Shown here piece after piece: positions 1 through 42,834 of a stretch of DNA of 42,834 nt. Numbering within the stretch: the first letter of the stretch is position 1; every line of letters begins with the position of its first letter. The stretch is from NCBI RefSeq assembly GCF_000373925.1, contig NZ_KB892789.1:1-42834 (forward strand). The letters are read 5' to 3'. A program made the translations under genes and the position numbers. The notes under the pieces are model-generated. The model was not told the origin of the DNA. It worked only from the letters and a program-made list of their open reading frames with translations, and ran no database searches. This DNA is from Actinopolymorpha alba DSM 45243. GTDB taxonomy: Bacteria; Actinomycetota; Actinomycetes; Propionibacteriales; Actinopolymorphaceae.

Positions 1-89
1 TGGGGTGGACACGTGCACAAGGATCTCCGATCCCGCCCTCGCTCAGGTAACCCGGGACTCACTCCGGGTGTCTCACCTCAGCCTGACAA
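1..89 (-). mobile_element. IS3-like element, upstream end with inverted repeat
   Basis: This is the OrfA-proximal end of the element at 42084-42834, reached again at the window start. Its terminal inverted repeat is at 69-89: read outward-in on the minus strand it starts TTGTCA and ends TGAGACA. It pairs with TTGTCA...TGAGACA at 42084-42103 with one extra base in the middle. Bases after 89 (agaggggtc) do not repeat the bases before 42084 (ccggtag), so no target-site duplication is visible. If the window is circular the element is about 745 bp, too short for an intact IS3 member. Confidence 0.7.
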
Positions 90-95
90 AGAGGG
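1..95. repeat. Terminal direct repeat, left copy (95 bp)
   Basis: Bases 1-95 are identical to 42740-42834, base for base, with divergence impossible to assess beyond because the window ends there. The repeat lies in the upstream end of an IS3-like element whose OrfA begins at 42757 on the minus strand. Such an exact overlap is what an assembler leaves when a contig is circular, or when both contig ends run into the same multicopy repeat. No plasmid replication or partition gene is present to favour a real circle. Confidence 0.97.
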
Positions 96-342
96 GTCGA
101 CCCGATCGCCTCTCACACTCCTTACCGGCTGAGCCTTCAAAGCATGCACGTCGCGCCGTGCCGCCGCAGGCAGCCGGAGCGCAGGACTTTGGATGTTTCT
201 CGCGTCCTCATTCATGGCCTCTCCCGTGTAGGTCAGTCCTGAGCAATGCCTTGCCTCGTTGGTAGCGAGCACACGGTTTCGAGAACGTTTCGTTCACGCG
301 GGACGCCTGGCGTCGCTCGGTCCGCCTCGTCGGTCTGCGTCC
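90..342. other. Non-coding stretch between IS end and first gene
   Basis: Short overlapping open frames occur on both strands but none has a ribosome-binding site or recognisable protein. I see no convincing promoter or hairpin. A TTG at 259 would extend the next gene by 28 residues of arginine-rich, low-conviction sequence. Confidence 0.4.
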
Positions 343-1335
343 ATGATCGTCAAGCGCGCACGTCCGCTAGACGACAGTCAGCTTGGGGAAATTTCCGTCG
401 CACTTGCTGTCGCCCGCTTGTACGGTGTCGCGGTGGACGTGTTGGGGATCGATGTCGAGAACTCAATGATTCGACGCTGGGCTGGCTGGCTGGCGCCGGC
501 CTGTCAGCCGTTCTTCTTGACCGCCGCCGAGGTGGTCGAACTCGGGCTCACACCTGACCGCCCGACCCGCGATTTGCCGGCCGAGCTTCGCGATACCTAC
601 GAGGTCTGGAACCTTCCTGAGGGCCTGGAGGTCGTGTGGCTTGACGAGCATGTGTTTCATGCTCAGCCGCGCGAGGTGCGTGCCGCGCTCGTCCGAGCGC
701 AGGTAAGACACGGGCGAGGAGCCGTGCCTACCATCGCCGATTGGGCAGACCTTCTTGATGCACAGGTGCTGCGCGAGCAGGCTGACGGGGCTCGATTCGT
801 CTGGTGGCCGACCCTGGTGGAGCCTCATCTCGATGCCGTCCTCAAGCGCGTTATCAGTGAGTGGCAACTACCCTGCAAGCGCATGTCGGTGTCGGAGGAG
901 ATCTGGCGCACTTCCTCATCCAAACTCCCCCGTGCCCGAGCACTCAGTGGAACCTTCGCCACAGGGAGCAGAGGAAGCTCCTTCGCCAAAGAAGGCGCAA
1001 CATTCTGCTTCGCCACCGTGATGGCGGCAGCAGGTGTCCAGGGCGCCGACGATGAGCCCTTCGAAGCATGGCTCGCCGCTCACTGCACGGTCGGAGGTAG
1101 TGACGATCTGCCGGGAACCGTGCTGGTATGGCGCGACGCCGACGGCAACAACACACATGCGGCGGTCACTCTGGGAGGCGGCTGGGCACTGCATAAACCA
1201 GGTCAGGAATGGCTTAGCCCTCGCCAAGTGCTCACGGTGCGCGACCTCATCGGCCTCGCTCCACCGGCAGTCACACTGCACCGGTACTCCCTGCAGGATG
1301 CCGACGCCCGCACCGCCCTGGACGAGCCAGCCTGA
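343..1335 (+). CDS. Unknown protein with NlpC/P60-like C-terminal region
   Basis: About 330 residues. I do not recognise the N-terminal half, which is soluble and has no signal peptide. The last third has the layout of an NlpC/P60 or CHAP-type papain-like fold: a cysteine in a hydrophobic helix (ATFCFATVMAA), then a strand-like PGTVLVWRD segment, then HAAVTLGGGWALHKPG with a histidine in the position where these folds place the catalytic His. Such domains are usually peptidases or amidases, but intracellular toxin or acyltransferase roles are known too. The ATG at 343 (MIVKRARPLDD) was preferred over TTG 259; neither has a clear Shine-Dalgarno. The gene is isolated, followed convergently by the methyltransferase. 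The fold call is an inference from motif spacing. Confidence 0.55.
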   Translation: MIVKRARPLDDSQLGEISVALAVARLYGVAVDVLGIDVENSMIRRWAGWLAPACQPFFLTAAEVVELGLTPDRPTRDLPAELRDTYEVWNLPEGLEVVWLDEHVFHAQPREVRAALVRAQVRHGRGAVPTIADWADLLDAQVLREQADGARFVWWPTLVEPHLDAVLKRVISEWQLPCKRMSVSEEIWRTSSSKLPRARALSGTFATGSRGSSFAKEGATFCFATVMAAAGVQGADDEPFEAWLAAHCTVGGSDDLPGTVLVWRDADGNNTHAAVTLGGGWALHKPGQEWLSPRQVLTVRDLIGLAPPAVTLHRYSLQDADARTALDEPA

Positions 1336-1380
1336 AAGGCGAAGGTCGGCGGGGCGGCGCTGGGGCGTGAGTCGGGCGCG

Positions 1381-3036
1381 CTAGCCGGCTCGAGCCACGA
1401 ACACCCCCCACGCCAGGTTGCCGGCCCGTCCGCCGTCGACCCAGTGTCGAAGCCCGACCTTCATGCGGCTGAGGTAGTCGTCGCTGATCCGGCCGGAAAG
1501 TTCCTGCTCGCGGCGTTCGGTTTCCTCGAGCACTCGCTGGTAGTGCGTGGACAGGTGCGGGCTGAGGTCCTCGAACTCCACCGGGCTCATTCCGAGACGC
1601 CGCAACTCCCGGTGGTAGAAGCCGGGCGAGGCCATGCTGTCAAGGCGAAGACGCTTCAGGATGGGTACGAGAGCCTCCCGCTGGCAATCGTCGGCCGCCA
1701 TCGGATCAGTAAAGACCAGGTGGCCACCGGGTCTGAGGACGCGGACCGCCTCCTCCAGTACCCGCGTCCGATCGCCGCTGTGCAGCATGGCGTCCTGCGA
1801 CCACACGACGTCGAACTTGCTGTCCTCGAAGGGGAGATCCTCGAACGACCCGTCGACGACCTCGACCATCCCGTCAAGGTCGTGCGCGGCGTTCAGTTTG
1901 CGGTTTCGGGCGTTCTCCACCTCGCTGAGGTTGAGGCAGGTGACCTGACAACCGTGGGTTGCGGCCAGGAGTCGCGCGGCGCCGCCGAAGCCCGCACCCA
2001 GGTCGAGAACCCGAGTGTCCGGAGAAAGCTGCAGCTTCGCGGCCATGCGTTCGACCGTACGCCGGCTCGCGGTCGCGATGCTCTGCGTCTCTCCGTCGTA
2101 GATTCCCACGTGGATATCCTCGCCGCCCCAGATCGTCGCATAGAAGGTGTCGGCGTCTTCGGAGTTGTAATAGTCGCGAGCTGTGTGCACGGCGGTTGAA
2201 TAGGAGTCGGAGATGTCCTCTTCTATGCGGTAGGACTTCTCCGCCACATGGATGAAGAAGTCTGGTTCGCCTTCTGGATGGGTGTCCTGGAAGTCTCCGT
2301 ACGTGTCGATGCGCTGGAATCCCACGTCCCGCATCAGGCGGCGCATGTAGTCCTTGCGCAAGGGATACATGTTGAGGTGATACTGCGAGCGGTCGGGGAA
2401 GGTGTAACGAAATCTGGCGAGCCCGTCGTCGACGTGCTCGGGGTCGACGGACACCTCGTCACCGCAGTAATAGTAGGTGTGACTGTTGGAGTAATCGCCG
2501 TCCAGGAGCGCGTCATAGTTGCGCTGGTCGATGATCAGTATGCCGTCGTGCTTGAGCATGGCATAGAACTCAGCAAGCGCCTTCCGGCGATCGCGTTCGG
2601 AGAAGAGATGGGTGAAGGAGTTTCCCAGGCAGACGATCGCGTCGTACTCCCCATGCACGTCGCGGTTCAGCCAGCGCCAGTCAGCGTGGACGACCCGCAG
2701 GATGTGCCCGCCACGTTTCCGGGCGTTCTCGAAGGCCTTGGCCAGCATGTGGGGACTGCCGTCCGCGCTGACCGTCTCGAATCCCTCATCAAGGAGACGA
2801 ACCGAGTGGAAGCCCGTCCCGGTAGCGACGTCGAGTACGGTCTTTACGCCGCGCGCTTTCAGCTGGTCGATAAAGAATCTCCCCTCGCTTTGCGCACGCT
2901 TGTTCCAGTCGATCAGCTCATCCCACTTTTCGACGAAGCTGGTGACGTACTCCTGCGTGTAGTGGTCGGTGTCCCTTACCTCGATCGGGTTCTCTCCGAA
3001 CTGCTGATGACTCTCAAGTCCTTCGCTCTCGCGCAT
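1381..3036 (-). CDS. Fused glycine/sarcosine and sarcosine/dimethylglycine N-methyltransferase (glycine betaine synthesis)
   Basis: Two SAM-dependent methyltransferases lie in one 551-residue chain. The first has motif I VLDVATGTGFHS at about 67-78 and resembles glycine/sarcosine N-methyltransferase (GSMT). The second has VLDLGAGFGG at about 343-352 and resembles sarcosine/dimethylglycine N-methyltransferase (SDMT). Together they would convert glycine to betaine in three SAM-dependent steps in the cytoplasm, giving an osmoprotectant. GSMT and SDMT are separate in many halophiles; a single fused chain is known from Actinopolyspora halophila, and the length here is similar. The ATG at 3036 (MRESEGLESHQQFGE) follows a GAGAG purine run and is preferred over a longer frame starting at 3159 that adds a low-quality arginine-rich leader. 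The gene is monocistronic and convergent with its left neighbour. Confidence 0.88.
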   Translation of the reverse strand: MRESEGLESHQQFGENPIEVRDTDHYTQEYVTSFVEKWDELIDWNKRAQSEGRFFIDQLKARGVKTVLDVATGTGFHSVRLLDEGFETVSADGSPHMLAKAFENARKRGGHILRVVHADWRWLNRDVHGEYDAIVCLGNSFTHLFSERDRRKALAEFYAMLKHDGILIIDQRNYDALLDGDYSNSHTYYYCGDEVSVDPEHVDDGLARFRYTFPDRSQYHLNMYPLRKDYMRRLMRDVGFQRIDTYGDFQDTHPEGEPDFFIHVAEKSYRIEEDISDSYSTAVHTARDYYNSEDADTFYATIWGGEDIHVGIYDGETQSIATASRRTVERMAAKLQLSPDTRVLDLGAGFGGAARLLAATHGCQVTCLNLSEVENARNRKLNAAHDLDGMVEVVDGSFEDLPFEDSKFDVVWSQDAMLHSGDRTRVLEEAVRVLRPGGHLVFTDPMAADDCQREALVPILKRLRLDSMASPGFYHRELRRLGMSPVEFEDLSPHLSTHYQRVLEETERREQELSGRISDDYLSRMKVGLRHWVDGGRAGNLAWGVFVARAG

Positions 3037-3655
3037 CGAGCTCTCGTGCCGGGCACCGTCGCGTCCGGCGACTGCACGCTGGACAGGATCGGCGGCGGGT
3101 AGCGAAGCGGCCTGCGCTGTTCGTCGGGTTTCGTGGACACTCCTTGCCACGTTATGCACACTCCCAGGGATTTTCGGTGGTCAGATTTTCGGCCGATTCC
3201 AAAGCACGAGCGCAATACCACGCCTGCCGGCATTGGTGAAGGCCGCAAGGGGACACGCGCCGCGGCGGGCGTACTCACACCGATCCGCATGCCGGATGGA
3301 TGCGGGTTGACGGCGGCTGCGCAGTCGTCAGGGGTCGCCATCGACCCCGCGGGCGACCGGCGCCGTTGCCGGTCCGGCGCAGCCGCGAATGGCTTCCGCA
3401 AGGCCGCGCACCGCAAGCCAAGCTATGCGATCTGTGTCCAGCTATCAACACTCCGCCCGAACGGGCCATCGACGGCGGCATCGATCCGGCGCACGTGCGG
3501 GTGGATGGGGTACGCCGGCTCGCTCATCGCTCCCCGAGCGGAACTCCTCGCCTGGGCAGCGACTTCGCGCACCAAGCTCCGGCGGCGGTGAGTAGGGCCG
3601 ACCTCCGGTTCGCTCATGTAGGTTGGCACGAAGCTGCGCGGATCTAACCCTGTGG
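3037..3655. promoter_or_regulatory. Divergent intergenic region upstream of betaine gene and Nudix gene
   Basis: About 620 bp with no supportable gene. It must contain the promoters for both flanking genes. The clearest signal is an AT-richer patch at 3140-3195 with a 9-bp direct repeat GATTTTCGG at 3170-3178 and 3185-3193 (15-bp period), lying about 135-160 bp upstream of the methyltransferase start. Direct repeats of this spacing can be operator half-sites, and osmotic control would be expected for betaine synthesis, but nothing here identifies the factor. The rest (3200-3650) looks featureless. Confidence 0.35.
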
Positions 3656-4165
3656 ATGATGGAGGACGGCTTGCCGAGTGAGACCTTGGTGCTGCCCAAC
3701 GTGTACGGCTTGATCAAGCGTCGTGATGAAGGCGGTGTGCTGATCCAGCGACGGTGGAAGCCACAGACGGATCCGGACAACCTCGGCAAGTGGGAGCTGC
3801 CAGGCGGCAAGTGGCGTGCCGACGAGTCGGCGCAGGACTGCTTGCGGCGCGAGCTGCAGGAAGAGTGTGGCATCGATGTCAGCTCAATCGAGGGCTTGTT
3901 CGCGCAGCACGAGCACTTGGGCCAGCGGGTCGAGACATCCTCGCCGACTCTGGTGGTTCAGATGCTGATCGGGTCGTACCCCTCGGTCCTGGTGGTGTAC
4001 TCCGGCTTCTCCGAGGAGCAACCGGCCTCACGAGGTGATGGTGCACGGGACGCCACCTTCATGGACGTATCCGAGCTGAAGAGCGCCCTACGGCAGCATC
4101 CGGACACCTTCACCGCCCTGTCATTTGCTGCACTGACAGAGCTTTTGTCACGAGAACTGCTGTAG
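3656..4165 (+). CDS. Nudix hydrolase
   Basis: A 169-residue protein with a full Nudix box at about 51-73: a Gly, then Glu after five residues, then RELQEECGI, which is the GX5EX7REUXEEXGU pattern. Members hydrolyse nucleoside diphosphates linked to another group, such as oxidised dNTPs, NDP-sugars or NADH, using Mg2+ held by the REUXEE glutamates. The sequence around the box (KWELPGGK) is typical of MutT-like enzymes, but substrate cannot be told. The ATG at 3656 is followed by another in frame at 3659 and preceded by GTG 3652; upstream purines are weak. It is 40 bp ahead of a nucleotidyltransferase on the same strand, so the two may be co-transcribed. Confidence 0.85.
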   Translation: MMEDGLPSETLVLPNVYGLIKRRDEGGVLIQRRWKPQTDPDNLGKWELPGGKWRADESAQDCLRRELQEECGIDVSSIEGLFAQHEHLGQRVETSSPTLVVQMLIGSYPSVLVVYSGFSEEQPASRGDGARDATFMDVSELKSALRQHPDTFTALSFAALTELLSRELL

Positions 4166-4205
4166 CGAAGAGGTCACCCAGCCGTCGCCGTGCTCTACTT
4201 CGGGG

Positions 4206-5162
4206 ATGGATGATCGCCTACCGGATCCCACGCAGGCGGCGAGTTGGCGGCGTACCGCCGTGCAACCCGTCCTCGAGGCGTATGCCGCTTCCGCAGTGGT
4301 CGACGCCGTGATGCTGAGCGGTTCCACCGCCCGCGGTGACGCTGACCGCTGGTCCGACACGGAGGTCGGTGTGTTCTGGTCCCGGCCGCCGACGGCCAGA
4401 GAACGCGCCGCGGTCGCTGAGGCGGCACGCGCGGTTGACATCCGTATGGTGACCGGCGAAGACGCGAACCCACCTTGGTACGACCACATCTACCTCGGCG
4501 TCGGACGGCCGGACGGGCTGATGGTCGAAGTCGTACACACGTTGACGAAAGTGGTCGACGACACCCTCGACAGCGTGCTGAGATCCTGCGAACCCGACCC
4601 GCCCGGCCTCGACGCCATCAAGGGAATCGTCGACGGCGCCGAGGTCAGCGGCGCAGGAGCGGACGTCGTAGCCCGCTGGAAGGCACGCGCGGCCACATAT
4701 CCGCGCGGCCTCGCGATCGCTGTCGTCCAACGGGACGGCGCGATCGAACAGTTCTGGCGTTGGCGCATGCTCGTCGAACGCGACAATCCGCTCTTGCTCG
4801 CGCGCGAGTTCAGCCGGATCGCGAGCCAGCTGCTCAACGTCCTGCACGCGCTGAACGGTCGCTACTGCGGACACCCGTCGGCGTTCAAACGCCTCGACGC
4901 GCTGGAGAACGAACTGACGATCGCGCCGCGCGGGCTCGCAGCTCGACTGCGTTCGGCATTCACACTGCCCGCGGCGGAGGGCGCGGCGGTGCTACGCGAT
5001 CTGGTTGAAGAGACATACGACCTGGTGGAGCTCCACCTGCCCGAAGTGGACGTCGAGCGGCTGCGCACGTTGTTCCGGTCCGACCGCAGGCCGCTCGAAA
5101 CACTACCCACGACCTTCAGGGCCGGTACGCACCACGTGCCGATCTCGCCGACCGGCTGCTGA
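4206..5162 (+). CDS. Pol-beta-type nucleotidyltransferase domain protein
   Basis: A 318-residue protein with an N-terminal nucleotidyltransferase core. The segment GSTARGDADRWSDTEVGVF (residues about 38-56) matches the GS...DxD signature of DNA polymerase beta-type nucleotidyltransferases, except that the second acid is Glu (DTE). The rest is helical and resembles the C-terminal part of streptomycin adenylyltransferase-like or DUF4037-like proteins, which transfer a nucleotide to a small molecule or protein. Known relatives include aminoglycoside nucleotidyltransferases and MNT antitoxins; no HEPN partner gene is adjacent, so a toxin-antitoxin role is not supported. It follows the Nudix gene by 40 bp. 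Confidence 0.7.
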   Translation: MDDRLPDPTQAASWRRTAVQPVLEAYAASAVVDAVMLSGSTARGDADRWSDTEVGVFWSRPPTARERAAVAEAARAVDIRMVTGEDANPPWYDHIYLGVGRPDGLMVEVVHTLTKVVDDTLDSVLRSCEPDPPGLDAIKGIVDGAEVSGAGADVVARWKARAATYPRGLAIAVVQRDGAIEQFWRWRMLVERDNPLLLAREFSRIASQLLNVLHALNGRYCGHPSAFKRLDALENELTIAPRGLAARLRSAFTLPAAEGAAVLRDLVEETYDLVELHLPEVDVERLRTLFRSDRRPLETLPTTFRAGTHHVPISPTGC

Positions 5163-5301
5163 CCGATGCGCCGCGCAGGTTTTGCCGGTGAACGCTTCGC
5201 CTCGGCGCACGCGGTCGACCCGACGCAGGCGTACGCTGTCCTGCGCCCTCACCGATGAAGATCGAGAGTGGCGCCGCTGACCAGCAGGTACTGGAGGTTG
5301 C

Positions 5302-5487
5302 ATGAGCGAGTCGACTGTGCCGGAGCTAAGGTGCCCGCTCTGCGGATGTACGCAGTTCCAGCGCGAAGAGTCCCGCAGTGACTCACGGTGGGGCTTCACG
5401 AGCCACCGGATGACGCTGCTGATCTGCGAGCGCTGCCGCTACATTCTGCATTTCTACGACAACCACTCGATCTTCGACTTCGACTAG
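5302..5487 (+). CDS. Small zinc-ribbon protein
   Basis: A 61-residue protein with two CxxC knuckles, CPLCGC near residue 11 and CERCRY near residue 43, spaced as in a zinc ribbon, and an acidic tail ending SIFDFD. A good GGAGG Shine-Dalgarno lies about 6 bases before the ATG, which together with the conserved cysteines makes this a real gene despite its size. Zinc ribbons of this kind often bind nucleic acid or a protein partner; no specific family is recognised. It is the last plus-strand gene before the convergent hairpin. Confidence 0.65.
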   Translation: MSESTVPELRCPLCGCTQFQREESRSDSRWGFTSHRMTLLICERCRYILHFYDNHSIFDFD

Positions 5488-5537
5488 TAGTCCCCTCGTG
5501 GGTAAGGGCTCGGACCTGCCTGGTACCTCCCCGGTTG

Positions 5538-5601
5538 TTGAGTTGGGTCCGAAACTGTAGACTCCGCGGCCTTCGGTCTACACTTTTAGGACCCAACTCA
5601 A
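5538..5601. terminator. Long hairpin, probable bidirectional terminator
   Basis: Outer arms TTGAGTTGGGTCC (5538-5550) and GGACCCAACTCAA (5589-5601) are perfectly complementary over 13 bp. Inner arms TGTAGAC (5556-5562) and GTCTACA (5576-5582) pair too, with a GAAA/TTTT segment between that is largely paired, and a GC-rich loop containing CCGCGG. It lies 50 bp after the zinc-ribbon stop and 32 bp after the mmsA stop, between convergent genes, so it can stop transcription from both sides. It would close the 15-gene operon on the minus strand. Confidence 0.8.
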
Positions 5602-5632
5602 AGCTGGCTCAACCAAGAGTGGGTAGCGGTCG

Positions 5633-7165
5633 TTAGTTGGCGGGAAATCCCATACTGATCTGGCTCTCATTCGCCTCGGGCCACCTGCTCGTGACGACTT
5701 TCCGGCGGGTGTAGAAATTGAAGCTCTCTGGACCGTAGATGTGCGTGTCGCCGAAGAGGGAGTTCTTCCAGCCACCGAATGAGAACGCACCGATCGGAAC
5801 GGGGATCGGCACGTTGACCCCCACCATGCCGACTTCGATATCGAACTCGAACTCCCGCGCGGTCTTTCCGTCACGGGTGAAGATCGCCACTCCGTTGGCG
5901 TACTCATTACTGTTGATGAGCGAGACGGCCTCGTCGTAGCTCGCCACCCGGGCGATCGAAAGCACCGGCCCGAAGATCTCCTCGTCATAGACGCGCATTC
6001 CGGGGACGACCTTGTCGATCAGCGACGGACCGATGAAGAAGCCGTCACCGTCGAACCGGAGCTGCCGCCCGTCAACGACGACGCTCGCACCCTCGGCGGG
6101 CGCACCCTCGACGAAACCGGCGACCCGGTCCCGCGCCTCCTGGGTGATCAAAGGCCCCATCTCAGTGGCCGGGTCCGCACCGTCACCCACGTGAAGCGCG
6201 CCGAGCCGGTCCGTGATCTTGGCGATGAGCGGATCGGCGACGTCGCCGACCGCGACGAGGACGGACACGGCCATGCAGCGCTCGCCGGCCGAGCCGTACG
6301 CGGCGGAGACGGCAGCGTCAGCCGCGGCGTCCAGGTCGGCGTCGGGCATCACCACCATGTGGTTCTTCGCCCCACCGAGGGCCTGGACCCGCTTTCCGTT
6401 GGCGGCCGCCCGCGCGTAGATGTACTTCGCGATCGGCGTCGACCCGACGAAGGAAGCGGCTCTCACCACGGGATCGTCGAGCAGGGCATCCACCGCCTCC
6501 TTGTCCCCGTGAACGACGTTGAGGATCCCGTCGGGCAACCCGGACTCGGCGAACGCCTTGGCGATCCACACCGCGGCGGACGGATCCCGCTCAGACGGCT
6601 TGAGGATGACCGCGTTCCCCGCCGCGATCGCGGTCGTGACCATCCACAGCGGAACCATCGCCGGGAAGTTGAACGGCGTGATGCATGCGACTACCCCAAG
6701 CGGCTGCTTGACCTGATGTACGTCGACACCGGTGGCAACCTGCTCGGAGTACTCCCCCTTCAGGTGGTGAAGGAGCCCCGCACAGAACTCGACGTTCTCC
6801 AGACCGCGCGCGATCTCCCCTGCCGCGTCAGGAACGGTCTTGCCGTGCTCCGCGGTGATGATGCGGGCGAGCTCGTCGCCGCGCTCGCGGAGGATCCGGT
6901 GCAACTCGAACAGCACCTTGGCCCGCTTGGCCAGCCCGGTCCGGCGCCAACCCGGTTGGGCCGCCTCCGCGACCCGAACCGCCTCGTGCACGAACTCCGC
7001 GGTGGCGAGTGGCACGTGCTTCGTCTGCCGCCCGGTCGCCGGGTTGTGGACAGCACCCATCCGGGTTGCTTCGCGTGCCTCCCGTCCGCCCACAAGGTGC
7101 GGGATCACGGCGAGTGTCGCGGGATCGGTGGCCCGTCCACCGGCTTCCAGTGACGTGTCGGTCAT
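5633..7165 (-). CDS. mmsA: CoA-acylating methylmalonate-semialdehyde dehydrogenase
   Basis: A full-length 510-residue aldehyde dehydrogenase-fold enzyme. The catalytic Cys is about 297 in GERCMA. The segment ALGGAKNHMVV has Asn where ordinary ALDHs have the general-base Glu, a hallmark of the methylmalonate/malonate-semialdehyde group (MmsA, IolA), as is the PIPVPIGAFSFGGWK segment near the C-terminus. The family oxidises methylmalonate semialdehyde to propionyl-CoA, or malonate semialdehyde to acetyl-CoA, with NAD+ and CoA and loss of CO2. It has a strong GGAGGAG site before ATG 7165 and is the last gene of the operon, 14 bp after the oxidoreductase. In this context it probably handles a C3-C4 semialdehyde released by the pathway rather than valine or inositol breakdown. 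Confidence 0.92.
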   Translation of the reverse strand: MTDTSLEAGGRATDPATLAVIPHLVGGREAREATRMGAVHNPATGRQTKHVPLATAEFVHEAVRVAEAAQPGWRRTGLAKRAKVLFELHRILRERGDELARIITAEHGKTVPDAAGEIARGLENVEFCAGLLHHLKGEYSEQVATGVDVHQVKQPLGVVACITPFNFPAMVPLWMVTTAIAAGNAVILKPSERDPSAAVWIAKAFAESGLPDGILNVVHGDKEAVDALLDDPVVRAASFVGSTPIAKYIYARAAANGKRVQALGGAKNHMVVMPDADLDAAADAAVSAAYGSAGERCMAVSVLVAVGDVADPLIAKITDRLGALHVGDGADPATEMGPLITQEARDRVAGFVEGAPAEGASVVVDGRQLRFDGDGFFIGPSLIDKVVPGMRVYDEEIFGPVLSIARVASYDEAVSLINSNEYANGVAIFTRDGKTAREFEFDIEVGMVGVNVPIPVPIGAFSFGGWKNSLFGDTHIYGPESFNFYTRRKVVTSRWPEANESQISMGFPAN

Positions 7166-7179
7166 CTTCTCCTCCTCGG

Positions 7180-8121
7180 TTAGCTGGTGGGTACCGGGCC
7201 GGTGGTGCGGAGCACGACCTTGCCGCGAACGTGACCCTGGAGCAGGTGACGGTAAGCCGCCCGCACCTCGTCGAGTTCGTACGTCGCGTCGATCGGTAGC
7301 ACCAGGCGACCCGCGGCGATGTCCTCGGCGACCACCCGCACCGCCGCGGGTTCAGTCGCGCGACGGCCGACCGAGAGCACGCCGTAGGACGCGGCCAGGT
7401 CGGCGTCGATGATGGCGTTGACGCGCTGCGGTGGAACACCGAGCGCCAGGGCCTGCTCGATGTCATCAGCACCGCGGGTGGCGAAGACGGCCGAGAGACC
7501 ACCGGGCGCGAGCGTTCGCAGCCGATCAGCCAGCTGTGGGCCGTACTCGACCGGCTCGACGCCGAGGGCACGCAGGTAGTCGTGGTTTCGAACGCTGGCA
7601 CTGCCAAGGACCCGGGCACCGGTCGCCCGGGTCAGCTGGACGGCAAGGATCCCGACCCCTCCGGCGGCGCCGCTCACGTAGACGGTGTCTACGGAGGTGA
7701 GCCGGAGAGCCGCCACGCCAGCCAAGGCGGTCCGGCCGGCGATGTCGAGCGCCCCGGCCACCTCGACACCCAGTCCTGGGGGCACGGGGTTGAGGGTGCT
7801 GAGGTCATCGATGATCAGGTGGTCGGCCTGAGCACGCAGCCGCGCCCCGCCATACACCAGGTCTCCGACGGCGACACCCTCGACGCCGGCACCGACCTGA
7901 TCGATCACCCCGGCGAAGTCGTTGCCCATGCCGGCGGGCACGCGCACCCCGAAGCGGTCGGCTATCGGCCCGCCGGCGAGGATCTTCGCGTCGACCGGAT
8001 TGAGCCCGGCGACGAGCACCCGGACGCGTACCTGACCGGATCCGACCGTCGGTGCGCGGCCCGTCTCGACGGTCAGCGCGTCGACCCCGCCGAAGCGATC
8101 GAAGATGACTCGACGCGACAT
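7180..8121 (-). CDS. Zinc-free MDR oxidoreductase (quinone reductase-like)
   Basis: A 313-residue medium-chain dehydrogenase/reductase of the zinc-less branch. It has the GroES-like N-terminal half (GMGNDFAGVIDQVGAGV) and a Rossmann half with SGAAGGVGILAVQL (about 150-163), the NADP(H)-binding AxxGxxG-type loop of quinone oxidoreductases and enoyl reductases. None of the zinc ligands of alcohol dehydrogenases are in place. It likely reduces or oxidises an enoyl or quinone-like intermediate with NADPH. Its ATG is immediately next to the thiolase stop (8121/8122), so translation is coupled. Substrate is not inferable. Confidence 0.85.
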   Translation of the reverse strand: MSRRVIFDRFGGVDALTVETGRAPTVGSGQVRVRVLVAGLNPVDAKILAGGPIADRFGVRVPAGMGNDFAGVIDQVGAGVEGVAVGDLVYGGARLRAQADHLIIDDLSTLNPVPPGLGVEVAGALDIAGRTALAGVAALRLTSVDTVYVSGAAGGVGILAVQLTRATGARVLGSASVRNHDYLRALGVEPVEYGPQLADRLRTLAPGGLSAVFATRGADDIEQALALGVPPQRVNAIIDADLAASYGVLSVGRRATEPAAVRVVAEDIAAGRLVLPIDATYELDEVRAAYRHLLQGHVRGKVVLRTTGPVPTS

Positions 8122-9291
8122 TCAGCGCTCCAGCACGACGGCGAGCCCCTGGCCGACGCCGATGCAGATCGCCGCCACACCGACCCCCCGCCCACGAGCC
8201 GCGAGGGAGCGCGCGAGGTGTCCCACGACCCGGGTCCCGGACGCCCCCAGGGGGTGGCCGATCGCGATCGCGCCTCCGTGCACGTTGACCTTGTCTGGGT
8301 CGAGGTCCGGCCAGAGGGCGAGGCAGGCGAGCGACTGGGCGGCGAATGCCTCGTTGAGCTCGACGAGATCGACGTCCGCCCACGTCTTGCCGGCCCGCTC
8401 GAGTGCGCGGTTGGCCGCATCGACGGGAGCGATACCGAACCGGTGCGGCTCGTTGGCGGCCGCGGCTCTCGACACGATCCGGGCGAGCGGCTCGGTGCCG
8501 GGCAGCGCATCCTCACCGCCGACTATCACCGCGGACGCACCGTCGTTGAGCGGTGAGGAGTTGCCTGCAGTGACCGTACCGGCGGGCCGGAAGGCCGGCT
8601 TGAGCGCCGCGAGTGCGGCCATCGACGCGTCGACACGGATGCCCTCGTCACGGGTGAGCGAGGCTCCGGGAACACCGACCACCTCCGCGTCGTAGCTGCC
8701 GTTCTCCCAGGCCTGGTTGGCCAGCTGGTGACTGCGCAGTGCGAACGCGTCCTGGTCGTCGCGGCCGATTCCGAACTCGTCCGCGAGGATCTCGGCGGTC
8801 TCGCCGAGGGGTACCGTCCACTGCTCGGGCATCGACGGATTGGTCATGCGCCAGCCGAGGGTCGTCGAGTGCAGCTGTTCGTGACCCGGTGGGTACGGGT
8901 GGGCGGGCTTGCGCATCACCCACGGGGCCCGGCTCATCGACTCCACACCGCCGGCGATCACGAGGTTGGCGTCCCTCGTCTCGACCGCCCGGCTGGCCTG
9001 GATCACCGCTTCCAGGCTCGAGCCGCACAGCCGGTTCACCGTCGTACCAGGGGTCGAAACCGGCAAGCCCGCAAGGAGTGCGGCCATCCTGGCGACGTTG
9101 CGGTTGTCCTCCCCCGCCTGGTTGGCCGCACCGAGGATCACGTCATCGACCAGGGCCGGGTCGAGGTCTGGATGGCGATCGAGCAACGCGCGCAGGGTGT
9201 GTGCGGCGAGGTCGTCCGGACGGATACCCGCGAGCGCCTTTCCGTAGCGCCCGAACGGCGTACGCACGGCGTCGTAGATGTAGCTGGTCAT
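8122..9291 (-). CDS. Acetyl-CoA C-acyltransferase (thiolase)
   Basis: A 389-residue degradative thiolase. The nucleophilic Cys is at 89 in NRLCGSSLEAV, the His is in GGAIAIGHPLGASG near 345, and the second Cys is in CIGVGQG near 376, where the usual text is CxGxGQG. This type cleaves 3-oxoacyl-CoA with CoA, releasing acetyl-CoA or propionyl-CoA; the sequence is close to PcaF-like 3-oxoadipyl-CoA thiolases but the substrate cannot be fixed. The start ATG at 9291 overlaps the stop of the crotonase by 4 bp (ATGA). A longer upstream frame reads through the crotonase gene out of phase and is not used. Confidence 0.9.
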   Translation of the reverse strand: MTSYIYDAVRTPFGRYGKALAGIRPDDLAAHTLRALLDRHPDLDPALVDDVILGAANQAGEDNRNVARMAALLAGLPVSTPGTTVNRLCGSSLEAVIQASRAVETRDANLVIAGGVESMSRAPWVMRKPAHPYPPGHEQLHSTTLGWRMTNPSMPEQWTVPLGETAEILADEFGIGRDDQDAFALRSHQLANQAWENGSYDAEVVGVPGASLTRDEGIRVDASMAALAALKPAFRPAGTVTAGNSSPLNDGASAVIVGGEDALPGTEPLARIVSRAAAANEPHRFGIAPVDAANRALERAGKTWADVDLVELNEAFAAQSLACLALWPDLDPDKVNVHGGAIAIGHPLGASGTRVVGHLARSLAARGRGVGVAAICIGVGQGLAVVLER

Positions 9292-10094
9292 GACCTCGCC
9301 CCTCCCTCGCGCCGCTCCTGCGGCGCCGTGTGCTCGGCTGGCCTGCGCTCGAGGAACGCCTGCTGAGACTCTCGTGCGTACGCGGTGGTCGAGAGCTCGT
9401 AGGTCACGGACTGCTCGAAGCGGTACCCGTCGCGCAGCGGCATGAGCTCGACGGCGTTGAACGTCGCCTTCGCCTTTGCCACCGCGGGTGGGTGCTTCGT
9501 CGCGATCTCGCGGGCGATTCCCAGGGCCGTCGGTATGAGTTCGGTGTCGGGTACGACGTCGGCGACCGCCCCGTGCCGGAGCAGGTCGTTCCCGCCCAGC
9601 CGGCGGCCCGTGAAGAACAACAGCCGGCAGAGCGTCCGAGGTAGGTGCTGCTCGAGGAACTTCGCACCACCCATCAGCCCCCGGTCGAGTTCCGGCATCT
9701 GGATCCACGCCGACTCGGCGGCGACGATGATGTCGCAGCCGGCGGCCAGTGCGTAGCCGGCGCCGATGGCTGGTCCGTTGAGGGCGGCGATCACGGGTTT
9801 GGGGCAGTCGGTCAGCGCGAAGAAGCTCTCCCGGGTGACCCGGTTGTGTCGCAGGTAATCAGCCGCGCCACCCTCGATGGTGACCCGCTCCTTGATGTCT
9901 GCCCCGGCCGAGAAGACCTTGCCCGCCCCGGTGAGTACCACGGCACGGATGTCGTCCCGCTCGGCTATCGCGTCGGCGAGCCAGACGAGTTCCTCCCGGG
10001 TACGTCGATCCTGGGCGTTCACCGGCGGCCGGTCGAAGGTGAGCAAAGCGACACCAGGCTCGACCAGCTCGAGGCGAAATCGTTCGAGTCGCAC
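9288..10094 (-). CDS. Enoyl-CoA hydratase/isomerase family protein (crotonase fold)
   Basis: A 268-residue crotonase. The oxyanion-hole segments are FSAGADIKE and NGPAIGAGYALAAGCD. Of the two catalytic glutamates of enoyl-CoA hydratase, the one in MPELDRG (Glu164 of rat mitochondrial hydratase) is kept, but the Glu144 position in GYALAAGCD appears to be Ala. That suggests isomerase, hydrolase, C-C lyase or altered hydratase activity rather than classic hydration. GTG 10094 was chosen because the protein then starts at the expected VRLERFRLELVEPG; it lies 4 bp after the epimerase stop. It overlaps the thiolase start. Confidence 0.85.
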   Translation of the reverse strand: MRLERFRLELVEPGVALLTFDRPPVNAQDRRTREELVWLADAIAERDDIRAVVLTGAGKVFSAGADIKERVTIEGGAADYLRHNRVTRESFFALTDCPKPVIAALNGPAIGAGYALAAGCDIIVAAESAWIQMPELDRGLMGGAKFLEQHLPRTLCRLLFFTGRRLGGNDLLRHGAVADVVPDTELIPTALGIAREIATKHPPAVAKAKATFNAVELMPLRDGYRFEQSVTYELSTTAYARESQQAFLERRPAEHTAPQERREGGARS

Positions 10095-10098
10095 GTGG

Positions 10099-11085
10099 TC
10101 ACCGTTCCCGGGCGGCGGCGCGCCAGTCGATGAACGCCTGGAGCCCATGCGTGTAGTCGGGGTCCGGAGCGAAGCCGAGTAGCTGGCGGGCCCGGGACGG
10201 GTCGTAGTAACGGGCGGTCGAGATGGCACCGTTCGGCTGGCTCGGGCCTGTCCACTCGATCTGCGTCGGCGCTCCGTAAAGCCGCAGAAGCGCCGTGAGC
10301 ACGTCCTCGAGCCGAGTGGCGGCACCAGTGGAGACATTGATCGGCGCATTGACCTGGCCACCATCAAGGCCACTGGCAAGGCCAACGTCAAGCGCACGGA
10401 CGAAGCACTCGGCCGCATCGGCGACCTGCACCCAGTCGAGGGCTGCGTTCGGATCACCATCGACTGTTGGCACCCGTCCGGCGTCGACGTCGTCGAGCAC
10501 CGACAGGAGGAACCTCGAGGTGAGGCCCATCCGCAGGCGGGCCCCGAACAGAACGCCAAGGCGCAGGGCGGCCCACCGCATCCCGTTCGCCGCGGCGAAT
10601 GCCTCCGCGTAGCGCTCATTGACGTACTTGCTCAGTCCGTAGAAGTCGCGGGTGAGTGCCTCGTCGGTCTCGACGAACGGTGCCGGCGCCGCTCCGCCCA
10701 CAGCCGTACGGTTCACGCCGTAGACGGAGCCGGAGGAGGCGAAGACGACCGGCTTGTTCCCGGCGACCTCGAAGAGGGTGTGGGTGGCCACCACGTTGAC
10801 CGCGAGGAGCGGTCCAGCCGGGCTGCCGCCGGCCTTCGGCAGGATCGCCGCCACATGCACGACGGCGTCGGCCGCGCCGACCAGAGAGCCGAGGAGGCGT
10901 GCGTCCGTCACGTCGCCCACCACGTCGGTCACCTGGTCCGCCGGCGACTCGTGCCCGTAACCGGGTTCACCACGGGCGAGGTCGAGGGCGATTACCTGGT
11001 GTCCCTCACGACTGAGCCGATCAACGATGTGCGACCCGAGCATGCCGTTCGCCCCGGTCACGAGGACCGTCCGTCCCCTGGCCAT
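10099..11085 (-). CDS. NAD-dependent epimerase/dehydratase (extended SDR)
   Basis: A 328-residue extended short-chain dehydrogenase. TGANGMLG near residue 10 is the TGxxGxxG dinucleotide loop, and YGLSKY contains the catalytic YxxxK pair, preceded by the SSGSVYG strand with the active-site Ser. Such enzymes act on nucleotide sugars but also on CoA esters, sterols and flavonoids (3-beta-HSD and dihydroflavonol branches). In an acyl-CoA catabolic operon, oxidation of a hydroxy group on a CoA-linked or ring substrate is more likely than sugar epimerisation. A GGAAGGG site precedes the ATG; it is 66 bp after the SDR stop, the second largest gap in the operon. Confidence 0.82.
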   Translation of the reverse strand: MARGRTVLVTGANGMLGSHIVDRLSREGHQVIALDLARGEPGYGHESPADQVTDVVGDVTDARLLGSLVGAADAVVHVAAILPKAGGSPAGPLLAVNVVATHTLFEVAGNKPVVFASSGSVYGVNRTAVGGAAPAPFVETDEALTRDFYGLSKYVNERYAEAFAAANGMRWAALRLGVLFGARLRMGLTSRFLLSVLDDVDAGRVPTVDGDPNAALDWVQVADAAECFVRALDVGLASGLDGGQVNAPINVSTGAATRLEDVLTALLRLYGAPTQIEWTGPSQPNGAISTARYYDPSRARQLLGFAPDPDYTHGLQAFIDWRAAARER

Positions 11086-11150
11086 CTGTTGTCCCTTCCT
11101 GCCGTCGCTGGGTCAGCCGCTACCAAGGCCCGCTGGAGCTCACGCCGCCC

Positions 11151-11894
11151 TCACATGTGCCGACCGCCGGCAACCTCGACGACGGTTCCGGTGATGTACG
11201 CGGAAAGGTCGCTGGCCAGGAAGAGCGCGGCATTGGCGACGTCGCTGATCTCCCCCAGCCGCCCGAGCGGGATGTCCTTGAGCCGGTCGGCGAGGAGTTC
11301 CGGCGACAGACCCTCGATCATCGCCGTCCGGATCAGGCCCGGCTGGAGCGCGTTCACCCGTACACCGAAGCGCGCGCACTCCTTCGCCGCGGCCTTGGTG
11401 AGTCCGACCATGCCGGCCTTCGCGGCGCTGTAGCTGGTCTGGCCCGGATTGCCGACCTTGCCGGAGATCGACGACATGTTGAGGATCGAGCCGCCGCGCC
11501 CGAGGTCACGCATCGCCTGGCTCGCCGCCCGCGTACCCAACCAGGCGCCGAGCAGATGAACGTGGATGACGGCGAGGAAGTCCTCGACTGTCATCTTCCG
11601 CATCGAGGCGTCCCGCGTGAAGCCGGCGTTGTTGACGAACACGTCGAGGGACGCGAACTCCTTCAGGGCCCGCTCGACCAGGGCGGCGACGGAGGACTCG
11701 TCGGTGACGTCGCAACCGCATCCGATCGCCTCGACCCCGGACTCGACGAGGGTCCGCGCCCGCGCCTCGGCCGCGTCCGCGTCGATGTCGGCGACCACGA
11801 TCCGGGCGCCGCTCGCCCCGAAGACGCTGGCTATCTCGGCGCCGATCCCGCGCGCGGATCCCGTCACGACCGCGGTCTTTCCTTGCAGCAGCAT
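11151..11894 (-). CDS. SDR-family oxidoreductase (FabG-like 3-hydroxyacyl dehydrogenase)
   Basis: A 247-residue classical short-chain dehydrogenase. TGSARGIG at about 11-18 is the cofactor loop, VADIDAD carries an Asp after beta-2 that favours NAD(H), NNAG is the structural motif, and SSISG plus YSAAK give the Ser-Tyr-Lys catalytic triad. The C-terminus (TGTVVEVAGGRHM) is FabG-like. In this cluster it is the best candidate for oxidising a 3-hydroxyacyl-CoA to the 3-oxoacyl-CoA used by the thiolase. The ATG lies 3 bp after the alcohol dehydrogenase stop. Confidence 0.87.
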   Translation of the reverse strand: MLLQGKTAVVTGSARGIGAEIASVFGASGARIVVADIDADAAEARARTLVESGVEAIGCGCDVTDESSVAALVERALKEFASLDVFVNNAGFTRDASMRKMTVEDFLAVIHVHLLGAWLGTRAASQAMRDLGRGGSILNMSSISGKVGNPGQTSYSAAKAGMVGLTKAAAKECARFGVRVNALQPGLIRTAMIEGLSPELLADRLKDIPLGRLGEISDVANAALFLASDLSAYITGTVVEVAGGRHM

Positions 11895-11897
11895 GCG

Positions 11898-13007
11898 TTA
11901 GTCCTTCGGCTTCACGTCGACGACAGCCCGGCCCACGATCCGCCGTTCGTCGAGCGCGCGGTAGGCGGCGCCAGCACCGTCGAGGTCGAACCGGTCGGTG
12001 ATGAGGGGGTCGACCTGGATCCGCCCGGTGGCCGCGAGTTCGAGCACGGCCGGCATGTCGGTGCGGGCCCGGGCGCCGTAGGAGCCGAGGATCTGTATCT
12101 TGCGCCGGACAACGTGCGCGATGTTCAGCCGGGCGGTCACCCCGGCCGGTGCGATGCCCACGAGCACCACCCGCCCGCCGTCATCGACGCTCCCGATCGC
12201 GGTCTCTACGGTCGTGGCAGCCCCCAGCGCCTCGAACGCCACGTCGACACCCCGGCCGCCGGTGATCTCCCGGACGCGTGCGACAGCGTCTTCCTCGCTG
12301 GCGTCGACCACATGCGTCGCGCCGAGCTCGCGCGCGAGGGCCAGTTTCTCGGCACTCACATCGACCGCGACGATGGTCGAGGCGCCGAACGCCGCGGCCA
12401 TCTGCACGATGTTGAGCCCGATGCCGCCGACGGCGACCACCGCGACCGACTCGCCTACCCCGAGCCGGGCGACGTTCTTGACCGCACCGTAGCTGGTGAA
12501 GACACTGCAGCCGAGGATGGCGGCGTTGTTGAGGTCGAGGCCCGCTGGTAGCGGAAACACGTCCGTCGCGGGTACGACGGCGTACTCCGCCAGCCCGCCC
12601 ATCGAGTACATCGCGATCGGCTTTCCATCGAGGTCGGCCAGCCGGCTGGTGCCGTCGTAGAGGGTCCCCTTGAGCCGGTTGAACGCGAAGAAGGTCTCGC
12701 ACAGGTCCTCGTGCCCGCGTACACAGTGCCGGCACCTGCCGCACGGCATGATGAAGCTGCACGCCACCCGGTCGCCGACGTTGAGCCCGCTGACACCGGC
12801 ACCGAGTTCGGCCACGTGGCCGGTGATCTCATGTCCCAGCACGCACGGCGCCGGGAAGGCGACCTCGCCTTTCATCACGTGCAGGTCCGTGTGGCAGACG
12901 CCGCAGGCCGCGACCTCGACCAGGACCTCGCCGTAACCCGGCCGCGGATCCGCGAGCGCTTCGACGCCAAGGTCGGCGCCGACCTCCCGGAGCACCGATG
13001 CCCTCAT
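11898..13007 (-). CDS. Zinc-dependent alcohol dehydrogenase (MDR)
   Basis: A 369-residue MDR alcohol dehydrogenase with both zinc sites: catalytic ligands Cys38 (CGVCHTDLH) and His59-Glu60 (GHE), and structural ligands Cys89, 92, 95 and 103 in CGRCRHCVRGHEDLC. The Rossmann loop is VAVGGIGLN, followed by an Asp (VAVDVS) suggesting NAD+. It would oxidise an alcohol or hydroxyacid side chain, possibly giving the aldehyde used by the ALDH at the end of the operon. ATG 13007 overlaps the MaoC stop by 4 bp (ATGA), which fixes the start; the open frame further upstream runs through the MaoC gene out of phase. Confidence 0.9.
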   Translation of the reverse strand: MRASVLREVGADLGVEALADPRPGYGEVLVEVAACGVCHTDLHVMKGEVAFPAPCVLGHEITGHVAELGAGVSGLNVGDRVACSFIMPCGRCRHCVRGHEDLCETFFAFNRLKGTLYDGTSRLADLDGKPIAMYSMGGLAEYAVVPATDVFPLPAGLDLNNAAILGCSVFTSYGAVKNVARLGVGESVAVVAVGGIGLNIVQMAAAFGASTIVAVDVSAEKLALARELGATHVVDASEEDAVARVREITGGRGVDVAFEALGAATTVETAIGSVDDGGRVVLVGIAPAGVTARLNIAHVVRRKIQILGSYGARARTDMPAVLELAATGRIQVDPLITDRFDLDGAGAAYRALDERRIVGRAVVDVKPKD

Positions 13008-13504
13008 GATCCGTTCACCTCCACCTGAGCCGGCTGCCGGCACAGGATCAGCACGGCGATGATGCCGTCCTGGACCACCTCGTCGCGTTGGTTGATCAGG
13101 CGCAGGCGTCGGCGCACCACGCCCGAGGTCCCCTTGCTCGTCAGTCGGGTCGACTCGATGGTCATCTCCAGGTGCAAGGTGTCGTTGACGAAGATCGGCG
13201 CGACGAACTTCCATTCCTCGATCTCGAGCATGGCGCCCATGGACGTCTTGAACAGGCCCATCCGATCGAGGAAGCCGGTTGCCATCGAAAGCCCGAGTAC
13301 GCCGTGCGCGACCCGCTGTCCGAACATGCCGGACCGGGTGATTTCCCGATCAAGGTGAATGGGGTTGAAGTCCCCGCTCAGCCCCGCGAAGCCCACCACG
13401 TCGGCCTCGGTGACCGTCCGCCCACTGCTCACGAACGTCTGTCCGACCTCGAGGTCCTCGAAGTAGAGGCTGGAGAGACTCCCCACCACGGTCGGCCTTT
13501 CCAT
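13004..13504 (-). CDS. MaoC-like hydratase (canonical hot-dog)
   Basis: A 166-residue single hot-dog domain protein. SGDFNPIHLDREIT (about 45-58) is the hydratase-2 signature, with the Asp and His that activate water, followed by the expected RVAHGVL helix. R-specific enoyl-CoA hydratases of this family add water across a trans-2-enoyl-CoA or remove it. It is the only one of the three hot-dog proteins in the operon with an intact catalytic motif. ATG 13504 has GAAGGA upstream and lies 5 bp after the MBL gene. A longer in-frame extension to 13690 covers MBL coding sequence and is rejected. Confidence 0.88.
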   Translation of the reverse strand: MERPTVVGSLSSLYFEDLEVGQTFVSSGRTVTEADVVGFAGLSGDFNPIHLDREITRSGMFGQRVAHGVLGLSMATGFLDRMGLFKTSMGAMLEIEEWKFVAPIFVNDTLHLEMTIESTRLTSKGTSGVVRRRLRLINQRDEVVQDGIIAVLILCRQPAQVEVNGS

Positions 13505-13509
13505 GTCCT

Positions 13510-14526
13510 TCACCCGCTCACACCCGATGTCGTCTGCCAGAGCACAGGTCTTCCTTTCGTTGCCGTGACCATCTCTGCGTCGAGGGCATCGAGGAGGTAC
13601 GCCTCCGCCTCCCCCGTAGCCGCCAAGCGTGCGTTGCCGTCCAGCTCGGACCATGCGCGGCGCCGCCGCATGCGCGCGGCGATCTGCCACGCTGTGGACC
13701 GGGTTGTCGCGAGCTGGGTAACTTCTGAGCGCTTCTCGTCGTACACCGCGCGAAGGACCCGCATCCGTGCCGCGAGGTCGTCGAACGGATCGTCGTGGCC
13801 AGGGAGCACCACCGCCGGCTCCAGCGCCAGGAGACGCTCGGTCGAAGCCCAGTACTCCTTCAGAGGACGCTCGGGCGCATAGGGCCTGCTCGTCGCGTTG
13901 GCCCGGCGGCTCGCGAAGACATGATCTCCGCTGAACAGCAGTCGTAGGTCCTCGTCGAGGTAGCAGGTGTGGCCCGGAGTGTGACCTGGCGCGTGCACGA
14001 CGCGGATCCGCCTACCACCGAAGCTGACCACCTCATCGTCGGCGAGTACGACGTCAGGCCGCACCGGCCGGGTTCGCGAGGCGATCTCCGCGTACTGTCG
14101 CAGCGCGAACTCGGCACCGGCCGGATCGGCTCCGACGCGTGACAGCCACTGCTGGAGGACGTGCGCGAATCCGCCGCCATCCTCGAAGCGGGCTCGCAGT
14201 GCACGCCACTCGGCGGCGTGCATCGCGACGCGGACGCCGTACTCAGACTGGAGTAACCCAGCCGCGCCAGCATGGTCATCGTGATGGTGCGTGAGAAGGA
14301 CGTACCGCAGTGCGGCTGGTTCGACGCCCGCGGCACGCACCTGCGCGAGCAGCTCCGCGTAGGTGTCGGGTGTCCCCCACGGCACGTCGATCAGTACCGC
14401 GCCATCGTCGGAGTCGAGCAGGTAGGCATTGACAGAGCCGAAACTGTGCCCAGGTAACCGCACCCGCAACAACCACGTCCGCGCCGAGATCTCAACGAGA
14501 GAAGGCTTTGCGTCGACCGAATCCAT
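13510..14526 (-). CDS. MBL-fold metallo-hydrolase
   Basis: A 338-residue metallo-beta-lactamase fold protein. HHHDDH is the metal-binding signature; further ligands are in HAPGHTPGH, SGDH and LPGHDDP, so both zinc sites look complete. The C-terminal helical region fits the glyoxalase-II-like/thioesterase branch. Family activities include thioester, lactone and phosphodiester hydrolysis; inside this operon a CoA-thioesterase or lactonase role is plausible. ATG 14526 is chosen because GAGGTGG stands about 8 bases upstream; the alternative at 14571 would overlap the permease by 32 bp. Confidence 0.85.
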   Translation of the reverse strand: MDSVDAKPSLVEISARTWLLRVRLPGHSFGSVNAYLLDSDDGAVLIDVPWGTPDTYAELLAQVRAAGVEPAALRYVLLTHHHDDHAGAAGLLQSEYGVRVAMHAAEWRALRARFEDGGGFAHVLQQWLSRVGADPAGAEFALRQYAEIASRTRPVRPDVVLADDEVVSFGGRRIRVVHAPGHTPGHTCYLDEDLRLLFSGDHVFASRRANATSRPYAPERPLKEYWASTERLLALEPAVVLPGHDDPFDDLAARMRVLRAVYDEKRSEVTQLATTRSTAWQIAARMRRRRAWSELDGNARLAATGEAEAYLLDALDAEMVTATKGRPVLWQTTSGVSG

Positions 14527-14539
14527 TGTGGACGCCACC

Positions 14540-16285
14540 TCAGGCGCCCCTCCGGTAGCGCTGACGACCAAGCAGGATGAAGAGAATCACGGCCGTACTG
14601 GTGATCGCGGTGACGATCGTGGCGAACGCCGCCATCGGACCGACCGTGCCGTTCTCCCAGATCTCCACGAGCACGAACCCGATGACCGGCGTCTTGGTTC
14701 CCGCCAGCAACGTGGACGCCGCGAGTTCCCCCACGATGAGTACGAAGATCAGCGCCCACGCGTTCAGCAGGCCTGGCCGGGCCAGCGGAAGCGTGATGCG
14801 GGTGAAGGTTCGCCACTCCCTGCCACCGGAGATGTAGGACGCCTCGGTCAGGTCGCCACCGACCTGCGACAGGGCGTTGGAGGTCGTCGTCGACACCTGC
14901 GGCATGAAGATCACGAGGTACGCGAGCAGCAGGATGACGTACGTTCCGTTGAGGTGGAACGGTGGCCCGCTGAACGTCACCACGAACCCCAGCGCGATCA
15001 CGATGGCGCTGAAGGCCGCCGGTAGCTTCGTCACCGCGTCGAGGATGCTGCCGATCCTCGGACTGATGATGACGCCGAAGGAGGTGCGGCGCCGGGCGAT
15101 GGCGATGATCGTGGTCACCGCCACCGCTACCAGACCGCCGAGTAGACCGAGGAGAACACTCGTCTCCAGTGCCTTGCTGGCGACCCGGTGCTTGAACAGC
15201 ATGCGCTCGAAGTGCTGCAGGCCAAGGTGGGAGAAGTCGATCGTCGGCGTCCAGTATGGCTGGAGCGCGACCAGGATCACCGCCAGCAGCGGAAGGACCG
15301 TGGTCATCAGCAGATAGCTGATCGTGATCACGCGAAGGACGATCCGCCAGCGACCGAGCCGCATCTTCGCGTTGCCACTGCGCCCGCTGATCATGGCGTG
15401 CTGGCCGCGACGCGTCACGGCGTTCTGCAGCAGCCAGGCGGAAAGAACGAACACCAGCAGGATCGTGGTCAGGACAGTCGCGCTGGCGAGGTCCGAAGGA
15501 AACTCGAAATGCATCAGGCGCACGATCCGCACCGACAGGATGTCGATGCCGGCGCCCGTTCCGATCACCACCGGAGCCGAATAGAGGGCGAATCCGACCA
15601 CGACGAGGAGAAAGAACGCCGACACCATCGCCTGCGAGACTGCGGGCAGCGACACCCGCACAATCGTCTTCAGGACGCCGGCGCCGCTCACCCGCGAAGC
15701 TTCCTCCAGCGCTGGATCGAGATTGCGGAGTGCACCAGCGATAGGGATGTACGCGAACGGCACCAGCTCGAGTGTGTAGACGAAGATGAGCCCCGGCATG
15801 CTGAGAATGTTCAGCTCGAATCCGCCGGGAAGCGCGGCCAGCAGGCCGTTCAGGAAGCCCACCTTCGGCGACGCGAGAAACATCCAGCCAGCGGCCACGG
15901 CGATGGGAGGCATGAGCAGCGGCATCAGCGGCATGAACGTGCCCAGCCAACCAAGCCCCGCATCCGTACGCTCGTTGATCCACGCCAGCGATGACGCCAC
16001 GATCAGCGAGAGCACCGACGAGCAGGCGACCGCGATCACGGTGTCGCGCAGCATCGGCCAGAACCACGGCTGCCGCACCGTCGCCCCGAAGGCATGCAGG
16101 TCCAGGCTTCCATCAGGGAAGAGGGCGCTGACCGTCATGCGCAGAACGGGAAACACCAGCAGCACAAGCAGCACCGCCGAAAGGAGCAGCACCCCGGCCC
16201 TCAGCAGCAGACCCTGCTCGAGGAACCATCGGCGCCACTGGAAACGCCCGGGCGTACGCCGCTCCGCGTCGGTACTCGCGGTCAC
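14540..16285 (-). CDS. ABC transporter permease, two fused BPD_transp_1 domains
   Basis: A 581-residue membrane protein with about twelve hydrophobic segments in two halves. Each half carries an EAA loop that contacts the ATPase: EEASRVSGAGVLKTIVRVSL in the first and TEASYISGGREWRTFTRITL in the second. This duplicated architecture is typical of the FbpB/AfuB (ferric iron, phosphonate, thiamine-like) importer family. A GTG at 16285 overlaps the ATPase stop by 4 bp (GTGA), fixing the start; upstream in-frame sequence belongs to the ATPase gene. Confidence 0.9.
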   Translation of the reverse strand: MTASTDAERRTPGRFQWRRWFLEQGLLLRAGVLLLSAVLLVLLVFPVLRMTVSALFPDGSLDLHAFGATVRQPWFWPMLRDTVIAVACSSVLSLIVASSLAWINERTDAGLGWLGTFMPLMPLLMPPIAVAAGWMFLASPKVGFLNGLLAALPGGFELNILSMPGLIFVYTLELVPFAYIPIAGALRNLDPALEEASRVSGAGVLKTIVRVSLPAVSQAMVSAFFLLVVVGFALYSAPVVIGTGAGIDILSVRIVRLMHFEFPSDLASATVLTTILLVFVLSAWLLQNAVTRRGQHAMISGRSGNAKMRLGRWRIVLRVITISYLLMTTVLPLLAVILVALQPYWTPTIDFSHLGLQHFERMLFKHRVASKALETSVLLGLLGGLVAVAVTTIIAIARRRTSFGVIISPRIGSILDAVTKLPAAFSAIVIALGFVVTFSGPPFHLNGTYVILLLAYLVIFMPQVSTTTSNALSQVGGDLTEASYISGGREWRTFTRITLPLARPGLLNAWALIFVLIVGELAASTLLAGTKTPVIGFVLVEIWENGTVGPMAAFATIVTAITSTAVILFILLGRQRYRRGA

Positions 16286-17559
16286 GCCACACCCCCGGTC
16301 GAGGTGGCCGCGTGCGAAATGCTGCGCTCCTCCGGCAGGAGGTGCACGCATTCGGGAGCGACCGCGATCCAGATCTGGCCGCCCTCTTCGGCGCCGATGT
16401 CCTTGAGCGTCCACACCCGCAGGGTCTGCTCGCCGATCCTGACGAGGTACTGGTAATGCGTGGCGGTGTAGCTGATCCGCTCCAGCTCGGCCGGCCAGGC
16501 GTTCGGCACCTGCGGACGGTCGAGGCTGACGTCGCACTCCTCCGGACGGAACATCGCATAGAGGGACTGGCCCGGTGAGAGAGGCGTTCCCGCCCACTCC
16601 TCGCCCGGGCGCTTCGCGACGATCCTGCCCAGCTCGGTGTCGATAGCCACCGTGTCGCCGGCTGTCGTGTCGCCGGCTGTCGTGTCGTCGGCCGAGTCGC
16701 CACCCGCCGGGTTCTCGGCGGCGGTGGCGAGGGTTGCCGGCAGGAGGTTGGCCAGTCCGACAAACTCCGCGACATAACGCGAACGAGGACGCCGGTAGAC
16801 CTCCCTCGGTGGCGCCAGCTGTTCGATGCGACCGCGGTCGAGCACCGCGATCCGGTCGGCGAGCTCCATCGCCTCCGCCTGGTCGTGCGTCACGTAAAGT
16901 GCCGTGAAGCCGATCTCACGCTGCACCTCGATGATCTGTGCGCGCAGCTCCTCGCGTACCTTCGCGTCGACGTTCGAGAGAGGTTCGTCGAAGAGGATGA
17001 GTTCCGCCTCGCTGACCAGGGCCCGGGCCAGCGCCACCCGCTGCTGCTGGCCACCCGAGAGTTGTCCGGGGTACTGATTCTCGAGTCCGGCGAGGCCAAC
17101 GCGTTCGAGGCCCCTGGCTACCGCCTTCGCGACGGCGGCCTTCGGGAGCTTGCGGGCCCTGAGCGGGTAGGCCACGTTGCTGAAGATCGTCATGTGCGGC
17201 CAGAGCGCGTACGACTGGAAGATCATGCTGATGGGTCGACGATTCGGCGGAACGAACAATCGGCGTGCCGAAGCGAAAACCTCAACACCCTCGATGGTGA
17301 TCGACCCTTCGTCCGGCCGCTCCAGGCCCGCAACGCTGCGCAGCAAGGTGGTCTTGCCGCAACCACTTGGTCCGAGCAGGACGAGGAGCTCGCCCCTGGC
17401 GATATCCAAGCTGACCTGGTCGATCGGGACGACGTCACCGGCTCCCTGCCTCCGGCGGAACCGCTTCACGAGGTTCCTGATCCGCACATGCGGAGTGGGC
17501 GCCGAGCTACCCGACTCCGCGGCCTCCGCCGCGGTAGTCGAATGGGCCATGAGTGTCAT
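16282..17559 (-). CDS. ABC transporter ATP-binding protein
   Basis: A 425-residue importer ATPase. Walker A GPSGCGKT is at 63-70, Q-loop near QSYALW, signature LSGGQ at 167-171, Walker B LILFDE at 187-192, and switch His about 225 in VTHDQ. The C-terminal 150 residues form a TOBE-type regulatory domain, as in FbpC/PotA/UgpC. Between core and TOBE a hydrophilic linker contains TTAGDTTAGDT, coded by two exact copies of a 15-bp unit (16652-16666 and 16667-16681) and part of a third, a likely slippage product. The ATG at 17559 has GGGAG close upstream. It powers the permease and binding protein beside it. Confidence 0.92.
   Translation of the reverse strand: MTLMAHSTTAAEAAESGSSAPTPHVRIRNLVKRFRRRQGAGDVVPIDQVSLDIARGELLVLLGPSGCGKTTLLRSVAGLERPDEGSITIEGVEVFASARRLFVPPNRRPISMIFQSYALWPHMTIFSNVAYPLRARKLPKAAVAKAVARGLERVGLAGLENQYPGQLSGGQQQRVALARALVSEAELILFDEPLSNVDAKVREELRAQIIEVQREIGFTALYVTHDQAEAMELADRIAVLDRGRIEQLAPPREVYRRPRSRYVAEFVGLANLLPATLATAAENPAGGDSADDTTAGDTTAGDTVAIDTELGRIVAKRPGEEWAGTPLSPGQSLYAMFRPEECDVSLDRPQVPNAWPAELERISYTATHYQYLVRIGEQTLRVWTLKDIGAEEGGQIWIAVAPECVHLLPEERSISHAATSTGGVA
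16652..16690. repeat. In-frame 15-bp tandem repeat in the ATPase linker
   Basis: GTGTCGCCGGCTGTC occurs at 16652-16666 and again at 16667-16681, with a partial third copy to 16690. The period is a multiple of three, so copy-number change would keep the reading frame and alter only linker length. Confidence 0.9.
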
Positions 17560-17587
17560 CGCTCCCGTTCCTTCGTGGTGCTGTATC

Positions 17588-18619
17588 TCAGCGTCCGAGC
17601 AGTGTGACGATCTGGTTCTGCTCCGCCTTGCTGACGTCCCAGACCGCGGGCGTGTAGTTGCTGGCGAGCGGCTGGCAGTCCGACTTCTCGTCCTTCTTCA
17701 CCGTCGAATAGACCGGGTCCGCGCAGAGCACCTTGTAGCCCTCCGAGCTGACGAGCCAGTTCACGAAAAGCCGCGCGGCGTTCGGGTTCGGCGCATCCTT
17801 CGAAATGGCGACGCTGGTGGTGAGACCCTGAGTGGGGTCGAGGTCGGTGACCATGCCCACAGGTGCGCCGGACTCCTTCAGGTCAGCGATATGCGAGGGG
17901 TAGTTGGGTAGGGAATAGTCGTACTTCCCAGTCGCGACCTGCTGGGCTCCTACCGCACCACTGTCGACCCAGAGCGGCTTGAGGTCCGCCAGTGCCTTGA
18001 GGTATTCATCGCCGAACCGCTTGCGCATGATCGCGTACCACGACATGTAACCAGGCGAGGACTTCGGGTCGACCAGGATGATCTTGCCCTTGTTCGCGGG
18101 GTTGATGACATCCTTCCAACTGGTCGGTGGCTTGCTGACCTTGTCCGAGTTGTAGACCAGCACCACCGACTCGACCGCGACGTTCAACGAGTTCGACGTA
18201 CGGAAGTCTTTGGGCCAACCAGCCGCGTTCGGGATCTCCTTGTCGGTGAGGTCACCGAACCACTCGGGATGGTCACTGATGAACGACGGCTGCACGGTTG
18301 GCATGAACACATCGGCGGCGACGGAACCAGCCTTGGCCTCAGTCGCATACCTGTTGAGAAGCGAGCTACCCGGAGCACGGAAGGGATTCACCGCGATGTC
18401 GGGGTATTTTTCCATGAACCCGTCCGCGAGCGCCTGGAGTTGGCCCTCGGCAGCGCTCGCGTAGATCGTCAGCTCGCCTTCCTTGTTGGCGGCTTGGACG
18501 AGGGACGCGAGCGGGTCGTTGCTGTTCTCCGTTTTCGTCTCCCCCGAGCTGTTACAGGCGGACGCTGAGACCATCAGCGCGGTCGCGGCCAGTGCCGCGA
18601 GAATCGCCCTCTTCCTCAT
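17588..18619 (-). CDS. Lipoprotein substrate-binding protein of the ABC importer
   Basis: A 343-residue extracytoplasmic binding protein with a lipoprotein signal: positively charged MRKR, hydrophobic stretch, and lipobox SASAC with Cys22 as the lipidated residue. The mature part has the type II periplasmic-binding fold of the FbpA/AfuA (Fe3+) group. The adjacent tyrosine pair that binds iron in FbpA is not obvious; the corresponding region reads GKYDYSLPNYPSH. Relatives in this cluster bind anions such as aminoethylphosphonate or organic acids, so import of the pathway substrate is more likely than iron. GGGAAG precedes the ATG. Encoded first among the transporter genes. Confidence 0.88.
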   Translation of the reverse strand: MRKRAILAALAATALMVSASACNSSGETKTENSNDPLASLVQAANKEGELTIYASAAEGQLQALADGFMEKYPDIAVNPFRAPGSSLLNRYATEAKAGSVAADVFMPTVQPSFISDHPEWFGDLTDKEIPNAAGWPKDFRTSNSLNVAVESVVLVYNSDKVSKPPTSWKDVINPANKGKIILVDPKSSPGYMSWYAIMRKRFGDEYLKALADLKPLWVDSGAVGAQQVATGKYDYSLPNYPSHIADLKESGAPVGMVTDLDPTQGLTTSVAISKDAPNPNAARLFVNWLVSSEGYKVLCADPVYSTVKKDEKSDCQPLASNYTPAVWDVSKAEQNQIVTLLGR

Positions 18620-18671
18620 GGTGTGCTTCCCTTTCTTTCATTGAAAGCAGGCTCGGGTACGCCGAGGTCAC

Positions 18672-19865
18672 TCAGATGACCTGAGATTCGCGGAGCGCGG
18701 AAATCCGCTCCGCGGAATAACCGAGTTCGGTCAGGATCTGCTCGGTGTCCTGACCGACAGTCGGGACGCCCCGGTTCACTCGCAGGGGCGTTTCCGCATA
18801 GTGCAAGGGAGTCGCGACGACCTTGGCTGTTCCGCCGTCCCCACGGGGAACGTCGATGAAGCCGCCGAGCTCGGCCATCTGAATGTCGTCAGCGACCTCG
18901 TCCAGGCTGTTGAGGCGAGCGCACGAAACACCCTGCGCCTCGAGTCCGGCGAGACATTCGGTTGTCGTGAGCGCGCCCGTCACCCGCGAGAACTCCTCGA
19001 CGAGCGCCTTGGTGTTCTCATAGCGAAGCGGCAGGCTCACGAAGCGGGGGTCGTCAGCCAGCTCGGGAACCCCGAGTCCGGCACAGCTCCGGCGCCACAT
19101 CGAGTCGTTCGCCGCCGAGATCACGAGCCAGCCGTCCTTCGTCCTGAACGCTTGGTTCGGGATCCCCAGCCGGTTCGCCGTACCCAGCGGCTTGGGCACC
19201 ACGCCCTTGAGCCAGTAGTCGGCGAAGAAGTAGTTGAGCAGGCTGACCTGGCTCTCGAGCATCGAGGTGAAGACCTGCTGGCCCTGGCCGGTGCGCGCAC
19301 GGTGCATCAGCGCGCCCAGGATGCCGATCACGCCGTAAAGGCCCGCGGAGAAGTCCGAGATCGCCGTGCCGCAACGCACCGGGTCACCATCGGGTTCACC
19401 GGTGAAGCTCATGAGCCCGCTGTAACCCTGGATGACCAGATCGTTCGCGGCCTTCTGGGAAAGGGCGCCCTTGTGCCCGAACCCGCTGATCGAGCCGTAG
19501 ATGACAGAGGGGTTCTCCTTCGCGATCGAGTCGTAGTCGAGGCCCCAGCGCTCCATCAGGCCGATCCGAAAGTTCTGGATGACCACATCAGCGTCGAGCA
19601 GGAGATCCTTGGCGACCTGACGACCGTCCTCCTGGTTGAGGTCGAGTGCCAGGCTGCGCTTGTTGCGGTTGAGCGCGAGGAACGCCCCGCTCATCGGCGG
19701 TTCATCGGCCGACTGTCCGTACGAACGCGCGGAGTCACCGCCACCGCGCCGCTCGATCTTGATCACCTCGGCTCCCATGTCGCCAAGCGTCTGGGTAGCC
19801 AACGGACCAGCGAAGATGTGCGTGAAGTCGACGACCCTGATGCCGCTGAGAATCTGGTTCTGCAT
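18672..19865 (-). CDS. Type III CoA-transferase (CaiB/BaiF family)
   Basis: A 397-residue protein of the formyl-CoA transferase family. The N-terminus (IRVVDFTHIFAGPLATQTLGDMGAEVIKIE) is the family's opening strand-helix, and Asp171 in TAISDFSAG is the conserved aspartate that forms the aspartyl-CoA/anhydride intermediate. These enzymes move CoA between carboxylic acids without ATP. As no acyl-CoA ligase is encoded in the cluster, this is the probable activating enzyme for the imported acid, with an unknown CoA donor. It is 36 bp downstream of the hot-dog gene and upstream of the transporter genes. Confidence 0.92.
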   Translation of the reverse strand: MQNQILSGIRVVDFTHIFAGPLATQTLGDMGAEVIKIERRGGGDSARSYGQSADEPPMSGAFLALNRNKRSLALDLNQEDGRQVAKDLLLDADVVIQNFRIGLMERWGLDYDSIAKENPSVIYGSISGFGHKGALSQKAANDLVIQGYSGLMSFTGEPDGDPVRCGTAISDFSAGLYGVIGILGALMHRARTGQGQQVFTSMLESQVSLLNYFFADYWLKGVVPKPLGTANRLGIPNQAFRTKDGWLVISAANDSMWRRSCAGLGVPELADDPRFVSLPLRYENTKALVEEFSRVTGALTTTECLAGLEAQGVSCARLNSLDEVADDIQMAELGGFIDVPRGDGGTAKVVATPLHYAETPLRVNRGVPTVGQDTEQILTELGYSAERISALRESQVI

Positions 19866-19901
19866 ACCGCTCTTTCGCCGTTCCTTGCTTCCCGCTGACG
19901 G

Positions 19902-20354
19902 TCAGACAGCGTGGGAGCCGGGTGAGTAACTGAGGATGGCCGTATCCGTGTAGGTCGTCAGAAGCTCGTCGGTGCTGGCCGCACGCACCTCGATCTTCAT
20001 CTCGAGGTAGACCCGCCCCTTCTTCTCATAGCGATTACTCACGTATCCGCTCGCCGTCAGGCGCGCTCCGACCGGGACCAGCCGGTGCTGCACCACGTGA
20101 AACTCGTAGTGGATCCGAGCCGTGGGCCCGGGGCCTCCCGGGCAGTTCTTCTTGATGAGGCGGATCTTGTCGATATGCGCCAGGGTCGGCGGCGCGTAGT
20201 GCGTGCCACCCGATCCGACCGGACTGTGGAACTCTTCGGCGAACTCGTCCACACCGTGGCAGTACTCCCGCACCACGAACGAGGACATCTCATACGTGAC
20301 GGGCTCGAGCACATCGCCGACCTCGAGGTCGCTCACGTACCCGTTCAGACTCAT
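19902..20354 (-). CDS. Hot-dog fold protein, MaoC-N-like, lacking the usual motif
   Basis: A 150-residue protein with the beta-alpha pattern of the N-terminal half of FAS1-type/MaoC hydratases (FHSPVGSGGTHYAPPTLAHID, then RIHYEFHVVQHRLVPVGARL and the long strands VYLEMKIEV). The GDxNPIH signature is absent. It is paired with another small hot-dog protein just upstream; in actinobacteria such small subunits often form heterodimeric enoyl-CoA hydratases (for example ChsH1-ChsH2 and HadAB), so the two may assemble into one enzyme. AAGGAG stands about 11 bases before ATG 20354. Confidence 0.72.
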   Translation of the reverse strand: MSLNGYVSDLEVGDVLEPVTYEMSSFVVREYCHGVDEFAEEFHSPVGSGGTHYAPPTLAHIDKIRLIKKNCPGGPGPTARIHYEFHVVQHRLVPVGARLTASGYVSNRYEKKGRVYLEMKIEVRAASTDELLTTYTDTAILSYSPGSHAV

Positions 20355-20395
20355 CTTCGAAACTCTCCTTGGGATGCGGTCGACGGAGCGTGCCG

Positions 20396-20833
20396 TCAGG
20401 CGACCGGTACGGAGGCCACACCGACGGTGACCTTCTGCTCGTTGGCGGTCTGACACCAGACCTCGATCGACCACCGCCCGTCCTCGAGGCCGGTCACCCT
20501 CCCGTGCGCCTGGATGACGTCGTCCTCGTACACGGGCCGGATGAACTTCGTCCGAAGCTCACCCCCGGCCAGGTAGCGCTCGCCGAACTGCTGGTAGAGC
20601 AGGCTGGAGATGTAGTTGGTCGAGAGCATCCCGTCGGCGATGATGCCCGGCAGGCCCTGCTCTTTCGCGTACTCCTCGTCGGTGTGGATGGTCGGCTCCG
20701 CGATCACGAACTCGCCATTGGCGAGCGCCGCGGTCTCCAGCGCGTCGCAGTACCACCGCATCCGTTCGCGGGTCATCGCGCGCGGGGTCGACCAGAAGTG
20801 CTGTCCGACGGCCGCGTCGTGGTCCGCTCCCAT
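20396..20833 (-). CDS. Hot-dog fold protein, MaoC-like, with altered catalytic motif
   Basis: A 145-residue hot-dog protein and the first gene of the operon. Where MaoC hydratases have GDxNPIH, this reads AEPTIHTDEEYA: the His and following acids are kept but the catalytic Asp is not in place; the helix that follows reads ADGML instead of AHGML. It may still be catalytic as one half of a heteromer with the next gene (42-bp gap), or a thioesterase. GAAGGAG is about 10 bases upstream of ATG 20833. The longer open frame to 21049 lacks a start with a ribosome site and enters the promoter region. Confidence 0.72.
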   Translation of the reverse strand: MGADHDAAVGQHFWSTPRAMTRERMRWYCDALETAALANGEFVIAEPTIHTDEEYAKEQGLPGIIADGMLSTNYISSLLYQQFGERYLAGGELRTKFIRPVYEDDVIQAHGRVTGLEDGRWSIEVWCQTANEQKVTVGVASVPVA

Positions 20834-21248
20834 GCCTGCTCGTCTCCTTCGCCGTGGATGTTTCGAAGCGATGAAATTTGATTTCGGATATTTGATACTA
20901 CGGAGCTCGGGTAGGGAGCAAGCCCTCGGAAGCTGACGGTCGGGCACCAGACCGCTCAGGGCGCGTGGAACGAGCGTGCGGGAGCACGGCGAGGGTCCGG
21001 AACCGGCCACTCGAGTCAGGGGCGAGGCACGGTCCTCCGTCACGTCCACCGAAGGGAGTCAGTTGATCGTCTTTGGCTGGCTCCGGTACCAGCCTCGCCG
21101 CGGCCGCCCGCCTGCGCATGGCAGGCTCCGGTGCCGTCGAGTGTCCTATCCTTGACGTTTCAGCGTGGGAGCTCGACCATCGTCACGAGGAGTCTCCAGA
21201 CAGACGCTGGCGGTCCGCATGGTTCTCTGGAGATCGGAAGGAAGCGTG
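20834..21248. promoter_or_regulatory. Divergent promoter region between catabolic operon and GntR regulator
   Basis: About 415 bp with no supported gene. The only AT-rich patch is 20870-20900, just upstream of the operon's first gene. It contains a direct repeat ATTTGAT at 20876-20882 and 20890-20896, 14 bp apart, which would overlap a minus-strand promoter. A FadR-type regulator encoded across the gap is the natural candidate for binding here and releasing DNA when a CoA ester or acid is present. The classical FCD-family half-site arrangement (TNGTNNNACNA) is not clearly visible. Confidence 0.5.
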
Positions 21249-21944
21249 ATGGAGCGGGCTGCAGGACGCAACCTCGGGCGCCCCAATCTCAAGCAGGAAG
21301 CCGCCAAGTTCATCCGCGACCTCATCCTCTCGGGAGAGGTCCGTCCAGGGGACCGGCTCGATCAGGACCGCATCGCCGCTGAGCTGGGCGTGAGTCGCCT
21401 GCCCGTACGCGAGGCACTCATCGCGCTGGAGTCGGAAGGGATGGTCGAGAACATCGCCCGGCGGGGCGCGTTCGTCGCCTCGCTCGAGCCCGAGGACTTC
21501 ATCGACCACTACCGCATGTACGGCCTGCTCAGCGGCATCGCCGCCAAGCGCGCCGCCCAGGCCGGCTCGCCCGACGTGATCGAGCGCCTCTCAGAGATCG
21601 CGACTCAGATGCGCGCCACCACTGACCCCCGCGAGCACGACCGGCTCAACTACTCGTTCCACCAGGCCATCAACAAGGCCGGCTCCTCGCGGCGGCTCAC
21701 CGCGGTCCTACGGATGCTCTCCAACAACATGCCGTCCCATTTCTACGAGTACAACTCGGAGTGGGAATACCGCAGCCAGGCGCTCAAGGAGCACGACGAG
21801 ATCCTCGACGCCATCAAACGCGGCGACGGTGACTCTGCCGCGGCGGCCGTTGCCAAGCACTTCAACAACACCGGGGAGCAGACGGTTCGGATGCTCAGGT
21901 CGGTGGGATTCTGGGGCGACCAATCGGAGCGCCCAGCTAGGTAG
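21249..21944 (+). CDS. GntR-family transcriptional regulator (FadR/FCD subfamily)
   Basis: A 231-residue protein: winged helix-turn-helix at about 10-75 (FIRDLILSGEVRPGDRLDQDRIAAELGVSRLPVREAL is the GntR signature, split here as SRLPVREAL for the recognition helix) and a helical FCD ligand domain after about 85. FCD domains bind organic acids, often through a metal held by Asp and His residues; here NYSFHQAINKAG and KEHDEILDAI supply such residues. It likely represses the divergent operon and is released by the substrate. GGAAGG lies 7-8 bases before ATG 21249. Confidence 0.88.
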   Translation: MERAAGRNLGRPNLKQEAAKFIRDLILSGEVRPGDRLDQDRIAAELGVSRLPVREALIALESEGMVENIARRGAFVASLEPEDFIDHYRMYGLLSGIAAKRAAQAGSPDVIERLSEIATQMRATTDPREHDRLNYSFHQAINKAGSSRRLTAVLRMLSNNMPSHFYEYNSEWEYRSQALKEHDEILDAIKRGDGDSAAAAVAKHFNNTGEQTVRMLRSVGFWGDQSERPAR

Positions 21945-21987
21945 CCCGATTCCCGGCGGCCACTTTCCCTCTCCGCCGGTTGAGGTC

Positions 21988-24210
21988 TCAGTACGAGCGA
22001 GCACCAACCAGTTCGGTGGGCAACGGCCGCGCGTGCAGGACGGTGAGTGCGGACACGGCGCGGGTGAGTACGACGTACAGCCGGTTCAGCCCGCGGGGTT
22101 CGGCGTCAACGATCCGGGCGGGCTCAACCGCAACGACGCCGTCGAACTCCAGACCCTTCGCGAGCGAGGCGGGCACGCACACGAGCCGGAAGTGTTCCAG
22201 GGAGTTCTCGGTGCGGCCGAGCATGCCGGGGACCAACCCGATTCTGTCCAGGCGAGATCTGATCGGCTCGGCAGCGAGCTTGTCGAAGACTCGCTCGATC
22301 TCCGCGTCGGCGGCGATGATGCCGATCGAACCCACGTGCCCGCCCTGCTCGTCGATCCGCAAGCAGGCTTGGAGAATGTCCTCGGCGGCCACCTCGTGCC
22401 CGTCGATGGCCGTGACCTCCAGAGCGCCCTCGGCACGCCGCAGGCTCACGGGTTCGGCCAGGTCTGGTTGCAGGACAGGCAGCAGCCTGGCGGCGTACTC
22501 GATGATCGCGGCCGGGACCCGAAATCCGCGGGTCAGTTCCACAAGCTCGGCGGACTCGCTCGCCCCCAGTTGATCCAGCACGGCCTGCCATGAGGTCGAG
22601 GCGTACGGCGTGGTGGCCTGGGCCAGGTCGCCCAACACGGTCGCCGTACGACAGCGTCGGCCGAGCGCACGGAGCTGCATCGCCGACAGGTCCTGCGCCT
22701 CGTCGACAACCAGATGGCCGCGACGGGGCGCACGCTCGAGCAGGTCCTGAACCTCGTCGAGGAGGACCAGGTCTGCTTCAGACCAGCGGGCAGACTTCAC
22801 CGACCGGTACGGCTTCGGCCAGAGCAGAGCTTTCTGTTCCTCGGGCGTGAGCTCGTCGCCGGCGGTTTCGGCGAGGAAGTCGGCATCGGACAGCAGCCGG
22901 TACAGCACCTGTTCCGGGGTACGCCGCGGCCACACCCGGTCGAGGATCCGTTTGACCGGAGCCGACCGGGCAACCGCGTTCTGGGTCCGATCGTCCGGGG
23001 TTCCACCTCGCTGCTCCATCCGAATCAGCACGGCGTGAGCGAGCCGCTGCGCGAGCGTGGCGCGACCGGCGGCATATCGCGTGGCCGTCTCGAGTACGCC
23101 CGCGACGATCTCGCGCACCTCATAATCTGGCACCCGGAAGCGACTCGCTCCCTTGCTGTAGACCAACGCCTCCAGGTCATCGCTGACCCGGGCACCGGAC
23201 CACAGCGCGCGCCGCAGAACCTCCGCCATCCGCGCGTCGCCTTTCACGGTGACTGTCGTCGTCGGCTCCTCATCGGCGGCCATCGCGTGGTCGGGGAAGT
23301 AGCGTCGGATCAGATCCGGGAACGTGAGCTGTCGGACGAAGACCTCGCCGAGCGCCGGAAGCACATGGCGGATGTACTGCAGGAACGAGCGGTTCGGACC
23401 GATGATCGCGATCCCGCCATCCCGGGCCAGCCGGGTCCGTTCGACGTACAGCAAGTAGGCGACCCGGTGCAGGCCGACGGCGGTCTTGCCGGTGCCGGGC
23501 GCTCCCTGCACGCAGATCGTGGTGTCCAGCGGCGCCCGGACCAGAACGTCCTGATCAGGCTGGATCGTCGCGACGATGTCCCGCATCGGCCCGGATCGTG
23601 GCCGCTCGATCTCGGCGGTGACCAGGCTCGAGAAACCCTCCGCGGCATCCGGCACACCGCTCACCGGCTCGTCCTCGTAGGCCGTTACGTCGACGTACCC
23701 GCTCGGGCCGGGCTCGTGGGAGAAGCCGTGCCGGCGGCGCACCAACACACGTTGGGGGTCGGCAGGTCCGGCCCGATAGAACGGTACGGAGACCGGTGCC
23801 CGCCAGTCGATCACCAACGGCGTGCCATCGGGCTCCCGGATGTGCCGGCGACCGATGTAGATCCGGTCGACCTCGCCACCGGGCCCGGACCCACGTTCGA
23901 CGCGGTCGAACACCGCGCCCGGCTCGCAGTCCAAGCGCCCGAAGAACAGCGGGATCTTCGGCTGGTCCAGCAGTACTTCGGCGCGATGCTCTCGCGACCA
24001 TTGATAGAACTTGTTGTCCCAGTAGCTGTCTGTTCCGGAATTGACGATGGCCGGCGTTTCGGTCTCGATGACCTCCGCGTGCATCTGCTTCAGAGCAGCG
24101 TGAGCGGCTTCGAGGTGGGCGCGTTCGGCAGCCACTTCTGGGTCCGCGCCGGTATCGATCGGGGCCTCGTCGGGCGGATCCGCGGCGGTGTTGGATTGAG
24201 CAGAGGGCAT
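21988..24210 (-). CDS. UvrD/Rep-like helicase of the HelD/HelR type
   Basis: A 740-residue SF1 helicase-like protein. It has an N-terminal helical/coiled-coil arm (residues 25-80), Walker A GAPGTGKT at 236-243, Walker B VVDEAQD at 501-507, and motif VI LYVVLTRA at 711-718. This order and length are those of HelD/HelR proteins, which insert into RNA polymerase and use ATP to free stalled polymerase from DNA; HelR of Streptomyces venezuelae also displaces rifamycins and gives tolerance. ATG 24210 has GGAGG about 8 bases upstream and is preferred over 24240. I did not find the rifamycin-associated element that precedes many helR genes, so drug resistance is only a possibility. Confidence 0.85.
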   Translation of the reverse strand: MPSAQSNTAADPPDEAPIDTGADPEVAAERAHLEAAHAALKQMHAEVIETETPAIVNSGTDSYWDNKFYQWSREHRAEVLLDQPKIPLFFGRLDCEPGAVFDRVERGSGPGGEVDRIYIGRRHIREPDGTPLVIDWRAPVSVPFYRAGPADPQRVLVRRRHGFSHEPGPSGYVDVTAYEDEPVSGVPDAAEGFSSLVTAEIERPRSGPMRDIVATIQPDQDVLVRAPLDTTICVQGAPGTGKTAVGLHRVAYLLYVERTRLARDGGIAIIGPNRSFLQYIRHVLPALGEVFVRQLTFPDLIRRYFPDHAMAADEEPTTTVTVKGDARMAEVLRRALWSGARVSDDLEALVYSKGASRFRVPDYEVREIVAGVLETATRYAAGRATLAQRLAHAVLIRMEQRGGTPDDRTQNAVARSAPVKRILDRVWPRRTPEQVLYRLLSDADFLAETAGDELTPEEQKALLWPKPYRSVKSARWSEADLVLLDEVQDLLERAPRRGHLVVDEAQDLSAMQLRALGRRCRTATVLGDLAQATTPYASTSWQAVLDQLGASESAELVELTRGFRVPAAIIEYAARLLPVLQPDLAEPVSLRRAEGALEVTAIDGHEVAAEDILQACLRIDEQGGHVGSIGIIAADAEIERVFDKLAAEPIRSRLDRIGLVPGMLGRTENSLEHFRLVCVPASLAKGLEFDGVVAVEPARIVDAEPRGLNRLYVVLTRAVSALTVLHARPLPTELVGARSY

Positions 24211-24414
24211 GACGGGGCCTCCACAAGGGTTGTCAGGCACTCGTCAGCAGTGGGCGCGGGCCCTCGCTCCAGGGCCGCCTTCGACGTCAGGCAGCGCAAC
24301 CGGCTCGATTCGGTCCCTACTCTCCGGCACTACTGTCGTACGACGAGCCACCGGACATTACCAGCGCGAGCGGTGGCGCGAAACCGATTTCGTATGACGT
24401 ACTAGTCGGTGGGG
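24211..24414. promoter_or_regulatory. helR upstream region with a palindrome
   Basis: The segment between the kinase stop and helR holds an inverted repeat CGAAACCGATTTCG at 24379-24392 (arms CGAAA/TTTCG, 4-bp spacer), followed by CGTATGACGTACTA. It is about 170 bp upstream of the helR start, far but possible for an operator. No hairpin with a T-run is seen after the kinase gene, so readthrough into helR cannot be excluded. Confidence 0.4.
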
Positions 24415-25389
24415 TCACTTCACGGCGGCAGCCCGCGCGGCCGCGTCCAGCGCGGCAAGCCCGGGGATCCCGTCCAGCAGACCGGTCACTGTGCGTTCGG
24501 CGGACTGACGGTGCTGCGGATCGGTATTGGGATCCAAGGCAAGCTGGAGCTGACCGTGGAGGACGTTGAGCCATACCGCGAGGCCGGTGGCGAACCCGCT
24601 GGCATCGCCGGGCCAAGGGCGGCCGCCGGCTCGGTGGTAGCGCGCGGAGATGGCCACAATGGCGTCCTCGCAACCAACGTGGTGCAGCAGCAGGGTGCCA
24701 AGTTCACGCCAGGGTTCTTGCGGCCCGCAGGTATCCCAATCAAGCAGGTAGCGACTACCGTCCTCGGCGAGGAGGGTGTTGGTGGCCTTGAGATCGCGAT
24801 GACAGGTGACCACCGCACCGACGGGCGTGCCGTTGACCAGCTGGGTGAGCTGCTCGAACTCTGGTGCTCGTTCAGCGAGACTCCGGGACCACTTGGCTCG
24901 GGCATGGCTGGCCGCCTCCGCAGCCTGTGTCCAGCTGCCCTCTACCCGGATGAAGAAGGACAGCACCTCGGCGTCCGAGTCGCACGGAAACGTCAGGTGG
25001 TGGACTGTAGCTGCCTGCTGTGCCAGCCACAGTGATGCTGGCAGGTCTGTACGCCCCGGCACGGTTCCCTCAACCCAGCGCTGTACCAGCCACGATCGAG
25101 CTGATTCGGGATGGGTAAACAGCGGCATCCCGTCAGTGGTCAGAAGAGTCTCGGGGTTGGGAACCCCGGCCGCCCGGCAGGCGGAAGCGAACGTGATCTG
25201 CCATTGAAGATCACTGACCTTCGGGCGCTGCCAGACAAACTCCTTGGCCGCGAACACCCCGGACGCCGTCGTGAGGCTGAAAATCTCGCCGGCGGCTCCC
25301 CGGGCAGCAGGAGCCCAGCGGATCACCTCACCTAGGCCATACGCTTCGGCAAGAAGCTTTGGAGTGGCATCCTCGGTCAACTCGGACAT
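24415..25389 (-). CDS. APH-fold phosphotransferase
   Basis: A 324-residue aminoglycoside phosphotransferase/choline kinase-fold protein. CHRDLKATN is the HxDxxxxN catalytic loop and LDWDTCGPQEPWRELG the metal-binding DxD-type motif; an upstream Lys (VFAAKEF) fits the ATP-binding lysine. Substrates in this large family range from antibiotics to homoserine, thiamine and fructosamine; the sequence gives no hint which applies. ATG 25389 (MSELTEDATPK) lacks a clear ribosome site. It stands 205 bp upstream of helR on the same strand and is divergent from furA. Confidence 0.82.
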   Translation of the reverse strand: MSELTEDATPKLLAEAYGLGEVIRWAPAARGAAGEIFSLTTASGVFAAKEFVWQRPKVSDLQWQITFASACRAAGVPNPETLLTTDGMPLFTHPESARSWLVQRWVEGTVPGRTDLPASLWLAQQAATVHHLTFPCDSDAEVLSFFIRVEGSWTQAAEAASHARAKWSRSLAERAPEFEQLTQLVNGTPVGAVVTCHRDLKATNTLLAEDGSRYLLDWDTCGPQEPWRELGTLLLHHVGCEDAIVAISARYHRAGGRPWPGDASGFATGLAVWLNVLHGQLQLALDPNTDPQHRQSAERTVTGLLDGIPGLAALDAAARAAAVK

Positions 25390-25453
25390 GCACAAAGCAG
25401 AACCTCACGCCGGCCGAGTTGCCAACCGATTTCCACGCTGACCACCGCCCGTC

Positions 25454-25468
25454 GTTAACCCCGTTAAC
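25454..25468. repeat. Two GTTAAC sites in tandem
   Basis: GTTAAC occurs at 25454-25459 and 25463-25468, within a 9-bp repeat, in the 219-bp region between the divergent kinase and furA genes. Each is a perfect 6-bp palindrome. It might be an operator for the kinase promoter; it is too short to assign. Confidence 0.35.
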
Positions 25469-25570
25469 CGGTCAGGTCCCGCAAGCGTGAATACCGCCCA
25501 GAACCAGCGTCAGCGGCCTATTGATCATCAACCAGTCAGGCCGCACGTTCCGCGCGAACCGACGCCAGAA

Positions 25571-25608
25571 TCTTGATTGATTCCAGAAAACAGGGCAGAC
25601 TGTTGAGG
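25571..25608 (+). promoter_or_regulatory. furA promoter/operator, probably leaderless
   Basis: TTGATT at 25573-25578 is a good -35, and 17 bp later CAGACT (25596-25601) can serve as -10, placing the transcription start at or next to the GTG start codon 25609. The patch TTGATTGATTCCAGAAAA resembles the AT-rich FurA-binding site just upstream of mycobacterial furA, which is also transcribed with almost no leader. FurA would repress its own operon here and release it on oxidation. Confidence 0.65.
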
Positions 25609-28303
<2,695 letters not shown>

Positions 28304-28310
28304 TCCCCAC

Positions 28311-28343
28311 GTCCGGGTCGGCCGCTCGCCGGCCGACCCGGAC
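28311..28343 (+). terminator. katG terminator hairpin
   Basis: Arms GTCCGGGTCGGCCG (28311-28324) and CGGCCGACCCGGAC (28330-28343) are perfectly complementary over 14 bp with a 5-base loop, 8 bp after the katG stop. There is no U-tract, as is common in GC-rich actinobacteria. Confidence 0.87.
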
Positions 28344-28380
28344 ATCCGCAGCCCGTTCCGGACATCCGCAGCCCGTTCCG
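28341..28380. repeat. 20-bp tandem repeat, two exact copies
   Basis: GACATCCGCAGCCCGTTCCG occurs at 28341-28360 and 28361-28380, starting in the 3' arm of the katG terminator. It lies between katG and the first island gene and may mark a recombination or slippage scar. Confidence 0.9.
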
Positions 28381-28435
28381 GACCATGATCGGCTCTGATC
28401 TTGTGGCGGGCACCGGGTGATGTCAGCATCGGCGG

Positions 28436-30226
28436 GTGTCCGTGCGGCGGGGTACTGAGCGGGAGTTGGCGAAGTTCCGCGACTGGCTGAACGATCCAGA
28501 CGCGCAGGTGCGGTTGAATGCCGCAGTCCGGCTGGCGTACCTGGATTGTGCTGACGGGCTGGCCGAACTCGTGGCGGGGCTGGCGCATTCTGAGGGCGCG
28601 ATCAGGCTGGTACAGGTGCCCGAAGCTCTTGCCCTGCTAGGCGATCGCGGGTTGGTTCATGCGCGTGAGCTGGTACGACGACCCGGAGTCGCGCGGCTCC
28701 CAGCGGCGCGCACGCTGACCCACGTCGGTGAGGTCGACGGAGTCGTCGAGGCGATCGTCGCCACGCTTGGCGACCCGAATGAGACGTCCCGCCGTGAGGC
28801 CGCGTCTTTGGCAGGTGAGCTTGGACCGGCCGCAGCCGGCGTGTTCGACGTCCTCGCGCCCATCGTCAGCAGTGGCGGCGACCAGCTGGACACGGCGCTC
28901 CCGGCGTTGGCGTCAATCGGCGGTAAGCGGGCGATTCCGCTGCTCTTGCAGGCGATCGAGAACGGTCCGGCCGGGGTGAGGGTCGCGGCTCTTCATGGGC
29001 TGGCGGGGCTCGGGTTGGGCGCCGCGGAAGTCTACGGCCAGGTGGCGGCGGTCCTGGACGACGCGTCCCTGTCCCTGCGCGAACGTTTGGCGGCCGCGCA
29101 GGCGTTGACCCGGATCGGGCCGTCCGGGGACGCGGTCGCCGCGCGCATCATCACGGCGTTGCCGCGATCCGATCGGTGGCTCCGGATCGGTCTGCTGCGC
29201 ACGCTCGCGCAGATCGCCCCCGGTTACCCCAGGCGTCCCGAGGTCAGCCAGGTCTGGCCGTTGTGGGAGTCGAAGTTCGTCCACTCCGCTCCGCCGCAGC
29301 TGATCTCGCGCTCGCGGGATGGCGTGCTGTCCGCCCTGGTGGAGCACCTTGACCACGACGACCATGACGTACGACGGAACGCCGCGCTGGCTGTCGCGTT
29401 CTTCGGCCGCGCCGGTCGGGCCGCAATCGACCAGGTGACGAAGGCGCCAAGGCTGTCTGAACCCCTGCGCCATGACGTGCTTCGTCGGCTTGGGCCGCGT
29501 ACGTCAACCGTCGCGGGCTCGGAACGTCGTCCTGGGCCGTTCGACCATCTCGACCAGGGCGCGTGGCCGTGGGACCTGCACGTGACCCAACCAACCGTCG
29601 ACCTCGACCGCATCTCGGCAGACTGTGAACGACAGTGGGCACAGGCGTCCGGTGGTGACCTGAACTACCGGATCGACGTGCCCAAATGGGAGTTCCTGCA
29701 CTACCTGGTCGAGCGGCACGGCGTGCTGCTGCACGGTTCACCAACGCCGGGCGTCGGCATCCTGACACCACGCAGCCGGAGCTGGGGCGGCGGCCGGACC
29801 TCTGGTCAGCCGGGGATCTTCGCGGTGGACCACGCCTTGATGGCGATGTACTTCGGCATCATGGAACGGGACAAGGTCTCCTACCTGAGCAACGGGATCT
29901 GGACTGGCAGTCGTCCGGACGGGGCGGCCGTGCGATGCTTCCGGTTGGCCGCGGAGTTCGCCGGCCTCGCCAGTCGACCGTTCGCCAACGCGACGATTTA
30001 CATCCTCCCGGCAAAGACCTTCACCATGATGGGCGAGCTGACCAGCCTTGTTCCAGTGCAGCCACTCGCCAGGCTCACGATCTCGCCGTCGGACTACCCC
30101 TTGCTCGAATATGTATGGGGCAGTGATGTCGGCCCGCTCTCGACCCAGTTCGGAGAGCGGTTTGCCTTTCTGCAAGACGTCGGCATCTGGCCGGCGAAAC
30201 GTTCCGCTCAGTCCGCCCACAAGTGA
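28436..30226 (+). CDS. HEAT-repeat protein with PARP-like C-terminal domain
   Basis: A 596-residue protein. Residues 10-350 form about nine HEAT-like helical pairs (for example DPDAQVRLNAAVRLAYL, DHDVRRNAALAVAFFG), a scaffold for protein or nucleic-acid binding. Residues 375-580 are a separate globular domain: LLHGS with His433, then GVGIL, then GIFAVDHALMAMYF with Tyr472. In PARP-type ADP-ribosyltransferases the order LWHGS, GIL, GIYFAD...Y places the first two NAD-binding residues the same way; a matching C-terminal Glu is not certain (Glu558 in PLLEYVWG is one option). The resemblance is mine and unverified; a known but unnamed actinobacterial domain is the alternative. GTG 28436 is a weak start. 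Convergent with the Mokosh-like gene 36 bp away. Confidence 0.65.
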   Translation: MSVRRGTERELAKFRDWLNDPDAQVRLNAAVRLAYLDCADGLAELVAGLAHSEGAIRLVQVPEALALLGDRGLVHARELVRRPGVARLPAARTLTHVGEVDGVVEAIVATLGDPNETSRREAASLAGELGPAAAGVFDVLAPIVSSGGDQLDTALPALASIGGKRAIPLLLQAIENGPAGVRVAALHGLAGLGLGAAEVYGQVAAVLDDASLSLRERLAAAQALTRIGPSGDAVAARIITALPRSDRWLRIGLLRTLAQIAPGYPRRPEVSQVWPLWESKFVHSAPPQLISRSRDGVLSALVEHLDHDDHDVRRNAALAVAFFGRAGRAAIDQVTKAPRLSEPLRHDVLRRLGPRTSTVAGSERRPGPFDHLDQGAWPWDLHVTQPTVDLDRISADCERQWAQASGGDLNYRIDVPKWEFLHYLVERHGVLLHGSPTPGVGILTPRSRSWGGGRTSGQPGIFAVDHALMAMYFGIMERDKVSYLSNGIWTGSRPDGAAVRCFRLAAEFAGLASRPFANATIYILPAKTFTMMGELTSLVPVQPLARLTISPSDYPLLEYVWGSDVGPLSTQFGERFAFLQDVGIWPAKRSAQSAHK

Positions 30227-30262
30227 AAGCGCAGCATCTAGCATCAAGCCCTTTTGTGCGCA

Positions 30263-33200
30263 TCAGATCCGGAGGGACTTGCTAGCGGGGGGACGCCGGT
30301 TCGCCCGGCGCTGATTCCGGCCCGGATTGGCGAAGGGCGTCCTCCACCCGCATCCTGACCTGCCCGAAATGTCATCGGTACACACCCAGATCCATTTGCT
30401 ATCTTTCATGCCCGCCTCCCGGACGGGCTCAGCGCAGGTAGGGCACGTTGGCGGATTCGCCAGCTCATCGGCGCCTTCCTGGGCGAGCAGCATCGAAGCC
30501 AGCTTGGTGCTTTCGAGTAGCACCATCACATCGTGCGTTCCGCGATCACCTTGGTGAGAAAGAATGTTCATGCTCCCAATGAATGTAACTCGGCGGTCGA
30601 TGATGATCAGTTTCTGGTGTTCCCGATCTACAAAGATCACGTTGTCGATCGCTGCGCATAGATTCGATACGAAGGGACGCATGGCCGTGGCAACCTTTCG
30701 GGCCGGCCGTACAACGACGCGGACGTCAACCTGTCGATCCTTCGCATCAACCAACGAACCGAGTAGACGGTTGACATTCCGGCCGACCCAGGGACTCCAT
30801 ATCCACAAAGTATGCTGCGCCTCCGCGATTTCGCGGAGCAACGCCTCTGGCAGATCATCTTCGTCGTACACGTCGACGAGCTTGACGTACGATCGCAGCG
30901 AGTCCCAGAGCTCCGTGGCCACAGTGTCGGTGACAGGTGGAAGCTCAGCCCTTAGCAAGTCGGCGGCTCGTACAACGTGGACGTCGCCCGCCTCGATTCT
31001 CCGGCTGACGGCTTGTAGCGGGCCGGTGCGCGCCCTTCGGACGGCGGCGAGGTTGGCGATGAGGTATACCCGTCGGCGCGCGCGGGTTAACCCGACAGTA
31101 AAGACGCGCAATCCTTTGAAAGCGAATAAATTTCGCCTGTCATACGCGGCCTTGAAGATCCAATTCGTTCCATCTTCGACGAGGTCGAATATGACGATGT
31201 CGAACTCGCGACCCTGGAATTTGTGTGACGTCCCTACCTCTATGCGTTGACTCGAACCGGACTCGGAGAGGAGATTTGCAACCATCTCTCTCTGGGCTCG
31301 GTAGGGCGTGACTACGCCGACTGTATCGTTCTCGTGAGAGACGTGCCGTTCAGCTAGCGCCCGAGCCACCATGGCCCCAATTGGCCACCACCAGCTTCCC
31401 TCCTGTCCCTTCATCGGAGTGGCTAGTTCCGTGCTCAGGCCGTCCACATCGATGAGTACGATTTCTGGCCCGGCAGGTTTGGTTTGTACTCCCGGATCGC
31501 GCTCCAGGAGACCGCCGTAGGCGACATCGTTGACCAGGGCCGTGACGGCCTCGCCGAATCGCCGTTGGGCGCGTAGCACTACGCAGCCTTGACTGCGCTC
31601 GGCGGAATCGGGGTCGGTGATGCCGATCAAGTGGAAGCAGTCTGTCCCGTACCAACGCCGCGGGTGCGCCCTGTCATTTTCGAATGGATCGATCGGGCCG
31701 TTCTGAAGGAAGTCGCCGAGCAACGTGATGCCGCTCCTGCCACGGCTCATCGCGTACACGGCTTCGGGAGGACTCGCGGCAGCTGCCTCATCGATGAAGA
31801 CATGGTCATAGGTGCGTTCGTAGATCGCCGGCTTACGGCGAAGCATCGCCAAGGTCGTCGCCACGACACGCGCCTTCGCGATGAGCTCGTCCTCAGCAGT
31901 TCTCTTCTGCACCTCCTGTGTCCGTAGTAGGTCCTCGTGCTTGGCCTCTAGCTTTTCGATCCTCGTGAAGAGCGGAGCCGCATCCGTTTGGAGCGCTGGT
32001 AGGCGCTCGCGCTCGCGGTCGTACGCTGCCTGCTCGGCACGCTCCAAGAGGTCATAGTCCGCCGGTGTCGCTGCCTGCCCGGCCTCGAGCCTTGCCAGCT
32101 GTGCATCCTTGTCACGAAGCTCCATCTCCAACGCATTGATGCAGACTGAACGTGACTGGCCTAGCGTCTGGGCCCGTTCCATCTCGACTCTCCGCGTCTC
32201 CACGTCCGCTCGTGTCCATGGGATGGCCGAGCGGAGGTGTGCGTCGATGCGAGGCTGCAGTCGTTCAGTCATGCGCCGAAGGATCGCTTCAGCATCGAGG
32301 CACCGTGCTTCTGCGGTCGTCAGCTGGTCTTGCGACTGCTCAAGCTTTCGTACCAGCTGTCGCTGGATGGGGCGGCTCCTCAGCCGTCCGACCATGCCTT
32401 GCGACTGAATGCTCTCAAGAGCGCGGTGTACGTCATCGACGTCTTCTCGCAGGCTAACGACCTTTCCTAGCGCGCGGTCGCGTGTGTCGATGAAGCCGTT
32501 CAGCTCGGCATTGAGGCTGTCAGCCTGGTCGAGGAAGACTCGCGCGGCAGATGTTTCGTTGTAGCGCTCGCACGCTTTCGCCGAAGCTTGGCGGTCGACT
32601 GCCAAACCGTCGCATTCCCGTTCCAAACGCTGGCTGGTGCGGTCCATCTCAGAGCGGAGGTTCCGCACCTCGTTGGCCTTTGCCACACGTTCCCTTGCTG
32701 TCGCCAACCCTCCTTCCTCGAAGGGACGAATGATGCGCTCACACTCTTCCAGCCTGACTATCCGGTCATCCGTGCGAAGATCTGCGATCTTGTCCTGAAT
32801 CTCTTGGCGTTCGAACTCAAGGCCCGCCAGCCGTTCTCGAATCAGTGCAGAAACAGACATGCGAGGGTCCTGGGCAACAGCAGCTATGTGCGGCGTGCCG
32901 ACGCGCACCACCTCGCCAAGCTGCGGGCCAATTCTGCGCACAGCGCGCTCGACAGCGTTATCGACGGCAGCGTTCGTGCCCGAGACTAGGAGTACGCTCT
33001 TGCCCTCACCAATCAGCGTCTCGAGCGCGTGAGCGATGACCTGCGTCTTTCCCGTACCGGGAGGGCCCCAGACTGCATGCAGGCCCTCGGCGACGCAAGC
33101 CTTCCAGGCCTGCTGCTGACTCGGGTCGAGGTGCTCGGGCGCGCCGCGCAGGTCCGGAACTGAGTCGAGTTTCCCAGCATGGAATCGCTCCAGCAGGGGC

Positions 33201-33595
33201 GTCGTGTCCGTGGCGACTAGCCGTTCAAGAAGCGACTTCGTAAGCGCCGCTGGGCCGCTGGATGAGACCCAGAGGTAGAGGCCATCATCGGGCGCGCTTT
33301 CCGAGACATGCAAGTAGAGCAGATTGCCGTCCTGCTCGCTCTCGATCAGCCTGTAGGCATGGCGGTCTGTCCCTTCCTCTGGCGCAAGCCGAGCATCGTC
33401 GAGCCGTTCGTCGAAGTCTCGCTCATTCGTCGAGAGGACATACCATCCGTCCCCCCTCTCGTACGCGCGAGTGACGCGCCGTTCCATCCTCAGCCGCGGC
33501 GACGACGCCCTTTGCTCTCCGCCCTCCTTCTCTAGGAGAGCGGAGACCTCTTCGACAATCTCCTGGAGCCACGCAGGCCTACTAGACGATCGCAC
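30263..33595 (-). CDS. mkoC: SF1 helicase-PLD nuclease fusion (Mokosh type II-like)
   Basis: A 1110-residue protein. Walker A GPPGTGKT is at 177-184, then a long charged coiled-coil insert at about 258-568, DEAA (motif II) at 602-605, SHKFQGRE (motif V) near 790-797 and VGLTRARRR (motif VI) near 834-843: an AAA_11/AAA_12 Upf1-like SF1 helicase. The C-terminus has one phospholipase D motif, HQKLIIID at 993-1000 (HxKx4D) followed by GSMN, then a four-cysteine zinc ribbon (Cys1051, 1054, 1072, 1082). Helicase plus PLD in one chain is the defining build of Mokosh type II antiphage defence. GTG 33595 follows a GGGGGG tract and replaces a TTG 66 bases upstream. No partner gene is required in type II. 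Confidence 0.82.
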   Translation of the reverse strand: MRSSSRPAWLQEIVEEVSALLEKEGGEQRASSPRLRMERRVTRAYERGDGWYVLSTNERDFDERLDDARLAPEEGTDRHAYRLIESEQDGNLLYLHVSESAPDDGLYLWVSSSGPAALTKSLLERLVATDTTPLLERFHAGKLDSVPDLRGAPEHLDPSQQQAWKACVAEGLHAVWGPPGTGKTQVIAHALETLIGEGKSVLLVSGTNAAVDNAVERAVRRIGPQLGEVVRVGTPHIAAVAQDPRMSVSALIRERLAGLEFERQEIQDKIADLRTDDRIVRLEECERIIRPFEEGGLATARERVAKANEVRNLRSEMDRTSQRLERECDGLAVDRQASAKACERYNETSAARVFLDQADSLNAELNGFIDTRDRALGKVVSLREDVDDVHRALESIQSQGMVGRLRSRPIQRQLVRKLEQSQDQLTTAEARCLDAEAILRRMTERLQPRIDAHLRSAIPWTRADVETRRVEMERAQTLGQSRSVCINALEMELRDKDAQLARLEAGQAATPADYDLLERAEQAAYDRERERLPALQTDAAPLFTRIEKLEAKHEDLLRTQEVQKRTAEDELIAKARVVATTLAMLRRKPAIYERTYDHVFIDEAAAASPPEAVYAMSRGRSGITLLGDFLQNGPIDPFENDRAHPRRWYGTDCFHLIGITDPDSAERSQGCVVLRAQRRFGEAVTALVNDVAYGGLLERDPGVQTKPAGPEIVLIDVDGLSTELATPMKGQEGSWWWPIGAMVARALAERHVSHENDTVGVVTPYRAQREMVANLLSESGSSQRIEVGTSHKFQGREFDIVIFDLVEDGTNWIFKAAYDRRNLFAFKGLRVFTVGLTRARRRVYLIANLAAVRRARTGPLQAVSRRIEAGDVHVVRAADLLRAELPPVTDTVATELWDSLRSYVKLVDVYDEDDLPEALLREIAEAQHTLWIWSPWVGRNVNRLLGSLVDAKDRQVDVRVVVRPARKVATAMRPFVSNLCAAIDNVIFVDREHQKLIIIDRRVTFIGSMNILSHQGDRGTHDVMVLLESTKLASMLLAQEGADELANPPTCPTCAEPVREAGMKDSKWIWVCTDDISGRSGCGWRTPFANPGRNQRRANRRPPASKSLRI

Positions 33596-33793
33596 CTTTA
33601 CCCCCCGGCCCAAAAGGTGTCCGATCACGATCCGCCCAGCCACGACAGAGCGCTCACTCAACGTGTTCGTGTGGAGTCATTCTGACACCCCTATGAGCCC
33701 GATCTGGTCATTTTCACCAAGGTTGACCAGACTGGACCATCGGCGGGATCCCCGAAGCTGGCTGGGGCGACCTTCTACTAACCAATCGGACCT
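33596..33793. other. Upstream region of the helicase-PLD gene
   Basis: About 200 bp with the presumed minus-strand promoter of the helicase-nuclease gene and no open frame I would support. No strong promoter motif or inverted repeat was noticed. Confidence 0.35.
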
Positions 33794-34250
33794 TTGAGCT
33801 GGGGGCGCTTGGACCGAGCCGGCACGTCTCGGGAACGCCGGGGGTTCAAGCACCGAGGACGCCCGAAGACCCGGGCTGCGCCGATCCACCCGCAGCTCGC
33901 GGCGCTCCTGCGAAGGCACCTCGATGCAGACGGCGCCAATCGCGACGAGCGGATCTTCGCAGGAAGGTGCGGCGGCGCATCTCAGGAGACGACCTACCTC
34001 GCGGTCTGGGGCGAGGCCCGGACGAAGGCTTCAGCGCCGCCGAGTACGTCTCGCCGCTGGCTGCGCGACCGTAGGATCTCCGGCATGCCTGTGCCACCAC
34101 ATGGCGCAACGCCCGCGTGGCGCGAACCAGCGTCGCCCAACGGCTCGGCCACAGCGTCGACGTCCTCCGACGCGTCTACGCCAAGTGCATCGACGGCCAC
34201 GACGTCGCCGACCGCCGACGCGTCGCCAGATTCAGAGTCGGACCGGGCTG
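33794..34250 (+). pseudogene. Decayed tyrosine recombinase, copy 1 (catalytic domain)
   Basis: The first part reads GFKHRGRPKTRAAPIHPQ... in one frame to about 34030; the rest continues in another frame (AAEYVSPLAARP, stop TAG near 34072, DLRHACATTW, then AQRLGHSVDVLRRVYAKC). These are the LRHA, LGH and Tyr motifs of phage-type integrases. A frameshift, an in-frame stop where the paralogue has Tyr, and loss of the N-terminal DNA-binding part make it non-functional. It is a diverged tandem paralogue of 34415-34798. Confidence 0.8.
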
Positions 34251-34414
34251 GCGACGCCCGTAACGCCCGGCGCGTGCAGTACTCGTCGTGATACCCAAGA
34301 CTGCGACGTCAAGCCGCGCAAGGTGAGGCCAAGGATGTCACCGCCGAAGGGTGCGCAGGGGGCGTCGGTCGAATCGGCAGTTGGGCCGCCTCCTGGTCGC
34401 TGCTAGGAACCTAA

Positions 34415-34798
34415 CGTCGCGGCCTCAAGCGCCGAGGACGCCAGTCCACCCGCGCCGTGCCCATCCATCCGCAACTCGCGGTGCTCCTACGAAGCCATCT
34501 GGATGCGTTCGGTGTCCACCGCGATGGTCGGGTCTTCGCTGGCAAGTACGGCGGCACATTTCACGAGAACGCCTACCTCGCCGTCTGGGACAAGGCCCGG
34601 AAGAGGGCTCTCAGCACCACCGAATACGTATCCCCGCTGGCCGGGCGACCCTACGACCTCCGGCACGCCTGTGCCTCGACTTGGCTCAACGCTGGCGTTG
34701 CGCCAACCCAGGTCGCTCGGCGGCTCGGCCACAGTGTCGAAGTGCTCCTGAGGGTCTACGCCAAGTGCATCTACGGACAAGAGGATGCCGACCGCTGA
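34415..34798 (+). pseudogene. Tyrosine recombinase remnant, copy 2 (catalytic domain only)
   Basis: An uninterrupted stretch from GLKRRGRQSTRAVPIHPQ to YAKCIYGQEDADR with RPYDLRHACAST, RRLGHSVEVL and the nucleophile in VYAKC, that is, the R...HxxR...H...Y pattern minus the first arginine box. A TAA lies in frame just upstream (about 34412) and no start codon with a ribosome site exists before 34457 (GTG). Only the last 128 residues of a roughly 380-residue integrase remain. It indicates past site-specific integration near the island. Confidence 0.8.
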
Positions 34799-34973
34799 CG
34801 AATCGAGAGCTTCATGAGGCCTGGCGTCGAGGAATGATCCAGCGCTTTTCGAGGCCCCAGCTGGCGGAGCAGCGGCCGGGGCCGGGTCTCCAAGGACCGA
34901 CGCGTCGGAGTTGGGCCGCCCTTGGCCGCGTGTTCGGGAGTCGGCGCCGCACGCAGGCCGAAGATCGTCCAAG

Positions 34974-37900
34974 ATGGAGGGTATGACCGGCCTCGACCAG
35001 CACGCTCCCATCAGCGGCCTTGACGTCTCTGTCGCGGATCGGCTCGTTGCTGAGGTGGGCGCCGAGTCGGCTGAACGTGTGATCCGATGCCTTCGGACGG
35101 CTGAGGCACTACTCCGCCACGGCTCCGAGGACGGCTACCTCCGGTACGCCGAGAGCGCCGCGTACAACCTGCGAGAGGCGCTCGACTCGGTTGTTCGTGA
35201 CAGACCAGCCGGTGAGGGAGGGCTTTCCCAGGCGATCGAGGCATGGAGGCGCTATAAGCTCACGACCCAGCTACCCGGAGCTGATGGCGCCGCGGCACTG
35301 GCAGAGCTGGCCAATGTCCTCGACAGTCTCGCGAGCAGCCATGAACGTCAGTCGTACATGACCAGGAAGCTCCTGCAGTGGTTCCGAGCCCAGACTGGGG
35401 TCGAGCCCAGTCCTGGCGAGGACGACCCGACCGTGCAGTACCAACGACTTCGTGAAAGCGCCGCTCGGATCTTGCACAGGAACAGCCCTCACGCCGAGGT
35501 CGAGGCGCTGTTCGGTGAGACTGTCGCGTGGTTGGTGCGGTTCTTCACGCCTCCCAGCGACATCGTGCATCGCCTCGAGCAGCTGGCAGAGTGCCCTTAC
35601 TCGTCCGCACTCCTGGTCGAGTTCCGTTCGCTCGCGTTGAATGCGCACCACCTCCGGCTGTTCCTCGAGCGACTGGAGGATCCAGCTTGGCTGGAGCCGA
35701 TGCGAGAGGTTGGACTCATCGAGCTCCCGCAGCTTGGTGAACCCTGGCCAGTGACGTCGCTTGCCGGGGAGTCACGCAGGCTGCCCGATGCGGCAGTGAC
35801 CGGGCTCTTAGAGCGACTTCTGGGTGACCTGAAGTACGAGCTGAAGGATCGCCGGGCAGCTTGTGCGTGGGAGATTGCGAGGACGGCCTCGGGGCTTGGA
35901 CGCGCCGGGCTAGAGGTCGTTCTGGAGGTCCTCCGGCTCTACCCAGCCGACGACTGGATTCAGATGATCGCGATGTCGGCGACCAAGGAGGTCGACGTCA
36001 CCGACCCAATTCACGTCGCCGTCGCCGACGCTGTGATCGGCAACGAACCTCGCCTAGACCACGGACACCGTACCGAAACGATGCTGAAGCGACTCGTTGA
36101 TGGGATGACCGAGGGCAACGTCGCGGCACGCTTCGGCTTGCTCGCAACGAAGGTCCGGCGACTTGCCTCTGATGATCAAGCGCGCCACGTGTTCATCGAT
36201 GTTGTGGCACTTCCCGTCGAAGGCGAGGATCTCAGGGAGCCTCTGCTCCAAGCGGCGCAGTGCCTCGCGGCCGTTGTGCCGAAAGTGCGGATGCTCGGGA
36301 TGTCTGGTCCCTCGCTGCTCCAGCGCGTGGAGACGATCCCAGGCGAGCTGGGTCAGCGGTTGAAGTGCCAGGTGCTCGCTGGTGCCACCGACATCGACCG
36401 ACACATCAAGCTGTCGCACCTCGCGACGAGGTTCGGATCGGAAGTCGCGACAGGCGACGACAAGGCGCTCCTGGATGATCTCCAGCCGCTTGCCGACTCC
36501 GAGCTCGTCCGTCTCCGAGCTGCGTTCGGCACACCGTCACTTGCCCCCGCCGACGGCGCCAGGAAGCCCCTAGGTGCCAGGGCATGGCGATGGTCGACCG
36601 TGCTACCAGACGTGGTGCTCGCTGGCTGGAAGAGTGCGATCAACGCCGTCAGCGAGGTTCACGGGGCGCCTGACCCTTCCGCCCTCACAAGGCGGACCGC
36701 CACATTCGGAGCGATTTCGGGTAGCCCACCCATCTCTGCCGATGATCTCGCCAACCTCGGTGTGCTCGACGCAGCAGCACTGGTCGCCGCCTGGCGACCG
36801 AGCCCCGACGCCCCGTGGGGTGTCAGCGCCCGAGAACTCGCCCGTGCGCTGGAATCCGTCGTCAAAGCTGATCCCGAGGCCTGGACGCAAGATCCGGTCG
36901 CCGTCGTTCGAACGCTTCGCGAACCTGTATACGTCGACCACTACTTCCGTGCTATCGCCGCAAGCGCAGCCCAGGTCATCGCGCAAGCGCCCGCGCTGGT
37001 GAGAGCCGTTGCACTCGTGCGCGACGAACGATGGGAACCCACGGTCATCGGCAAGGACAACTTCGAGTACGAGGATGACTGGTCAGTTGTGGACACAGTC
37101 GCGGTCGAACTCATCGATGCGCTCGCCGATGCCGGCGCCGATCTCGCCGAGGATCTCCAGTTCTGCTGGATGCTCGCCTGCGAGCTCACACGAGACCTTC
37201 CTGAGGATCTCGGAACAGCGGACCGGTACGTCGACTCGTCTGACCACGACGACCCGCTGAACAGAGCCATCAACAGCACCTACGGTAGAGGTCTTCAGGC
37301 CGTTCTGGCCCTTGGCGGCTGGGAACACCGGAGCGCCGGGCCAGCAAGCCCGACGCTCGACACCATCCTCACGGAGGTGCTCGCAGTACAGGGCGCCGTC
37401 GGTCTGGAGCTCCGGTCGGTCATCGCAGCCAGTCGGACCTTCGTGGAGGCAATCGCTGGCGATTGGCTCGCTCAACACCAGGACTCCCTTTTCGGCGACG
37501 AGCTGGGGCAGGTTACCTTCGATCAGACCCTCAAGTACTCGCGGCCTACCAAGGTGTTCTACGGTCGCTCGTTCGAGCGACTGCTCGATGCGGCGCGCCG
37601 GGGCGCCTACCACGGGGCGGTATGCCTCCTGGTCGCATACCTCTGGGACGAGCCAGGCTACACGCTGGAGCGCATCATCGACGGTCTCGCAGGTAACAGC
37701 CGCGCCCTGATCGAGGTCGGCCGTGAAGCCCCGCGCCTGTCGGGCGATGCTGGTGTCGACCATGACCACATCCTCCAACGAGGGATCGCGCTCTGGGAAG
37801 TGCTCCTCACCGAGGCTGGCCATCGAGTTCCGGTCTCCGCGCTGTCCGGTCTTGGCGGCTGGGCGCTTGCAGCAAACCTCGACCAGTCGCGATGGCTCGA

Positions 37901-38210
37901 ACTCACCGAGCAAACAGTCGACCTCACCGGCGCGGCGATCGACCACGCGTCCGAGGTGGCGGAGCGCTGTCGCGATGCCCAGCCATCACCGGCTGGATTA
38001 CGCATCCTGGCTGCCCTGCTCGGGCATGGCGACAGATGGGACCAGCACCACATCGAAGGAATCGGCGTAGAGGCGCTCAGCGCTGCCGCCAAGCGCGGCC
38101 TGGCTGACGAGACGTTCAAGCTCCTGCAGGAGCGACTCATCCAGCGCGGCCGACACGATGCAGCGAGGATCCGCCCCGGAGACAACGCGGAGATCGCTCC
38201 AACGGAGTAG
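34974..38210 (+). CDS. Large helical protein of unknown family
   Basis: A 1078-residue protein that I cannot assign. It is soluble, acidic, rich in amphipathic helices, with no signal peptide, membrane segment, Walker motif, metal-cluster or nuclease signature that I can see. The first 120 residues (AERVIRCLRTAEALLRHG..., YAESAAYNLREALDSV) look like a helical bundle with regularly spaced leucines, possibly HEPN-like or effector-associated; the region around 600-900 carries DHYFRA, CWMLACELTRDLPEDLG and KVFYGRSFERLLDAARRGAYHGA. The intact 3.2-kb frame between decayed genes implies selection. ATG 34974 or 34983 may start it; GGAGG sits between them. Placement beside integrase remnants and the Mokosh-like gene suggests a defence or island role. 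Confidence 0.72.
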   Translation: MEGMTGLDQHAPISGLDVSVADRLVAEVGAESAERVIRCLRTAEALLRHGSEDGYLRYAESAAYNLREALDSVVRDRPAGEGGLSQAIEAWRRYKLTTQLPGADGAAALAELANVLDSLASSHERQSYMTRKLLQWFRAQTGVEPSPGEDDPTVQYQRLRESAARILHRNSPHAEVEALFGETVAWLVRFFTPPSDIVHRLEQLAECPYSSALLVEFRSLALNAHHLRLFLERLEDPAWLEPMREVGLIELPQLGEPWPVTSLAGESRRLPDAAVTGLLERLLGDLKYELKDRRAACAWEIARTASGLGRAGLEVVLEVLRLYPADDWIQMIAMSATKEVDVTDPIHVAVADAVIGNEPRLDHGHRTETMLKRLVDGMTEGNVAARFGLLATKVRRLASDDQARHVFIDVVALPVEGEDLREPLLQAAQCLAAVVPKVRMLGMSGPSLLQRVETIPGELGQRLKCQVLAGATDIDRHIKLSHLATRFGSEVATGDDKALLDDLQPLADSELVRLRAAFGTPSLAPADGARKPLGARAWRWSTVLPDVVLAGWKSAINAVSEVHGAPDPSALTRRTATFGAISGSPPISADDLANLGVLDAAALVAAWRPSPDAPWGVSARELARALESVVKADPEAWTQDPVAVVRTLREPVYVDHYFRAIAASAAQVIAQAPALVRAVALVRDERWEPTVIGKDNFEYEDDWSVVDTVAVELIDALADAGADLAEDLQFCWMLACELTRDLPEDLGTADRYVDSSDHDDPLNRAINSTYGRGLQAVLALGGWEHRSAGPASPTLDTILTEVLAVQGAVGLELRSVIAASRTFVEAIAGDWLAQHQDSLFGDELGQVTFDQTLKYSRPTKVFYGRSFERLLDAARRGAYHGAVCLLVAYLWDEPGYTLERIIDGLAGNSRALIEVGREAPRLSGDAGVDHDHILQRGIALWEVLLTEAGHRVPVSALSGLGGWALAANLDQSRWLELTEQTVDLTGAAIDHASEVAERCRDAQPSPAGLRILAALLGHGDRWDQHHIEGIGVEALSAAAKRGLADETFKLLQERLIQRGRHDAARIRPGDNAEIAPTE

Positions 38211-38237
38211 GTCACTCTCCGACCGAGCTCAACGGCA

Positions 38238-38795
38238 GTGGCTCGGGCCCGATCCGCAAAGCCAGGTGAACGGTGGCACTGGCCGGAGCCACAGCGGCGT
38301 TGTTACCAGGGACCGCGGACTCGCAGGCATTACGAGCGGTTCTGGCGGCCCCGCGCATTCCGTGCAACCACCCGTTTCCAGCCGCGAACGACACCGCTGA
38401 TCCAGGCAGCCGAAGATCGGCTTGCCGATGCCTCTCAACCCGGCGGCCCTACGGCGCTCGTGCACGGCGACTTGTGCGGGGGGAACACCGTCTGGTCGGA
38501 CGCCGGCTTCGTTGGTTTCATCGACTGGGAGGGTTGCGGCGTCGGGCACTACGTCGTGGACCTTGGAAATCTCAGATTCGAAGAATCGCTGCGTTTCGAT
38601 CCGCCCGCCGCAGACGAGATCTTGCTGGGCTGGCAGGAGGCGAGCGGCCGCGTCGCCGGAAATATCTCCTAATGGGATCTAATAGCAGCCCTGAACACCC
38701 CGCACGACCTGACGCCCTGGGGTGCCGCGCTTGGCGGGACCGAACGCCGCGACCGGTTCCTGCGTTCGGCTATCGACCAGTTCGACCGTGGATAG
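38238..38795 (+). pseudogene. Phosphotransferase (APH-fold) remnant with internal stop
   Basis: The frame carries HGDLCGGNTVW (HGDxxxxN) and DWEGCGVGHYVVDLGN, the catalytic and metal motifs of aminoglycoside phosphotransferase-fold kinases. TAA at 38670-38672 interrupts it, and the same frame then resumes with WDLIAALNTPHDLTPWGAAL, a typical C-terminal helix of the family, ending at TAG 38795. The N-terminal ATP-binding lobe is missing. A 144-residue product could be made but would lack nucleotide binding. Confidence 0.78.
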
Positions 38796-38811
38796 GCGAG
38801 CACGGCCTAGA

Positions 38812-39215
38812 CTAGGCCTCGACACGTAGCCGCAGTGGCGTCCCAGAGCGGTCGTACGTGTCGCGCAACACTCCCCCGGCCGCTACGTCGGCGCATACGG
38901 CAGTCCAAAATCTCTCTGCCTGCGCATAGCCGGGAAACGGTCTGATCTCCCACCGGCCGGGGAACCGTTCGACAAGACGACGCACGACCTCCCGCCCAAC
39001 GCCCGAACGTCTCCAGCGGCGCAGAATAAAGAGCTCGGCCATGTCGTAGACCGCCGGGTCGCCGCTCAGATGAGGTCGCCGAACCCGCCAGTCTCATTCA
39101 CGTCCCAGCCCTCGACGGCAGACAGATCATGCAGGTAGAGCCGTACGAGCTGAACGAGAGTCGCCCGCGCGGTTGGGGCGGCTGGCACTACAGAAACCTT
39201 GATCGAAGCCGGCAT
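38812..39215 (-). pseudogene. GNAT acetyltransferase, internally deleted
   Basis: An N-terminal piece starts at ATG 39215 with GGAGG upstream and reads MPASIKVSVVPAAPT...LYLHDLSAVEGWDVNE before TGA at 39066. A C-terminal piece in another frame (39042-38812) reads MAELFILRRWRRSGVGREVV, with the RxxGxG acetyl-CoA loop, and ERFWTAV. Both match the same GNAT subfamily, but the central strand between them is missing, so a deletion with frameshift has destroyed the gene. Confidence 0.75.
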
Positions 39216-39309
39216 GGCCCATCATCCTCCACACTTTCGTCGACCAGATGCAACTAAGGATCTGATCAACGATCCGCCTGCATTCGCGCGGCGGGTACCG
39301 CGAGGCCCC

Positions 39310-40527
39310 TCAGGTGGTTGTTAAGGTGAGTTGGAGATCGCAGCCGAAGAAGATTGCCAGGCGCTCCGCCTCGACCTCGATCGGTCGTCGAGTCCAGCGA
39401 GGTAGCGTGCCGAACGGCTCGATTTCGACGCTGAGCTTGCGCCCGGTTCGTTGGTGTTTCCAGACGCCCTCGATCCGGCCGTTGATGAGAAGGACAGCGG
39501 AGACCCAGCCCTGAAGCCGGTAGATCCGCGTCCTGTAGGCGGGGTCCAGCGCCGGATTGCCGGGGCCGGGACGAGACCCGCCTCGATCGCGTCGGGTCGC
39601 GCATACCACCCACTGGTCGAAGCCAGGCAGGAGCCGGACGACGTTCGCCGGCGTGGTCGATGCCAGCTCCGCGACCTGGTCGGCCAGCATCCAGTACGGC
39701 TCTCCGTCGACCTCAATCTTGGTGACCTGCTCCCCGAGCGCGTCGAGCATCCGAGATGCGTGGGTGCGGGTCGTGCCCCACCAGCAGGCGAGGTCGACGG
39801 GCGCGGCCGGGCCGTAGACGCTCAGAAATCGCCGGGCGATCGCGGCGAGGGCTTCGTCGGCGTCGGGTGGATCAGAAGGTGTGTCGAGCCAGGTGGCCGG
39901 ATGGGTGAACCGGACATGCTGGCCGAAGCCAGGTCCGAAGCAGAGTTGGCCAAGGAACGAAGCGGGCTTGAGAAAGCTACCCCAGCCTCCGTGGATCATT
40001 CCTTCCTTGGCGGTCGATTCGCTGAGGCGCCCGACCGCGGCGGCAAGCTCTGCTCGGGTAAGAAGCCTGTCATGTAACGCCCTTCCCACCAGATCGGCAA
40101 GCTCGCCCATGAGCGGGTCTTTGAGCCAGTCGTACCTCTGCGTGTACGTACCAAGTCCGGCAAGCCACACGCCAAGGTCGGACGCCGACAGCACATGCAG
40201 AGTCCCGCGCATCGCCCACAGCTTCACCAGGATGCGCCGCTGCCACAACGCATCCTGAACCGCCTCACGGGTAAGCCCGTCGATCCTGGCCGACAGGGCC
40301 AGCTCCACCGACGACATCACCTGCGCGTGAAGCCCGCACATCCGTTCGACGACCGCGATCAGATCAGCGGTTGACGCGCGTTCCAGCAGGTGCTGTCGCC
40401 TCATCCGCCACGCGAGGGCCTGCTCCCATGAGACCTCTAGTCGGGCGGGAGAAGCCTGACCCTGATTGTCGTCCGATCCAGAACGGTTGACCTGCTGGAT
40501 CGGGAGGGACCGCGCGGTCATCTTCAC
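39310..40527 (-). CDS. Winged-helix (HTH_42) protein, AlkZ/AlkX superfamily
   Basis: A 405-residue protein of the HTH_42 family: ERASTADLIAVVERMCGLHAQVMSS, WQRRILVKLWAMRGTLHVLSASDL, and a C-terminal part with LLPGFDQWVV. The family includes AlkZ and AlkX, DNA glycosylases that excise bulky alkyl or crosslinked bases, some giving self-resistance to genotoxic natural products. AlkZ uses a QxQ catalytic motif; here the equivalent spot reads HAQ, so activity may differ or be absent. GTG 40527 overlaps the next gene's stop by 4 bp (GTGA). It is translated after the DUF2461-like gene. Confidence 0.82.
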   Translation of the reverse strand: MKMTARSLPIQQVNRSGSDDNQGQASPARLEVSWEQALAWRMRRQHLLERASTADLIAVVERMCGLHAQVMSSVELALSARIDGLTREAVQDALWQRRILVKLWAMRGTLHVLSASDLGVWLAGLGTYTQRYDWLKDPLMGELADLVGRALHDRLLTRAELAAAVGRLSESTAKEGMIHGGWGSFLKPASFLGQLCFGPGFGQHVRFTHPATWLDTPSDPPDADEALAAIARRFLSVYGPAAPVDLACWWGTTRTHASRMLDALGEQVTKIEVDGEPYWMLADQVAELASTTPANVVRLLPGFDQWVVCATRRDRGGSRPGPGNPALDPAYRTRIYRLQGWVSAVLLINGRIEGVWKHQRTGRKLSVEIEPFGTLPRWTRRPIEVEAERLAIFFGCDLQLTLTTT

Positions 40528-41162
40528 CTGCTCTCAATGTGTTCGACGTGCCAGGACGCCAGCGGGCGTAGCAGTGCGTAGGCTTCGAGCACCCGGTCGA
40601 CCGCCTCCGGTGTATGCAGCCAGTCGTCACATCCGAGCGGGCGAGTGACAATCAGCGTGCGATGGCGCAGCAGGTCGGCGCGCGGATGGTCGGCCGGATA
40701 TCCTCGTGGAGTCCGCTTCAGCTGGTCACCGGCGATCTCAGATCCGTTGTGCTGCAGGGCTTCCACAATGCTCACCAACTCCGGACCGCTGGCGTCGGAC
40801 GCGACCGCGGCGCGGTAGGTCGCGACGTTCTCTGCACCCGGATACCACCAGCAACCAAGAACCGCCAGCCCGTCGAGGTCGAACCACAGGCTGAACTCGG
40901 CTTTAGGCCCGATGCGTACGACACCGCACTGCCGCTGCCACGGCCACACCATGGAGCCAAGCCCCCAGACCGAGAAGTCCCCGTAGGCAGCGTCGGCGTC
41001 GGCGACATCCTGCAGGAGATCGATCATCGGCTGCCGGACCAGTCGCTCCCGGTCCTTGCGCAGCCCTTGCCGGACAGAAGCCGGCGGATCACCGTCGAGC
41101 TTCAAGAGTACGTCGTAGGCCTGCTCGGGCCATCCGGTAAACGCTCGTCGCATGCGTGGCAT
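40524..41162 (-). CDS. DUF2461-like protein
   Basis: A 212-residue protein (ATG 41162, or 41153 in the same frame). FTGWPEQAYDVLLKL and QPMIDLL at the N-terminus and GDQLKRTPRGYPADHPRADLLRHRTL near the C-terminus match the DUF2461/TIGR02453 pattern of about 215 residues. No enzymatic function is established for the family. The N-terminal open frame extends further upstream without homology and is rejected. Overlap with the HTH_42 gene points to translational coupling. Confidence 0.7.
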   Translation of the reverse strand: MPRMRRAFTGWPEQAYDVLLKLDGDPPASVRQGLRKDRERLVRQPMIDLLQDVADADAAYGDFSVWGLGSMVWPWQRQCGVVRIGPKAEFSLWFDLDGLAVLGCWWYPGAENVATYRAAVASDASGPELVSIVEALQHNGSEIAGDQLKRTPRGYPADHPRADLLRHRTLIVTRPLGCDDWLHTPEAVDRVLEAYALLRPLASWHVEHIESR

Positions 41163-41322
41163 TGTGCCGCCGGCCACCGACATGCACTCCGGACGTTCGA
41201 AACCGGGAAGCAACGATGCCACACTGCCGCCTGTGGCACCCTTCGGCCCGCGCGATCCGGCTTGCTCAGGGATAGCCGTTGGGTTACGAAATCGCCTCTT
41301 GGAGGGCCTCGAGCTCGACGGA

Positions 41323-42090
41323 TCAAAGTGGCAACTGGATCCATCCCCCGATGTCAACTCGCCCAGCGCGTTCAGCGGCCTGTCGGGCGCCTCGGTTCTC
41401 GGCGTGGATGGTGCCGACCAGAATGCGACCCTCGTCCGGTACGGCTTGGGCGAGGAGCGTCGTGAGGTGGGCACCATAGCCACGGCCGCGGAACTTCGTG
41501 GCCAGGATGAGTTCCTGGACAACGTAGGCTGGCATACCGAGGGTTTCGCCCTTGGTCTTCACCGACACGTAGCCCGCCCAGTCCCCTTCGACCGTGACAT
41601 CGAAGAGGGTGCCTGCCGTCAGGCTCTCCGCCAAGTCCTCATAGTCCGCGATCTTGGCTTGCTCTCTATGCGGCGGATGCTCGTGGTCTAGATCGTCGTA
41701 GGCCGCACTGGCATCCTCGTAATGCCGCAGCGTCTCTGCCAGCGTGAGTATCAACTCGGCGGGGACTGACTGGCCGAAGCCCGCGCAAAGACTTCTCACA
41801 GGCATGGCGAGGAATCGTCTGTCCGGCGTCGTACCTTCGAAGCGGCCGGGTGGCTCGGCACTCCACAGGCGTACATAGCGGGGGTGAAGATCTCCATAGG
41901 TCTGGACGGCTGCTCGTGCCAACACAGGCAGGTCCTCTGTCGTGAAGGGTCGACTCATCACGGTGGCGTCAACGAACGGCTTGCCTGGATCCCCACCCTC
42001 GTACCTCATGCTCATCATTGCGCTGAGGTCGTTGCTCACCGCCGACCAACGGTTGAGGAAGGCCTCGGCAGGCAGTCCGGTAGTTGTCAA
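41323..42090 (-). CDS. GNAT-family N-acetyltransferase, 5' end cut by IS element
   Basis: A 255-residue protein. KFRGRGYGAHLTTLLAQ is the acetyl-CoA pyrophosphate loop (RxxGxG), and GTIHAENRGARQAAERAG is the following beta-strand and helix of GNAT enzymes; a helical or second GNAT-like half precedes it. The only upstream start is a TTG at 42090 that lies inside the IS inverted repeat (42084-42103); the natural start has probably been replaced. An internal ATG at 42018 is another possibility. Substrate unknown. It is oriented away from the IS. Confidence 0.7.
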   Translation of the reverse strand: MTTTGLPAEAFLNRWSAVSNDLSAMMSMRYEGGDPGKPFVDATVMSRPFTTEDLPVLARAAVQTYGDLHPRYVRLWSAEPPGRFEGTTPDRRFLAMPVRSLCAGFGQSVPAELILTLAETLRHYEDASAAYDDLDHEHPPHREQAKIADYEDLAESLTAGTLFDVTVEGDWAGYVSVKTKGETLGMPAYVVQELILATKFRGRGYGAHLTTLLAQAVPDEGRILVGTIHAENRGARQAAERAGRVDIGGWIQLPL

Positions 42091-42103
42091 GTCAAATGAG
42101 ACA
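42084..42103. repeat. IS terminal inverted repeat
   Basis: TTGTCA-7 bases-TGAGACA. It pairs with the inverted copy at 42808-42828 (TGTCTCA-8 bases-TGACAA on the plus strand). The 5' end of the adjacent acetyltransferase frame falls in this repeat. Confidence 0.75.
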
Positions 42104-42111
42104 GGTTGTGC

Positions 42112-42323
42112 CTACGGGGTTGGTTGTGGCTGGTCGGTGGGTTGGTTGATCCATGCCACCTCGGGCAGTCGGGGTGTGGCGGCTTACGCGGCAACCACGG
42201 GCCATGCACCCGGCCTTTCGGGTTGACGTGCCGATAGTGGGTTGCCCGGGAAATCCCGGTCAACGCACACGATGTCGTGACCGGAATCTTTGCCGCGCGC
42301 AGCTTCGTGAACGCGGCCGTCAT
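42112..42323 (-). pseudogene. IS3-type OrfB remnant (ends only)
   Basis: The N-terminal piece reads MTAAFTKLRAAKIPV...ALTGISRATHYRH, the helix-turn-helix at the start of IS3-group OrfB, and runs to GPWLPRKP. It then joins, one frame over, to LPEVAWINQPTDQPQPTP and TAG (42112), which is the C-terminal end of the same kind of protein. Everything between, the DDE catalytic core, is gone. Its ATG overlaps the OrfA stop by 4 bp (ATGA), so coupling rather than an A6G slip appears to link the two frames. Confidence 0.78.
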
Positions 42324-42757
42324 GACGTCCTGCGCGGCTCGTCGTTCTCCGCGCTCTCGGAGAGACCTTCCAAGAGCGCGCGCACTTTTCCCATAATGTC
42401 CAGCGCCATCTGGGTCCTGGTCAGATCATGCTGCAGCTTCTCGTTCTGGCGGCGAAGTTTCTCCAGCTCAACCTGCTCGGCCGACCTTTTGGCGCGTTTC
42501 GTTGAGGTCGTTGATTCTGCCGGCCCGCCGGTCAGGGCACCCGCATCTCGTGCCCGTGCCCACTCGATCACATGGGAGGAATACAAACCCTCCCGGCGCA
42601 GGATGGCGCCCTTCTCACCGTTAGCGGCGCTCTCGTACTCAGCGACAATCGCCAGCTTGTACTCCGGGCTGAACACCCGCCGGGACGGACGTGCCGCCGG
42701 GTCGCCCGCCGAGGTCGAAGCTGCGGGCCGGTCATCAGATGGGGTGGACACGTGCAC
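42320..42757 (-). CDS. IS3-family transposase OrfA
   Basis: A 145-residue protein. RRVFSPEYKLAIVAEYE and REGLYSSHVIEWARARDAGAL form the helix-turn-helix of HTH_Tnp_1, followed by a leucine-zipper-like helix (VELEKLRRQNEKLQHDL) typical of OrfA. It binds the inverted repeats and dimerises; without OrfB it cannot transpose the element and may act as an inhibitor. GGAG lies about 6 bases before GTG 42757. The gene looks intact. Confidence 0.88.
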   Translation of the reverse strand: MHVSTPSDDRPAASTSAGDPAARPSRRVFSPEYKLAIVAEYESAANGEKGAILRREGLYSSHVIEWARARDAGALTGGPAESTTSTKRAKRSAEQVELEKLRRQNEKLQHDLTRTQMALDIMGKVRALLEGLSESAENDEPRRTS

Positions 42758-42834
42758 AAGGATCTCCGATCCCGCCCTCGCTCAGGTAACCCGGGACTCA
42801 CTCCGGGTGTCTCACCTCAGCCTGACAAAGAGGG
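42740..42834. repeat. Terminal direct repeat, right copy (95 bp)
   Basis: Exact copy of bases 1-95. It includes the start codon region of OrfA and the IS inverted repeat at 42808-42828. Confidence 0.97.

Follow-up and report, generated by a model that had tools for sequence, protein, structure and literature searches.

Among the closest known systems are the adipate (dca) pathway, in which DcaIJ is a CoA-transferase, and the lower phenylacetate pathway (PaaF-PaaH-PaaJ); both process a C6-diacid CoA ester by hydration, oxidation, and a 3-oxoadipyl-CoA thiolase. According to two published accounts, PaaF-PaaH-PaaJ-type steps yield succinyl-CoA and acetyl-CoA (PMC8336102), and dcaAKIJP converts adipate to 2,3-didehydroadipyl-CoA (PMC12337976). 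Also similar are the hydroxyquinol/maleylacetate operons, whose 3-oxoadipate branch combines CoA-transferase A/B with a thiolase (L034 and L035), and a Cnuibacter physcomitrellae plasmid cluster with annotated MaoC, crotonases, and a Liv importer (L032). For the CoA-transferase taken separately, the closest system is succinate-glutarate CoA-transferase (SUGCT), or succinate-hydroxymethylglutarate CoA-transferase.

The window, i.e., the whole 42,834-nucleotide stretch of Actinopolymorpha alba DSM 45243 that was analysed, contains an operon of 15 minus-strand genes at positions 5633 to 20833, with a usable start in all 15 (ORF coordinates). Scores are given below with the model cut-off after the slash.

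5538..5601, minus strand: hairpin 3' of the last gene (g1), candidate terminator without a T-run (inverted repeat and fold)
5633..7165, minus strand: g1, MmsA-type CoA-acylating aldehyde dehydrogenase, not core (MMSDH TIGR01722 643.5/448.5, above the subfamily score)
7180..8121, minus strand: g2, MDR oxidoreductase, not core (ADH_N and ADH_zinc_N_2 over cut-off; below every NCBIfam cut-off)
8122..9291, minus strand: g3, core thiolase with greatest resemblance to 3-oxoadipyl-CoA thiolases (reaches a single cut-off, that of the generic model TIGR01930, 427/241)
9288..10094, minus strand: g4, crotonase, core, with Ala for the first hydratase Glu and the second Glu retained (ECH_1; NF005073 307.7/296)
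10099..11085, minus strand: g5, extended SDR, epimerase-like, not core (Epimerase 115/20.9)
11151..11894, minus strand: g6, FabG-like SDR, core, with Asp after beta-2 and Ser-Tyr-Lys intact (NF004198 322.8/296)
11898..13007, minus strand: g7, zinc-type MDR alcohol dehydrogenase, not core (Pfam; TIGR03989 258.4/440, below cut-off)
13004..13504, minus strand: g8, MaoC hydratase, core, with a GDFNPIH motif (PF01575 84.3/27)
13510..14538, minus strand: g9, MBL-fold hydrolase, not core (Lactamase_B 120.6/22.7)
14540..16285, minus strand: g10, fused ABC permease, FbpB/PhnU2-like (BPD_transp_1; 43% identical to L022)
16282..17559, minus strand: g11, ABC ATPase (ABC_tran; 44% identical to L022)
17588..18619, minus strand: g12, substrate-binding protein (SBP_bac_1; 35% identical to the in-cluster homologue of G859)
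18672..19865, minus strand: g13, type III CoA-transferase, core (CoA_transf_3 PF02515 401.3/23.3, over the gathering score)
19902..20354, minus strand: g14, small hot-dog (FAS1_DH-like) protein, core (called via its G859 homologue)
20396..20833, minus strand: g15, small MaoC-like hot-dog protein, core (Pfam MaoC 46/27)
20876..20896, minus strand: putative operator-like 21-mer, a direct repeat with a 14-bp period, common to G246 and G260 (sequence comparison)
21165..21944, plus strand: g16, divergent GntR/FCD regulator (Pfam GntR and FCD; 59.5% identical to G246 and G260)

The architecture claimed in the preliminary description was borne out. The 15 same-strand genes are spaced by -4 to +65 bp; the 14 junctions include three 4-bp overlaps (g3/g4, g7/g8, and g10/g11) and five gaps of 0 to 5 bp (g2/g3, 0; g9/g10, 1; g6/g7, 3; g4/g5, 4; and g8/g9, 5); the other six gaps measure 14 to 65 bp. 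The divergent regulator is present as g16, and the strong hairpin at the far end was recovered as an inverted repeat with 17-nt arms (5538-5554 and 5585-5601, 94% complementary) in a region with a minimum free energy of -54.3 kcal/mol over 140 nt; a terminator scan found no T-run terminator-like site at the hairpin. The importer domains SBP_bac_1, BPD_transp_1, and ABC_tran were all found, and the gene set supports a single catabolic operon with its own importer and regulator.

The operon differs from the dca and paa systems in having a type III CoA-transferase, no acyl-CoA dehydrogenase, MaoC and SDR proteins replacing PaaF and PaaH, an additional hot-dog pair, and a single-Glu crotonase; no match to a type I CoA-transferase (DcaIJ/PcaIJ) was found in the window. 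The hydroxyquinol/maleylacetate operons have thiolases 61 to 63% identical to g3, and a PcaIJ-type transferase also occurs in two relatives of the operon (G859 and G1060), but the window operon is without a ring-cleavage dioxygenase or maleylacetate reductase, and g4, g8, g13, g14, and g15 had no match in L034 or L035. The Cnuibacter cluster shares a 70% identical thiolase and a 59% identical SDR but carries an AMP-type ligase and two acyl-CoA dehydrogenases in place of the CoA-transferase, and contains no match to g13, g14, or g15.

Seven genes, encoding the hot-dog proteins g14 and g15, the CoA-transferase g13, MaoC g8, SDR g6, crotonase g4, and thiolase g3, constitute the core, together with the regulator g16. 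Two genomes of another family, G246 and G260, have all seven core genes plus the GntR gene at 59.5 to 72.5% identity and in the same order, and because this order recurs there, the operon is more than a chance assembly. Partial cores were found in G859, G1060, and contig L012; the order differs in L012, and a scan of 32 kb of G859 found no homologue of g8. A match in G742 was rejected as a member, its cluster containing a ligase and its g14 match being weak. On plasmids, no relatives of g14 were found; g15 had 13 records and g13 had 498, all below 60% identity. The three g15 contexts examined were unlike the core, and the single g13 context examined, that of a 46% identical relative on a Roseomonas plasmid, had no hot-dog match.

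In the stretches examined around the G246, G260, L012, G859, and G1060 cores, nothing matched the window's MmsA, its two MDRs, its extended SDR, or its MBL protein. The operon is best explained as a shared catabolic core of seven genes to which individual strains have added others. G246, G260, and L012 have MmgE/PrpD, MBL, and D-2-hydroxyacid dehydrogenase proteins, none of which the best model needs; the L012 MBL protein did not match the window at E<=1e-8. Alpha/beta hydrolases also occur in G246 and G260.

This distribution bears on the products proposed in the preliminary description, acetyl-CoA and a semialdehyde of three or four carbons, and on the version of that proposal in which MmsA turns the semialdehyde into propionyl- or acetyl-CoA. 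A genuine MMSDH-family gene does end the operon, as a second genomic copy (the other scores 749 bits), but the core alone spans the steps from CoA-transferase to thiolase, and the semialdehyde end product is left unsupported because MmsA, the MDRs, the extended SDR, and MBL are unmatched around the other cores. Moreover, the residue just before QPLGV is Lys in g1 and Arg in the paralogue of the same genome, an Arg that presumably binds the substrate carboxylate. We regard this proposal as improbable.

Importers of three classes accompany the catabolic core: FbpABC-like proteins adjoin it in the window and G859, Liv-type proteins in G246, G260, and L012, TctABC in G859, and TctA/C in G1060. Of five g12 matches in G859, the best (35%) is the one inside the cluster. 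Import of iron or 2-aminoethylphosphonate was rejected; g10, g11, and g12 miss their NCBIfam equivalog cut-offs, and the 2-aminoethylphosphonate models PhnS2, PhnT2, and PhnU2 reached 66.2/392.75, 317/457.7, and 132.5/593.25, respectively.

By sequence, g13 is nearest to succinate-dicarboxylate CoA-transferases. The SUGCT family NF052585 was the best of seven families listed, and 9br7 was the best PDB match (E, 6.3e-72); the family score of 317.5 misses the cut-off of 750 bits, so an acceptor other than that of SUGCT is likely. The claim of a CoA-transferase without a ligase holds for the window and fails as a general rule, since a protein of the ADP-forming acyl-CoA ligase type occurs in the G859 member. 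With no acyl-CoA dehydrogenase domain (DcaA type) among the 16 window proteins scanned (Pfam), CoA transfer without a ligase suggests a substrate already oxidized or unsaturated, as had been proposed.

On the pcaF equivalog model (cut-off 597), g3 scored 459, compared with 416 for L034, 479 for L035, and 694 for S. meliloti PcaF. The E. coli and C. glutamicum thiolases also fell under this cut-off; both organisms have PaaJ and PcaF (PMC8336102). Four plasmid thiolase contexts were examined among 40 matches listed. The Cnuibacter plasmid thiolase (70% identical to g3) lies in a ligase cluster, the Streptomyces cadmiisoli thiolase (63%) beside hydroxyquinol dioxygenase/maleylacetate reductase and CoA-transferase A/B, the Pseudarthrobacter thiolase (61%) after maleylacetate reductase with CoA-transferase A/B, and S. 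meliloti pcaF (51%) with CoA-transferase A/B. Five thiolase paralogues of the same genome are 38 to 41% identical to g3; in a weakly supported tree, S. meliloti PcaF groups with them, apart from g3. Among six PDB matches, the beta-ketoadipyl-CoA thiolase 6pca (2.9e-102) ranks fourth, behind three named thiolase or putative acetyl-CoA acetyltransferase. The best, 7vtr, is presumably Tfu_0875 of Thermobifida fusca, an identification that carries no weight in the argument; Tfu_0875 is listed as a 3-oxoadipyl-CoA thiolase in one source (PMC8706239). As g3 is most like 3-oxoadipyl-CoA thiolases, its predicted products are acetyl-CoA and succinyl-CoA. The Cnuibacter cluster, with its ligase and acyl-CoA dehydrogenases, indicates that thiolases of this group serve more than a single substrate.

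The same core logic might instead serve a C5-C8 dicarboxylate bearing a branch or substituent, or a diacid that derives from a tricarboxylate and is related to itaconate or aconitate, the thiolase freeing a branched acyl-CoA rather than succinyl-CoA. The pcaF score of g3 would fit, as would the MmgE/PrpD protein adjoining the core in G246, G260, and L012 and the importer proteins of the Tct family that G859 and G1060 carry; both families often serve tri- and dicarboxylates. We nevertheless consider it possible but rather unlikely: the examined thiolases beside CoA-transferase A/B belong to 3-oxoadipate-type operons, and a PcaIJ-type CoA-transferase accompanies a 66% identical thiolase in the members from G859 and G1060, its subunits exceeding both subfamily cut-offs in L022 (the G859 member) and being 62.6 and 55.7% identical to these in L046. 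No CitE/HpcH-type lyase was found among the 16 window proteins, and an itaconate-type route (CoA-transferase, hydratase, and citramalyl-CoA lyase) was rejected on the same count.

Of the three hot-dog proteins claimed earlier, g8 and g15 stand by Pfam; g14 has no Pfam model over cut-off and owes its hot-dog assignment to a 36% identical G859 homologue that passes FAS1_DH_region (31.4/22; g14, 13.9; G246, 21.6; G260, 19.2). A profile comparison of g14 with g15 (hhalign, probability 4%) gave no support for relatedness. The G-D-x-N-P-x-H motif of g8, which qualifies as a MaoC/(R)-hydratase, is present in all three members aligned. In the crotonase, at the positions we take to be the two catalytic hydratase glutamates, the first is Ala (Val in G859) and the second is Glu in all five members aligned, a set leaving out G1060; with one of the two missing, g4 is not a two-Glu enoyl-CoA hydratase 1.

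The crotonase could be a ring-opening hydrolase, with the hot-dog pair as hydratase, in CoA-dependent breakdown of a small alicyclic or lactone acid, by analogy with the ligase clusters of Azospirillum and Roseovarius. In those plasmid clusters, annotated MaoC pairs lie beside crotonase and thiolase, and the first protein of every pair gives a weak match to the g14 profile; the MBL proteins of the window, G246, G260, and L012 and the alpha/beta hydrolases of G246 and G260 are also consistent with it. The pairs, however, match g15 at only 35 to 36% over 90 to 94 aa, and the thiolases there belong to a different type that has an OB-fold protein as partner (no pcaF-family match in Roseovarius; Thiolase_C_1 in Azospirillum), which makes this explanation a poor candidate.

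The reading we favour, with slightly less than even confidence, is that the core breaks down a dicarboxylate that is already unsaturated or hydroxylated and most likely C6, into acetyl-CoA and succinyl-CoA. The sequences themselves establish the gene content, the gene order shared with two relatives, the variety of importers, the state of the motifs, and the similarity of the thiolase; every reaction and the substrate are inferred. The diacid would be imported, in the window by the FbpABC-like system, and g13 would pass CoA to it from succinyl-CoA. The g14/g15 pair may then act as a two-subunit hydratase/dehydratase on the CoA ester, the least certain step. The single-Glu crotonase would shift the double bond from delta3 to delta2, g8 would hydrate the product to an (R)-3-hydroxyacyl-CoA, g6 would oxidize it with NAD, and g3 would release acetyl-CoA and succinyl-CoA, the latter re-priming the transferase. 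The MBL protein, alcohol dehydrogenase, extended SDR, MDR, and MmsA of the window may prepare extra precursors, e.g., a lactone, alcohol, or aldehyde.

Searches of the open-licence PMC literature found no paper assigning the cluster to a substrate. The core could conceivably, though we hold this only tentatively and at low probability, represent an undescribed route for a C6 enedioic or hydroxy/lactone diacid, with a self-priming succinyl-CoA loop, R-stereochemistry, a portable seven-gene core on three unrelated importer classes, and a g14/g15 step without a characterized counterpart. The favoured model, if right, adds a ligase-free route for oxidized C6 diacids, which stand midway between the degradation of aromatics and the metabolism of adipate, and is an example of a catabolic core retained beside importers of three classes. 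It makes the operon for an "unknown acid" open to testing, with 3-oxoadipyl-CoA as the candidate intermediate at the last step and succinyl-CoA as the candidate CoA donor.

The operon is real, coherent, rare and catabolic. All 15 genes of the preliminary description were found on the minus strand of the window, which spans one entire 42,834-bp contig of an 8.0-Mb draft genome, and the regulator described there as FadR-type was recovered as a divergent GntR/FCD gene.

5633..20833, minus strand: fifteen-gene operon, from g15 (first gene) to g1 (last)
5633-7165, minus strand: g1, MmsA-type dehydrogenase
21165-21944, divergent from the operon: g16, GntR/FCD regulator
30263-33661: 1132-aa protein carrying the superfamily-I helicase domains AAA_11 and AAA_12, with a PLD-like domain at its C-terminus
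34911-38210: 1099-aa ORF with no Pfam match (E<=0.001)

Five 4-bp overlaps or abutments had been counted; the 14 junctions comprise three 4-bp overlaps, five of 0-5 bp, and six of 14-65 bp. The strong hairpin claimed at the far end corresponds to a 17-nt inverted repeat past the last gene, where scanning revealed no T-tailed terminator; a site scan of 5100-22000 likewise revealed no sigma-70-like promoter, both scans being little informative for a high-GC genome. Pfam and NCBIfam confirmed the MmsA-type dehydrogenase, two MDRs, a thiolase (g3), a crotonase (g4), an extended SDR, a FabG-like SDR (g6), a MaoC protein (g8), an MBL protein, an FbpABC-like importer (g10-g12), and a type III CoA-transferase (g13) whose closest relatives are succinate-dicarboxylate enzymes. 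The small protein g15 is MaoC-like, and g14, which has no Pfam match above a cut-off, is likely, on indirect grounds, a hot-dog protein because its 36%-identical homologue in genome G859 passes the FAS1_DH_region model.

Genomes with a g14 homologue were few in every sample, the samples overlapping one another: 3/293 in the order (E<=1e-10, own genome counted), 1/396 in the phylum sample (own only), 3/394 in the class (E<=1e-4, own genome and a weak G742 match counted), 2/19 and 3/198 in the genus and family of G246, and 1/12 and 1/22 in those of G859. A single contig was found in the genome_contigs scan, and none was found in plasmids.

In genomes G246 and G260, counterparts of the GntR gene, g15, g14, and the CoA-transferase, MaoC, SDR, crotonase, and thiolase genes follow one another as they do in the window, at 59.5-72.5% identity. 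For the window's eight other genes, the 40-kb stretches retrieved from these genomes gave nothing specific, only generic ABC-ATPase matches (27-32%). Downstream of their thiolase lie a Liv-type importer (Peripla_BP_6 and BPD_transp_2 domains in G246), MmgE/PrpD, MBL, a D-2-hydroxyacid dehydrogenase, and two alpha/beta hydrolases, the first tying with an unrelated model and the second nearest to PcaD-type models (pcaD 138/256, under the cut-off). The G859 cluster has g14 (37%), g15 (46%), crotonase (47%), CoA-transferase (49%), and thiolase (66%), with no g8 homologue seen within 32 kb; it also encodes an FbpABC-like importer (34-44%), TctA, TctB, and TctC, an ADP-forming ligase-type protein, and a PcaIJ-type CoA-transferase. 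Its CoA-transferase and TctB genes are separated by a gene with a Dak1 domain (dihydroxyacetone-kinase-like; G859:C61, 10994-11995). The cluster's binding protein was the best of five G859 matches to g12 (35%; next, 28%), and at E<=1e-8 neither G246 nor G260 had a g12 homologue, nor the own genome a second copy. Two small contigs of G1060 hold g14 and g15 twice each, the CoA-transferase (47%), the thiolase (66%), a PcaIJ-type transferase, TctA, and TctC.

Contig L012 (NYUD01000093.1), titled as a Planctomycetota MAG, carries a cluster 57-77% identical to the window, its presence there reflecting either wrong binning or horizontal transfer. The gene order is unlike the window's: Liv, MmgE/PrpD, MBL, D-2-hydroxyacid dehydrogenase, crotonase, SDR, then g15 and the first part of g14. 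In G742:C1 (~9200-11536), a weak g14/g15-like pair adjoins an apparent AMP-forming ligase. Such hot-dog pairs may serve several acyl-CoA pathways.

A candidate g16 operator, the 21-mer ATCAAWTATCNNAAATCAAAT, ends 42 bp upstream of g15 and also precedes g15 in G246 and G260. Each of these genomes, which belong to one genus and hence are not independent witnesses, matches the window at 18/21 positions, a small margin given that, over 40 shuffles, chance agreement rose as high as 16 (G246) and 17 (G260). With <=3 mismatches the pattern had a single site in the 8-Mb genome and none in 100 window shuffles; its perfect fit to the window itself is inherent in its construction.

In all five aligned members, G1060 not among them, the crotonase retains the second hydratase glutamate but has Ala in place of the first (Val in G859), a pattern of isomerases, not hydratases. 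Residues at other active sites were conserved: GDFNPIH of MaoC (3/3 members), the CoA-transferase Asp (4/4), and, in the SDR, Ser-Tyr-Lys together with the Asp after the second strand (5/5 rows: four members and Cnuibacter).

The likeliest candidate substrate of thiolase g3 is 3-oxoadipyl-CoA or a close analogue. The enzyme is 66-73% identical to the thiolases of other core members and 38-41% identical to five own-genome paralogues. Plasmid matches numbered 1273, of which 40 were listed and four inspected in context: Streptomyces (63%) and Pseudarthrobacter (61%) thiolases in maleylacetate-reductase operons with CoA-transferase A/B, an S. meliloti thiolase (51%) annotated pcaF with CoA-transferase A/B, and a Cnuibacter physcomitrellae thiolase (70%). 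The last lies in a ligase/acyl-CoA dehydrogenase cluster (NZ_CP020716.1, 854-15164) whose SDR is 59% identical to the window's, possibly a saturated-acid counterpart of the operon. Counting against 3-oxoadipyl-CoA, the mostly unresolved thiolase tree placed S. meliloti PcaF apart from g3, and beta-ketoadipyl-CoA thiolase 6pca ranked just fourth in a PDB search. The pcaF model scored g3 at 459/597, under the cut-off, as were two operon-context controls (416 and 479); E. coli and C. glutamicum, which possess PaaJ and PcaF according to PMC8336102, likewise missed it.

If the CoA-transferase used succinyl-CoA and the thiolase returned it, a closed loop would form, which would explain the lack of a ligase. 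The absence of an acyl-CoA dehydrogenase and the isomerase-like crotonase point to a substrate already unsaturated or hydroxylated; a C6 enedioate, hydroxyadipate, or hydroxyadipate lactone would fit best, and a lactone would suit the MBL protein and other hydrolases. The semialdehyde end product proposed earlier is unlikely for the core, because MmsA and the additional dehydrogenases seem to have been added in the window strain. A Lys directly before QPLGV in g1, where the higher-scoring MmsA elsewhere in the genome (G000:C1:312745-314178) has Arg, suggests that g1 may use a different aldehyde.

No paper on this cluster was found in open-licence PMC, PMC12689856, PMC8706239, PMC12543098, PMC12337976, and PMC8336102 being among those consulted; this is weak evidence, since most subscription papers are absent there. 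The operon would represent a new form of CoA-dependent dicarboxylate pathway whose proposed substrate class can be tested.
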